Shown here one piece after another: positions 1 to 64,000 of a stretch of DNA of 64,000 nt. Every line of letters begins with the position of its first letter. Positions within the stretch are counted from its first letter, which is position 1. The notes under the pieces are model-generated. The model was not told the DNA's origin, made no database searches, and saw nothing but the letters and a program-made list of their open reading frames with translations. Origin of the DNA: Boothiomyces macroporosus. Taxonomy: Eukaryota > Chytridiomycota > Chytridiomycetes > Rhizophydiales > Terramycetaceae. The translations under genes were made by a program, and so were the position numbers. The DNA lies in contig JADGKB010000003.1 of NCBI GenBank assembly GCA_027604185.1, positions 62,001 to 126,000 of the forward strand, in the 5' to 3' direction.

Positions 1-114
1 ATATCAAAGCAAGTCTTTTACAGTCGATCAAAGATATGATTCGCGATCAAACTCCATTCTATGAAGTAAATCACTCTAATCTAGTCTGTTCATATCAATA
101 TTATTGCAGCATTC

Positions 115-3100
115 ATGTCTGCGGATATTAGAAGTATTGATTTAGATCCTTTTGTAAAATACCTTTCCCAAAACTTTTCTTCTTTTGACAGCTCAGTAAT
201 GTATCCATATGACATGGAAGATGCAATACTAATTTGGATGAATCAATGTTTAATAATGTTAAAAAAGAATGAACAGTGGAAATCCTTGGTTGGAGACATT
301 TCAGAATTTGATGATCTAGCACAGGACTTGGAAAATGGATGGATGATGTGTGCTTTGATCGCAGGATATTATCCTGAAAAATGCAAAGAAAAATACAAAA
401 AAATCAGCGTTGGGACTGAGTTATCGAAAAACAAAGTAGAAAAAAACTATCGACTGCTCCAAGAATTGGTTGAAGTAACAAGCAAAGACCTGGTGGTCCC
501 TTGGAAACCAGTTGATATTACATTTAGTATGGACAATCAAAAAGTCTCGAGTGGCAATATCTCTTACCTATTCGTATCATTTTTAGCTAGATTTATGACA
601 ATTGTGCAGAAAAAGAATTTGGTGTTTTTGGCAAACAAAACAGCGATAAAGGAATTGAAGGCAGAACGAAGACGAGCGGCAGAATTAAAGAAAATTGAGC
701 AAGAAAATGAAGACTTGGTTGAAATTCATGTTTCTGGTGAAAAGAACAATGCTACTAGGGAGGATGCCAGTGTAGCTGAGCCAGTGGTAGTTGCTACACT
801 TGATGAAAAAGTAAATTCCATACAGCCGGCAATTTCTAATTCGGATAACCCACAAGTACTCGAAGAAACGCCTTCAGTTGATTCATTGGAACCAACTTCT
901 TTTGTAACTAATAATGATGGTAGTACTTTGGCCCCAAATACCGGAAATATTGGCATAGTTTCCAAGGAAGACAGTCCAATCGAGGAACCAGTAAGTGAAA
1001 AGAAAAAGAAAGGATCAAGGGGCAAAAAGTCAAAAGAAAATGGGACTGCATGTGTTTCTACAGATATTGCTATCCCAATAACGGATGTGATAAGTGTTGA
1101 AAAGACTGAACCCCCAAGTGAAGAAAATATCCTGGAAATTTCACTGGATAGTCTTCCAATAGTAAAGCCAAAATCAAGAAAAAAGAGCTCATCAGGAAAA
1201 AATAAAAGATCCATAAAGTCTGCAAGTGAAAAAGCAGAGTCGCCGTGTATATCAACCCCATTGTTGATGGCAACAGAACAAATTATGGAACGCATAGACA
1301 CGGAGCAGAATATCAAAGAACCAAAAAGATCAAAAAGATCATCTCAAAGTGGAAAGAAGTCTAGAAGGGCCGAGACTTTGGCTGGAGGGGAGGAGATATC
1401 AAAATTATCTACCGCAGGCTTACTTGATCTTGCAGACTCTAATAACGATATTCCTACTTCAATCAATCAGGAACTGGAATCACACACTTCTGGAATTGAT
1501 TATGAAAATGTGGAAACTGTGCAGAAACTATCGACAAAAGACAAAACTTTACCTGAAGACTTGGCGGATAATTCTGACTTACCTATCAAGAAGTGCGAGT
1601 CTAAAAAGAGAGTAAAAAGTAGTAAAAAGTCATCAAGAAAGCAAAAGCTGGCTCCAGTTGAAATTCTGGATGAAACTCCAATTCTAGGAAGCTCTCCTAC
1701 AGGAAACATCAAATCTGATATTGAATCTACGGGCAAATTGGATCAAGACAAATTATCCCTTCCAACATTGGTAGTACCGAGAGCTGCCGAAAAGATAAAT
1801 CCAAAGAAACTTCAAGTAGAGCATTTGCCAAATATTTTTGATTCTCAAGTTGAAAGAACATGCGTGGGTCCAGATATGGCCGAAACTCCAAACGAGAAAC
1901 TCCAAATGGACAATGAAGATACATTCCACTCTGGCTTTGACAATCTAAAGGATATTCCAGACCCTATTCCACAACCAAACGAAATATCTGATATTGAAAA
2001 AGGAAAATACAAGGTTAATTGTACCACTAGCGATGAAAGCGACGATGAAATGGACGAAGAAACATGGAATATGATTCTCAAAATCAGAAATTCTAGTGAA
2101 AAATTAATTGAAGAATCCAACAAAATTGCAAGACAATCAAGTGGTAATTCAAACGACCAAAAGACAATGAAAGAACCTCAATTTGAGAAAATACATTTCC
2201 AAGATACCATAGTTGATAGTGACGATGATTTTTCATTTATCCCTTCGAACCGGGGAGGAACAGCTATGGCTGCTGAAGAGAGTCACCAAAAACTAAAGCC
2301 AATATCAAGACCAAGAACTGGACTACAAACGTATCCTTTGCCTGAAAGTGATGATGAAAAGAATCAAGCATCCAATTTGGATTTGAATGACTCCAAAGGC
2401 GAAGAGTCATGGCAAAGGGTGCAGAAAATGAAAAGATTGGCTAAATTAACACCTAAAAGCAAATCAGAAAAAAAGAAATTATCTGCAAACGCAGAAGAGT
2501 CCAAATCTAAACTTACTTCTTTGCCAAAGGAAGAAACGAAACCATCTCCAGCAAAATCAAAGCAAGAAAAAGAGGAAGAAATTACCAAAAAGAAACTGTA
2601 ACTAATTCCTAATTCAAGGGAACAAGTCAAACTTCAAGAGCAGATAATATCAGAAAAATTAAAGAAGCGGTCCGAGAAATTGATTGAATCTGCGCGACAA
2701 ACCCCCAAACCTCCAAAACCAGCTTCGAGCAAGTTTCGAAAATCCTTGTCGACTAAATCCAACAAGAACTTGATTAAAAATGCACTGATGCATGTGTGTC
2801 TGGCGGGAAATCTGAATAAAGGGGTAAAGGAAGAAGTATTGCAGGTATCAAGGAGCTAATGTAGGATTTGACCGAATCAGAAGCAAACCACTTTGTGATA
2901 CTACTTCGAGATGTAAACAATTTTGCTTTCAGAGGACTATACTTTTGGGATCCAAATTTAGACCAAACCTTGAAATTATATTCTGGAAGTCCTGGACCAA
3001 CTGAATTAGATCCAGCAGGTGTTTTAGAGTTTTACAAGTACGACAGTGGCGCAAGAACATTTAAACCGATACCAACTAAAAGCTTTGGTAGAACTGTTGA

Positions 3101-3143
3101 TGCAATTGCAATTGGAAGAGATTATTTTGTTCCAAATAAATAA
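115..3143 (+). CDS. CAMSAP/Patronin-type microtubule minus-end protein
   Basis: Predicted microtubule minus-end binder. Residues ~30-160 resemble the CAMSAP-type calponin-homology domain (EDAILIWMNQ, LENGWMMCALIAGYYP, YLFVSFLARFM). A long Ser/Lys/Glu-rich disordered middle follows. The C-terminus is a clear CKK domain: IKNALMHVCLAGNLNKG, then SEANHFVILLRD, LEFYKYDSG and RTVDAIAIG. The domain is only complete after removing two introns, 2598-2618 (21 nt) and 2845-2864 (20 nt, gtatcaaggagctaatgtag), the second inside CKK. The reading frame starts at the ATG at 115 and ends with TAA. About 990 residues. The convergent neighbour is GCP4, another minus-end protein. CKK is best known from animals and some other flagellate-bearing eukaryotes, so its presence beside fungal genes is notable. 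Family assignment is secure from the CKK; the microtubule role is inferred from the family. Confidence 0.9.
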
Positions 3144-3212
3144 TTTTCATCAATAGGAAACTTTATTTCATTGAAAACCAACGATTAAAGTCAAATCTGA
3201 TTAGAAACTTGC

Positions 3213-4943
3213 TCAGGCTTGAAGTAGAAGCATCTTGAATCCCACTAAACACTTTGAAGAGAAATACAAAATTAGATTCGATTTCCTACAATTATTATGA
3301 ATTACTTTGACTTCTGCATCAAATTTATCTGGATCAGAGTGGTCATATCGGTCTATAAATACACTTGTGCGTTGGATAGATTTAATGATATCTTGAATTG
3401 CTTTCGATATTTCCACACTCGACGTTGATTGATTTAGGAAACATCCTTTAAATAGTTCAACCAATACATTTCTGTGGTATTCCATCATCTCATGAATCGT
3501 TATGTCCTTTTTTTCTTCAGCATCGCAAATTAATTTAGCATATCTAGAGTCTATTATATCCATTTGAATATAAGCCCAAAGACAATTCATGAAATGGGTT
3601 TGTTGCGCAACTAGTGATCTTAGCGCCGAAGGGACAGTTTTCTTTTTCAATAATTTCCATGCTTCCAAATTTTGCCTCATGGTATTACGAATTACTAGTA
3701 AAAAATTGAAAATTGTATTGTAGCTACGTTAATCTTACCGTTACCTTTCCAGATCTTCCTCGGATATCAAAATATTTACTGGCCATTTCAAGTTGTATTT
3801 CAAAAGTATTTTCGATTCAAAAAGATACCTGTCATAGAAATTAGAATTACTTTCAACAAGTGATAGTGAAAAAAGATCTTCTATCAAGCTCTCCTCTTCT
3901 GGAAACACACACTCGACAGTATCATTGAATACCTGATTTAGTCCACTTGATGTGATTGGAATTAAAGTATCAGTGAGGCGTTTCTTGTACTTGATGCTCT
4001 TGTCTATGAATGTGTCCAAATACTCCACAAATCCACCCAAGTATATATGCCTAAATAACTCTAGCTGTCTTGACAGGTCATTGTTTTCTGTGATTGCTCT
4101 TAATAATAGAACCCCCACTTTTTGCCGCATTTCGTATATATCCTTCAAGAATTCTCTGATTCTAAACTGTGTGCCAGTCATATTTTCCCTGAACTTTATC
4201 AAATATTCTTTCAGTAGCTGCTTGGAATCTGATAGTCCTGACTGAAGTTCAAACAATGTAGAAATAGCATTTCCAATAAATATAAGGTCTATACATGATT
4301 GATTGGAAAGAAAGTAAGGGATATGATCTTCTCTGACTCCATATTTCAACCAAAGGGACGGGGATTCGGTCTAGATTAGAAAAAGGTACTTGCTAAATTA
4401 GATAATCATTACATATATAAATAGACTTGGCTTTTGATTGCACAGCCATTCGGTCAGCAGCTTATGAAAAGTAAATAAACATCCTTTGAGCACTTTTTTG
4501 TAAATTTCTTGCAGTTGTGGGATACCAGTAGAAATAACTTGTAGGTGAACAAAATTCATCACTTGCACTCCCTCCATTGACTCGAACCGTTCATAAAATC
4601 TCAAAATACTAGCAAAATAAACGAAATAGTTTTCCATTTGAACATGGATGCTCGATAGATTGAGTTCATTCTTCATTGCTAACATTTCCAAAGATGAAAT
4701 CAGGGTGCGATATTCGTTGAGCCAACAATCTACTTCTTGCTGCACAGTCATTTTGAATACGTCAGAATCCAGCTTTGTGTTATTGATCTGCTGGTACTGA
4801 AATCCCAAAAGTGAGAGTTTATTCAGCGCTTGTTTCTCTGCTTCATGTAGAAACAGAAACTCTTGAGATATAGTTAAATTTGATTGAAGTCTAAATAAAT
4901 CTCCTTCGTATCCCAGCATCGTCAAAAGAAGTTCATGCAGCAT
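3213..4943 (-). CDS. Gamma-tubulin complex component 4 (GCP4/GRIP family)
   Basis: Gamma-tubulin ring complex subunit, nucleating microtubules at the organising centre. The N-terminus MLHELLLTMLGYEGDLF and FLFLHEAEKQALNKLSLLG match the GCP4 start, so I begin at the ATG at 4943 rather than the upstream in-frame extension. The C-terminal GRIP2 region shows LKWPVNILIS, TMRQNLEAWKLLKKK and QTHFMNCLWAYIQMD. Two breaks are repaired by splicing. One is a 21-nt intron after DLE, giving the family-typical YNTIFNFLL. The other, at 4371-4412, is either one 42-nt intron or two introns (20 and 19 nt) around a 3-nt exon CAA. About 550 residues, close to the family but with a shortened centre. It lies 69 bp from the convergent CAMSAP gene. 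Confidence 0.88.
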
Positions 4944-5192
4944 TTTTCGATTGGCAAACTTTCGGACAGCAATAAAACAAATGAAGTAAACTAGCGTGAA
5001 AATGATTGGCACAAGTGTTTTCCATATTGATACAGAGAATATCTCTGTGAATCGGGAAGACGAGATCTTTTACTAGTGCATCCAAAGACACCTGATCTTG
5101 TTGGATGGTCTCGAGCTGTTAATCTCTTGAACAATAAGATATGGGTCGAAGGTGGTGGCAACTCTACAAATCATTTGACTATTTTCTTCAAA

Positions 5193-6106
5193 ATGACTCA
5201 ATCAGCAAAAGTAGGATTTGAAGGAACCATCGGTTCTTTCTCTGAAGAGGCTCTCAACAACTTATTCCGCCAAGATGCATTCCAACAGATTCAAAAAGAA
5301 GCGATCGGCTTCCCAACCTTTGAAGCAGTTTGCCAAAAAGTCGCGGATGGTTCGCTCAAATACGGCTTACTTCCTATCGAGAATTCAATTGCTGGATCTT
5401 GCTTTGATGTGCTTGATCTGATATCCAAGCATAACCTTTCAATTGTTGGTGAATATGAACAAGAAGAGCGTCAATTGCTGGTCGCTCTACCTGGAGTTTC
5501 ATTGAATGAAATTACTGAAGTTCACTCACATCCTTATGCCTTTGATCAGTGTCGTCCATACCTTGCTACACTTAATAAGAAGCTGGTTCAAGCACTAGAT
5601 ACCGCGGAATCTTGCAAACTCATCCAAAACCAAAAATCCAAAACCATTGCGGCAATTGCTGGCGCTTATGCAGCTAAATTATACGGGCTGAATGTATTAC
5701 ATGAATTGGAATCTCTCGCTGTCACACGCTACATATTGGTTTCAAAGACAGCTGTCATTCCAGAAAGACACTTGATTCCTAGGACCTCCATGGAAATCGT
5801 CTTGAAGAATCAAGTAGGAGCGTTTCTTAAAGCCATCACTGTATTTTCACATCGTGACATCAAGTATGGATACACTAACCTAGCATTTCAAAGATTGAAA
5901 GCAGACCTTCCTCAAGATCTATTCTGCTAAGAAAGCCTTGGGAATATGTTGTTTATCTTGATGTTGATGGAGGATTAAATGAAGACAAATTGGGCAAAGC
6001 GATTGAAAACCTCAAAGAATTTGCTACTGTAAGAGTTCTTGGTTCTTATCCTCGTTACCAATCTCCTCCTAAAGAATCCTCTGGAGTCTATGGATTTGGA
6101 GTCTAA
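5193..6106 (+). CDS. Prephenate dehydratase
   Basis: Converts prephenate to phenylpyruvate in phenylalanine biosynthesis; presumably cytosolic. The N-terminal PDT domain has VGFEGTIGSFSEEAL, FEAVCQKV and YGLLPIENSIAGS, with the conserved substrate-binding segment VTRYILVSK. The C-terminal ACT regulatory domain contains KIESRPS and LDVDGGLNED. A 20-nt intron at 5864-5883 (gtatggatacactaacctag) splits the ACT domain; removal restores RDINISKIESRPS and then KPWEYVVYLDVDG. The start is the ATG at 5193, because the upstream in-frame extension has no family similarity. About 297 residues, normal for bacterial/fungal stand-alone PDTs. Phenylalanine feedback through the ACT domain is known for the family and inferred here. 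The gene argues that the organism makes its own phenylalanine. Confidence 0.93.
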
Positions 6107-6128
6107 GAATAAAATTGAATCTCAGGAA

Positions 6129-7157
6129 TTATATTTTGTGCTTTAGCAAGTACTCTGGATTGATTACTTTGAAAGATAGATTGTCATTCCTGCACACAAT
6201 ACCTTCACGCAATTCTTTAGAAAGGCCAAAGTCGCCTTTGGAAAGCTCAAGCAAGTCACCATACGACTTTAAAGTGCCAGGCGTTAGTTTTCCCAAAGAT
6301 GGTACTTGTACCAACGGTATTCCGTCAGACTTGATTTCATTCAACTCTTTAATCAGTTCATCCAATTCCCCAGGCGTCATTCTTTTACCTTTAAGCAAAT
6401 CTTGACCAGTGAACACGTAAAACCCATAGGTGGCAATCTTCAGCCTATTTCCATTAATGCGAGGCCCAATAATTTCACCCTGAATTGCAACATTTCTGCC
6501 AAGTGTCTTCAAGCGATTTTCAATATCATATCTAGCGGCCATTTCAAAAAAATGCACATTGTTCTTATTTTGGATGGTGTTTTCCCCAAATTTCAACTTT
6601 CTGGAGCATATACCAAATTCCTCCTGGAAATGGTAATAAGTAGCTGAGGTTCCATCTAGTTTGATGGTAACTTTTAAATCTTGGGTTGCCAATATTGTCT
6701 CCAAGTTTGTTAAAGTCTGAGCGCGGGGCTCATCAGTTTTGTAGATGAACGAAGGGAACTCTTTGAAAGAGTTGGATGAACCACCTTCGCAAGCCAACTC
6801 TTCAGGCGGCACGTATTTAGTAATTTTTAGTACTTCAGTGAGATCTGTTCCATCCTCCCCATCTTTAATTCCTTCAAACTGATTCAATGGGATAGCCAAC
6901 CCCTGAGAAATCTGACCCCTTAATTTGATTGTCTTGATTCTATACTTGCGGTCAGCCATGAAGGAAAATATTGGGTTGCCTGCGTCCAACAAAGAGTCGA
7001 TTTCGAAATACACCACTTTAGAACCAGTTTGAGCTTCAGATTTTTTCATTACACACTGCCAATAGATACTTTGGAATTCCGCTAAAACAATTAAATCAGC
7101 GCCAGGGATGGGGCTAATAGATTTTATCGTTTGGATAGTTGCTAATGCTCTGGACAT
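6129..7157 (-). CDS. RNA ligase, DRB0094/Naegleria Rnl5-like
   Basis: Predicted ATP-dependent RNA ligase sealing 3'-OH/5'-phosphate ends. All nucleotidyltransferase motifs are visible: motif I KLDGTS (Lys would be the AMP acceptor), motif III IQGEIIGP, motif IV EGIVCR and motif V SFKVINPEYL. The N-terminal ~110 residues form the OB-like module of the Deinococcus DRB0094 family (ALATIQTIKSISPIPGADL, GSKVVYFEIDSLL). I start at the ATG at 7157, where this module begins; an in-frame extension upstream to 7247 is less likely. About 342 residues, single exon, which stands out in an intron-rich window. It ends 22 bp from convergent prephenate dehydratase. The family has a patchy distribution in eukaryotes, so lateral acquisition is possible. 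Substrate unknown. Confidence 0.85.
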   Translation of the reverse strand: MSRALATIQTIKSISPIPGADLIVLAEFQSIYWQCVMKKSEAQTGSKVVYFEIDSLLDAGNPIFSFMADRKYRIKTIKLRGQISQGLAIPLNQFEGIKDGEDGTDLTEVLKITKYVPPEELACEGGSSNSFKEFPSFIYKTDEPRAQTLTNLETILATQDLKVTIKLDGTSATYYHFQEEFGICSRKLKFGENTIQNKNNVHFFEMAARYDIENRLKTLGRNVAIQGEIIGPRINGNRLKIATYGFYVFTGQDLLKGKRMTPGELDELIKELNEIKSDGIPLVQVPSLGKLTPGTLKSYGDLLELSKGDFGLSKELREGIVCRNDNLSFKVINPEYLLKHKI

Positions 7158-7442
7158 TTTTAATCCAGTTGAAATCATCTGGAAATTTATGTTTTCTGGA
7201 AAGTGAAAAGTCGAGTGACTCACGTTGCTCTTGGTCTTAGGGACCACGCCAACAAATAAAATTGGGAATCGTCTCTTGCATTGGTAAAGAAATAGGATTG
7301 TCTTGAACTTTGTAAAGATGAATGAGTAGTAAATATCTCTCTCACAACACGAATACGCTATCCGCCACTTGAAATTCTTACTGATTAGGCACTGAATTCA
7401 ATTTCTATCAGGTGTGTTATCGAAAGATATTTTTTTTGTTTC

Positions 7443-8319
7443 ATGAGCTGCAAGTGCGACCCAGAATTCAAAGACGGATACAAATATATCCAATGGATCG
7501 GAACAATATTCAGTGATTGCGTATACACACCAATTGAACAAGTATCATTTTACATTGCCTTTGTTGGATTATTTTGCTCATTGATCGCCATGTTTCCCCA
7601 GTTCTACACTAATTACAAACTAAAGAATGTTCATGGATTATCGTTTGGTTTAGTGTTGTTGTGGACTGCTGGAGATATTGCATCGTTGGCTGGAACTATA
7701 TTGACCAGGCAGTTGACTACTCAAAAATGGACGGCAATATTCTTTACTATTATCGATGTTGCGATGATGGCCCAATACATCTATTACAGCAGATTTTATC
7801 CTGAAGTGTATCCCAGTGAATATGTACAAGTACCAGATGTGGATGAAGAGGAGTTTGAGCCATCACCTTCCCCTAGTTCAAGCAGTGTTCCAGGCACTCT
7901 GGTTGCAGCGGCAATGGTACCTGGAGCAGCAGCAATGTTCCTACCTCTTCGATCTACGGTAATTGAACTGTGCAACGTAACATCTGCAGTGCCGACTGAA
8001 GGCAAAATTATTGGTTATGTTCTTGCGTGGTTTGCAGGTTTATTCTATTTCTGTAGCAGGTACTTTATGTTAATGTAGAATTCCACAGCTTATTCAAAAT
8101 CACAAGGAGCAATCTGTTCATGGGCTGTCACTCTATTTGTTTTTGCTGTCAATAGCTGGAAATGTTGGCTACGGAGTGTCAATCTTCTTGAGAATGCCTC
8201 CAATTGATACAGAGTTCTTTTTATCAACATTTCCGTACTTGGTTGGCTCTATTGGTGTAACAGCGCTTGATTTTGGGACTCTGTACCAGGCATATTTGTA
8301 TGGCGGGTTTGATTCTTAA
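7443..8319 (+). CDS. PQ-loop membrane transporter (Ypq/PQLC2-like)
   Basis: Seven-TM PQ-loop repeat protein, probably a vacuolar/lysosomal cationic amino-acid exporter like yeast Ypq1-3. The first PQ motif is FPQFYTNYKLKNVHGLSFG. The second, RIPQLIQNHKEQSVHGLSL, is broken by a 19-nt intron at 8060-8078 (gtactttatgttaatgtag) and appears only after splicing. A hydrophilic acidic/Ser-rich loop (PDVDEEEFEPSPSPSSSS) separates the halves. The C-terminus ends in LVGSIGVTALDFGTLYQAYLY. About 285 residues, as expected. Substrate is inferred from the family. Confidence 0.88.
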
Positions 8320-8413
8320 ATTAATTACCAAAAATATAATATTAGCTTTATCACAGTGTAAGTTCCTATTTATTTTGTAAGAGGGCGATATTATGAGATT
8401 TTTTAAATTGGGT

Positions 8414-9694
<1,281 letters not shown>

Positions 9695-9751
9695 TTTTAA
9701 AATGTCAACCTTTTTCAACAGTTGACCGCTGAATCAGTCATCCTTCTTGCC

Positions 9752-10157
9752 ATGCCGCATCCAACAAATGGACTGGAGCAGTGCACAGACCAAAAGCAAA
9801 ACAGTAACATGCGGAAGTAATCCCTCAAGTAGTCACTAGGTTTCATGTTTATTGGCTTGGCAAACAGCATTCCCACAACCCATTTCCCACACTCTTTTTG
9901 ATTATATTAAATTTTTACTCTGGGGCCCTCATTATTGTGTATCTACACTGATATTAAAAATTGACAAGAGCTGGTGGGACACATTTACGAATGGATTCTT
10001 GGATAGCATTCGACACGATAATGAATTTCCAAGTTCGCCTGCAGAGAATGACCCTTGCTATTCAGCCCTATCTCTTCAATTGAACAGTATTGTAGAAAGC
10101 ACTACGATACATGGTCTGCTGGAGATTGAATTAACTCATCGACAAAAGAAAAAGTAG
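9752..10157 (+). CDS. Hypothetical small membrane protein, spliced
   Basis: Not recognised. An ATG at 9752, 57 bp from the divergent MAPK start, opens a frame that a 23-nt GT-AG intron (about 9817-9839) joins to FHVYWLGK and a hydrophobic stretch PTLFLIILNFYSGALIIV, a likely membrane segment. A second intron of about 30-32 nt (starting near 9938) is needed to avoid a stop. Its exact acceptor is ambiguous: one choice leads to WWDTFTNGF and ends with TAG at 10157, the other leads to a frame ending near 10080. Both downstream frames are open, so the C-terminus is uncertain. Confidence 0.4.
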
Positions 10158-10348
10158 GCCAAGCAAGATCTTAAAGATGTCAGAAAGTTATACTGCAGTG
10201 ACTAAACTTTGGTAGCGACTGCCCTGAACTTTCTCTTTAATATAGCACAAGAGTGTTATTGAGAAATCAATAATTGATAACCAACAATTTGTTGTGCCAC
10301 TGAAAACTGTAAATATTCTGCAAAGAATTTGTATTATGATTATACAGA

Positions 10349-11579
10349 CTATTGTTGAGCACATTGGACTTGAGGGCCGTGACCTTCTTCCTCGTCTTGC
10401 ACAGGCTGGTTTCTGGCTTGTCTGCTTGTGTCTACTTCAGATAATACGACTTCTTCAACATGCTTGTCCATAGGAGTATCAACGGTATGTCTAGGAGGTA
10501 ACACAGTTTCTAAAATTGCCAATTTAGAGTTGTCTACCCAGTTTGGCTTTGGGAATTCAATATCAAATTTGACGTAAAGTACACCTTTGTCGAATGGAGC
10601 TTTATATCTATGGTTAGTTAATTACTTACGTTGGCATTCCTTCGTTATTAATTGCTTTAACACTTCCAGGGGTGATAACTTCACCAGGCAAGATGTTCAC
10701 CATCAGTACTCTGTCATCGAGATGTGGAATAGTGAATGGACCACCAGCAAGTGCAGTTAATAGATCAATTTTGACATCAGTGTATAAATCGTTTCCTTTA
10801 CGTTGGAATCTGCTGTGTTCTTTTTGTTCAATAACAATCACGATGTCACCAGGGATAATTCCCGGTGCTTGATCGCCCTCTCCAGTGAAAGTAATCTTTT
10901 GACCATCCAACATACCCTTTTCAATGAATACTTCCAAGATTTTGCGTTCAGTGGCAACCTTACGACCATTACATGCTTTACATCTGTCTTTTTCTTGGAT
11001 AACTTCACCTTCACCCTGACAATCTGGACAGGTTTGTTGCATTTGTTGAATCATAGGGCCCATTTGACGCATAATGATTTTAACACCACGTCCGTTACAT
11101 CCAGTACAACTTTTAACAGAACCTTCTTTTCCACCGCGACCTTCACAAGACCCACACAACACTTGTTTTTGTAGAGCAAGTTTGGACGTTTTACCCTTGT
11201 ACAAATCTTCAAGACTGACTTTAAGACCGTGAGCCATATCTTTGCCTTTTCTAGGACCTCTCTGTTGCTGTCTACCGCCTCCAAAGAAACCACCGCCTCC
11301 ACCAAATAGTTGGGAGAACAAGTCTTCTGGATTCACACCATGACCACCATCACCAGACAGACCTTCTTCGCCATATCTGTCGTAAACTTGTCTCTTTTGA
11401 TCATCTGAAAGAACTTCATAGGCGTGAGATATTTCCTTGAATTTATCACCAGCATCAGGGTTTTTGTCTGGGTGATACTTTAGAGCCAGTTTTCTGTATG
11501 CTTTCTTTAATTCACTTTCAGAGCAGTCTGGGGATACTCCTAGAATGTCATATAACTTAGTTTCCTTTGGCACTGGCAT
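10349..11579 (-). CDS. DnaJ/Hsp40 co-chaperone, type I (Ydj1/DNAJA-like)
   Basis: Co-chaperone stimulating Hsp70 ATPase. It has a J domain with HPD ([14 protein letters not shown]), a Gly/Phe region, then four CxxCxGxG-type zinc repeats ([32 protein letters not shown]) and a C-terminal peptide-binding domain. A 22-nt intron after NNEGMPT joins the last exon ([19 protein letters not shown]). The protein ends in CAQQ, a CaaX-type farnesylation signal like that of yeast Ydj1, which suggests membrane-tethered, cytosolic function. The start ATG at 11579 gives [15 protein letters not shown]. About 400 residues, normal for type I DnaJ proteins. Confidence 0.95.
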
Positions 11580-11917
11580 TAAATAACACTTACTTTTCTG
11601 ATTTCAGTTTTTGGGAAACGAAAAGGTTTTTATACCAACAACTGCAAAGCCACATCTAGAACTTGCTGTAGTAATCACCTCAATACTGTGGGGGAAATTG
11701 GACCCTTACGTTCACTGTTCATTCCAGAGAGCACTTGCTCAAATCTCCAGTATTCAAGAATTTTTTGTTGTGTGTTCGTAAAGCAGTTTTTGGTCCAGAA
11801 TGCGGTGGAACGTCACAGAAGAAATCAGAATTTTCTGCCCCTTGAAATTTCGCGACATGAAGTTAAATGCAGAGATAGCATTCGTGTACCCTGGATAATG
11901 GATTTATTTACATTAAA
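11580..11917. other. Intergenic stretch, no gene recognised
   Basis: Lies between the DnaJ start and the APC10 stop. It should hold the DnaJ promoter. Short overlapping open frames show no recognisable protein and no convincing splice pairs. Confidence 0.5.
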
Positions 11918-12377
11918 TTATTCTTCCAACGGATCAATAGATTGTAGCAACTTTATACCACGAACATGCGTATCTTTACCGTTCTGATGGTTTACCAACA
12001 CAGCTACTTGAATCATAAAGGTTTTTTGACCTGCCACGGGTATATCAATCCATCCGCTTGGTTCTGGATTAGTTATTTTTACCATCAAACTCTTGCTTGG
12101 CAACTTCTTGCAAAGTATCTGGATTGGTTCCCATGCGAATTGATATCACCTTTGGCGAGTAAGACTCATCCTGTTTGAAATCAAAGTAAACCGAAACAGT
12201 ATTTATCCTGGTTCTTTTTTTGAAGTTGAAATTGATGTAGTGAGGCTGAGGCCCGTCCGACTGCCAGAAAGTCTCCAAGTTTGAATCTAGAAGCTGTTTG
12301 ATTGAAAATCCTGGTTTGTATGACGACACAGAGATGAGCGCTGCAGAAGTCAAGTCCCTTTGAGTTGGATTGGACAT
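11918..12377 (-). CDS. APC10/Doc1 subunit of the anaphase-promoting complex
   Basis: DOC-domain processivity factor of the APC/C ubiquitin ligase, helping to bind D-box substrates. Conserved DOC motifs are SSYKPGFSIKQLLDSNLETF, WQSDGPQPHYINFNF and QVAVLVNHQNGKDTHVRGIK. A 19-nt intron at about 12067-12085 (gtaaaaataactaatccag) splits the domain; splicing gives EFDEPSGWIDIPV, as in human APC10. The start is the ATG at 12377 (MSNPTQRD). About 146 residues, a minimal DOC domain lacking long extensions. Confidence 0.93.
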
Positions 12378-12592
12378 TTTCAAACAAAAAATATTTCGGA
12401 CATTGCAACCCAGTCGTCCAGCAGAATATCACAAAGATATTGCAGGTATGAGAGTTCCTAAACCCAAATATCGATCGAACTTGAACCTTTTCCAAAGAGT
12501 TAAAATTTGAACTTTGTCAAAGCTGCTTGTTGTGGTGATTTTAATATTACATTGACACTCGGAAAACGCGCAAAAAGTTTTTGAAAATCACA

Positions 12593-13897
12593 ATGAAGAG
12601 AGAAGTCGATGAAGTTCAGGATTTACAAGACACTATAAATAAACTCAAAGTAAGATCAGAGTCGAGCGCAAAAAGACAAGCTCTGCGTAATATCAAGCCA
12701 TCCTCTTTTTATGCTCCAGCTGCAGGTTACAGTGCACTAACAATAGAAGATAACGATGAAGATTTGAGTGACAGTACATTTGAACCGAGTACGCAAGAAA
12801 GCACAGAGTCTACAGAGGATATAGAGACTCCCGAGGAAGAAGAGTTGGAAACTACGATATTGGGTACTGTTGAAGCCTGTACTCCTGTCTTTTTCAATAC
12901 TACAGCATTATACGAGGGTGATAGTGATGGAGGTAGGTCTTGTTAACATAGCTTCCGATTATCATGGAAGCGATGACGGTGAAGGTCCAGATGAATCACC
13001 ACCAGTGCAATATTTCAACAAAACAGAAAAATGGTTACAAAGGGCTGCTAGTATGCTTTCCAGTCCTAATCCACTAGACCAAAGATTTTATGGTTTACCC
13101 AGCAATCTGGTCTATTGGACCACTTTTATGTACAAGTACAAAAGGGAGGAGAATAGATGGGTGAAAAAAGGCCCAGTTATTCTCTATTTCAATCAGCAAA
13201 CGCAAATTCCTCGACTTATGGGCAACTACTTGTATGGAACTAAAGCAAATTGTTTGGATATGCAAATATTTGAAACTTTGATTCACTACCTGCGATGCGC
13301 AAACAACTTGATGTGCTTTTCTACCTTTAGAAGGAACGCTGTTAAGAAAGCGGAAATTGTTTCGGAAAAGGTTGCTCTGGAATTAATCTTTCCCAATGCT
13401 CCTTTAGATCATAGCCTTCCTGTGTTCAAATGTACACCGCGAATCTATTCTGCACAGGAAGAAGATGCAACAGTGTTTGCTTTAAAGTTTATCAGTCCTC
13501 AAGGTACTTTCTATTAATGTAGAATGCGAACGATTTAGAGCATCTCTTTCAGAGGCATGCACCTATACCAGTGAAATAGAGTTCCAGCAGCGCTTGGCAA
13601 CATTCAATTCTCCTCAGCCTGTGCATCGATTTAATCATGTAGTAATGCAAGATTGCAACTACAAAACAAATCCAAACTTTTGCATGGCGGTACTTTTCGT
13701 TAATATAGATGGCAAGAAACGGTCTGGTATTCAATCCTACAAATTCTCACACAGGAATTATAGATACTGTTAAATGTACTTGGTGTGGTGCATTATTTGG
13801 ACCATTTACAGATGTCGTTGATGTAGTAGCTCACCATAGACATGCCCATTCAATAGGAGAACCAAAAGTAAGTTGCCCATTTCTGAGTCAATCTTAA
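12593..13897 (+). CDS. Unknown protein with C-terminal CxxC...HxxxH motif
   Basis: Not recognised. Three 19-nt introns are removed, near 12932, 13504 and 13690; two are gtactttctattaatgtag and gtacttttcgttaatatag. The product is about 415 residues. The N-terminus is acidic and Ser/Thr-rich with a short coiled-coil-like start. The centre contains WLQRAASMLSSPNPLDQRFYG. The C-terminal part has TVKCTWCGALFGPF followed by AHHRHAHS, a possible C2H2-type zinc site (CxxC then HxxxH). The stop lies in the first copy of a 40-bp tandem repeat. Splicing is well supported because all three junctions keep one long frame; the function is unknown. Confidence 0.65.
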
Positions 13898-13980
13898 TTT
13901 AAAATATAAAGTCGATATTTAAATCTATGCATCTTAATTTAAAATATAAAGTCGATATTTAAATCTATGCATCTTAATTT
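13891..13980. repeat. 40-bp tandem repeat at convergent gene ends
   Basis: A 40-bp unit beginning atcttaatttaaaatataaa is repeated perfectly 2.25 times. It holds the stop codon of the upstream + strand gene in its first copy and overlaps by 2 bp the stop of the - strand esterase gene at 13979. Being AT-rich and placed between convergent 3' ends, it may supply cleavage/polyadenylation signals. Confidence 0.95.
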
Positions 13981-15328
13981 ATTCTTGATTTGCCAATGAA
14001 ACTACTCTTGTCCCATCTAGCAGGAGTTCATGCTTCCAGACCCCTTTCTGTACTAAAATATCCATTCCGTCTTGGATAATTTCACCATAATCCGGTACTT
14101 GCTCTTCAGGAAACCCTTCTCTATTTCTAACCATCACAGCGCTGTTTTCATATTTAGTGCTCGGGTCGTTTCCAGTGTATTTCTTCAAGAAGTCTCCCAA
14201 ACGTGATAAAGATTCTCTTCCAAACTCTTCAAATGCAGCAAACAGTTGAAAGACGTGTACACCATGCTCGTAAAGCTCTAGTTTAATGTTTTCGTTTGCA
14301 AATAGCTTTTTGAAAAAGATACCATCATCTCTAACCCTTTCAGCATCTCCTACTTGGATCATCATTGGTGGAAAGGGAACTTGAGACTGTTCAGCAAAAA
14401 TCGGAGATGCATAGGGGTTGATCAAATCTTTATCATGAGATACATATAAATTCGACCGAGAGTTTGAAATGTACTTTTTATCTGGAGTGCCTTTTGGTAA
14501 ATAACAATAAGGTTTGTTTAGATGCCAGGCAGGTAGAGATTGAGTCAAGTCCATCTGAATTAGAATAAATTACATATGGGGAGATGCAACCTACCGCACC
14601 AGGCAAAGGTAAATCTCCAGTATCTCGACAGTATATCATTGCTGCTGCCGCCAAAGCACCACCAGCACTATCTCCAACAAAAGAAATTTGATGAGGTTTA
14701 TACTTTTGTAATAGATACTGGTAACCAGACAAGACATCTATCAAAGCAGCGGGGAAAACATGTTGAGGAGCTAGTCTGTAATCAACTGCCAATATTTTAG
14801 CTTCAGCATTCTTGGCCAATCGCCAAGTAATACCTCTATGAGTTCTTCTAGAAGCTAAAACATATGCACCTATTTTAAACGTGTAATACCTCCATGAATG
14901 TACAAAATCACTCTTTCGCTACTGTCCGTGTCAGGGTATTCAATCCATTCCGAATTTATTAATCCATCAGTATCATTATACACCATTCCATCCAATTTCA
15001 AGGATGGGATTCTTGGAATCTTGATTTTTGTCACATTGGTCTTTATCGAATTTGGCAGTGTTGCCTTCCTTCCCCCAGCAATTAATTTCGCAACATCAAT
15101 TTGGGCTTTAAAAGTGTTCAACAATAATCGCAACCACCGGATTATCGCTGCTGATTTTACCGATGTTGTGCTTAGTGGAAATGGAAGGTCATTCAAGTAC
15201 CGATAGTCCAATTCTATTCTGACCAGAGATTTTTTATCCGCAACTTCTTGGAATTCAAAGATTGTCTTTGGAAGAAAGTCTGATGACAGTATGGAGGTTT
15301 TTAGCCTGATATCAGTCTTTTCCTGCAT
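13979..15328 (-). CDS. Alpha/beta hydrolase, hormone-sensitive-lipase family
   Basis: Esterase/lipase-like hydrolase acting on ester substrates. The oxyanion motif HGGAY is formed across a 20-nt intron (near 14871-14890, gtattacacgtttaaaatag). The nucleophile elbow is GDSAGG (VGDSAGGALAAAAM), with the HSL-type VDYRLAPQHVFPAA before it. PPMMIQVGDAERVRDDG supplies the probable catalytic Asp and YEHGVHVFQLF the His. A second 19-nt intron (gtaatttattctaattcag) joins ISPY to MDLTQSLPAWH. About 435 residues, with an N-terminal extension of ~130. Steryl-acetyl hydrolases and related fungal enzymes are the nearest known types; the substrate is not predictable. Confidence 0.87.
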
Positions 15329-15457
15329 CCTTTTTCAAGCACTTTTTTTGGAAAAAATAAAAAGCAAAAGCATGATGCGGAATTACAATTAGATTTCTTT
15401 TAATCTGTCAATAGAGCGACCGCCATTAACTAGTGTAGGGCTTCTAATACAGAAAGC

Positions 15458-15690
15458 CTAATTAACTGGTGGATTTGCAATACAAACACGAATTCTGAAC
15501 ACTCCATAAATGCAAATACTGTTGCTTGAATTGGTATAAGCATCAAGTTCGTGAATGGACATGAATTGGTAGACCATCGTCAAGATGAACCAGTTGCATG
15601 CCAAGTACCGTTTAATCCACTGTGTTTGATCATCTGCATTTTCAAATCGAGACGCTCTTGATAGAAAAACAAAAAATTCAATACATTTAT
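15458..15690 (-). other. Open, protein-like frame of unknown status
   Basis: Directly after the RING gene stop, in the same frame, ~75 codons stay open (QWIKRYLACNWFILTMVYQF, then FRIRVCIANPPVN and a stop at 15458). It could be a further exon of the RING gene through a 39-nt GT-AG intron, or an untranslated remnant. No own start codon is evident. Confidence 0.25.
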
Positions 15691-15691
15691 A

Positions 15692-15850
15692 TTACATTTT
15701 CTTTACTTCTGAAAAGTATTCAAAGCAGACCTTACACTTTCCTCCAGAGGCTTGTTTCATTGCACAGCTTTTGCACAGGTGAATATGTCTACATGGCATG
15801 ATAAAGTATTCCACAGGGTTAGTTTTACAAGCAAAGCAATTGCCTTTCAT
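15692..15850 (-). CDS. Very small RING-finger protein
   Basis: A 52-residue frame, MKGNCFACKTNPVEYF onward, carrying a C3HC4-like RING: CFAC, then CRHIHLCKSC, then CKVC. Such domains usually act as E3 ubiquitin ligases or assembly modules. The ATG at 15850 is divergent from the MFS gene ATG at 15878, leaving only 27 bp that contain a T-run/A-run element. It may extend into the open frame downstream (15690-15458). The metal ligands are visible; the role is not. Confidence 0.6.
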   Translation of the reverse strand: MKGNCFACKTNPVEYFIMPCRHIHLCKSCAMKQASGGKCKVCFEYFSEVKKM

Positions 15851-15877
15851 TCTGTTGAGATTTTTTCAAAAAATTAA
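15851..15877. promoter_or_regulatory. 27-bp divergent promoter with T/A-run element
   Basis: The gap between two divergent start codons contains ttttttcaaaaaa at 15861-15873. Similar elements sit just upstream of the RAT1, WEE1, ALG7 and PRP16/MTG2 starts, so it is a candidate core promoter read in both directions. Confidence 0.45.
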
Positions 15878-17097
15878 ATGTCGTTCTTTGGTTCCAAGCC
15901 ATACATAGTAGGAGTAGTTACCTTGGGGATATTTACAGATTCATTCGCTTATGCAGTGTGTATATCAAGTATTTAAATTTTGATTCAGTGTTCCCGTTTG
16001 TTGTTCAGAAATTTGGGGATGACAAGGACGTTGGGATTTTAATTAGCTGCTTTTCAATTGGACTGCTTTTAGGATCGATAGTATTTGGGATACTGGGAGA
16101 TGTATTGAATAAGAGAAGAACCATGGCAGGAGGGCTGGTCATTTTGGCTGCGTCAACTATACTAATGGCTCTTGTGGAGGAATATTGGTCTTTGGCAATT
16201 GGAAGATTTGTTCAAGGATTTTCATCAGGATCTATATGGGTAGTGGGACTAGCACTAATTGTGGACTCTCACAATAAAGAGGAGTTGGGATTTGCAATGT
16301 CCATCCCGTTTACTGGATATACTTTAGGAACACTCGTTGGTCCTTTGGCTGGCGGCTACTTGTACAAGTATGGATACTCTGTCCCATTCTATTCTACATT
16401 AGGGCTAATATGTATCGATTTGATTGGTAGGCTGCTGCTCAAGGATCCTCCCGCTCAAGTTCAAACAGAAAACATTACATTCATAGATTTCATCAAAGGC
16501 CTTCCTAAAAACAAACCATTAGTGATCATACTTACATGTACTTTGCTCGTAGGAACCGTAATTGGAAGTTTGGAAGTATCAATGTCGTTATATCTTAGAG
16601 ATAGATATGGATTTTCTTCTGACCAAATTGGTCTTGGTTTCTTGGCAATAGTAATACCAGAAACCCTAACTTCTCCGATCGGTGGGTGGATGTATGATAA
16701 ATATGGATTTGGTAAAACTGCCGTAGTGGGATTAATAGGCAGTGCCGGCCTTTTAATTGCTCTGGGATTCAACTTTACGTATTGGGTTTTTGTGATCATA
16801 CTTGTCTTTATGACAAGTTGTTACTCTCTCGCGTTATCCCCGCTATTGCCAGAAATATCAACTTGCGTATCACCTGCCGCATATTCGAAAACCTATGGTC
16901 TCTTTAACTGCGTCTTTGGTGGGGGATTCTTGGTTGGCCCATTTGTTGGTAGTTTGCTGTACCAATATTTTGGTTGGCTATGGCAGTGTGTAATGCTTTC
17001 TGCATTGACACTTTTACAAATAATGCTGGTATACTATTACATAGTATTGGCAAGGAATTCAAAGGTAATAGAGCCCGAGGTACCTTTACAAGTTTGA
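15878..17097 (+). CDS. MFS transporter (DHA1/SLC18-like)
   Basis: Major facilitator with about 12 membrane segments. The first exon encodes MSFFGSKPYIVGVVTLGIFT. A 20-nt intron at 15969-15988 (gtatttaaattttgattcag) is removed so that TDSFAYAVCISMFPFVVQKF keeps the spacing of the MFS TM1. The family-typical loop 2-3 motif is GILGDVLNKRRTMAGG, followed by GRFVQGFSSGS in TM4-5, and GGWMYDKYG in the second half. About 400 residues. The nearest families are multidrug H+ antiporters and vesicular amine transporters; the substrate is unknown. Confidence 0.85.
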
Positions 17098-18095
17098 AAT
17101 AAAGTAGAGGAATGCTTCATCGCATTAACCTTTCAATAGGCTAGATTGAAAGATATTGTTTGGCTTCTGCTTGGCATGCAAAAGCAGTGAAATTATTAAT
17201 GACGAAGCGTAAAAAGCAATGCTTGATTTTAGTCAGAGCAATCTGGTTCGTTAGCATCAGAGCTAATGCGGGTATTTGATTGGGTTAGTGTCAGGATAGT
17301 TGGAAGCCTTAAGAATTGATCCTAAACTGATTAGCCAATCGGAACACGACACTATATTTGAACAATGAACTCATTGCGACACCAGCCTTACTTTTTAGGC
17401 TAATCTTGGCTTACAAATTTTTGGCATTTACCAGAGTAGTTGAGTTGAGCCCGATGCACAAAGAAACAAAATCCATTTGTGTCTCTTGAAATGATTGATT
17501 AGCCAGTTAAATTAATCAGTGGCCACTTATCAAATGAACCCTTTGTTCTTTAGTTACTAAATCAATCGGATTTCCTTTTTTGTGTTGCGATGTGATCAAT
17601 CTGGGGCAGTCTTGTGAAACCTCAACAACACCATCTAACAAAATAATGGGAAATATTTAGATATTTTAAGCAATGTTGTTGCTTATAGCTACCGTCCTTG
17701 TCCCGGCCCAGGTTTCCGAAGAGAGACATTTAACAGCTGTAGTGTGCACTTTTGGGTGGCACTGACAATTTTACTCTATCATTTTCACGGGGCAGATTGA
17801 TTTTTGATATCGAAAAAAGTCAGATATTAAATTAATTTTCTCACATTAAATTAATATGTACGTTTGGCTATTACACTACTAGGATGGTGTGATGGCAGTC
17901 TAGATCGTTGATCTGATATGGGCTCGCAAGGCTGATGTTATCGCAGGTCAGATTAGGCTATTGAGCTGATGAGGCGAGTTTCATCAGAATGATTGTGGCT
18001 TCTGTCACAACCAATTAGGCAGCATGAATGGCGGAACCCAATAAATTAATTTCGTATAAAAGGAACTCCTATCGGCGCTTTTACCCCGATTCATC
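17098..18095 (+). promoter_or_regulatory. Long upstream region of the GATA-factor gene
   Basis: One kilobase without a supported gene, very long for this window. It contains repeated short words such as gattagcca (at least twice), ccaatcgg, and several GATA/TGATAAG-like and TGAT-rich stretches between 17,220 and 18,000. This fits an extended, possibly autoregulated promoter. A non-coding RNA cannot be excluded. Confidence 0.35.
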
Positions 18096-18794
18096 ATGCA
18101 GGACTATATACCAAATGATAAGATTATATCCAACGAGAAACCAGTCAGGCAGTGCACTGGCTGTGGAACTACGCAAACTCCACTGTGGAGAAGGTCAGAA
18201 ACAGGAGCTATAGTCTGCAATGCGTGTGGTCTGTACCTAAAGTCAAACCAAAAGAAACCAAAGAGAGAATCTTCTTGTGAACTAGATGAACACAAGAACT
18301 TTCAGTTTCATTGGAGCCATCCTTCCGACCGAAAAGATTACCCTACAAACCGATGCAGCAACTGCTATACGACCGACACTCCGTTATGGAGGAGGGACAT
18401 GGAAGGTAACCATTCATTCATGGTAGGAAATAGTATATGTAACGCTTGCGGGCTTTACTATAAGCTACATGGCTCACATCGTCCAAAAGAGATGAAAAAT
18501 CCCATAATAAGACGTAGAAAGAGAGCTCAAATATCGCGAAGATCGCCCGATGTCAGCTATTCACCGGCTGACTCTTTTGAATCGTTAACGTTACCACCAA
18601 TCAAAAAGATGCCGGTCATCAGAAGTGATGGTGGATACTTGCCATCTCCCTGCCTTTCGCCTCAAAACAAGAAAATCAAACTGGAAAGCAATGACCATTC
18701 GAAAGGCGGTTTGTTGTGTTTGGCAGAAATCGCAACTCTTAGGAACAAAGAGTTTACTTCATCTGTTATGTCACTTTCAAATATCCTCAGCTAA
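18096..18794 (+). CDS. Two-finger GATA transcription factor
   Basis: DNA-binding regulator with two Cx2C-x17-Cx2C GATA fingers: [14 protein letters not shown]...CNACG and [14 protein letters not shown]...CNACG. As read, finger 2 has seven extra residues. These are exactly a 21-nt stop-free GT-AG segment at 18406-18426; removing it gives [16 protein letters not shown] with normal x17 spacing, so I treat it as an in-frame intron. A basic tail follows ([11 protein letters not shown]). The linker lacks the cysteine-rich motif of siderophore regulators (SreA/Fep1), so an iron role is not indicated. About 225 residues spliced. The long upstream region suggests complex control. Confidence 0.88.
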
Positions 18795-19297
18795 TTTTGT
18801 TAATAAATTTAATTTTCAAGCACCGACATTTAGTTTCTTGGTATGGATGGATCAACTTGATGTTGTCTAATCCAAAGATTAAAATGTCAATGCACTATCT
18901 GTATTACTCTTGATCATGTCTCTACGTATTCCCATGATTGGATGAAACTATATTTACTCAAAAAACCATTGCTCAACACCACTAATACTAGTTGAACAGC
19001 ACTTTGCCCAGCTAGTCCAGTCCAAATCACCTGTAGGCTTAAATGAAATTCTTTATTGACGCTATTGTGGAAGACTTTGGGCTACAAATAACTGAGACGT
19101 CCAGATTCTGTTAATTAGATCAAGGCATGGTAAAAGAGGCTTATAGCATTATGTCATCACTAATTTTGGACTTGATGCGAGTCCTTCTTTGAATGTAGGC
19201 AGCGCAACTGTCAAAACTTTGGTGGCGGAGGAGAATGATGTCATTACTCACTCAAGTATAAATTACACAGCAAATGCTATCGAATCAAATCTTTTCA
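18795..19297. other. Intergenic stretch, mostly promoter
   Basis: No gene recognised. Just upstream of the secreted-protein start there is a TATA-like tataaatt near 19257 and a CRE-like tgatgtcat near 19236, consistent with a promoter for that gene. Confidence 0.4.
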
Positions 19298-19807
19298 ATG
19301 CAATTCATTTCAGCTGTTCTCTTGACTGCATCCTCCGTTGTTGCCGCACCAGCCAGACCACAAACCATTGACGTTCCTGTTTTATTCAAGTCTGCATTGG
19401 TTCCCCACGGCTGTACCAGATACGTCAAAGGTTTCGATATCACTGGCGTTACAACCGAAGTCGATCTTACTTTCAACGATGGAATCAGAAACGCACAAGA
19501 TTGTTTTGAACGATGCGCGAAATCACCTTCAACCTGTGTGTCATGGGTATGGAAATTCACCACTGATCCAAACCACCGTACTTGTACTTTGTACTCCAAC
19601 TTTAACCTTCCATCTCAAGTCAATATTGCGTTTGATATTCAAAAATCAACCTCAAATATCAACAATAACAAATTGATGGCAAATAACAATAACCCACAGA
19701 TGGGTGCCAATGTTCCTCAATGCACAAAGTTCAATTCTAATGTGCCTGATGATGACTGTTTGTCTGGTATTTCAATGTTGACTGCCAACAATTTGTTAAT
19801 ATGCTGA
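19298..19807 (+). CDS. Secreted cysteine-containing protein, PAN/apple-like
   Basis: The start is the ATG at 19298, giving a clean signal peptide (MQFISAVLLTASSVVAAPA) with a probable cleavage after AAPA. The mature part has cysteines in a PAN/apple-like order: HGCTRYVKGFDITG, AQDCFERCAKSPSTCVSWVW and TCTLYSNFNLPS. An Asn-rich stretch and a last Cys-containing tail (PDDDCLSG) follow. About 170 residues, single exon. PAN-like domains bind proteins or carbohydrates, so a cell-surface or secreted adhesion/host-interaction role is possible but not shown. Confidence 0.65.
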   Translation: MQFISAVLLTASSVVAAPARPQTIDVPVLFKSALVPHGCTRYVKGFDITGVTTEVDLTFNDGIRNAQDCFERCAKSPSTCVSWVWKFTTDPNHRTCTLYSNFNLPSQVNIAFDIQKSTSNINNNKLMANNNNPQMGANVPQCTKFNSNVPDDDCLSGISMLTANNLLIC

Positions 19808-20068
19808 ATAAACACCTATCTGGCTTACAAAGTTGCTGAATATCATTGCCGACAAATGCTGTAAATGAAAGCAGACGCATTTTAATTAAATTCTCCTGTG
19901 ACCAAGGGATTTAGTTGTTTGTGATCAAGTTTGCATTGGTGTCACCCTATTGGTTCTGTAGTTTCAAGAGTCGAATCAAAGGAAAGCGCGGCTTACCGCA
20001 ATTAAATCAATAGAATCGATAGAATCAATATTATTTTATTAGTCTACTATGGTATACAATATTAATAT
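19808..20068. other. Convergent 3' region, nothing recognised
   Basis: Lies between the 3' ends of the secreted-protein gene and the - strand unknown gene. No open frame of note. Confidence 0.4.
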
Positions 20069-20746
20069 CTATGCAAAAATAGATGGAAAGCTAAGGACAG
20101 GTGATACTGATAGTAGCCCGCTGGTGATTGAAGGCGACGGCACATGAAAATCATCATCATTAAAGTGGAATAAGTTATTGGTTGAGATTGCTGTTGGCAC
20201 CCATATATCAACGTCATCTTTTTCCAAGAAACTTGGAACAAGAGAGAGTGGGATATGGTGATCAGTCTTGATGTTCATGCTTTCCTTTCTGATTTTTCTT
20301 CGTTCATGAAGGCTCTGTGCAGGCGATCGAATTAGCTCATAGTGAATATTCAGTTCCTCTTCAGAATGTCCTTTAATAATTTTCAATGACAGTCGGTGAT
20401 AGTCAAAGTCAAGCCCAAGTTCAAAGTTCACAGTGCTTACATTGTTTTCGCAAATGTAGAAACATGGGACTCTGAACTGCGATTCAAATGAATCAAAGGA
20501 AGCCCAAACTGACACTTGATCAATGTTATCAACATTAAGCTGTCCTACGACAATTTTCTTTTTGATTTCCAAATTAGACAGCGAATGTAAACTGGTTTCT
20601 GAAGTCACCGTCCAAATAATTTCCTTTGAGTTGTTTGTTTCGCTTGTCCCCAGTGTGATATATACAAGGTCCGCAGTGTCGAGATCACTGGGACGATCTT
20701 CCGCATTAAAGTAACACGTTGTGACTAGTGTATCCGCAAACTTCAT
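20069..20746 (-). CDS. Unknown protein, 225 residues, single exon
   Basis: Not recognised. The frame opens at ATG 20746 (MKFADTLVTTCYFNAED). Its composition suggests a beta-rich globular N-terminal part (VYITLGTSE, KKIVVGQLNVDNIDQVSVWA) followed by a Ser/Pro/Asp-rich tail. There is no signal peptide or membrane segment. A T-run/A-run element (ctttttcaaaaaagc, about 20816-20830) lies ~70 bp upstream. Codon use looks like the neighbours, so it is probably a real gene; function unknown. Confidence 0.6.
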   Translation of the reverse strand: MKFADTLVTTCYFNAEDRPSDLDTADLVYITLGTSETNNSKEIIWTVTSETSLHSLSNLEIKKKIVVGQLNVDNIDQVSVWASFDSFESQFRVPCFYICENNVSTVNFELGLDFDYHRLSLKIIKGHSEEELNIHYELIRSPAQSLHERRKIRKESMNIKTDHHIPLSLVPSFLEKDDVDIWVPTAISTNNLFHFNDDDFHVPSPSITSGLLSVSPVLSFPSIFA

Positions 20747-21447
20747 AAGTCATTTCATGTTTGGCGGTTCCTTTTATACAATGTGTCGTCATCCAAGCCT
20801 CCAGTGCTTTTTTTGCTTTTTCAAAAAAGCATTACCCCTTGCGAAAATTTCAAGCTTTTGATTGGCTGAAAATTTCCTTGTAAAACGGGGAGAAAAGGGT
20901 TTGGTGATCAAAGATGATTAGCATGGAAATAAATCGAAAATGATCGCACTAGTCTAAAGCGGTGTTTCTTTGGTGATTTGAATTTTATTTTGATAATTAC
21001 GAATATCTCGGTTCCCAAGATTTTTCTTGTGTAACCTAATAGCAATCTGATAAAAACAACAGGCAGTAATGGACCCTTGAAAGGCTGCCATAGAAAAAAT
21101 GCTTGGTACAAGCTATTACTATAACTCCATTTCCTAGTCGTACCTTGCACTATTTTTACCTTTCCATCTTGTATTGCTGTGTTGTAAAAATTGCTCCGAG
21201 CTCTGTACACTATAGAAGTAAACGGTCAACGGTAATAGGACTTGGTGTTACAAAGTACAATAAATGGTCGCAAGAAAGCTTACCAATTACCGCATACATA
21301 TTTCGATTGATGAATATCCTATTCAGACGGCTGTTCTTTGTTGAATGTTTTCTTTTCTAATGGACTCTGCATCTACTCTGATAAAGTGCCTTAAAATAGG
21401 ACCAAAGAGCACCCTCAGATCACAGTGAAAGAATGATATATATTAAA
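20747..21447. other. 700-bp region without a supported gene
   Basis: Contains the promoter of the 20746 gene at its left end. Open frames on both strands (for example around 20908-21210 minus and 21103-21360 plus) are low-complexity and hydrophobic, with no recognisable motif or restoring splice pair. A small spliced gene could hide here, but I cannot support one. Confidence 0.35.
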
Positions 21448-22053
21448 TTACACCTGATCTACTGCTCTTTGCTTGATTAGCTGAACAAGAGCTTTATGAA
21501 AGGTAGGAAACACAATGGATTCTATAGTCTGCAGTTCATTTTGGTCAAACACAGTGAGGACATACTTTTCCACTTGGTCTTTGTTTGTGGGCCTGTCAAT
21601 CCCGACCCTAATCCGTTGGAAATCAGAGGTATTCAAACTGGAAATGACTGATTTGATTCCATTATGACCATTAGCGGAGCCTTTCTCTTTTACCGTTACT
21701 TTTCCTAGTTTCTTTTCTAGGTCATCATGCACCAGAATTAATTGATTGCTGTTAAAGTTGTAATGCCTTAATGCTTTAGCTATCGGCACTCCATTTCTGT
21801 TCATATATTCTCTAGGTTTGAAAAATACTACTCTTTTCTCCCAATTCGATTTGTCCCCTGTATCCATTCCTCTGATTATCCCTTCCGCAACCCATCCTCC
21901 CATCTTTTTATTCAATATCCAGGCATTTGGGCCCAACAGCAGACTTACTGAATAGTCCAGAGCCATCCAGCCCATATTGTGTCTGGTAGCAGTTAGTGTG
22001 TGGTTTCCTAGCCCTGCAAACAGCATTAAATGGGAAAAAAGTTTTAAAGCCAT
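21448..22053 (-). CDS. Peptidyl-tRNA hydrolase (Pth1/bacterial type)
   Basis: Cleaves peptidyl-tRNA released from stalled ribosomes; the bacterial-type enzyme in fungi is usually mitochondrial. Family motifs are LFAGLGNHT, ATRHNMGWMALD (catalytic His), KPREYMNRNG, LILVHDDLEKKLG (Asp) and KGSANGHNGIKSVISSL. The ATG at 22053 (MALKLFSHLMLF) starts with a short hydrophobic/basic lead that could be a targeting peptide. About 201 residues, single exon. It is divergent from SDHB, another mitochondrial protein, with ~150 bp between starts. Confidence 0.92.
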   Translation of the reverse strand: MALKLFSHLMLFAGLGNHTLTATRHNMGWMALDYSVSLLLGPNAWILNKKMGGWVAEGIIRGMDTGDKSNWEKRVVFFKPREYMNRNGVPIAKALRHYNFNSNQLILVHDDLEKKLGKVTVKEKGSANGHNGIKSVISSLNTSDFQRIRVGIDRPTNKDQVEKYVLTVFDQNELQTIESIVFPTFHKALVQLIKQRAVDQV

Positions 22054-22204
22054 ATGAATATGACTCGAATATTCTCTAGTCACTAGTGATTTTCCGCTGT
22101 ATTATTTCCCTACCAATAATACATTCAAAGGGGTGCATATGCCAGGAAAAATCATGTGAGTCGTGAGTTTTTTGATTTTTCCTCAGACACTTATTCTCAT
22201 CAAG

Positions 22205-23063
22205 ATGCAAAGAGGATTGAATTTAGTAAATATTTGATTAATAAATCAGATTCAAAAGAGTGCATTCCATGCAACCGCCTTCGCAAGACTTGCCTCGGAA
22301 GCACCAGCAAAACCACCGTTGATGAAAACCTTCCAAATTTACAGATGGGTAATACAACGCTAACACAGAACCCAGACACACCAGAAGTAAAACCAAAACT
22401 ACAAACTTACCAAATCAATTTAAATGATTGCGGACCTATGACTCTCGATGCAATTATTAAAATCAAAAACGAAATCGATCCAACTCTTACTTTCAGACGA
22501 TCTTGCCGTGAAGGGATTTGCGGTTCTTGTGCAATGAACATTGATGGAGGAAACACGCTCGCTTGTTTATCAAGAATTGACCGGGACACTTCAAAAGTGT
22601 TGAAAATTTACCCTCTTCCACACACCTATGTCGTAAAAGATCTTGTTCCAGATTTAACAAACTTTTACAGACAATACAAGTCAATTGAGCCATGGTTGAA
22701 GCAAAAAACCCCTCCGCCAGAACGTGAAAACTTGCAATCTATCGAACAAAGAAAGAAGCTTGACGGTCTCTATGAATGTATTTTGTGTGCTTGCTGCTCC
22801 ACTTCCTGCCCAAGTTACTGGTGGAACAGGTAATTTTTATTGATATTAGTGATAAATACCTCGGACCTGCTGTTCTAATGCAAGCTTATCGTTGGATCAT
22901 TGACTCTCGTGATCAATTCTCTGCTGAACGTCGTCTAGCACTTCAAGATCCTTTCTCAGTTTATCGTTGCCACACCATCATGAACTGCGCCAGAACTTGT
23001 CCAAAAGGATTGAACCCTGGTTTAGCCATCGCTGAAATTAAGAAGCAAATGGCTTTTGATTAA
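22205..23063 (+). CDS. SDHB: Succinate dehydrogenase iron-sulfur subunit (SDHB)
   Basis: Complex II subunit carrying 2Fe-2S, 4Fe-4S and 3Fe-4S clusters in the mitochondrial inner membrane. Three introns: 22226-22249 (24 nt), 22349-22368 (gtaatacaacgctaacacag) and 22830-22849 (gtaatttttattgatattag). Splicing yields a mitochondrial presequence [20 protein letters not shown] and the canonical [20 protein letters not shown]. The long frame that reads through the first two introns from a GTG at 22156 is spurious. Cluster ligands are visible in [32 protein letters not shown] and [18 protein letters not shown]. About 265 residues. Aerobic respiration is implied. Confidence 0.96.
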
Positions 23064-23254
23064 AATAAAATTGCTCATTCAATCGTTGATCTCATATTAC
23101 ACGAGGCTAGAGTAATTGATTATGCTGAGGAACAAGTCCAGCGTAAATCCGTTTCTTACTGTATTGGTTATTAACCTCGTAATTCTTGATCTTTTTGTGG
23201 CGAGTATTAATTTATCGAAATGGAGGAAAAAGTTTAAAACAATCGCAAAATTCA

Positions 23255-23712
23255 ATGAGCACCGATCCAGAAGAGAGCAGGGGTACATATACCAGCGATG
23301 AAACAGGCCACGACGAACCATGTCTATCCGATTTATACGCCCTACTACAAACATCGGTATCTACACTTGAACAATCACCGCACCAGTCGCTTGACACTCT
23401 AACACTATTAATGGAGCAAGTATGTGCGCAACAAGAAATATTACAATCCACATCAGCATACCAGGAACGATTAGAATTTTGGAGGCAGGTAAATGAAACA
23501 TGGCTGTACGTGATAGACTCGGCAATGAAAACCAAAGTGCTAGAACGAGGTGATTGGCGAGCCGTATGTGAAACTGTAGTAGCAGTTGGAAATGTATTAT
23601 CATTATACGGAATGGTAGAGTAAGTACTAATTGATCTAGTTATCCAATGGGCTTCGCGGAAGCGAGAATCGTTCAAGCAATATGTAGAGGTCTGGCTGAT
23701 ATATCCAATTAA
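23255..23712 (+). CDS. Unknown small helical protein
   Basis: Not recognised. The ATG at 23255 opens MSTDPEESRGTYTSDETG, an acidic lead, followed by a mostly helical segment (LTLLMEQVCAQQEILQSTSA, EFWRQVNETWLYVIDSAMKT). A 20-nt intron near 23623-23642 (gtaagtactaattgatctag) joins SLYGMV to DYPMGFAEARIVQAICRGLA; the spliced frame ends with TAA at 23712. About 145 residues. An overlapping frame from 23116 with a hydrophobic segment is an alternative start region but lacks support. Confidence 0.55.
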
Positions 23713-23744
23713 CAAGTAATAAATTAATATCTAATCATAATCCT

Positions 23745-25165
23745 TTATTCTCGTACTGAATCATCAAAAGATAAATTCTCTGATTGTATGAAATTGACTG
23801 ATTTCTGAATGTATTCCTGTTGAATATCGGTAAACCTGGTTGGATCTTGATTGGATGTTACACATACGTAATTTGGAGACTTGCCGGTAAATATATAACT
23901 TGATTGACCAGAGCCAATATTGTAGTGTGTGAATGTGCCTAGCCCTGCTCCTTTACGAAATTTGGTATTTACCCAGCCGCCGTTAGCCCATCCAGGCAGG
24001 CCATTCTCCCCTAAATGAACCATCTGTTCACTGCATACTTTGGAATTCTGCTCATCTAGTCTATCTGCGATTCCCATTGATCCGGGCAGGCTAGGTTCAA
24101 ACTCATAGTCTGATCCAACCATTGTGAATCCAATCCAAAACGTTTCCTTGTCTGTAGTTAGAGATGAATACCTCCATGGAAAAAGCTGTACATTTGGTCC
24201 TTTATACTCCCGCTGTTTAAAACGCATGCTGCCAGTAGTCCCATAAACCCTTTGGCTTTATTCAGCACAATCAAACCTGATTCTTGGTAGTGCCTAGCTT
24301 GATATGATAATATAGGTGTATTTGCAACTTTTTCTGGTATTACTCCTCCAAAAAGATTTTGTGCTGCCAATACTGACAGTGGGTTTACCGAAAATACTGG
24401 GCGGTCTTTGAAAAATAATGCCCCATGAGTCTTGTACAAGCTTCCTTCAAAGAATGTCTCTGGAGGCTGCAAGAAAATCGTATCAGCATCAATCATAACT
24501 ATCTCTTCAAAGCTAGATACCAACATCGCAAAAGGCTTTGCTTCCCAACCTTTGAGCGACAAGACAGAGTTATCAAATACAGCTGACAGGTCAATAACTT
24601 TTAAATCTGAAACTGTCATTAGCCACTGTCGGTTTGATTCGTTCAAGTCGCTATCCCCAATGTAAAATACTTCAATTGGCAAATTAGACTTGTAAACTTT
24701 GCGAATTATATGTGCAGTTGAATAGGCCATAGTTGCATATCTATTATTGACACACAGCACAATGCCCCTTTTCGAATATGACTGGCGTAAATGTATTGAC
24801 GAGTTGTATGCGTGTCTTAGAAATCCCAGAGTGCCTGCTTCTATGATTTTAAACTCTGGCTGGAAAGAATCAATATCCGTGTTGTTGATGGTAACTTGCC
24901 TCCAAATATTGTCATGATATTTCTGAAATGTACGCAGATAATTGCCAACCGCCAGAAAGTCTCCTGGGTTATTGTATGCTTGATGGCTTAATATTTCACG
25001 GTCATTGTCAGAAATTTCGAATGGCACTTTAGGCTTTCGCTCTTTTAGTATTCTAATATGATCCCAATGCCGCTTAATGATTGAAAATTGCCCCAACACT
25101 ACCGTCGCAATTAGCAGTGTCAGCATGTATTTAAACCATTTCCGTCTCTTTAGTGTGAATTTCAT
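23745..25165 (-). CDS. GT71 alpha-1,3-mannosyltransferase-like (MNN1 family), copy 1
   Basis: Type II Golgi glycosyltransferase. It has a short basic cytosolic tail (MKFTLKRRKWFKYM), a membrane anchor (LTLLIATVVLGQF), then the MNN1-type catalytic domain: LPIEVFYIGDSDL, GWEAKPFAMLVSSFEEIVMI, with the DxD metal motif DAD (IDADTIFLQ), and GALFFKDR. A 20-nt intron at 24152-24171 (gtattcatctctaactacag) splits HGDKETFW; the other two copies have no intron there. The C-terminus shows WANGGWVNTKF. About 467 residues. First of a cluster of three plus a relic; probably modifies O- or N-glycans of cell-surface proteins. Confidence 0.85.
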
Positions 25166-25310
25166 TTCGCGTCAACTTGTTTGTTATTTATAGATTAACT
25201 TACCGCGACTCGAAACTTGGGCCACATCCATGTTGGATACCAGCTACAACATATTTGACTGTGAATAAATCGGACAAATCGCTCGGCCAAGTGATATTTT
25301 TAATTTTTCC

Positions 25311-27082
25311 ATGATTTTCAATTCAAGACGGTCAACAGTGTACAGCACAAAGGCAATTGTATCTGCTACTCAACCATTGGCAGTGCAATGCGGAATTGAA
25401 GCTCTTCGATTAGGAGGAAATGCAGCTGATGCAGCTGTAGCGGTACTGGAAAGTTAATAAAGGTTGCTGCAGGATTAAATGTTACCGAACCATCTTCGAC
25501 AGGAATAGGAGGGGATCTGTTTTGTTTATATTTTGATGCAAAAACTCAAAAAGTTCACTCATTAAATGCAACTGGCAGGTCAGCACAGAGTATTACTTTG
25601 GACGCCGTTAAATCAAGTGTAGGGGGTGCGCTGCACATTCCATTTGATAATGCTCTGGCAGTAAACGTACCTGGGGCTGCAGCTGGCTGGGTTGATTTGC
25701 ATCAGTTGTTTGGAAACAAAGCTTTATCGCTCCAGCAGATTCTCCAACCTGCTATAGATTTGGCAAAGAATGGATTTCCAGTGAGCGAAATATCAGCTAA
25801 AAGATGGCAGGACAAAGAAGAATTGTTGAAGAAGCACTTGCCTGGAACGTTAGAGTTTCTTCCTCACGGAAGAGCACCAAACGAAGGGGAATTGGTAACT
25901 TTGCCTGGTCTTGCAAAGTAAATCCATCGTAATTTAGAACATTTGAGTTGTTGGCTCAGCATGGAAAGAAAGGGTTCTATTCTGGTGAAATTGCAAAAGC
26001 AATTGTTGAATGTGTACAGGATAAAGGTGGACTTTTAACTCTTGAGGACTTGGCTAATCATGAGAATATAGTAGGGGAATCTATTAGTGCGCCATTTAGA
26101 GATTTGATTGTACACGAGCATGGACCAAACGGCCAAGGGTAAACGAATACTTACAATCAAGGATTGTTGCATTAATGGTGCTGCAGATTTTAGAGCTCCT
26201 TGAAAAACAAGGAGCTATTCCAAAGTTGGATTCGATCAAGCACAATTCTGCAGACTATATTCATATCATCGTGGAAGCCCTTAAACTGGCGTTTGCAGAT
26301 GCACAGTGGTATGTTACCGATCCAGGAAAGTATAACGTTCCTACAAAGGGACTCCTTTCACAGGAATACTTGACAGAAAGGAGCCATTTGATTGATATGA
26401 AAAGAGTTTTGAAAGAATATAGCCATGGCCAACCTCCATCTTCAGGGAATACAGTTTAGTAGCAACACTTTAACACCAGCTTTAGTGTAGTTGACAAAGA
26501 AGGAAATGCTTGCTCTGTGGTAAACTCTACCTACTCACCATTTGGCTCAGGCATGGTTGTTCCTGGCACCGGAATCAATCTACATTCCAGAGGTGCCAAC
26601 TTTTCCCTAGATCCTCAATGCCCAAACGTAATCGAGGGCGGCAAAAGGCCTTATCACACTATCATGTACTTGAACTCTAACCTAGCCCTGCTATGGCCAC
26701 AAATAAATCAACTGGAGCGCTAGAAATGAACTTTGGTGTAATGGGTACAAGAAATATAATTTTAGGGGCATTTATGCAGCCACAGGGCCATGTTCAAGTA
26801 CTACTAAACCACTATATTTTCAATTTGCAAGTGCAACAGGCACTCGACTCTCCCCGTTTTTGTTTTGAAGTATCGTCGGGTGAGCTCTTACTTGAAGACG
26901 GAATCGGTGAGTCGGTGAAGCGCGAGCTTGAAGAAAGAGGTCATAGAGTTCGAATAGTCACTGCTCATGACAGGGCAGTTTTTGGAAGAGGTCAAATAAT
27001 CAAAAAGATTCCATCCAAGAATTTTATCCTCGCTGCCGGGTCTGATCCTCGCGGAGATGGACATGCAGTTCCATTGTTATAA
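25311..27082 (+). CDS. Gamma-glutamyltransferase family protein (YwrD-like)
   Basis: N-terminal-nucleophile hydrolase that transfers or hydrolyses gamma-glutamyl groups, e.g. of glutathione. Five introns (25443-25462, 25918-25937, 26139-26161, 26459-26479, 26666-26685; 20-23 nt) cut it into six exons. Joined landmarks are [32 protein letters not shown] and NVPGAAAGW. The autoprocessing site region [17 protein letters not shown] is restored by intron 4 removal; the Thr before VYFSVVD would be the nucleophile. [12 protein letters not shown], restored by intron 5 removal, follows. No signal peptide is evident, unlike secreted GGTs. About 555 residues. It is inserted between GT71 genes and ends overlapping the convergent YecM-like gene by 6 bp. 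Confidence 0.9.
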
Positions 27083-27598
27083 ACCTTTATTTCTTTGTTC
27101 AATTTCGATAACTTTTTCCAACGGCATATTATGGAATTTTACATTTAGTCTCTTGTTTTCATTCGACAAATCAATTCTAATATCCGCATTAAAGTTCTTT
27201 TTCATTCCAGAGTAATCCCAATCCACGGGATACTGCTTTGCGAAATCCTGCAAAGGTAGTTCTGTTACGAATTCAGCATGTTCCCATCCTGTAGCGTAAA
27301 AACTGTTTTCCTTGGGCATCGGCAATTCAATTACGTCTACTTTTCGTCCATGTTTGGAAATTTCAATCGGTTGATGTAGTTTAAAAGTTGCAATTGGCCT
27401 CCCACCAACTATTTCTTCAACCAAGATTTTTCCGAGTTGTTTGAGTGCAACATACACATCCAAGTATTCCTGTTCGGTTTCTACCCGATAGCAAACATGG
27501 TCCATAAACAATCCATCCACTGGAATATTGAATTCGTGTAGTCGAGATAATAGCAAGTCTACAAATTCAGGAACTTGATTTAAAATTTCTAATGACAT
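27077..27598 (-). CDS. YecM-like protein (VOC-fold family)
   Basis: Resembles the bacterial YecM family (glyoxalase/VOC fold, function unknown). Visible motifs are FMDHVCYRVETEQEY, IVGGRPIATFKLHQPI, IELPMPKE, GWEHAEFV and NVKFHNMPLEKVIEIEQ, all in family order. The start is the ATG at 27598 (MSLEILNQVPEF), only 13 bp below the stop of the upstream GT71 gene. About 173 residues, single exon. Its stop codon overlaps that of convergent GGT in a shared TTATAA. A bacterial-type, intronless gene suggests possible lateral transfer, unproven. Confidence 0.82.
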   Translation of the reverse strand: MSLEILNQVPEFVDLLLSRLHEFNIPVDGLFMDHVCYRVETEQEYLDVYVALKQLGKILVEEIVGGRPIATFKLHQPIEISKHGRKVDVIELPMPKENSFYATGWEHAEFVTELPLQDFAKQYPVDWDYSGMKKNFNADIRIDLSNENKRLNVKFHNMPLEKVIEIEQRNKGL

Positions 27599-27611
27599 GT
27601 AGAAAATTTCT

Positions 27612-28928
27612 TTATTGATTTTGAGCATTTTCAATCCAAATTTTACCGCTGTCGATGAGCACTTGGCGGATTGTGTTGGGAAGAGCTTTAGGAGTACTGT
27701 TCGTCAATAGACAAGCAAGATTCCTAACTTTACTTGAAAAGCTCCATTCACCTGGCTCGTGCACGTAATGAGTGGGAGTGATTACGTGGATATTGCTACT
27801 ATTGAATTTGTCATCTATAATACCGCCGTTGATCCACATTGGACCGGCATCCGTGGAATGCAGTATTTGTGCGCTACACACTTTGAAAAGCCAGTTTTCT
27901 CTTTCACAGTCCTTCTTCTTTCCCAAAGTCCCTACAGGAGTAGGGTTAAATATATAATCTTCTCCCACCATTTCAAATCCAAGCCAGAAGGTTTCCTTAT
28001 CCCCATGAACGTATTGATAAGTATTGTTTCTTATTTTGTCTGTGTTCAGCATACTTGTAGCCAATAAACCAGGCAATCTGCGTAACTTGTCAATCACGAC
28101 AACACCAGATTCTTGCTGATGGCCAGATTCTCCACGCATCATTCGTGTATTGCTTGCGTATTCAGACATTCCATGAGGGAATAATAACTCTATCCAGAAT
28201 CTTTGGAATAGCATGAGTTCATATGCTGTCCTGTCTTGGAAAAATAGTGCACCATGTTCCAAGTATAATTTGTTTTGAAACAAAATATCAGGCGATTGAA
28301 GGAAAACAGTGTCTGCATCAATGATCATTGCATTGCGGAATGAGCTAGCCAGTAGCGCAAATGGTTTAGAACTCCATCCTTCCATATTCAAAATTTCATT
28401 GTCAAAAATTGTTGTAATGTCTATCGTTTTGGTATATGGTATCTCTTCAAGTCTATTTTGATTATCAACCGACAAGTCATCTTCCCCAATATAAAACACT
28501 TCCACTGGTAGATTGCACTTGTGAATATTACGAATCATTAGCAGTGTCGACACCGCAAGGTCTGTATATCTGTCATTTACTGATAGTACTATTCCAGTTC
28601 CTTTAAAAGATTTACGGAGTCGGATTGTATTTGGATGTACCTTCAACCACGGAAATAATCTTGCATCAATATATTCGGCATCATAATCGTAAAAATAAAA
28701 AAGTCCTGCAATCCCGAAAGAGCTGGCGAATATATCATTGTGGACAGCTCTGTGGGTTCGTAGCGCAGTACTGAGTTGAGAGAAATTTGGTTCCTGCAGC
28801 GAAATGTCATATTTTAACGAATTGTCTTGGTCTGCTGATAATCTGAGACCGGTTATTTGGTTAAAGATAAATAGTATCACAAATATTAGGGCCACGTAAA
28901 ATATAATGCGACTGTGTTTGCGCTTCAT
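27612..28928 (-). CDS. GT71 alpha-1,3-mannosyltransferase-like (MNN1 family), copy 2
   Basis: Start at ATG 28928 (MKRKHSRIIFYVALIFVILF), giving a basic tail plus signal anchor. Catalytic domain motifs: GIVLSVNDRYTDLAVSTL, LPVEVFYIGEDDL, GWSSKPFALLASSF, the DAD motif in MIIDADTVFLQSP, GALFFQDR, and HGDKETFWLGFEMVG without an intron. The C-terminus holds INGGIID and THYVHEPGEWSFSSKVRN. About 438 residues, single exon. Closer to copy 3 than to copy 1. Confidence 0.87.
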   Translation of the reverse strand: MKRKHSRIIFYVALIFVILFIFNQITGLRLSADQDNSLKYDISLQEPNFSQLSTALRTHRAVHNDIFASSFGIAGLFYFYDYDAEYIDARLFPWLKVHPNTIRLRKSFKGTGIVLSVNDRYTDLAVSTLLMIRNIHKCNLPVEVFYIGEDDLSVDNQNRLEEIPYTKTIDITTIFDNEILNMEGWSSKPFALLASSFRNAMIIDADTVFLQSPDILFQNKLYLEHGALFFQDRTAYELMLFQRFWIELLFPHGMSEYASNTRMMRGESGHQQESGVVVIDKLRRLPGLLATSMLNTDKIRNNTYQYVHGDKETFWLGFEMVGEDYIFNPTPVGTLGKKKDCERENWLFKVCSAQILHSTDAGPMWINGGIIDDKFNSSNIHVITPTHYVHEPGEWSFSSKVRNLACLLTNSTPKALPNTIRQVLIDSGKIWIENAQNQ

Positions 28929-29035
28929 CTTTTTGAGAAAAATTACTTTTTGATGTAGCAAGCTGGGCTGACGAAACGTTTTTAAGCCTCAAAAGATAAA
29001 CGATCAGGTACCTATTCTCTCTCCATTGCGAATTG

Positions 29036-29080
29036 TCTTGTTCAGCAGCGTCTTGTTCAGCAGCGTCTTGTTCAGCAGCT
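29036..29080. repeat. Three tandem 15-bp repeats
   Basis: Three copies of tcttgttcagcagcg (last base differs in the third), next to a GT71 relic. On the minus strand they could read AAEQD three times, but no supported gene covers them. Confidence 0.9.
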
Positions 29081-29098
29081 TTATAGGGGTTTGCGTCG

Positions 29099-29185
29099 CT
29101 ATAAAACATTCTTGTCAATTCGGTTAGAAATCCATTCACCTGGTTCATGGATAAAATGACTCGCTTCAATAAAAACAAAATAGAA
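29099..29185 (-). pseudogene. GT71 C-terminal relic
   Basis: The minus strand encodes SHFIHEPGEWISN then RIDKNVL and a stop. This matches the conserved tail of copy 2 (THYVHEPGEWSF) and copy 3 (THFVNEPGEWQF). The frame is closed by a stop just upstream and no catalytic domain remains, so this is a decayed fragment of a fourth copy lying between copies 2 and 3. Confidence 0.75.
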
Positions 29186-29270
29186 ATTAGTAACCAGGAA
29201 TAACAATCTTGTTCGTTTTCTTTCAAAAATCAAAAATATTGTTTGAACCAAACAAAAACCAAGTTTTGTT

Positions 29271-30620
29271 TCAAAAATTATCCACTACTTCCCTCCATAC
29301 TGCACCCGATTTCTGAATATTTGCAAGTATGTCTTCGGGAAGTAACGCTGGGATATGCTGGGTTAAAAGGCAAGCGCGGTTCTTGATTTTTGATGAAAAT
29401 TGCCATTCCCCTGGTTCGTTTACAAAATGAGTAGCGCTCAAGATATTATGGTTGCTGGTATTGTATTTATCTTGAGCTATTCCCCCGTTCATCCAAATTG
29501 GCCCGTTTGTGGGAGTGGCATGCAGAATCTGTACATTGCATACTTGATATCTATCCAAGAATGGCTGACCATTAAATTCCTCCTCATGCTCCAATAATCC
29601 CAATACTCCAGCACCAATAGAATTGAAAGTATAATTCGCACCAACAGCTTCAAACCCAAGCCAGAATGTTTCTTTATCCCCATGTACGTGATCATAAGTA
29701 GTATTCTTTACTTGCCCCATATTTAATGTGCATGCAGCCAACAAACCTGGAAGGCGAAGCTTTTTATCAATCAAAACAACACCAGATTCTTGTTGATGAA
29801 GAGATTTCCAATTCAAAATATCATAGTTTTTTGCTGTTTCTGAAAGGTCATCCTGCAAGATTGTTTCTATCCACAATTTACCAGCATAATCCAGCATATA
29901 AACCTTTCTATCTTGGAAAAACAGGGCTCTATGTAGTATAAACTGTGGATCTTTAAATAGCAGACTAGGTGATTGGAGGAAAACGGTATCCGCATCAATT
30001 ATCATCGCATTCCGAAATGAGCTAGCCAGCAGCGCAAATGGTTTAGAGTCCCACCCATATAATTGAATGATATCATTATCAAATATTTTCGTCAGATCAA
30101 ATAGCTTTGTGTTTTTGATTTTCAAAAGCCGCCGTCTGCTTGATTCTGATAGGTCCTTGTCTCCTATATAGAATATTTCTACAGGCAGGTTACATTTGTG
30201 AACTACACGAATCATTGATAATGTCGACAAAGCAAATTCTGTATAATTATCGCTTACGGACATTACTATTCCGTTCCCTTTGAATGACTTGCGCATCCTC
30301 ACTGAGTTGGTGTGCAGCCATGGAAACAGTGACTGATCAATCATTTGTGATTCAAAGTCATATGTGTAAAACAGTTTGTACCACCCTTGACTTTTCTGAT
30401 AAATAAGATCATGATACTTGGAAAAAGTGTTTAGAGCCTTCCCTAGCCTTCCAAAGTCTATCTCTCCTGTTGGTTTGTATTGTATAATGTCAAAATCCTC
30501 CACTGGTATTTCAAGAGGAGGTTCACTTTCGCTAAGTGTGTACAAAAATCCCGCCAACATAAATAAGAGAACAGATGTCAGTAGCCTAGTGTATTTCCTC
30601 TTTATTCTAACCTTGAACAT
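29271..30620 (-). CDS. GT71 alpha-1,3-mannosyltransferase-like (MNN1 family), copy 3
   Basis: Start at ATG 30620 (MFKVRIKRKYTRLLTSVLLF), with a basic tail and signal anchor. Catalytic features: GIVMSVSDNYTEFALSTL, LPVEIFYIGDKDL, GWDSKPFALLASSF, the DAD motif in MIIDADTVFLQSP, ALFFQDR, QQESGVVLIDKKLRLPG and HGDKETFWLGFEAVG. The C-terminus has IWMNGGIAQDKYN and THFVNEPGEWQFSSKIKN. About 449 residues, single exon. The three copies on one strand indicate local duplication. Confidence 0.87.
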   Translation of the reverse strand: MFKVRIKRKYTRLLTSVLLFMLAGFLYTLSESEPPLEIPVEDFDIIQYKPTGEIDFGRLGKALNTFSKYHDLIYQKSQGWYKLFYTYDFESQMIDQSLFPWLHTNSVRMRKSFKGNGIVMSVSDNYTEFALSTLSMIRVVHKCNLPVEIFYIGDKDLSESSRRRLLKIKNTKLFDLTKIFDNDIIQLYGWDSKPFALLASSFRNAMIIDADTVFLQSPSLLFKDPQFILHRALFFQDRKVYMLDYAGKLWIETILQDDLSETAKNYDILNWKSLHQQESGVVLIDKKLRLPGLLAACTLNMGQVKNTTYDHVHGDKETFWLGFEAVGANYTFNSIGAGVLGLLEHEEEFNGQPFLDRYQVCNVQILHATPTNGPIWMNGGIAQDKYNTSNHNILSATHFVNEPGEWQFSSKIKNRACLLTQHIPALLPEDILANIQKSGAVWREVVDNF

Positions 30621-30824
30621 TTTGCAGAAATTTTGGAATGGGACAGCACCTTGAAAAGTTGCGAAATTCGAAACGGGAACCACGTTCTACAACAGACAAC
30701 TGGAAAATTAATCATGCTCTCTGTATTATCGTAGACGCCAGGTGTAAGCGATTGTTTTTGGCCTAATTTCCGTCTGCCTTTTGCATATATTTAATCATCA
30801 GGACCATTTTTGGACATCAGTTAG

Positions 30825-30964
30825 ATGAAAAAATCCCGAATAGTGAGCCCTACAACAACGGTGCGCAGGGACGCAGGTATTCCCAAAATACTCTAGTTCA
30901 ACTCCTGGCAATGAAGCGAATACATTCTTTCCTCTGCAGTGCACACCAAGATTCAGGCACATAG
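30825..30964 (+). CDS. Possible tiny spliced gene
   Basis: Weak candidate. ATG 30825 opens MKKSRIVSPTTTVRRDA. A 20-nt GT-AG segment at 30877-30896 (gtattcccaaaatactctag) joins it to VQLLAMKRIHSFLCSAHQDS and a stop, 39 residues. The intron lacks the usual TAAY site. The flanks between 30621 and 31105 otherwise hold only promoters of GT71 copy 3 and IWR1. Confidence 0.25.
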
Positions 30965-31105
30965 GTTTCAAGTGCATAGTTGCTCGAATTCGATGCTCCT
31001 TGAAATTAAATAGGAAATACAGTCGTCGAAATTCTTTTTTGTATTCATGTTACCTGTAAGAGCAAGCAACTACAGTCAAATTCAAGGATATTTTTTTCCG
31101 TAAAA

Positions 31106-31878
31106 ATGACTGATGTTGACAAAAGTAACCAAATGAAAACGACAATCATTAGAGTAAAAAGAAAAAGATTTGAAGATCCGGTCGATACTCTTCTTGTCGC
31201 CCAGGAAACTGTAGATAAAAAAGTAAGCTTTTTTAATTCCAGCTCAAATCCATCCATGAAGCAAAGGTGTTCAAATTCGTCGAATCGATAGAGACTCAAG
31301 GATTGCAGCAACCGCATTTACAAAACACACTCACGAAGGCGCGGGAGAGCATCAAGCAAACAATTAGTATGGAAAAGAGGAAAGAGATTTTATCTGCAAA
31401 GCGATTGAAACAGGCTCAAGAAGCAAGATTCAAAATTATTGAAACCAACAGGAACATTGATAACGTTCATCTGATTGATGTAACCAGAGATGAAGATTAT
31501 GGATTGGATGAGGTTACCTTGAATCTGATGCCAATGGTCAGAGAACATTTAGCAATTACTGAACCAGAAAAACACAACGACTTTGTATATGATTTGTATT
31601 ATCACGATGTCTCTGCACCAGTGGCGGATGTAATTATTATTCACTCTAGGCGTTGGAGACGAACGTAGGAACATTAGGAATGAATGAAGATGGTGAAATA
31701 TTCCTGGATGATGCACCAGATTCAGAATATGATAGCGAGGATTCAAATGGTAATATTGGCTAATATAGCCGAAGATTATTACAAGAACGATTATCCAGAC
31801 GAAGATAGCGAGGATGAATTTCAATACCAGCAAGAAAGCGATGCATTGAGCAGCGAAGATGACTATGAACACTATTAG
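31106..31878 (+). CDS. IWR1/SLC7A6OS-like RNA polymerase II import factor
   Basis: Iwr1 binds assembled RNA polymerase II and directs its nuclear import. The N-terminal signature TTIIRVKRKRFEDPVDTLL matches the family NLS-like start. Three introns are removed: gtaagcttttttaattccag, gtaattattattcactctag and gtaatattggctaatatag (20, 20, 19 nt). The centre has FVYDLYYHDV, and the C-terminus is strongly acidic (DDAPDSEYDSEDSNAEDYY, DEDSEDEFQ), as in Iwr1. About 237 residues. It ends 21 bp from convergent MMTAG2-like. Confidence 0.85.
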
Positions 31879-31899
31879 CAATAAAAACTTGATGATTTA

Positions 31900-32677
31900 T
31901 TAATATCTCTTACGATCTCTTTCATTTGGGGAATATTCGCGATATCGCTTTGATCGGTCATGTTTTCTACTTGGACTATAATCTCGATATTTCCTTTCAG
32001 ATGAACGATCTCTTCTTGGCGATCTGCTTCTTTCCCTCGAAACATCCCGTTCACGGCGATTATCTGGACTTTGATCTGGTCTTCTTTCAGCTCTATATTT
32101 TCTTTCCGCAGAATAATCGTTTGAGCTGTGTCCTTTCATGCTCCTATCAGAAGAGCGACCACTTTTTCTTTCCCTGCTACCAGAACGGCCTCTTCTTCGC
32201 TCTCTACTTCTGGACCTATCTTTCCTTCTTTCTCTGCTCCTGGAACGCTCTCTTTTTCTTTCTTCAGTCCGCTTGTGTCGTTTTGCTCCGACAACAATCT
32301 TTTCATCAACAACTTGTTCCGGCAATTCATTCTTTACAATTTTAGCCATGTCTTGTTGATTAATAACTGTATCTTCAGCTTTCTTCAATCCAAGCGCCTC
32401 CATCATTGCTTCCGTTTCTTTTCGTTTAATTTCAGCAATTTCATCCAGTTCCACTTGGCTTTCACCAGTCACTTTTTGTTCATTGAACCAATTTAAATCT
32501 AAATTAGGGAAAGTTACTCTTGTTCTTTTGCCACCTTCCAACAGCACATTTGACAGTATTTCCAAGGTAGATTTCTCTGTGTTTATCCTCTTTTATATTT
32601 TCCCATCTGAATAGTCCCAGTCCACCTCTGTTTCCTTCTCTGATTTTTTCAACTTCTGGTTTCCCTCTTCTTGGCAT
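31900..32677 (-). CDS. MMTAG2-like RS-rich protein
   Basis: Homologue of multiple myeloma tumor-associated protein 2, a conserved eukaryotic protein of unclear, probably RNA-related nuclear function. The N-terminal domain reads LGLFRWENIKEDKHREIYLG and AVGRWQK. A 19-nt intron (gtaactttccctaatttag, near 32510) restores LNWFNEQKV after it. The C-terminal half is an Arg/Ser/Asp-rich RS domain, as in splicing-associated proteins. Start ATG 32677 (MPRRGKPEVEKIREGNRGG). About 252 residues. Antisense open frames over the RS region are compositional artefacts. Confidence 0.82.
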
Positions 32678-32729
32678 GTAGAAAAAGATCAAAAAATTCA
32701 AGCAACAATTTATATTAAAAATCAATTTG

Positions 32730-35700
32730 CTATTGTGGAGGACGGGGCTGATATTGATTATACTGGTTAAATTGATTATAATTGGGAGCAGTATTTGCTC
32801 CACCTAACTGATTTAGCAAATTCGCAACTAATGCAGCCCCATCTTGGTTTGCAACTGGTGCTTGTGGTGCTTGATATGCCGGTGGTTGAAAGTACTGGTT
32901 CGGTTGATATTGAGGTTGGTAGCCTCCCGTGTTCTTGATTAGGTTACAAATTACCTGCTGAGTGTAGCCTCTTCTGTTATCCTGTTGATAAGTAGCTTCT
33001 CTTTCGCCCCTATCTCTCTTTCGAGTATAACCACGATCTCTATCATAGCCTCCTCGAGAATAGTTATTATCCCTGGACGAATTATAATCATTGTAACGAT
33101 TATCGTCACGATACTGCCCTCCCCTAGAATAGTCTGATCTGTTCCTGTCATATTGATCGTTTCTGTAGTTTCTACTGTCTCTGCCGTTGTAGTTGTCATT
33201 TCTATCGTAACGACTTGAATCCGAATTTCTATAGTCATTGCGACTATACTGGTCGTCTCCTTCGTACCGATTTCCTCTTCCACCCCTATTATCGTCATTA
33301 CGATTGTTTCTATAATCATTTCTGTCGTTAGAATATCTGTCTTGACGATCTTCGTTTCCACGACCATTATATCCTCTGTTGTCAGATCTGGAGTTCTCTG
33401 GCTTTAGAGCAAGGCCGTTTCTGACCATTCTATTTGCAGCATTTCCAAATCTTCCTCGACCTCCTCTTCTTCCACGATCACTTGCTGAATACCCTGCACG
33501 AATAGCATAGTGATCATCTGGAGTTAATAACTGCAGCGGCATTTTGACTCCTTTTAATAGTTTGGCTATAAATTTGTATCCCTTTGGAATTTCGGGCATA
33601 AAATAAAATGCGCTAAATTTAGCTTTGATTACCTGATGGAACTCTTATTTTCGATATCTGGCATTCCAAATTCAGACAGCGGAGAATGATATGTGCATCC
33701 AGGGAAACAAACATCTGGGTCTTGACGAACAGAACCTCCCATTCGGTCACTTTTTGATTTATCTAGGGGTGTTTCAGCATTGGCTTTGTTTCCATAGATT
33801 GAGCACAAATCATCATACATCGGGTGGCTTCCACCACAAAACAAGTATTCATTACCCAGTGTGTTTCGACGTTGTTCTTCTGGGGTTATTTGTGAGTACA
33901 GCGGCTCAACCGCTTTTAAAAGCCTGTCTGCATCAATGAAAGGCAGCAAGGCGACACCCTGCCACAAGTATTTTTTACCGTTGAGGTCTATTGGAAACTC
34001 GGTAGGATAGAAATCGATAATTTCAGAGTTTGGATCAGTCATCAAATAGTGGAAGGGCTTTGGAATATGGTCTTTACTGGCTGCTGGGAATACCCCCATC
34101 AATTGTTCAATAGGCTTGAACGGTTGGCTCTTTTCAAACTCAATCTTCAAGTCTCCAATAGAGGTAAAATCAGATGCAAACGGAGAGTAGTGATACGGAT
34201 AATACCACTTCCAAGATTGAACACCTTGGTAATAGTATTTCAGAACCCAGCACAAACCTTCAACATAGGATTTAACAATTCTGAATTAACAATAACTTAC
34301 TCTTGTCTAAATTTTTCATCTTGAATGTCCACTTGGAATTTGTTTTTATAGTATCTAATCTTCCATCCTGACTCCCACAATCTAATATCATCAGCAGGCG
34401 GCTCAGCATCCGAATCAACATCCTCCTTGATAATTATTGGCAATCCAGTTTCTGGGTCCTCTTCAATTTCAGTAGCCGATTCAACGGACCCCTGCTCCAC
34501 AGTTTCTTCAATCTCATCTTCCACAGCTTCCACGGGAACAGCTACCGATTCTTCAATTACTTCTTCCTCCTCTTCGTCCTTCTTCATAAAATCTACCATA
34601 CTTAGTCCACCAGTAGGATTTGCATCGACTTTCTTTGCTAGTAGAGCCATTTTCAATTTTTTTGCAGCATGCATGTTAGATTCAGTACTAGACGGGTTTT
34701 TGTGGGAAAATTGCTTTGGTTTTGCAGGATATCTGCTTTGAACTGCCTCCGAATTTAATCGGTGCCTCTCTTCCTTACTTACACCTTTTACAGGCAAGGA
34801 TTCCAGTTGATTCATTTGCTCCATCATAGCCAGTTTAGAGAGTTTAACTGCAGTACTAGGAGGAGCGCCGTATCTTTGTTTCTCCTGTTTTGGCTGAAGT
34901 CCGCGTTTCTTGTTTTCCTGTTTTCTTTCAAATCGCTGAATACGTCTTCGTTCTTCTCCTTCTCTTCTGTTTCTAAAAACTTCATCTTCAATTTTTCCGA
35001 GCTCTTCCAATACTTCTTGGGCCCTTTCCAAGTAAATATCTCCAGAATCAGTTAAATATCCTCCCCAATTTTTAGCTTTTGTCTTCCAAATATCAACCAA
35101 AAGTTCAACCGCACCTTCTCTGATTTCTAATGACGGCAAATGAGGCAAAAAGTCGTTTCCAACAAAAAAGCACATGAATACCCAATCATCAATAGCCCTT
35201 TCAAGATCCCAGTCAAATGGTGCATCATGTATAATCATTTCCACATTTAAATATTCTCTTAATACACTAATATGTACAAATACGAATGGCTTGAGATCAA
35301 AGTATTTTGATTGGTCGTCCCATTGTCCTAATTTCTCTTTCGCTTTCCCTGACATTACTATTGATTACCTTGACATTGATTTGCTACATGATCGGACTGA
35401 CCACAAACAGTACACGCCCGTTGGTTTGCTTTTGCAAATACATCTTCTCTTAAAATATAAAAGTATGGCTCGTGAGTCGCCAATGCCAACATGATCAAAT
35501 CGGCATCTAACCCATACAATACGTGTTTAGTGTTGGGGTCATACATCCCTTGATTTCTTTGTCTTCTGATGAAATCCATTATCTTGTGCTCTCCTTCTCC
35601 CGGCACTGATGCATCCGACAGTATCACCTTAACATTTGCCCACCCTGGATCATTATTCAGCCTATCAGTAACGTAATATCGCAAGCAAATCGCCAATTTA

Positions 35701-36270
35701 TCCATGAAAGGTGTGCCAGGTGTAATGCAATTTGAATCAAAATGTTTCTTTTCATCCTTCTCAATTGGATAATTTTGTCCATGATTAATTTCCCACTCTC
35801 GACGGATATGTTCCTCATCTTTTCTTTTAATTTCCTCTTCCTGAGCAGCTCTAAAACGTCTAGATCGCTGTTGATTCTATGTTAGTAAATAATAACCATT
35901 TTAGCTCTAGGAGCGACTCCGTCTAGATTAATACCAATTACCAATTGCCATATAGAGCACTTTTCTAGGGCGAATCATTCCAAATATCCGATCAATGTAC
36001 TTGAAAATTTCGATATACATCTCTTCTTCAGTATTTGGTGCAGGTTTGTCTTCAGGATGACAACATGGATGGATGATACCATTCATATCCAAGTATAGAT
36101 TATCAATTTCCACACCATTTGGATTTGGTAGGGACGAGTCGACAGGTATTGAGTTTCCGTCAATTACCTGAGGCAACTCTTCGATAACGTTCGTAATGAT
36201 TTTAGGATACTTTGAGGAAAGCCATCTGTCGTCAATTTCGCACTTACTTGAACAAGGTAGGGATTCCCAT
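32730..36270 (-). CDS. RAT1: 5'-3' exoribonuclease RAT1/XRN2
   Basis: Nuclear exonuclease for transcription termination and RNA processing. The start [20 protein letters not shown] (ATG 36270) and [16 protein letters not shown] carry the conserved N-terminal motifs. [40 protein letters not shown] and [12 protein letters not shown] complete the active site. A CCHC zinc knuckle ([14 protein letters not shown]) is typical of XRN2 rather than XRN1. Seven introns of 19-22 nt, including one GTTATT donor and one 21-nt stop-free intron at 32934-32954. The latter would otherwise add seven residues to the Arg/Gly/Tyr/Asp-rich tail. The tail ends in a Gln/Asn/Pro-rich region. About 1,130 residues. Confidence 0.94.
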
Positions 36271-36273
36271 TTT

Positions 36274-36290
36274 GTTTTTTCAAAAAAAAT
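36274..36290 (-). promoter_or_regulatory. T/A-run element at the RAT1 start
   Basis: gttttttcaaaaaaaat lies 3 bp from the RAT1 ATG. It is the same type of element as in the 15851-15877 and 48193-48202 gaps. Confidence 0.35.
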
Positions 36291-36399
36291 AAAGTTGAAG
36301 TTGAAATTAAAATAATTTTCAATCATACAGAGTTGTATGCTCTTGAGAGTCTGGCATGATTAGCTGGTTACGAAGCTCAAAACAGTTTTTTCTTTTTTA

Positions 36400-37475
36400 A
36401 TGGCGACTTTGGACAAAATACCTCAAGTGCCTCAAGTCCAAGGAAGACGGCAGTTCATTAAAATCAACTCTGAATACAAGCAGCCGGTGAAGCGGATCCA
36501 TAGTGAACAAGATCTGGAATCTTGGAAATCATCTGAAGCATACTTGAGGATTCTAGATTTCATTCAAACTTTGAATTATGCTGTAAGGAATGTAAAGATA
36601 ACAGACAAGTGCCACGAATCTCCAGTAAATTGTACTGATGTAGAACATTTTTTTGGTGATTGAACTGCTGGATGCAGTTGACAAAGTGATTGATGATTTC
36701 CCTCCTGAGCAAACTCGACAACGCTATGGCAATATTTCCTTTAGAAGATGGCTCATTCACATTCAAGGAGTAAATAGTTTTAATCCAGATTGCAACTGAT
36801 TTGCTTTCAAAATTTCCTGTCGGACTAATAGAATTGGAGGCTTATTTCAAAGGAAGTTTTGGAGACGCAACTAGAATAGATTACGGAAGTGGCCATGAGT
36901 TATCCTTTATCGCGTTTCTATGCTGTTTGGATTTGACCGGTTACTTTGTAAAGGAGGACTATTGTGCGATTGTATTACGCATATTCACTCGATATCTGTC
37001 TCTTGTTCAAAAGCTACAAAGAATCTATCAACTTGAACCAGCTGGATCACATGGTGTGTGGGGAATAGAGTAATTATAATTGATGTTAGCGATTTTCAAT
37101 TCCTACCATATTTTTGGGGCAGTTCGCAATTGCTAGGTAATTTATATTTTACAAGATCATCCAAAATTAAGACCAAAGTCTATTACCGATAGAGAGGTGG
37201 TTTCGTATTTCCACAAAGACTACCTCTACTTGATTTGCATAGATAACATTTATCAAGTTACTAATAATTGACATTAGAGCAAGCGCGGCCCTTTCCATGA
37301 ACACTCACCGGTGCTGTATGATATCTCTGGGGTTCAATTATGGTCAAAAGTAAACAGTGGGCTATTGAAGATGTATTTGGCCGAGGTGCTTCACAAGTTT
37401 CCTGTAGTTCAGCATTTTCCATTTGGGAACCTTCTTCCTTTTGAAAGGTTTGATGAAATCACTCCACCGCAATAG
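36400..37475 (+). CDS. PP2A phosphatase activator (PTPA/Rrd family)
   Basis: Peptidyl-prolyl isomerase-type activator of protein phosphatase 2A. Conserved segments are [71 protein letters not shown] and HPKLRPKSI. Five introns of 19-21 nt are removed, for example gtaaattgtactgatgtag (giving [20 protein letters not shown]) and gtaatttatattttacaag; the last one uses a GTTACT donor. About 326 residues ending FDEITPPQ, close to family length. It is divergent from RAT1 with ~130 bp between starts. Confidence 0.94.
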
Positions 37476-37686
37476 TTCAGAAACTGCAGGTTCAGAAGAC
37501 GTGCTTCAATGGTCCCATATTTTTGAAATGGATCGTGAAGCGAAGCCAAAATAAACTACCGCGTATACTAGCTAGTAGCTCCTTTAATATTTTCTTGTTT
37601 GAGCCGTCAGTTCGCCGTTGTGGGCGTTCAATACGCCACGAACAGAAGAATTCAACTCAAGCAAGAAATCTTTTACAACTACAAAA

Positions 37687-38794
37687 ATGTCGCGAACACC
37701 AGAATCTCCAGACCCACAACGCTCACCAGTATTTGTATTTAATGATAGGGATTGCGCAGAAAAAACCTGCGTAAAGGATTGACATTCACTATTATGGTTG
37801 CGGGTGCAGCAGGAAGTGGAAAGACAACTTTTGTTAACACTCTCTGCGAAAATCCAGTTTTACCTCCAAGACCAATTCCAGACGCCAAGGGAGCAGCAGA
37901 GGAGAAAACCGTTCAAATTACTCCAACCACCATCGGTATTTATTCCGTAATTATTAGAAATGGAAGAAGATGGAACCAAATTGTCTCTGACCATCATCGA
38001 TACACCAGGATTTGGAGATAATATCAACAATGAAGGAAGTTTCTCTGAAATTTTGAAATATATCGAAGCGCAATATGACGAAATTTTAGCTCAAGAATCC
38101 AGGATCAAGAGAAATCCAAAATTCCAAGGTATTTCTTGTTAATCAAGATAATCGTGTACATGTTGTTCTCTATTTTATTCAGCCAACAGGACACGCTCTC
38201 AGGGAAATGGACATAGAATTTATGAGACGCCTCAGCCCTAGGGTAAATCTTATCCCAGTTATTGCAAAAGCAGACTCAATGACTCCTTCCGAGTTGGCAC
38301 TATTCAAACAAAGAATTATGGATGATATTAATTTCTTCAAAATTCCAATTTACGATTTCCCAATTGACCCTGAAGAAGATGATGAAGACACCAAAGAAGA
38401 AAATGACGCCTTAAGAGTATTTATGGTTTAATTTTAGAAATTACTTCCATTTTCCGTGATTGGAAGTGAAACTGAAGTCAAAGTTGGAGGTAGAGTTGTC
38501 CGTTGCCGCCAATATCCTTGGGGTATTGTCGAAGTCGACAACGACAAACATTGCGACTTCTCCAAATTAAGATATATCTTGCTTAGCTCACACTTGCAAG
38601 ATCTGAAGGAAATCACTCATGATATTTTGTATGAACAGTTCCGTACTGAAAGACTTTCTCAGGAAGCAAATGGGTAAGAATTTACTAATGATAGCGGTGA
38701 ATCTGTATTGATGCATGACAATGAGCTTAAATCCCAAGAGAACTTGGTGAAACAAAATTACGCTGAACGCCAACAGACTATTAAGGATAACTAG
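37687..38794 (+). CDS. Septin
   Basis: GTP-binding filament protein for cytokinesis and cortical scaffolding. P-loop [10 protein letters not shown], switch II DTPGFGD, and G4 AKAD ([10 protein letters not shown]) are present, and the septin unique element follows ([18 protein letters not shown]). A predicted helical tail ends in [12 protein letters not shown]. Five introns of 19-22 nt are removed, the first at 37729-37748 (gtatttgtatttaatgatag) after [14 protein letters not shown]. The others restore [42 protein letters not shown] and ANGGESVLMH. About 334 residues, within septin range though the C-terminal coiled coil is short. Confidence 0.95.
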
Positions 38795-38849
38795 AAAGAA
38801 CAAGTATCTTTTTTATAAATCAATAACATCAAAGAATTTTTATAGTTTA

Positions 38850-40160
38850 CTATTCTACGTCTTCTAATAGTGGACTAGACTCGGGATCGACCGAGATGCT
38901 AGTGGATCTGAGAGTGTAGAACGAGAATGACAGCGCTGCCGTTAATACCGCCCCAGCAGAGATATGGGATGGAATCCAAAAGTCCACAGGTGAGGACCAG
39001 TATATAGTAAATACATAGGCTATCATCTGGAAAAAGTTTTGCAGGGAAATTTCGGTGCCAGAAACAAAGCCTAATTGATCCTCTGGAATATTTTCTTGCA
39101 ATAATTGCTGCTGAACTAGATCAAAGGTCCATAGCCCCCATCTTGAAAGGCATATACCTCCAAGGAACATCCAAACACCCATTGCCTGCCATTCGCTTGT
39201 CAACGGTACATAGAAAGAGGCAAGGGCTAGCGCGACGCAAAAGAACTGTAGCCAGATTGCAATAAGCCCAGTAGAGTTCAATCCAATCTTCTTTACCATT
39301 TTTTCCAATGAGAATGTCGATGATAACCCCGATATCACAGATATACCCCGCGCAAGTGATATATGCAACATATCGGTATTTTTGGAGAGTAAGTATCCTA
39401 CCGAGACGGTGTTGATCGTAAAAACAGTCATGTATAATATTGAGATTGAAAAGCAAGTAGTGATGACAGGCAATTTCCACAACTTACCCAAGGAGCTCCA
39501 TTCAAATCCAGATGATTGATTTACTCTAGGAACTTTAATGGCCAAGCAAGGGAATTTGTTGTAAACCATTCGTAGCATGGACCACTCCACTGGAATTGAA
39601 ATTGTAGATACACTCATCACAAATACCATTGCAATTTGTACGGTAGAGTATGAAGAAACCAAAGAGACAATAACTGGCGCTGCCAAATCGCAAGTCAAGT
39701 CCACCAGTCGCAGTCGTGAGTTTAATTTTGTAAGAGATATTTCGTTTGTAGCATCTTTAGCAATACAAGATGACCAATCACGAAGAATTGAAATTCTGGA
39801 TACCAAATTAGCTAGCTGTAGCAAGGAACCATTGGCAACTAACCCATAGAAATAAAAATCCATTTCCGCGTTGTTGGAATTTACTGATTTTAGAAACAAA
39901 AGAACTGCTGAGACTGTAATGCATATCTTTTGTAATACTATCGCCAGTGATGCTATTGGGAGTCGTGGGTACTTGTCCACAAGCGATCCTATAGAAGGGG
40001 CAAATAGTAAACAACAAAAGCTACTGGAAAATGAATATATCGAAATCGGCAGCAAATTATCTGGAAATAGCAATGATACAAAGAGAGATATCGACCATGC
40101 ATCTGCTCTTGCATTCCATGAAGTAAAAAAGTAGCTAGTAACCAGTACCCAGTCCATCAT
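38850..40160 (-). CDS. Ferroportin-like (SLC40) metal transporter
   Basis: Predicted iron exporter of the ferroportin family, about 12 membrane segments. The N-terminus TSYFFTSWNARADAWSISLF matches the SLC40 TM1 region, and LVDKYPRLPIASLAIVLQ follows. The hallmark near TM10 is LSRWGLWTFDLVQQQLLQE, then FVSGTEISLQNFFQM. The C-terminus SSPLLEDVE carries a dileucine-type signal. 436 residues, single exon, start at ATG 40160 or the adjacent ATG 40157. Ferroportins are uncommon in fungi; export to vacuole or plasma membrane is inferred. Confidence 0.82.
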   Translation of the reverse strand: MMDWVLVTSYFFTSWNARADAWSISLFVSLLFPDNLLPISIYSFSSSFCCLLFAPSIGSLVDKYPRLPIASLAIVLQKICITVSAVLLFLKSVNSNNAEMDFYFYGLVANGSLLQLANLVSRISILRDWSSCIAKDATNEISLTKLNSRLRLVDLTCDLAAPVIVSLVSSYSTVQIAMVFVMSVSTISIPVEWSMLRMVYNKFPCLAIKVPRVNQSSGFEWSSLGKLWKLPVITTCFSISILYMTVFTINTVSVGYLLSKNTDMLHISLARGISVISGLSSTFSLEKMVKKIGLNSTGLIAIWLQFFCVALALASFYVPLTSEWQAMGVWMFLGGICLSRWGLWTFDLVQQQLLQENIPEDQLGFVSGTEISLQNFFQMIAYVFTIYWSSPVDFWIPSHISAGAVLTAALSFSFYTLRSTSISVDPESSPLLEDVE

Positions 40161-40270
40161 TTGGGAAAAAAAACAAATAACATCACCACTGACGGAGAGC
40201 AGTTAATCCAAAACAAAATAGTGAACCCCTTTGTCTAATCGACCAACTTTCAAAAGAACAACAAAATACA

Positions 40271-42098
40271 TCAATATTTATTCAGCTGAGCCAACCTGGG
40301 GTGCAGAAGCAAATTCTCCGCTGTTGGTCTCATAGAAGGGATGGGATTCAGCATCGACCTCATAAAATCAATCAACATTGGAGAATTCACACCAAACTGG
40401 ACGGCAGATAAATTGCCTTCTCGAAACTGATGCCACACTGGACCGTTTTCAGGCAATACTATATTTGCTGCAATTTCTAACACAATCATTCCAAGACTAA
40501 CGATTAGAATATTGGTTACCTGAATATATCAGCTGGACACCCAATTTCTTCATCTGATAACATTTCTGGAGCAAGATAGGTTCGATCACCTTCATGGTCG
40601 CCTGTAACAACTGGAACTTTACACGCTAGGCCAAAATCACCAATTTTCAGCCTTCCGTTGGCAGTAATAAATATATTTGCAGGTTTAATATCTAAATGTG
40701 CTATTCCGAGACTATGTATATGTGCAAGACCTTTTGTAATATCATATAGTATAGTCCATATATGATCCTCAGCCAAAGCGCTTTCTGCGCAGCTCTCTTC
40801 CAAATATTTAGACAAGCTGTATAAGTATATTTGTACCTTCCGTTCACACAAAGTTCCATTTGTATATAGATATATCCATATTGAATCCAAGCATCCTTTA
40901 AATTTACACAGTTTGGATGTCCTGAAACAGCAAGAAGCATTTTAACTTCCTCCAGCTTTTGAGTTCTACATTAAATAAGAGCTTACGCATCTTTATATCC
41001 CAAAAATGGCTGACGGGTTTTCTTGATTGCATAGTGCTCTGCATTTTCCATACTAATTACGTGATAAGCGTCAGCAAATGAACCATGGCCCAGCCTAGCT
41101 TCTATAACAAATCTTGTTTCGAAGTAATCGGGAATAGGTGAAGTCCCGTCTTCGTGGGTATATTTTTGAATCACTGCCAGTAGATTCTTCAAGGCTGGTT
41201 GCGTTCCATCCAAAGCCTCAAAAAACTGATTGTCAATGGGCAGCCTGTATCTTGATATCAAGGATGAAAAAGGAATAGGGTGTGTGGATCTCTTTTTATC
41301 CTTGATCATGTTAGCAAAAAATATTTTCGAGGGAAGTCCAGGAGACTCTGGCTCTGTAACTTTCTTTTTCTCCTGAAAAATATTCCTGTCAGTCTTTTTC
41401 ACTATTGGGCTTGTTTGAGGGTAAAATATGGATTTTGAAGATAAGGACTGTGAAGGAGACTCTGCTTCAAAGCCTGGAGATAATTCCAATAATCCAGTTT
41501 TAAACTTGCTTACTGGGGTATCTAATGGTGCAATATTTAAATCCGATGACTTCATTTGAGGGCTATCATCCGTGGACAAATGTAGTCGCTTATTTGACTT
41601 CAAAGGCGATTCCGCCAGTGGACTCCGTTGAAGCTTGTTTGACTTGAATGTCGATTGCTTAAATGGCGTAACGCCAAATGGCGAGTTGTGTGAGTTGCAT
41701 GGGGAATAGAAAGAAAATGACTGTGGTGTTTTAGTCATTGGTGTGAATGGCATTTTTGGAGGTTTTGCAGATAACAGCGATGTTTTCATTGTGCTTGAAG
41801 GCTGTACACTATCCAGATACTGCTTGTGTTTAATAGGCGTTATCGGCGTGTTGTGCAGGTGTGGTTTGGGTTTATTTTTCTTTGATATCACTCCTGTTGA
41901 ATGAAAGGCTGTCGCTAGGGGTTTAACTAATCTTTGATTCGGAGTTTCCAAATGCAAGTTCATGCTCTTTGACCTCTGGCGGGGTTTGTGCTGAAGTTTT
42001 GGAACTGCGAACGTATCCTGTGATTGCGTCGATAACTTGGATAGCGTATCCGTCAATGGCTCTACTCCATCCATAAAATCCGATTCTTGCGACTGCAT
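40271..42098 (-). CDS. WEE1-like protein kinase
   Basis: Mitotic inhibitor kinase that phosphorylates CDK1 on tyrosine. A long Ser/Thr-Pro-rich N-terminus with many SP/TP sites precedes the kinase domain: LGHGSFADAYHV, YAIKK, IQMELC, HLDIKPANIFITANGRLKI and DFGLACKV. The HLDIKPAN catalytic loop and the ELC motif are Wee1-type. Three introns are removed (21, 20, 23 nt); one restores LCVNGRSLSKYLEE, another ADIFSLGMIVLEIAAN. Start at ATG 42098 (MQSQESDFMDGVEPL). About 590 residues. A ttttcaaaaaaa element lies ~17 bp upstream. Confidence 0.88.
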
Positions 42099-42290
42099 TT
42101 CAACGAATCTGCAGATTTTCAAAAAAATCGAGCGGCGTTTTTTGTTGTTTACTTGAAAGTTTACTTTGACAGGAAATGAAATTATCTGGAACATTCCAGC
42201 AATTTCCGAGCGAATACAACCGAGAAATGATCTAAAGTACCCGCGAAGGGGTTTCCGGCTTTATTTTCATCGAAATCGCGCACAGAGCAT

Positions 42291-43593
42291 TTAATTATAC
42301 ACAATATGCACCAGGCCAAATCTAACGAAAAATGCAAAGCAGCTGGACAATATTTGCACGTAAATGATGTGCTTGCATAGTTGATCCTCTCTCATAGGAC
42401 CAAATTTAACGAGTATCACGTTGATCAACGTCAAATTACTGCAATCTACCCATTCTCCAGTGGAATTCCTGGTGATTTTTACAAGGCGTACTAATTCCAG
42501 CAATTTGATCATCAATCTTCCTAGCTTATCCTTTGCGGTGAGCGCCGGCTGAAATTCAAACCGAGAATACTCTACCAAATTCTTTTCAGGTATCAGCCTA
42601 ACGTTATTACCATGTTACTTTGGCATTCGATGTCTAGGACAGTCCACAAATTTGAACAACTGTGGACAAGAAAGCACAAAGTTGAAAATTTGAGGTATCA
42701 TGAATAAAAGAACTGTTTTAGAAAGATTGCTCAAGATCCCTATTACCGCAAATACCATTCCAGTGAAATAGCAAAAGGTATCACCTCCAAAAGCTGTTGC
42801 TGGGTACCAATTGTGATATAAATAGCCAGAAGCTGCACCAATATATGGGAGTAAGAAATACAAACTCTCAAGCATATCATCGGTACGTGACGGATTCAAA
42901 ATTGCTTGAAGGAAACTATTAATCTCGAATTAAAATGTAATTACTGAGAGAGAAATGGCAATTACGATACCTTGCCCGCCTTCTACCCCATTAATCCCGG
43001 CAATAATGTTGATTGAATGAGTGCAAAAAACTGATAATGCAGACATGAAAAAATAGTAGAACCAGCCCAGGTGAATTAGCTTTGTATTCAATAGCGGGCG
43101 AAGCGGAATAGGCACCAGTACATCAGTTCCTCCATGAGTTACATAGTAAACCATTAACAATGGAACTGAGGCGATAAATGGAAACCAGATCTTTACTCTC
43201 CATTTAATATTCAATACGTCATCAGCAAATCCAAGAAAAAGCATGGCTAATAGCGACAGCATTCCTCCCAAGAACTGTGCAAATTTGTGGTGTGGAAAAG
43301 GAGGTTGGCTGTTTGGATTGTAACCACCAGTTTCAATCCAATCTATAAATGGAACTGGAATGAATAGAAATAAGCAACAAAAGTAAACGCATCCAACAAT
43401 CATACCCATGCTCTCCGCTCTTTGGTTAAGTAACATCATACGTGACTGGCTTTGAATCCTTCAACAAGTCCTTTCCTGAAACACCGTATTTTATGAATTC
43501 CTTGGCCGCTAGCGGAATGGCTTTTTTAGTGATGAAATATGCTGCAATTGATAGCGTACATATCACATACATTGGAAGTTCGTGAAATGGCAT
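42291..43593 (-). CDS. ALG7: UDP-GlcNAc:dolichyl-P GlcNAc-1-P transferase (ALG7)
   Basis: First step of N-glycan precursor synthesis at the ER, the tunicamycin target. Multi-pass membrane protein with LGFADDVLNIKWRVKIWFPF, the catalytic-type segment HSINIIAGINGVEGGQG and FGGDTFCYFTG. The C-terminus NLTLINVILVKFGPMREDQL ends in FGLVHIVYN. Three introns of 21-22 nt are removed; the first, after KPV, restores TAESMGMIVG, and the last joins PRHRMPK to LIPEKNLVEYSRF. Start at ATG 43593. About 412 residues. Feeds the same glycan pathway that the GT71 enzymes extend. Confidence 0.93.
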
Positions 43594-43719
43594 TTTGAAA
43601 AAAAGTAAAGTTCAACGTGACATTCTAATAGCATTACAACAAGAAAATTCGAAATCATCTCAATCGCGATGCTTGTCAGATACATACAAAATTGGCTGTC
43701 GGACTTTTTTACTTCTTGA

Positions 43720-44803
43720 ATGCAAATCCCGTCCTTGAAAACGTATTTGCAAATACCCACGACAGTAGTAGAGAATCTAGTAAAGAACGAATGGGAAATG
43801 TCAGTTTTTCGGAAAATTGAAGAATGCGCAAAGAAAATTGATACTTGCTTGGAGTTGATAAGGGACCTTGATTGGCAGTTCAAAATAGTCAGGGATGCCG
43901 TACAGGATCTGAAGAATATTGCTCTCATTGATCCAGAATTTCCATCTGTAACAAAACCTGAGCTATGTCCAGGAATATCTGTACTCAGTACGACTTTGCT
44001 AATCCAGTGCAAGTATACGATACCCTGGAAAAACGAAGGATATTTCTGTTTGAGAATATGGAATCGGCGTTTAATTCTCTTGACAAATCTGCTGGTGATT
44101 GTAAGCAATTTGCAGTGATCAACTATTCAAACGCGGACGATATTGCATCAGTATCCGAATCAAATCTGTCAAAGAAAAAGCAACTGATGTATGATCATTT
44201 AACTCTAGAGGAGATTTGCAAATGGAAATGTACAGGCGAATTCAAAATTTGGAAAACGTTCATGACTACGAATCTTGGGAATCGGTATTACAGCGCATTG
44301 AGGAGAAAAGAAAGATTTGCTTCCAGAATGTAGATGCAGAGAAAACTACAGACGAATCGAAAATGACTGATGATTCTTTTCAATACAGCTACTCAGGAAA
44401 TATTCTGGACGAGATGACGAATGAACAGTCCAAAGTGAACCAAAATAATTCACCCTCTTTAAAAGAAGAATCAGTGAATAATGTAGAGGAAGATTTGGAA
44501 CACTGTCGCAAAGTCAAAAAAGTCAAATTGACAATAAGTAGTCCAGGATTTGAGAATGAAAACAAAGAGAATATTTCTGGATCATTTGAATTCAGGTCAC
44601 TAAAGTCTGAGGATATGTTTTCTTCAGAAGGTATTCATTACTTATGTGAGGAAAACTTTGTGTTTTGAAACTATCTCAAGATAACACTGTTGACGGAATG
44701 ACTACAGAAGAAGAATTAATACTGTCGTTGCCCAAGTCGAGTGCGACAATCTCTCAGGTAACCATTCCTAATACAGATTGGAGAAAATTTCCCCAAAAAC
44801 TAG
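43720..44803 (+). CDS. Unknown coiled-coil-like protein
   Basis: Not recognised. Four introns of 19-20 nt (including gtacgactttgctaatccag, gtatgatcatttaactctag and gtattcattacttatgtgag) join five exons. The protein begins MQIPSLKTYLQIPTTVVENL and is rich in charged helices (FRKIEECAKKIDTCLELIRD, LQRIEEKRKICFQ). The tail is Ser/Glu/Asn-rich with KVKLTISSPG. About 335 residues. If the last intron (gtaaccattcctaatacag) is retained, the end differs by a few residues (stop near 44808). Helical, nuclear or cytoskeletal-looking, but I assign no function. Confidence 0.6.
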
Positions 44804-44828
44804 TTTAGAATAATATATGTTTATTGAT

Positions 44829-47800
44829 TTATAATCCCATGAAACTTCTTGGAGTGCTAGGAGGTTTCAGTCTTGGAGTTAAACCACCAGTCTTGGCTCT
44901 TGGAGTCAACCCACCTGCCTTGGCAGTATTTGGTCGCATAGATCTAACTCCAGGTGTAGCAATGCGACTACGAGGTATAATTTGCTGAGTCGCTGCACGC
45001 ATAGTTTCTTCTCTGCGTCGTTCTTCTGCCTTTTGCAAGCGCTCTTCCATCTCCATTGACTGCTGTTTATCTTGTAATCTTCTGTCTCTTTGAGTAAAGG
45101 ATGAATCTTTCACCTTGAAGAACATAGGACCCAGCTCTGCCAACCATAGCCCATCTACAGAGGTAACACATTGCATGTATTCTTTGGAAGTCAACAAAAG
45201 CTCGTGATACACAATGTAATCAGGAGTAAAGCCTCTACCATACAGAGCACTGGTAGGATGCAAATGACATGCCATACCAGAACGCATATTGATATACTCT
45301 CCGATACCTTTGAGTTTGGCAGAAGAGTGGAAATAAGCTGAACAAATACACTTTCTAAAATTAACCCTGGAATTACCTAATGATATCCCAGTCGCTACCA
45401 CTGGTGGTCAGTTCCATTTTTTGCATCTTCATAATATCCAACAGTTGTCCCCTTACTTCTCTGGCTTTCCTCAAAGCTTTTGCATGAACAAAATTGTCTG
45501 CACACCAGTCGTCTCGATAGCTATGATTAAAAAATAATTACTCGTTCGCTTTCCATTGATTATATACATTGAGTAAGGTTAAATGATCACTTTCGCTAAC
45601 AAAGAATCTTTCTCTGCAGGCATCACTTTCTTCTGCTCTCTCCTTTGGTCTATAGAATACTGTTGGAACCGAAAGCATAGATACAATAGTCAAGACTTCA
45701 ATTGTACATCCAAAATCTTCTGCGGTAATCAGCATCTTGGCAAGAGATGGGTCAAGTGGAAATTGTGCCATTTTTTGCCCAGTAGGGGTTAGTTCACCCA
45801 TATCATCCAGCCCACCCAATACCCACAATTGATACATTGAATTCAAAATTGTGTCTTGAGGAGGAGGATCCATAAACTCAAACTCCAGGAGATTCTTCAC
45901 GCCCAAAGTCTTTAACAATAATACAATGTTGGTCAAGTTGATTCTTTGAATTTCAGGGATGTTGTTGGCAAACATTTCATTTCTGAATGCGGCTTCAGTG
46001 AATAGTCTAAAGCAAGTACCTGGACCAGTACGTCCAGCACGACCAGCTCTTTGATTGGAGTTTGCTTGGGAAATTGGTGTAATTTGCAAAGAGTCCATAC
46101 CGATTTTTGGGTTATAGACTTTTAATTTACTGAATCCAGAATCAACAACGTAAATGATACCATCCACAGTAAGCGAAGTTTCAGCAATATTGGTTGAAAC
46201 AATTACCTTTCTTGCATTGTTCGCACCTCTTCCAAAAATCTTTGCTTGAAGATCTGCTGGTAGCTGAGAATACATTGGTAATACGTCTAACGGTGCTACA
46301 TCATCCAACTGTGCCAAGCGATCTTTTAAAACATTGCACGTTACTTCAATATCTTCCTGGCCAGTCATAAACACCAGAATATCCCCAGCAGGCTGTGAAA
46401 TATGGATGCTTAGGACTTGCTTTACTGCTGAATCTACATAGTCTTCGCACGGATTTTTACTAAACATAATCTCGACAGGGAAAGTTCTTCCGGGAATCGT
46501 AAAGATTGGGACATTTCCAAAGAAGCGAGAAAACTAGAATTAATCTCCCGTTACCTTTTCTGAATTCATAGTTGCTGATGTGACAATTAACTTCATATCT
46601 CTTCTTCTGTTCATCACCCTTTTCAACAAACCCATCAACACATCAGTGTTTAGTGCTCTTTCGTGGGCTTCGTCCATGATAATGCAGCTGTACTGATCCA
46701 AGTCGGGAGAGGTGAGTGATTCACGAAGTAACACACCATCAGTCATATACTTTATGATAGTGTTTGATGATGTACAATCCTCAAAACGGATAGAGTACCC
46801 AACTCGATCCCCTAAATCGCAGCCCATTTCTTCACTAACACGCTTGGCAACCGACATGGCTGCAACTCTTCTCGGTTGAGTGCATCCAATAAGCCCAGCT
46901 TTTCCATAACCATCTTCTTCTAAAAATTGTGTCAATTGAGTGGTTTTTCCTGAACCAGTTTCTCCAACCACAACCACAATTCTGTTGTCTCTGATCACAC
47001 GAAGCAATTCTTCTCTTACAGCAAACGCAGGTAAATATTGCCGTTGTTCTTTGAGTGTCTTTGTCATGGCGAATTCGGATATGGATTCATTCTTTGCGAG
47101 CAAATGCGTTGAAAACTTGGAGTCATCTTTTACCTCTTCATCAGTCATTACTAGAATTAATCGATACAGACCTTTCTCTTGCACTTCTTCCTTTTGCACG
47201 CCCATGATATTACCAATTGATGTGCCAGCCAACTGGAACTTTTTCTGGTTAGCTTTTTCACGTTCCCGCAATTCACGATTTTCTCTGATGATCCTACTGC
47301 CTTTTCTAGCAAACAGTGCTAAATCTCCTGAAGGATCCTTGACTACTTGAACAGCTTCCAATTGGGTAGTATAAATGATCTTGCCATCCAAGAAAGGGGG
47401 CCGTAAATCTCTAATGAGCAGCTGTACACGATTCTGCCAATTAATTAAAAATACCTCGTCTTCGTCATCATGATCGGGGTCTCTTTCAGAATTTAATACA
47501 ATGCCGCTCTGTAACATTCTGTTTTTCTCCCATAAATCGTTATCTTTCTGATATTGTGCCTGCCTAGCAGTGATACGTTTCTGAATTAACATATTACTTA
47601 CTGTTTGCTTTTGCTTGAACTCTTCTTCCTTCTTTTTATAATAGCCGTCAGCATCTTCAAAAGCTTCATGCTGGTTTTCAGTGGCTCCATTTTCTTCCAA
47701 ATTGTACCACTCCCGATCCAATTTCAACTGTTCTGAATTCCATATCTCAGTGTTCATGCCTTCTGGTGGTAATTTGTCGTCTTGGTAAAAACTGTATCTT

Positions 47801-48192
47801 GGAGTTTCGGTTTCCCAGTTTGAGGGAGAGAGTGGGGCACCTTTTCTACTCTGTGAAGTCCATGATCCAGTACCATGTCTTCCTGAAAACTGTCTTTCCG
47901 AAGGTCTTCTGCCAGTGTGTTGTCGGCTATCTGGCCTAGTGGGGTTCCTTGGAGTTAGTCCGCCAGAACTAATTCTTCCTGGTGTTTGATCCCATTCACT
48001 CTTTTTCCTGTATTCTCCTTTCTCTCCAGTTTTCAATCGTTTGCTTCGATCCAATCCCAGCATGCTCTTTCCAGGCTCTTTAAAAACCGGTTGTTCAGAT
48101 TTTTTACGAATCATTAACCCGCCCTGCATTGGAGTGGACCCTTTCAGTTTCTCGACTGCTCCTTTCTGAAACTCTGTACTATGTCTAGACAT
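44829..48192 (-). CDS. PRP16: DEAH-box splicing helicase PRP16/DHX38
   Basis: ATPase that remodels the spliceosome between the two catalytic steps and proofreads branch/3' site use. N-terminus [20 protein letters not shown]; a GLTPR-rich linker follows. Helicase motifs: [10 protein letters not shown] (I), DEAHERA (II), TSATM (III), [13 protein letters not shown] and [12 protein letters not shown] (VI). A DHX-type C-terminal domain follows, with [20 protein letters not shown] and [19 protein letters not shown]. Three introns (21, 21, 22 nt) are removed. About 1,100 residues. The spliceosome it serves must handle 20-nt introns, so its sequence peculiarities are worth study. Its start is 10 bp from divergent MTG2. 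Confidence 0.95.
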
Positions 48193-48202
48193 TTTTTCAA
48201 AA
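48193..48202. promoter_or_regulatory. 10-bp gap between divergent start codons
   Basis: The ATGs of PRP16 (48192, minus) and MTG2 (48203, plus) are separated only by tttttcaaaa, itself the recurring T/A-run element. Promoters and 5' UTRs must overlap the partner's coding sequence or be almost absent. Confidence 0.6.
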
Positions 48203-49499
48203 ATGATCAAAAAAATTCACAGCTTAAAATCATTTTGCCGACTGTATTCAGAAAAGCTACCGGATATTATTAAAAAATCTGACTTGCAGTATCGGGTACT
48301 GGGGAAAGGGACGTCGTTTGATGATTTTCAAAGAGTGATATTTAAAGGAGGAAAGGGAGGAGATGGCTTTATTGCCTTCTTTAAAACACCTTCTGGGGAA
48401 CCAACTGGACCGCCTAGTGGTGGTAGCCTTGTATTTGATGTTAGGTAACGGAGGAAATGGCGGTAATGTGAGAATAGTTGCGTCCAGACATTATACCTCA
48501 TTGTCGCATATCAATGCTACATATAGAGTGCCCGACGGCAAAAATGGAAGACCAAAGCATATGCATGGAGAGAATGGCGAAACAATCGAAATTAAAGTCC
48601 CAGTTGGAACAGTAATCAGACAAGTGGAACCATGGAAAGTAATTCCTCCAAAGAAAGAAATCGATATACATGAAGACCCGAGGTTGAACTTGCTCGAAAA
48701 GCACTATATTTTCCGAAGCAACTATTTACCGCAAGAAGATAGAATCAGATTCCTTAAAGAGAGCATTCCTAGAAAACGAAAAAGACAGCCGTTGTTAGAG
48801 TTTGATTTGAAGAATGACGGAGATTCGTGCACTATATTTGAAGGAGTACGTTCTTGATTAAATTAGGGGCGTGGTGGTCTTGGAAATCCCCACTACCAAA
48901 CTGCAACGATTTTATCCCCAGGATTTGCTGGTAGGGGAGAAATGATGGAAGATAGATATTATGAATTTGAATTAAAAACCTTGGCAGATGCTGGGTTGGT
49001 TGGACTGCCAAATGCAGGCAAATCCACACTTTTGAAAGCCGTTTCAAATGCCCACCCTCAAATTGCACCTTATCCATTCACGACCTTAAACCCCTATGTC
49101 GGAACTATTGATTTTGAGGATTATTGGACAATGACTCTTGCTGATATGCCAGGTATAATCAAAGGTGCACATCAGAATCATGGGTTAGGTTTGCGGTTTC
49201 TACGACACGTAGAAAGAAACAAGATATTTGTGTATGTGATAGACCTCGCCGGAGAGGCACCATGGGAAGATTTGGAAACTCTCCAATCCGAATTAGAATT
49301 ATACAAAAAAGGTCTTACCAACCGACCAAGTATAATAGCTGCAAACAAAGCGGATATTTCGGAAAGCGCCAAAAAGAACTTGGAAATATTAAAAAGCAAG
49401 ACCAACCTCCCTATTGTTCCTATTTCAGCCAAATATTCAAAGAATATTTTGCAACTAACTGGTCTGATGAGACATTTAGTTGAATCTGTCAAAGAATAA
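48203..49499 (+). CDS. Obg-family GTPase, mitochondrial (MTG2-like)
   Basis: Ribosome-assembly GTPase for the mitochondrial large subunit. A short basic lead (MIKKIHSLKSFCRLYSEKL) looks like mitochondrial targeting. The Obg glycine-rich domain is split by two introns (22 and 21 nt): spliced, it reads PPSGGNGGNGGNVRIVASRH and EGGRGGLGNPHYQTAT. The G domain has LVGLPNAGKSTLLKAVSNA, the switch motif ADMPGIIKGAH, NKAD and SAKY. About 418 residues, with an insert of ~80 residues in the Obg fold (PPKKEIDIHEDPRLN region). Confidence 0.93.
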
Positions 49500-49833
49500 A
49501 TTATTCATTAGTATGTCACCCCTCCTCTAGAGTCAGGTTATCATTGAACGATAAATCCAACCGCTTAAGAAGGGTCCTTGATACAAAGCTTCCGACGGCG
49601 ATGCACCAAGGGGTCTTTACTCTTGCATCCTCAGTTACAGAATCCAAAACAATCTCGAAGGCTGTATGAAAGAATGCGGTACATGGGAAGCAATACTATC
49701 AGAGTTGGCACTCCAAGTCTACGAGAATTGCTCCATCATTGATAAAAAATTAAAAAAAAGAATTCCAACGCCACAAAGAAAAGCCACGGGAATCGAAATA
49801 CAAGCGAAATCTTTTCAATCTCTTACAAACAAT
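49500..49833 (+). other. Gap with a protein-like open segment
   Basis: Upstream of tropomyosin. Between about 49541 and 49664 one frame reads NDKSNRLRRVLDTKLPTAMH and TLASSVTESKTISKA with possible GT-AG pairs around it, but I find no start codon in this frame that yields a sensible gene. It may be part of a small unrecognised gene. Confidence 0.2.
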
Positions 49834-50448
49834 ATGGATAAAATCAAAGAAGTAAAGGCGTTTTAATTGTAGAAATTGGAAAAGCTCAGAATTGAATCCG
49901 ATGCCAACTTGGCTCGTGCAGAAAAAGCTGAAACTGAAGTCAAGGCTTTGAAGGAAACCATCTCTAAACAAGAATCTTCCATCCAAACACTCAACAACAA
50001 AGTTTCCCTTTTGGCTGGAGATTTGGAACGTGCAGAAAAGAGAGCAGATGAGGTAAGAATGAGAATCTTTACATCTCTTTCCTTGTACAGGGCTAATTCT
50101 TTAGCACAAACAAAAGAAGGCAGAATCTGAAAACAGCGATGCTGTTAAGGAGAACTTGGAACGTAAGATCCAATTGCTTGAAAAGCAATTGGATGATAAG
50201 GAAAGAGATCGAAAGGAAGCCACAGAAAAGTATGATACTAACATAGTAGGCAACTACTATGTAATTAGAACAGCTAACTTTTTAGGAGTCGTGAATTGTC
50301 TATAGTCGCTGAAAAGCATGAACGTAAAGCAAAACAACTTGAAGCTGAAAAGTCTGATTTGGAAAGACAATTGGCTGACAGTGCGGCTAAATATGCCACT
50401 GTCAAGGCTGAATTGGACCAAACTTTGAAGGATCTTGAAGGATTGTAA
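49834..50448 (+). CDS. Tropomyosin
   Basis: Coiled-coil actin-filament protein. It starts MDKIKE, and a 21-nt intron (49852-49872) joins KLEKLRIESDANLARAEKAE, the fungal tropomyosin pattern. Heptads continue with SLLAGDLERAEKRADE, then AESENSDAVKENLERKIQLL, and end in ATVKAELDQTLKDLEGL. Keeping the heptad frame requires two further introns of 52 nt (50053-50104) and 56 nt (50230-50285), more than twice the local norm. The first contains a complete 20-nt intron-like segment (gtacagggctaattctttag). About 160 residues, like yeast Tpm. The long introns could mark regulated splicing, but alternative in-frame exons were not found. Confidence 0.9.
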
Positions 50449-50789
50449 ACCTCATCAAGGAATAAATCTCATGTGATTTTATCGTTTCTTTTAGCAATTT
50501 GATATACGCGATTGACATCATCGTCTTATCGCCTTTGTATCATGAGCACAATCTTTTAAGAGCAGTAAACCGTTGCTTCGTAGACTTCCTGCTCTTTTCC
50601 ATTGAAAGTTACTTAATGTAAATAACAAAGTCGTCATTAACCGAAAGCAGGCAGAAGATGTCCTGATATCAGTGAGCTCAATTCCCAAAGCAAAAGCAGT
50701 CCCTTTATCCCAACTGTTCTTCTGAGATAAAACGAATTATTGTTCTTGATCAATGACGCGTGTTAAAACTTGTTTCCTCACTGGACTAG
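50449..50789 (+). other. Gap with unexplained open frame
   Basis: After a possible acceptor (tttcttttag) near 50495, one frame stays open for about 45 codons with hydrophobic, protein-like content (AIDIIVLSPLYHEH, CFVDFLLFSIESYLM). A second open segment (AEDVLISVSSIPKAKAVPLS) follows. No start codon or consistent intron joins them, so no gene is called. Confidence 0.2.
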
Positions 50790-51147
50790 ATGGGCGTCAT
50801 TGCGATTAAAAGTGTATCAGAATTCGAATCACAAGTTAAAAATGCTTCACATGCAATAGTAGATTTTTACGCAGACTGGTGCGGACCTTGTATAACAATT
50901 GCTCCAATGTAGCCGTCATTAATATTAGGATAGAGCAGTTATCCGCGGAAAATCCGCATATTTCATTCTATAAAGTAAATGTGGATGCCGCAACAGTACA
51001 TTAGATTAATCCAAGGATATCAGTGAATGTAACCAGGTACGCGCGATGCCAACGTTTAGCTTTTACGACAAAGGAAAGAAGACGCATGATGTGGTAGGTG
51101 CGGATATCAAAAAAATCAAGCTGTTGATTGGAGAAATCAACAAATAA
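50790..51147 (+). CDS. Thioredoxin
   Basis: Small dithiol oxidoreductase. The active site WCGPC lies in VDFYADWCGPCITIAP, and the conserved cis-Pro region is RAMPTFSFYDKGKKTHDVVG. Two 20-nt introns, near 50908 (gtagccgtcattaatattag) and 50996 (gtacattagattaatccaag), interrupt the gene; splicing gives MIEQLSAENPHISFYKVNVD and then DISECNQVRAMP. Start at ATG 50790 (MGVIAIKSVSEFESQV). About 105 residues, the full-length family size. It is fully invisible as an ORF because its exons are short. Confidence 0.95.
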
Positions 51148-51172
51148 ATCTGGTCAGTTTATATTTTTTTTC

Positions 51173-53780
51173 ATGAAATTTAAACTGTGGAAATCACAAA
51201 GAAGAATTCATATTGGCGATTTAGTAGCACTACAAAAGTAAGAATTATTTAATAAGAAAAACCGCTGTCTTGGGCATAGTCATTAAATCCCCCACTCCAA
51301 CTAACAGCGGGTACTTGTCTTTGACTTCGTTTGGACATTTAACCGAGCATTCCTTGGATAATGTTACGTTTTCAAATCCAAAGTGGGCATACAGCTTGGA
51401 TAATTTGGATGATTATCGAATACCACCTGGAATGACTGATTCTACGAGGGAATTACTGGAAAAATATGGAATCCCATTACACATTACAAAGCATTTGCAA
51501 GAGTTTCAGAGGTGCTCGCTTCAGTACAAGACGGAAATTGAAGCTACGGAAAAGGAAATGTACGATAGTCTACCTGGAGATGTTGATTTGGCCAAAGCAG
51601 CCCAATTTATGTTCAAAGTTCAGTCACCAACACCAGCAGAAAAGCTGGCAATCAATGAAATTTTAATGAAAGGAACTCACTATCAAGTAAAGCTTTCGAA
51701 CGAAAAATCCAATCCGCTATTTATTAAACGCAGCCTTGAGCAAGTACAATTTATTGAAAGTTGTTTGGACGCAATGCAGTCAAGAGACAATAGAAACAGC
51801 AAGTTAATCAACTTTCTAAGCAAAATTAAGCCAGTAATAATTGCTACTCGAAGTGGCCAATTATTAAAAGTAGACTGGAGTGATGATGATTTGGATTTTA
51901 TCAATTTCATCAAAGATTATCTACGCATAGGGCCCAACCAGCCAGCAGTAGAAACCAAGATTATCACGGTGGGAATATTAAAGAAATTGGGGCTATATTC
52001 CTTTTATCCTTCACAGCAAGATGCAATTAAACTACTTAAAGAAATCGGAGTTTTTACTCCTCATGAAGATTTATCATTGTATCAGTACAACCCAAAAGGA
52101 TATTTGGGGCATCTAGAGTATCTTTCTTCAGTTGGCGATATTGCAACCCAAGAAGCAAAAGATGAAGCTGCGTTACTAGTCAACAGCGGTAGCTACGTTT
52201 ATGAAAACTCTGCTTCGAGAAAGAGCAGTCCCACTTCCTTGGAATCAAAGCCGCTATCGGCTAATCAGGAAGTACAAGAATATGTAAAAAAAGTGGTACA
52301 TAGTAGCTTACCTCTCGAAAATTACCCTACCAGTGATCCAACCGAAAAACTCCGTCAAGTTGTCTCTGAACCTGTCTACACCATCGATGAACCAACAGCC
52401 CATGAATTAGATGATGGAATTTCTTTAGAAGAAACAGAGACAGGCAGCTGGTTACATGTTCATATTGCAGATCCCACCGCATACATATTGCCCGGAAACA
52501 AACTTGCAAACTTGGCACAGATAAGAGGAACTAGTATTTATTTACCGCATATTCATTTTCCAATGATGCCTGATGTTTTATCCAATGAACTATTTAATTT
52601 GGGCAAATCACCTTGTGCCTTAACGTTAAGTGCTAAAATTGGAGAAGATGGTGAAATTTTGGACTACAAAATTACTCCTTCGATCTTGGAAAACGTCAAA
52701 ATCACGCACTACTCCTCTGTCGATAGGGCACTTGAAAACGGATCAGAATCAACACTAGACAACACAGATATTTCCAGATTGAAGAAAATGCATGAACTGA
52801 TCAGCAAACATCGCAAAAGTAGAATTCGAAACGGAGCGTTTATTCCGGATCAAATTGATTTGTCCATTAAAGTAGACGAAGAGCCATTGACGATTTCATT
52901 GAGGGATCCAAGAACCAATTTTTCAACTCCTGGCCATTTTGAAAAGAACACAATTACAGTGAAAACAAGCTCTTCAGTTCGCTCACTATCTCACCAACTA
53001 GTGTCAGAGTCAATGATTATAGCTGGCCGAGTTGCTTCCAAATTTTGTCAAGATAGAAGAGTTACTACTGCCTATAGACATCAGCCAGATATTGTGGATA
53101 ATTTGGATGAACATGGATATCATTCATTAATTCCTACCGTCGAAAAGATTCTGGATAATGTTCGCAGTTCTATTGATCCTGATACTGGAATCATCCCTAT
53201 TGCAGTTTACGAACCCCTTTTGTCATATATGCCTCCAGCAAAGATGATCATGAAACCACTTGGTCATTTCAGTATGGGTATTAATGGTGATTTCAATGGC
53301 TATGTAAAGTCCACTAGTCCACTTCGGCGGTATCAAGACATGTTGGTTCACTGGCAAATCAAGGCATCGCTTCTGAATGAAAAACAGCCATTTAGCGATA
53401 GTCAGATAGTAGAAATAACAGAAAGAATGAACGAAATTACTGGGAGTGTGAAATCTCTAAACAAAAGATCAAATAGATACTGGCTACTAGAGCATATTCG
53501 AAGATTGTGTTTCAACAACAGCGTGGACAACAAATCGGTCAGCGTTCTGGGAAGGAATTCATTAGAGCCGTATGTAAATGACGGTAGTGGACCTAGATTT
53601 AAAGGTGTTGTAGTCGCGAATTTAGGTAATGGAAATGTACTAGTAAACTTGCCAGAGTTTGGAAATTTCAGGTCAAGATGCTTAGTGGATCAACAACCGC
53701 CCATAAATTCTGAAATCACTGTCCAAGTGGAGAAGGTTATTCCTGACATTGGTTTTTGTTTAATGTCAAGTGTCCACTAG
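51173..53780 (+). CDS. RNase II family exoribonuclease, Dss1-like
   Basis: 3'-5' exoribonuclease with an RNB catalytic domain. The first exon (MKFKLWKSQRRIHIGDLVAL) is joined by a 19-nt intron (gtaagaattatttaataag) to KTAVLGIVIKSPTPT. The RNB core shows IDEPTAHELDDGISLEE with the catalytic acidic cluster, HVHIADPTAYILPGN and a C-terminal CAL/RNB segment YVKSTSPLRRYQDMLVHWQI. An S1-like end (GVVVANLGNGNVLVNLPEFG) follows. The ELDDGIS variant and N-terminal layout resemble mitochondrial Dss1/Cyt-4 rather than Dis3. About 862 residues. Mitochondrial RNA turnover is the likely role; no strong targeting peptide is obvious. Confidence 0.88.
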
Positions 53781-53835
53781 CACATGTTTGATTACTCATC
53801 GCACACCAATAAAAACTTACCATAAAATATCTCTA

Positions 53836-54063
53836 ATGTTTGGAAAGTATCAAAAGTATTTACCATTCGTAAACCTCGTAATAGGATGTACGGCCCTAGG
53901 ATTTCAAATTATGGTCTTGTATCCGTGGCACAATCAGCTGGATGCTGATTTCCATGAACTGAAGCAATTCCATGCTCAGAAATTGGCAGACTATCACCAA
54001 AAGAAATTGATGAAGCTAGAGGAGATTGAAACTCTACTTCAAGAAGGTAAAAAAAAGAAATAA
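53836..54063 (+). CDS. Small single-pass membrane protein
   Basis: 75 residues from ATG 53836: MFGKYQKYLPFVNLVIGCTA, continuing into a hydrophobic segment ending VLYPWHN. A charged helix follows (ELKQFHAQKLADYHQKKLMK) with a Lys-only end. The size and topology resemble small mitochondrial inner-membrane assembly proteins, but I recognise no family. Single exon, starting 55 bp after the RNase II stop. Confidence 0.55.
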   Translation: MFGKYQKYLPFVNLVIGCTALGFQIMVLYPWHNQLDADFHELKQFHAQKLADYHQKKLMKLEEIETLLQEGKKKK

Positions 54064-54208
54064 AATATTTCTGGTGGAATATTTGAATTGTCTTAAATTT
54101 TTTGGATATTTTGGATTTACCAGCGATTGACAGATTCCTTGTGAATATTTATTTTGAATCTGTGTATTAATCCTCCGGAACAAATTTGGAGGAGGAGAGC
54201 TATTTGAA

Positions 54209-54485
54209 ATGGTGTCCCAAAACGAGTACTGCCCTTGCCAAAAGTTGAATATATCGCTGTCGATTGAGGGCTTTGAAGATCTCTCAGGCTCTAATGTTGA
54301 TTACCAGATTGGCGAGTTGCCATCTACTATTCAGCTGTTGTCTCTACACATGGGCTTGTTTGCTTGACATCAATTCTTCAAATCAATCGATCACTTTCAA
54401 TATTAAACAAAATGGCTCCCCTCCACTTTTATTTGTGCCAATAAGGATTCACTCTTATATTTCCTTTTTCGCTGCAATTGTGTAA
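54209..54485 (+). CDS. Hypothetical, possibly spliced
   Basis: Weak. ATG 54209 opens MVSQNEYCPCQKLNISLSIE. A 19-nt GT-AG segment at 54316-54334 (gttgccatctactattcag) joins it to CLYTWACLLDINSSNQSITF, ending in SFFAAIV at TAA 54485, ~85 residues. The donor is GTTGCC, unlike most here. CPC...CC suggests a metal site, but no family is recognised. Confidence 0.35.
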
Positions 54486-54501
54486 GTGCGTCCCATTTGG
54501 C

Positions 54502-54639
54502 ATGTCACAAACATCCCTTCCGCCATATTTGATACCACCAAGAGACAGTATTGTTAAAAATAACCAAGACAAATTCGTTCGAGTTAAACTTGCGAAGCGC
54601 TACGACTTTATCTCACCAACTCACAGATTCTGGTGTTGA
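54502..54639 (+). CDS. Hypothetical 45-residue frame
   Basis: Weak. ATG 54502 opens MSQTSLPPYLIPPRDSIVKN and ends SPTHRFWC before TGA at 54639. It starts 16 bp after the previous frame's stop, so it may be a separate small gene or a 3' part of it. Nothing recognised. Confidence 0.3.
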   Translation: MSQTSLPPYLIPPRDSIVKNNQDKFVRVKLAKRYDFISPTHRFWC

Positions 54640-54730
54640 GTATTAATTCATCAATCTCCAGTCATTTTTTTGCTTTGCCACAACTCCTGACTTCCATAAA
54701 AGCCTGGATGAAAATAGTTGTAGTTTCAAA

Positions 54731-54979
54731 ATGGCTTCTCAATCATCACAACCAGTTAATATCCCAAACAAGAACCGCGGAGCTAGTTACGCAGGCTCTT
54801 TTACCAGCTCCTCGTTTGCAGGTAAATCATTCAGCTGCTCTTCAAGAGAAGGCGTTTCTTATTCCCCAAAAAAGTATTCTAAATCTCCAGTAAAGCAGCC
54901 TTCGCCAATGGTTGCTTATCACGAATTAAAGGATACTGGATTGAAAGCAGATGTTAGAAACTTGGGACGCTCTCGCTAA
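54731..54979 (+). CDS. Small disordered Ser-rich protein
   Basis: 82 residues from ATG 54731: MASQSSQPVNIPNKNRGASY, then Ser/Lys/Pro-rich sequence (SREGVSYSPKKYSKSPVKQP) and an end VRNLGRSR. SP and KSP sites suggest phosphorylation. Unrecognised and probably unstructured. Single exon. Confidence 0.5.
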   Translation: MASQSSQPVNIPNKNRGASYAGSFTSSSFAGKSFSCSSREGVSYSPKKYSKSPVKQPSPMVAYHELKDTGLKADVRNLGRSR

Positions 54980-55201
54980 CATAAATATCTATGCTTAATA
55001 AACCTGTCTATAGTGTATTATTATTCTGTTTAAACTCTGTTTATAATATTGATGGTGTTTTGGCTGTATGAAATGCGGCACAGCGCAGCAATGAATAATC
55101 TCCCATTTTTGCTATATCATTGAAAACTGTTGCTAACACATTATGAAACTGGGTTTCATTGGGGGTGTCAAATTGATGTAAATAAAACCTTCTCCATCCA
55201 T

Positions 55202-56006
55202 ATGAACCAACTGCCTTATGAACTAGTATATTCAGTATTGGACCATTTACCTTTATATATGCTCAAGAATGTCTCGATACAAGTATCGCATATATGGAGA
55301 AAATGTGCATTGGAAATTATCCAAAGCAGGCTACAGTCTTACATCACGATAATTAAAGAATTTCCAAGTGAAAAGAGCACGCCAGATCTGATGAATGTTT
55401 TTGAAAGTGAAAGCAAGGGCAAATCGTTTGCAGCTTGGATTCTAGGTAATTTCGAGCATCCAGCAGAGTCGCAAGTGTTTACGGGAATTGAACTAGCTAT
55501 TGATGGATTTGATGTTCAAAAATGCTCTCTAGTATTTAGGCCTACCGGGTAAGGGAAAGCTTAACGTTAGTAATGCAACATTTGGTATGTTTGTGGATCA
55601 ACTGGGCTATGTTCCAATTACCTCTCTCTACGAATGGAATTCTTTCAACTTTAGAAAAACAGTTGCACCGGTATTGCAGTTATGGTTCCATATGTTAAAT
55701 GCCGACCATGATTTCCCTAATATCATTCAATCAAACAATGTCAATTCAAAGCTTCCTCTTGGAACAAGATCTATCGCTCAAACTATCGGCCAACATAAAA
55801 TGATTCTCAAAGATGACATTGGATATACCGGGTTTATTGAATATGAAATTACTAGCACTGGATTGCTCGAATCAAACATGGATATTCCAGCTGGGGCGGT
55901 TGGAGAATCAATCCTGCAATTCTACCAGCAGGAAGAACTAAAGGTAATCGGCAAGATCAAAAGCGTACATATAAACCCACAAGTATTATTCCTAAAACCA
56001 TTATAA
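55202..56006 (+). CDS. F-box protein
   Basis: Substrate adaptor for SCF ubiquitin ligases. The N-terminal F-box is MNQLPYELVYSVLDHLPLYM followed by SIQVSHIWRKCALE, starting at ATG 55202; the upstream in-frame segment has no F-box similarity. A 22-nt intron near 55550 joins FRPTG to NATFGMFVDQLGYVPITSLY. The rest (~220 residues) is beta-rich-looking and unrecognised (DDIGYTGFIEYEITSTGLLE, GKIKSVHINPQVLFLKPL). About 260 residues. It ends 14 bp from convergent cyclase A. Confidence 0.75.
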
Positions 56007-56020
56007 AGTAGAATGAAAAT

Positions 56021-58291
56021 TTATTGGCTTTGATTTTCTGTTACGTTTTCTGAAATATTAGCTAGTTGAGAGGCTTTTGCATCCGGAAGAGCGGGGTCTA
56101 AATTATTGTCTACAGATGGAGTTTGTTGGGCTTTAACCTCGCTTGGATTAGTCGCTGTTTCCTTTGCTTCAGTTGCAGACTCTATCGCTTTAGTGGGTAA
56201 TTCAGAGTCTGTCGCCGCTCCAGTAGGTGGAGTAACAGTCACCGGAGGGGCAGCAGATGGATCAAGTGGTTTGTCCCTTACGGATAAAACTTCATAGACC
56301 AATACTTCCTTTTGCTTTCCTTTGAATTGCCTGGATCCAACTGCTGCTGCTTCTATCCTATCCTTCACATATTCGTATGTATATTCCGAAATTAAGACTT
56401 GGTTCATTTTAGACATGGAGCAGATTCTGGATGAAGTGTTCACACTATCACCAATAACGGTATATTCTAATCTCTGAGAGCTTCCAATGAATCCAGCAAG
56501 TAAGTCACCTAACATTAGCCATTCATTTACCAGTATTGACACCCACACCAATAGAAATAGGCTCCTTGTTGAAACGTGCACGATCTTCATTCATATCCTT
56601 GATTGCGGCTTTAAATTCGAAAGCAGCAGAGACACCCCTGAATTCTGCATCCTTGTCGTCTTCTAATGTACCAAAGACTGCCATTAATGCATCACCAATG
56701 TATTTATCTACCACACCATTGTATTTGAAGACTATGCGAACCAGCTGAAATTAATTCGAAATTACTCTTTCAAAATAATCGTTCAGTAAATGTACGACTT
56801 CCACTGGAGTACTCTTTTCACTCATGTTGGTAAATCCACGGATATCTACAAATATAATTGTTCCAACCATTTGCCTGCCACCCTTTCGAATGATTTCAGA
56901 TGGGTTTGACATTCTTTGAACTACATGCGGAGCCAAGAATCTAGACAAATGTTCCTTCACTTTTGCATTTTGTTCATACTCTGCCATTAAGATAGAGTTC
57001 TCTATGGCAATAGCAGTTTGGTTGCTAATTGCAGTTACAATAGACAAGTCCTTTCTTGAAAATGTGGTAATTGAATCGTCTGAATCTAAATGTATAATTC
57101 CGTGAACCTAAAATTAATTCTTGTTACCTTGTTGTGGCCGACAAGTGGTAAGCAAATAACACTGCGCATTTGGCTATGCATGACACTAGCTGCTGCTTGA
57201 AGAGACTTATCTTGGGTAGCATCAGTGGTAACTAAACATTTTCTAGATTCGTACACCCTCTTTAAAATTGTAGAACTGAGCACAATTTCTTTGCCTTCTT
57301 CTCCAGCAGACCTTAGTTTTACTTGATGCGTTGCCAGCGTGCCAGTATTTTGATCTACCAAAAGAACCACACCTCTATCAACAGGTAAAATTTCAAATAT
57401 TAAATCTAGGGACTTTTCTAAATGTACAGATAAATCATTTGTCAGAGTTACTTTGGACAGCTCGTAGGCCAATCGAAGCTTCTCGTAGTCTTCACGCAAA
57501 ACGTTTGGATCCGTTACCAGGTCAACCTTCTTGAAGTCAACATTTTCTTCTTCGATTTCCGCTTTGATGGCGATTTTCTCATCGTAAGAATTTAGAGATG
57601 GCAAGATTGTTACCAGCTTTAGATTGTCTTCTGTTCCCTTGGTGGCCTGCTTGGGAATTGCGGCCAAAGATTCGTAATACAGCAATTTGATGGATCCTAT
57701 CATAATTGTGTCTCCTGCTCTTAGCGGTGTAGGGACACCTGGGGTAACAAATTGGTCATTTACTCGTACGCCATTCGAGGAATTTCTATCTACAACGGAA
57801 ACTCTAGAATATTAATTATAATCTAACCCTTCTGGTTTTCTGTATAATATTGCGTGGAATTTAGAAATCGTTGCATCCGTCAGAATAATGTGATTGTCAT
57901 CCTTACGACCAACATGCGTCTCTGCTCTTACCAAGGGATAATTCATATTACCTCCATAACTGGTATGGTAAACTAAATAAGGAGCAGTGTTTGGATCTGA
58001 AAATTCGTTTGGCTCTGGAGGTGCTGCAGCGACTGTTGACCGTACTACTAACTTTGGGTTGAGATTCTTTTCTGCATTACGGTTTGGAGCCATTGTATCA
58101 GTTTCGTCTTCTAATTCGACATTCTGCTTTTTCTTATCTGCTTGCATATCTTGTCGGGAATTTGACAGTGGTGTGGTTTCTCCTTTACTTTCGATACTTG
58201 CCTGTGATTTCTGACTCCTGAATCTCATTGGGAGATTTTTCAGAGACTTCATATACGACATTTTCTTTGTGTGTCCTCCATCAGTACCCAT
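56021..58291 (-). CDS. FHA-GAF class III nucleotidyl cyclase (copy A)
   Basis: Predicted soluble adenylate cyclase. Order: disordered N-terminus, FHA domain (THVGRKDDNHIILTDATISK, DRNSSNGVRVND), helical linker, GAF domain (LDLIFEILPVDRGVVLLVDQ, RSVICLPLVGHNKVHGIIHL), then cyclase domain. Catalytic landmarks are FVDIRGFTNMSEKS (first Asp), VDKYIGDALMAVFG (adenine-specifying Lys, second Asp) and RLEYTVIGDSVNTSSRI. These fit class IIIb adenylate cyclase. Four introns (24, 20, 21, 22 nt), the first with a GTTAGA donor. The Thr/Glu/Pro-rich tail is ~90 residues. About 725 residues, no membrane segments. Phosphothreonine and small-ligand control are inferred from FHA and GAF. Confidence 0.9.
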
Positions 58292-58637
58292 TTTATCGAC
58301 TGTCAGGAAGGTGTGTAAAAACTCTTATTGCAAACAAAGGCAGTGACATATCACAAATTTTAGACAATGGGTATATCGTGGAAAGTGAATAGCCCTAGCT
58401 CATTTTCACTGCACTAGCCCTAATTGCAATTGTTTAGTTCCTGATTAGAGGTTCATGGAGATAGATTATGGCGGTCATAAATCCATCGTTTCTAATAAGA
58501 CCAGCGCATAATTCTTTGCTTTGGTTTACAAACAAATATTAAGCCTTTAAACATCAAAGAGGTATTCATCAATGGCTTGATCGTATATACTCGTCTATTT
58601 GAGAAATACGCGCTTGGTAAACTTGTCCAACAGCAAA
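58292..58637. promoter_or_regulatory. Divergent promoter, cyclase A / WD40 gene
   Basis: 346 bp between divergent starts; no gene recognised. Near 58380-58430 a word related to tagccctagctcatttt / agccctaattg occurs twice. Confidence 0.35.
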
Positions 58638-60803
58638 ATGGCTGAATTTCTACGACTGCTTGGGGATTTATCTAACATGTCCAAGCAACTGCCAATCGGA
58701 ATTTTGAAGCACCACTTCAACGATTATGACCCAGCACAGTCGAAAAGCTTAAAGGATTCTATAATCCATTTCCATATGAGCGACCTAGAATCATCGGATT
58801 ATCGCTCCGCATATCATCAATTTTGCGACTGGCTGTACGGATGGAGTGTATCTGATGGAGCGGACGATGAATTCACCAAACGCACGCCAAGAGATATTAA
58901 CATGGAGCATGAAAGGGAGAAAACGGACGCCCAACGTCTAATGAACACATTTGAGACACTCACTTCAGTCAGTCTTCGCCATTTGAAAGTGTGCTATGGT
59001 GAAATTGAATCTCTAATTCCAAACATTGGGAAAGGAATCGAAACAGGAACAAAAACGCCAGAAGAATATCTTTCGACAGATCTAACTGCAAACACAACAC
59101 ATCTAAAGGAAAAGCTTTGGGGAATGAATCTAGTTCACAGCTCCCAAGCTCAAATAGAAGAGTTTAAAGAATTTGAATTGGTATGCATGGGATTAATATT
59201 AGGAACCCGAAGCAGAAGTAAAGAAAGCTGCCAGCATTCCAAATACAGCAGGCTCCTCCACCTCGGATCTGAAAAGCAATGGAGATAGTTTGTACGAAAG
59301 AACAATGTCACTGGAAGACGTTCCATTAAGAGAAGGTGTTCTCTCAAGACAAGGAAGTTTCAAGTTTAGCGTTTCCAGGCAGCCATCGATGCCACTGGTA
59401 GCTGAAATTAAACCCCCACAACTGCAAGAAAAGGAAAATATCCCAGAGTCAGAAGAAAATCTTGCTGACAAAGAGGAAGAGCAACGAAAGAGAACTCATA
59501 ATGACATCAACATTATTTACTCCAAAGTCGATCAATGCACTGAATACGCATTACTAGCGATGAGTGGAATCGCCGCGATTCTTGGGTTTGCTGAGCTACT
59601 AGGTGACAAGGAAACCTTTCTAAAAGCCAACTTGTGGGCACATGAAATATCGCAAGAATTCGTATCCAATACGCTAAAGACTGTGTGGGACCTTTTACAT
59701 TTAGAAATACCAAAGCTCGTAACTCTCAGTAAACTGCGGGATCCTATGCAATTAAAGCTTCTATTTCAAGAAATAGGGCAATTGCGAACAGCCAGTGGGC
59801 TAGGTCCGAAGCTTCCTTCAAGAAAGATTTATCAAAAGTTTTCCACCTTGCATGATGCAATGAGACTCGCGGATATTCATATATTTCCCAATTTTGCTCA
59901 TGTACACAAAGAAGGTCCCTCTTTTCTCATATAGGTGTGAAATGCGCAAACTTTTCTGCCTTTGACAGCTCCTTATGGTTAACTGGAGGGTACGACTGCA
60001 TTATTAGAATAACGGATATCAGACCGCAAAACAAGCATATCTGTTTGGCACAGTACGTTGGCCACAAATCAATCATCACTGATGTTCAGTTTACCAGAGA
60101 GGATACTCATATAGTATCGTGCTCTTTTGATCGCACAGTAAAAGTTTGGAACTCTCAAACTGCTACAATTGACAAGAATTTGGTAGGCCATATTGACGCC
60201 GTTACAACCTGTGATGTATCTTCAGATGGAAGGTATATTGCATCTGGCTCGTTGGATAATACAATTAGATTTTGGGATTTCAACACAGGAGAGTGTATTA
60301 CCGTCATAAAAAAGCATTCGAGATGGATTAAAAAGGTCAGATTTACACCGGACTGCAGGTACTTGGCTTCCGCGGGAATGGACCGTAGAGTTTACATCTG
60401 GGACACAAAGATACTTGTAAATTCCAGATCACCTTCCCATTCTAGATGTTTCGACAGTTTTAACGACTATGTTCTAGATATGATTCTGTTTAAACCCTCA
60501 TACTTACTTACGACATCGAGAGATTCAATGCTACACTTGTTTGATTACATGTCTGGCCAAGAAATCTATTCTTACAGCTTGCAGCCTTCCTGGGCTTGCA
60601 CACTATCTCTAAGTGAAAATGGGGAATACTTTGCTACCGGCTCTTTTGACAATAATATTAACATATTTAGAACAAGAGATTTTGTCAAAGTGCGGGAAAT
60701 TAGAGCATTCAATTTGGGCATCATGTGCGTAAGATTTCCGAACGATCTCAGCTATGTTCTAGTAGGAACAGCTGAAGGTTTCATCCAACAAATTCCACTT
60801 TAA
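58638..60803 (+). CDS. WD40-repeat protein with helical N-terminus
   Basis: The N-terminal ~420 residues are helical and unrecognised (MAEFLRLLGDLSNMSKQLPI). The C-terminal ~300 residues form a WD40 propeller of about seven blades: SCSFDRTVKVWNSQTATIDK, SGSLDNTIRFWDFNTGECIT and SAGMDRRVYIWDTKI. Two introns: one of 22 nt after EEFKEFEL, and a 20-nt GTCCCT-donor intron at 59915-59934 (gtccctcttttctcatatag) that restores HKEGVKCANFSAFDSSLWLT. About 708 residues. Placed between two FHA-GAF cyclases; whether it scaffolds them is speculation. Confidence 0.75.
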
Positions 60804-60841
60804 TAAATGCTGGTAGTAGGATACAAAGAATTTATTTTACA

Positions 60842-62779
60842 TCATGGGGAAAGTTCAATTGCTTCATAGATCATAACTTCTTTGTCTTTTCCTTTAAATT
60901 TGCTGTAACCCACAGGCTGGCACACCACCTTGTCTTTGATACAATCATAAGTTGCCTGAGAAAGTAAAACTTTATCAGCGGAAGCCATAGACTGTATTCT
61001 AGAGGCTGTGTTCACAGTGTCTCCAATACAAGTATATTCCAATCTCTGGGAACTGCCAATAAACCCAGCCAGGAGAAGACCTAGGATAAGCAATTACATA
61101 CCAGTATTGATACCGACACCAATTGAAATCGTTTCCTTTCCTGCCCTGCTACGTTCGTGATTCATGTCTTGGATAGCCTTTACGAATTCTAGTGCAGCAG
61201 CCGCCGCTCTATACTCTGCTTCTTTTTGGTCTTCCAAAGTTCCGAACACAGCCATCAGACAATCACCGATATACTTATCTACAATCCCATCATATTTGAA
61301 AACGATTTTAACCAGCTAGAATTAATCATAAAGTACCCTCTCGAAAAATTCATTTAATAAGTTGACAACTTCCATTGGTGTACTTTTCTCACTCAAGTTG
61401 GTGAAACCACGAATATCTGCAAATACTACTGTTCCAGTCATTTCACTGCCTCCCTTTCGTATAATTTCTGATCTATTTGTCATCTTTTGAACAACATGAG
61501 GCGGTAAGAATCTGGATAATTGGTCAGTAATTTTTGCTTTTGCTTCTACTTCTTTAATCAAGTTCATGTTTTCAATAACCGCTGCAGTTTGATTCCCGAT
61601 TGTTTTAACCAAGGATAAATCTTTGTTTGAATACGCATTGATTCTATCCCTGGAATCCAAGTGCAGTATTCCATACACCTTGTTGTGAGCGATCAGCGGA
61701 ACACAAATAACCGATCGGATTTGCCCGTGTCTAACTGAAGCAGCCCTACCAAGAGTTGGATCTTCATATGCATCTGAGGTTACAAGGCACTTGCGAGTGT
61801 AAAACACCTTGTAAAGGATAGTCGAGGACAAAAGAATTTCACGTTTTTCATTTGCCAATCCATGTCTCAGCTTTACATATTGGATCGATAAATATCCTGT
61901 GCTAGGGTCCACCAGACAAACCACCCCTCTATCTAAAGGTAGAATTTCGAATATCATATCAAGAGACTTAGAGAGCAGCTTGTTGATATCATCAGTGACA
62001 GACATTTTTGATAGCTCATAAGCCATACGAAGCTTTTCATAATCGCCACGGAGTGTTTCCACATCGTCAACCACTTCAATCCTTTGAAAAGCAACATCGT
62101 CTTCGGCCTCCAACTCGGCCCTAATCTCTGTTGTATCGTCGTATTTACGTTCGGAAGGTAAAATGGTTACCAAATTCAAATATTTGTTATCCGAATCCGC
62201 ATTAGATGCGGTATCTTGATGATTGTCTGCCTGGAATAACAGCGAAATAGGACCAATCATTATCACATCGCCATCCGTTAGCTTGTGTAATATATTTGGC
62301 TCGATCAAGCTGTCATTAATTCTAACTCCGTTCGAAGAATTGATATCTTTGATAAAGTAGCTAATTTAAAAAGCAGGTTACCCTTCTGCAGTCTTGATAA
62401 CTGCCGCATGTCTCTTGCTGATTTTGAAATCGGGTAAATTGATGTCATTTGTATCCTTACTGCGTCCGATTGTAGTCTCATTCTTTCTAAGCGTAAACTC
62501 CATTTTTCCTCCATAGTTGGTGTGATATATCAATTTCGCCGACATCTGGTCACTTTCGGAACCTCTTTGTTGCGTTTGAATGATTAAATTTTGAACTTGG
62601 TTTGCAAGCTCATTTGGGGTATCAGAGCGTGAAGTATCTGTAACCACTGAAATAGTTGAATTAGAGCGCTGAAATAAATTGGTTGGATTTGTGAGTGTAG
62701 TGCGTTCTTCAAACGAAGAGTTGTTTTGTCTCAACCCTACGTCTCTGCCGGATGAGGATGTTCGAGGTCTGTATGCCAT
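60842..62779 (-). CDS. FHA-GAF class III nucleotidyl cyclase (copy B)
   Basis: Paralogue of copy A with the same order. FHA: RKNETTIGRSKDTNDINLPD and KDINSSNGVRIND. GAF: LDMIFEILPLDRGVVCLVDP and RSVICVPLIAHNKVYGILHL. Cyclase: FADIRGFTNLSEKS, VDKYIGDCLMAVFG and RLEYTCIGDTVNTASRI. Three 21-nt introns; the FHA, GVN/ITG and ERL/V positions match copy A, but the copy A intron in HNK|VHG is absent here. The start is ATG 62779 (MAYRPRTSSSGRDVG). About 624 residues, lacking copy A's long tail. It ends 38 bp from the WD40 gene. Confidence 0.9.
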
Positions 62780-63085
62780 TTGATGCAAAAACGGAACTTT
62801 TAACACGCACAAAAACTAAAGGTGGCGTGATGAGCCCACTAGGCAGGAAAAGGGAATACAGAGCAGAATAAAGAATATCTCTGACATAATATTTTTATGC
62901 GCATATAGCTGGGTGATAGATTTGCCAGCGACTGTTCTGTTTGGGGCAGAAGATTATATTTGCTTACAGAGCCAGTAAAACCAAAGATTTCCATCTATAT
63001 GACTCTGTATTATACCTGTGATGTATGTATTTTCTCAAATAAATCCTGTCATTGTTCTTCCTGTCAAAAAACCACCTGTTGCAAA
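62780..63085. promoter_or_regulatory. Divergent promoter, cyclase B / kinase
   Basis: About 305 bp between divergent starts. An in-frame extension of the kinase frame back to 62960 (Cys-rich MTLYYTCDVCIFSNKSCH) exists but looks like leader sequence rather than protein. Confidence 0.35.
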
Positions 63086-64000
63086 ATGGAGCCAAAACCC
63101 AACGACACATCTAATGAGATGGATGACAGCAGTCAAGGAAAGAAATCGAGGCAGAAAAGTATTCAGCCAGATAATACAGTGAGCGAGGACAAATCTATAA
63201 AGAAAACGTCCGGAAGTAAAGGAACAGTTGTAGGGAATTACCAGTTATTGGAGACTATAGGAGAAGGATCCTTTGCCAAAGTCAAAATAGCAATCCATCA
63301 ACCAACTCAACAAAAAGTTGCGATTAAGATTATTGACAAGACAAAGATGACGGACGAATACTCAATCAAAAATGTACATAGAGAAGCCCAGGTCTTGCGA
63401 AGCTTGGATCATCCTAATATTATAAAGCTTTTTGAAGTGATGGAAACAAAAAAGAACATATTTTTGATACTGGAGTATGCAGAAGGAGGTGAATTGCTCG
63501 AATATATTGTCGATAAAGGAAAGCTGAAAGAAGAAGAGGCTAAAAGGTTAACAAAACAAGTATTATCTGCCATTGTAAGCTTCAGTTGACTGTAGGAACA
63601 CGCACACTCGATGAAAATTGTCCACAGAGATTTGAAAGCAGAAAACCTACTATTAGATGACAACATGAATGTTAAAATATCAGGTTTGTCTATTCTAACA
63701 CAGACTTTGGTCTCTCAAACTACTACGACCCAAAGAACTTTCTACAAACTTGTTGTGGCTCACCAGTCTATTCCGCTCCAGAACTTATTGATGGAAAAAG
63801 CTACATTGGGCCAGAAGTAGATATCTGGTCTTTGGGAATCAATGTTTATGCGATGGTGGTCGGCGACCTGCCCTTTGCTGACTCCAATTTAACTGCCTTG
63901 TATGAATCAATTCTTAAAGGAAAATACGAGTTACCGGAACATGTGACGCCAGGTATTCTAGGATTTAAATAAGATTGCCGGGATTTCCTAAGCAAGATGC
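63086..64000 (+). CDS. CAMK/SNF1-related protein kinase, cut by window end
   Basis: Ser/Thr kinase of the AMPK/MARK/NUAK-like group. ATG 63086 begins a polar lead ([17 protein letters not shown]). The kinase domain has [80 protein letters not shown] and [20 protein letters not shown]. Three introns (21, 20, 21 nt) are removed, one with a GTTTGT donor (gtttgtctattctaacacag) that restores SDFGLS. The kinase domain is nearly complete at the window edge (CRDFLSKM). Regulatory C-terminal domains, which would name the subfamily, are not visible. Confidence 0.88.

Follow-up and report, generated by a model that had tools for sequence, protein, structure and literature searches.

The genes of the chytrid Boothiomyces macroporosus (15.2-Mb assembly) are interrupted by ultra-short introns, an observation that our analysis confirms. 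Judging from their sequence, they are very probably true U2-type spliceosomal introns, shrunk almost to the functional minimum throughout the genome and removed by an ordinary spliceosome. The window studied is a stretch of 64,000 nt (positions 1-64000, or C3:62001-126000). It is one of three regions of 64-100 kb, 264 kb in all, which were scanned with a motif model alongside two decoy models, GT..AG ends being imposed by the intron finder. Together with 10 further loci on 10 contigs, about 296 kb of the 15.2 Mb were sampled.

Over the 264 kb, the motif model called 353 introns, all 19 to 23 nt long with a mode of 20, compared with 13 and 11 calls for the decoys, about 3-4% as many. In the window, 83 introns were called (18 of 19 nt, 34 of 20 nt, 22 of 21 nt, 8 of 22 nt and 1 of 23 nt), 4 of these calls being weak. 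Four more were added, 26139-26161, 47434-47454 and 47151-47171 by homology and 57804-57827 (24 nt) by an earlier model. These figures agree with the original prediction of about 85 introns of 19-24 nt in the window with a mode of 20-21. A run on the window with parameters estimated anew on the other two contigs gave 81 calls, all of 18-24 nt, and the decoys 3 and 2 in this range. Similarly, the 10 further loci gave 20 calls, all of 19-24 nt, and the decoys 1 and 1. The agreement between the three regions and the 10 loci bears out the predicted genome-wide occurrence, and extrapolation yields about 20,000 introns in the genome.

The introns located below comprise 79 of the 83 called in the window and the 4 added ones; single introns rest on the motif-model call unless otherwise stated. 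On the forward strand, introns of 19 nt were called at 66-84, 8060-8078, 12933-12951, 13504-13522, 13690-13708, 31750-31768, 36625-36643, 36770-36788, 44758-44776 and 51238-51256, of 20 nt at 2845-2864, 15969-15988, 23620-23639, 31223-31242, 31630-31649, 37070-37089, 43988-44007, 44189-44208, 59915-59934 and 63684-63703, of 21 nt at 2598-2618, 37257-37277 and 63575-63595, and of 22 nt at 55549-55570 and 59181-59202. The reverse strand carries introns of 19 nt (12064-12082, 14555-14573, 32499-32517), 20 nt (14870-14889, 24152-24171, 40817-40836), 21 nt (40966-40986, 42598-42618, 42924-42944, 61081-61101, 61316-61336, 62361-62381), 22 nt (10608-10629, 43420-43441) and 23 nt (40497-40519). Others were called in the forward-strand genes for prephenate dehydratase (20 nt, 5864-5883), an Obg-type GTPase (22 nt, 48423-48444; 21 nt, 48846-48866) and thioredoxin (20 nt each, 50909-50928 and 50996-51015), and in a reverse-strand FHA-GAF-cyclase gene (22 nt, 56509-56530; 21 nt, 56745-56765; 20 nt, 57108-57127). 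The 24-nt FHA-domain intron, also on the reverse strand, comes from the earlier model only and lies outside the set of 353.

The continuity of the encoded proteins was examined in eight conserved genes, a junction being considered correct when its alignment with one or more homologues was free of gaps within 3 residues. All 28 ultra-short junctions lying inside the homologue alignments join correctly. Except where noted, these introns were also called by the motif model. Two are in SDHB (+, both 20 nt, 22349-22368 and 22830-22849); splicing out the first, which had been given as an example, joins IYRW|NPDTP exactly. Four are in the MAP kinase gene (-; 20 nt, 9586-9605, 9380-9399 and 8779-8798; 21 nt, 8958-8978), where a fifth call (21 nt, 8505-8525) falls outside the alignment. 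The gamma-glutamyltranspeptidase gene (+) contributes five (20 nt, 25443-25462, 25918-25937 and 26666-26685; 21 nt, 26459-26479; 23 nt, 26139-26161), the 23-nt intron being supported by homology, with a weak branch motif, outside the set of 353. Five are in XRN2 (-; 20 nt, 33613-33632, 34281-34300, 35349-35368 and 35877-35896; 19 nt, 35923-35941) and three in the septin gene (+; 22 nt, 37936-37957; 19 nt, 38129-38147; 21 nt, 38417-38437); calls outside the alignments were made in XRN2 (21 nt, 32934-32954) and septin (20 nt, 37729-37748; 21 nt, 38674-38694). PRP16 (-) has six (22 nt, 45355-45376; 21 nt, 45521-45541, 46534-46554, 47151-47171, 47434-47454 and 47581-47601), of which 47151-47171 and 47434-47454 are stop-free, were missed by the gene finder and were found from P0001. 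The remaining three are in GCP4 (-; 20 nt, 3286-3305, missed in the deposited model P0121; 21 nt, 3724-3744) and tropomyosin (+; 21 nt, 49852-49872). For 3 of the 28 junctions, one in PRP16 and the two in GCP4, the support comes from close relatives only, and the proteins of these relatives are predicted too.

Two longer introns and two doublets show that the size rule has exceptions. The tropomyosin gene has two real longer introns, one of 52 nt (50053-50104, +) and one of 56 nt (50230-50285, +), the latter with a 9-bp hairpin, which correct the predicted length range of 19-24 nt. In GCP4, a doublet (4371-4412, -) is formed by an intron of 20 nt (4393-4412), the codon CAA, which is absent in relatives, and an intron of 19 nt (4371-4389). 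In the second doublet, at C2:58930-58969, an intron of 20 nt is directly followed by another of 20 nt. We also considered a distinct pattern of longer introns and rejected it: over the 264 kb, a flat length prior gave 13 calls between 31 and 60 nt, compared with 7 and 7 for the decoys, and most of them look over-extended because 8 of the 13 enclose an ultra-short motif intron or two.

It might be argued that the short lengths were created by the reconstruction itself, with real boundaries lying elsewhere and many introns being longer or absent. All calls are indeed gene-model predictions, the decoys do yield their 3-4%, and at least one window call looks false: 53752-53770, one of the 4 weak ones, is probably spurious because its reading frame passes a stop and continues into the following gene. 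Moreover, in a test for sense-strand depletion, cryptic intron motifs in coding sequence numbered 20, compared with 42 on the antisense strand and 33.5 +/- 5.7 in synonymous shuffles (20 of them), the caller itself removing strong motifs; at the median-score threshold the count was 1, against 1.95 in the shuffles and 1 antisense. We nevertheless hold such an artefact to be very improbable, since the length peak is present without any motif and with a flat prior. A gene finder devoid of intron motif and using a flat length prior was run on the window with 13 control dinucleotide pairs under equal penalty: 21 of its 46 GT-AG calls were 19-24 nt long, compared with 0-9 (median 3) for the control pairs, none of which gave a comparable peak. 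Gene finding tends to overlook 3n introns that lack a stop, as the two missed in PRP16 illustrate, and makes some false calls too. When the motif was combined with a flat prior, lengths of 18-24 nt were seen in 240 of the 302 calls over the 264 kb (decoys 2 and 1), and the 62 calls above 30 nt were no more than those of the decoys (81 and 60). The restoration of the homologous protein at 28 of 28 testable junctions also opposes an artefact.

The introns have the form GTA..YTAAY..AG, with a 5' consensus GTAATT. The branch site is exactly TTAAT, CTAAT, TTAAC or CTAAC in 230 of 361 introns and its adenosine mostly lies at nt 14-16. The predicted motif, GTA followed by a TAAY-like branch, was thus recovered, but the position of the AG, expected 2-6 nt later, needs correction: in 310 of 361 introns, the end lies 5-6 nt beyond the branch adenosine. 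The distances from 5' site to branch and from branch to end are uncorrelated (r -0.04, n=333, the 20 of the 353 introns outside the core ranges being dropped). A control of total length is unsupported, since the two spacings vary independently.

GT-AG ends and a branch motif complementary to U2 mark these introns as U2-type, and the lengths, nearly all below about 30 nt within a narrow range, as an ultra-short system. The snRNAs found in the genome are U1, U2, U4 and U6, with canonical pairing regions in U1 (ATACTTACCTGG), U2 (GTGTAGTA) and U6 (ACAGAGA); the U1 match, 68.8 bits, is slightly below the Rfam cut-off of 69.5. U5 was not found with its Rfam model, for which the positive control gave no match either, and Rfam and tRNA scans of the 64-kb window had no matches. 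Genes were found for Prp18, Slu7, U2AF65, SF1 and U2AF35, 4 of these 5 gene models holding 19-24-nt introns of their own; U2AF65 scored 230.7 bits in an unspliced search, against a curated cut-off of 310.3. In yeast, Slu7 and Prp18 are required for long branch-to-3' distances. A loss of Slu7 and Prp18 is ruled out here, both being encoded, and so is a loss of U2AF, the genes for both U2AF65 and U2AF35 having been found.

An intron of 20 nt leaves little room for ordinary assembly, which could speak for removal by self-splicing, a tRNA-type endonuclease or ribosome bypassing. This is extremely unlikely given the GT-AG ends, the intact pairing regions of U1, U2 and U6, and a branch motif matching the U2 pairing region, whose loss such removal would leave unexplained; moreover, 20 nt are too small for inverted repeats or ribozyme cores. 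We give an equally minute chance to U12-type introns. The branch motif TTAAC does look like the last part of a U12 branch site. U12-type introns, however, have a long 5' site, ATATCCTT or GTATCCTT, quite unlike the GTAAT-like one observed, and no U12 snRNA was found, in a search whose control was also without match.

For U2-type introns removed by an ordinary spliceosome, the GTAA at the 5' end would be read by U1 and then U6, and the YTAAY branch site, its adenosine about 15 nt in, by SF1 and then U2. The 3' site would be the next AG, 5-6 nt past the branch, too close for a polypyrimidine tract to fit in between. Each spacing is held tight, 14-16 nt from 5' site to branch and 5-6 nt from branch to end, and the two add up to introns of 19-22 nt. 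We infer splicing at these sites and this order of binding. The spacing makes crowding of U1, U2 and the catalytic core on the intron likely; they need not bind simultaneously, because U1 normally gives way to U6 before catalysis. Shrinkage presumably accompanied a general compaction of the genome, in which coding calls cover 210 of 264 kb.

A more radical reading, unlikely but with some modest chance of being right, is that early splicing differs from that of yeast and human and that introns longer than one unit are removed piecewise. Only about 8 nt would separate the 5' site pairing from the branch adenosine, and the U1 and U2 snRNPs could therefore not both occupy their usual places. U1 would have to hand over to U6 before U2 locks, or recognition would proceed across exons, and the doublets 4371-4412 and C2:58930-58969 would be spliced as two units around an exon of 3 nt or of zero length.

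Introns of this class had already been described in ciliates, in relict nuclei and in a rhizarian parasite, and Boothiomyces adds a fungus; no report of such introns from a fungus was found in the open-access literature, in which intron lengths of Batrachochytrium were also sought and not found. According to PMC10245619, Stentor has introns of 15-16 nt, mikrocytids of 16-17 nt and chlorarachniophyte nucleomorphs of 18-21 nt, while those of Cryptococcus, with a mean of 63 bp, are called 'relatively short' in PMC8476143. The original statement that the introns are near the minimum and far below ordinary fungal ones is consistent with both.

According to PMC9505925 and PMC10245619, Stentor coeruleus and other heterotrichs, free-living like Boothiomyces, share with it genome-wide ultra-short U2-type introns, a branch site whose position hardly varies, canonical U1, U2 and U6 motifs and a GTAAT-like 5' site without a favoured G at +5. 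Stentor, a ciliate, differs by its 15-16 nt introns, with the branch adenosine at nt 10 in 90.9% and a weak consensus, whereas the fungus has a spread of 19-23 nt, an adenosine mostly at nt 14-16 and a clear YTAAY. The chlorarachniophyte nucleomorphs (18-21 bp) have almost the same length range and are gene-dense too, but they are relict endosymbiont nuclei, not an ordinary 15.2-Mb nuclear genome (PMC10245619, PMC5014332). Mikrocytids (16-17 bp) likewise have narrow lengths and conserved motifs; they are intracellular parasites with 17-19 spliceosomal proteins and 224 introns (PMC10245619), whereas Boothiomyces has its extrapolated 20,000 or so and keeps U2AF, SF1, Slu7 and Prp18.

Compared with these other lineages, a fungus is a much closer relative of yeast and human, and this one has canonical U1, U2 and U6 pairing regions. 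If the introns are spliced as proposed, the smallest spliceable intron and the sharing of 20 nt by U1 and U2 could be tested beside well-studied spliceosomes, and the lower size limit for a normal spliceosome could be revealed, the parts of the machinery checked here looking ordinary. Genomes of this kind will be misannotated by RNA-seq mappers and gene finders whose minimum intron length is set, as is usual, at 20-30 nt or above.

Paramecium and Nyctotherus, also ciliates, have genome-wide ultra-short introns too, but longer (about 25 bp), and selection related to 3n length and stop codons is described for them in PMC5014332. In Boothiomyces, in-frame stops occur in 69 of 72 introns of 21 nt, stop-free ones being missed by the caller.

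A semi-Markov gene finder was built with codon usage and the GT and AG dinucleotides as its sole inputs and a flat length prior from 12 to 300 nt. At a penalty of -8, it called 46 introns in the window, 21 of them at 19-24 nt; when 13 control dinucleotide pairs replaced GT-AG at equal penalty, 0 to 9 calls (median 3) fell in this range. On 264 kb, formed by the window and the first 100 kb of each of contigs C1 and C2 of the B. macroporosus assembly, 169 introns were called, 69 of which measured 19-24 nt, the remainder being thinly spread over other lengths. Most of these short calls contained a TAAY-like motif, though the model never required one.

Combining a learned motif with learned lengths, we recovered 353 introns in the 264 kb, all of them 19-23 nt long (78, 158, 72, 40 and 5 introns of 19, 20, 21, 22 and 23 nt, respectively), versus 13 and 11 calls for decoys in which the motif model was reversed or complemented. 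Pairing the motif with a flat length prior (14-300 nt) gave 302 calls: 240 measured 18-24 nt, versus 2 and 1 for the decoys, and 62 exceeded 30 nt, versus 81 and 60. Between 31 and 60 nt a slight excess was observed, 13 calls versus 7 and 7 in the decoys; 8 of the 13 enclose an ultra-short intron, which accounts for most of it. The motif-free peak, the contrast with decoys and the 353 motif-model calls bear out the original prediction that nearly all introns measure 19-24 nt, and the presence of ultra-short introns in B. macroporosus is confirmed and well supported.

Their spread was assessed outside the training sequences. With parameters re-estimated on C1 and C2, 81 introns were called in the window, 18-24 nt long throughout (decoys: 3 and 2 of these lengths). 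A sample of 10 extra loci on 10 contigs (31.9 kb) gave 20 calls, all at 19-24 nt (decoys: 1 and 1); under the flat prior, 12 of 15 calls were in this range, versus 0 of 8 and 1 of 5 for the decoys. The proposal that such introns occur genome-wide thus held in the approximately 296 kb of the 15.2 Mb that were examined, namely the 264 kb and the 10 loci. The assembly of this species (Terramycetaceae, Rhizophydiales, Chytridiomycota) comprises 15,203,306 bases in 216 contigs, the window being bases 62001-126000 of contig C3; coding sequence occupies 210 kb of the 264 kb, and 116 of 155 gene models contain introns, with a mean of 2.3 introns per gene. Scaling up 353 introns per 264 kb would give roughly 20,000 introns genome-wide.

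The anticipated form, GTA followed by a TAAY-like branch site, is the common one among 361 introns. At the 5' site, A is found at +3 in 91%, A at +4 in 61% and T at +6 in 49% of them. Position +5 is T in 45%, A in 19%, C in 19% and G in 17%; given this weak G, U1 would pair with the 5' site chiefly via GUAA. The branch five-mer is TTAAT, CTAAT, TTAAC or CTAAC in 230 introns. With the branch site assigned as the best motif match per intron, the branch A lies at nucleotides 14-16 in 332 introns and 5-6 nt from the intron end in 310, with an additional AG between the branch and the final AG in 11. For exon 3' ends, the preferred base is A (57%) at position -2 and G (47%) at position -1. The information content is about 6.4 bits for the 5' site, 6.2 for the branch and 4.7 for the 3' end. 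Branch-A position and tail length being uncorrelated (r -0.04, n=333), the 5'-site-to-branch and branch-to-end spacings, rather than total length, appear to be maintained.

Junctions were then compared with homologous proteins; intron removal had to restore the homologous sequence and leave the alignment ungapped to a distance of 3 residues from each junction. All 28 ultra-short junctions inside homologue alignments, from 8 genes, passed: SDHB (2), MAP kinase (4), gamma-glutamyltranspeptidase (5), septin (3), XRN2 (5, the query being the first 922 of 1158 residues), PRP16 (6), GCP4 (2, both supported by two close relatives only) and tropomyosin (1). Four more, located beyond the alignments (MAP kinase 1, septin 2, XRN2 1), were excluded from this count. 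Proteins of close relatives, being deposited predictions, are weaker witnesses. In PRP16, two of the six introns are stop-free 21-nt introns overlooked by the gene finder. Two PRP16 junctions join cleanly in five other chytrids and Terramyces; a third is backed by Terramyces alone because the surrounding region is variable. The Polyrhizophydium stewartii PRP16 model (P0003) carries 6 and 14 additional residues exactly at the first two, introns 47434-47454 and 47581-47601. If these residues are short introns read through in annotation, the trait would span the order more widely.

Longer introns also exist. Two tropomyosin introns, of 52 and 56 nt, are each confirmed by seven relatives. The latter (50230-50285) contains a 9-bp hairpin capped by a GCAA loop (-11.8 kcal/mol, z -2.1), which might draw the intron ends together; folding of the 52-nt intron is unremarkable (z -0.6). 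In GCP4, a 42-nt stretch is made up of two perfect introns, first one of 20 nt and then one of 19 nt, with CAA between them; this codon is absent from both relatives and from the deposited B. macroporosus model. At C2:58930-58969, two perfect 20-nt introns directly abut.

These compressed introns are probably removed by an ordinary U2-type spliceosome. GTAA would be recognised by U1 and later by U6, YTAAY by SF1 and later by U2, and the 3' site would be the next AG after the branch. The 5' site pairing (to +6) ends about 8 nt before the branch A, and U1 and U2 may be accommodated on one intron by hand-over or by cross-exon definition. Between the branch five-mer and the AG lie 2-3 nt, too few for a polypyrimidine tract. 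The assembly encodes a U1 snRNA beginning ATACTTACCTGG (68.8 bits for a cut-off of 69.5), two U2 genes both keeping GTGTAGTA, a U6 retaining ACAGAGA, and U4. No match was obtained for U5 and U12, a result of little weight since the tool's positive control was silent for both. Prp18, Slu7 and SF1 are encoded, as are U2AF65 (230.7 bits, below the cut-off of 310.3 in an unspliced search) and U2AF35 (four pieces, 51-74% identity). The models of SF1, U2AF65, Slu7 and partial U2AF35 themselves contain 19-24-nt introns; that of Prp18 contains none.

Ultra-short intron systems are already known; the fungal host is what is new. In a survey of 644 fungal genomes, the Cryptococcus mean of 63 bp is rated 'relatively short' (PMC8476143). 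Our search of the open-access literature yielded no description of ultra-short introns for any fungus, Boothiomyces and Terramyces included. Deposited B. macroporosus models already excise such introns in GCP4, so public annotation contains the trait implicitly, whether or not it has drawn comment.

Our spliced GCP4 product (3163-4945) is 100% identical over 85% of its length to the deposited 'Spc97 / Spc98 [Boothiomyces macroporosus]', the next relatives being Boothiomyces sp. JEL0866 (75%) and Terramyces sp. JEL0728 (67%). The deposited model (P0121, 480 aa) begins late, omits the last intron (3286-3305) and terminates in a wrong tail, KPEQVSNQI; the relatives' ends agree with our corrected model. 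For the window region 49834-51147, the deposited JEL0866 tropomyosin P0124 bears the tail of the adjacent thioredoxin gene and seems to be two genes fused in one model. The adjacent genes at 56021-58291 and 60842-62779 are apparent paralogues; Pfam domains of the first are FHA, GAF and class III nucleotide cyclase. Three tandem genes at 23745-30560 are putative MNN1-type mannosyltransferase genes. Finally, visual inspection showed a roughly 40-bp direct repeat at 13891-13980, immediately downstream of a gene end.
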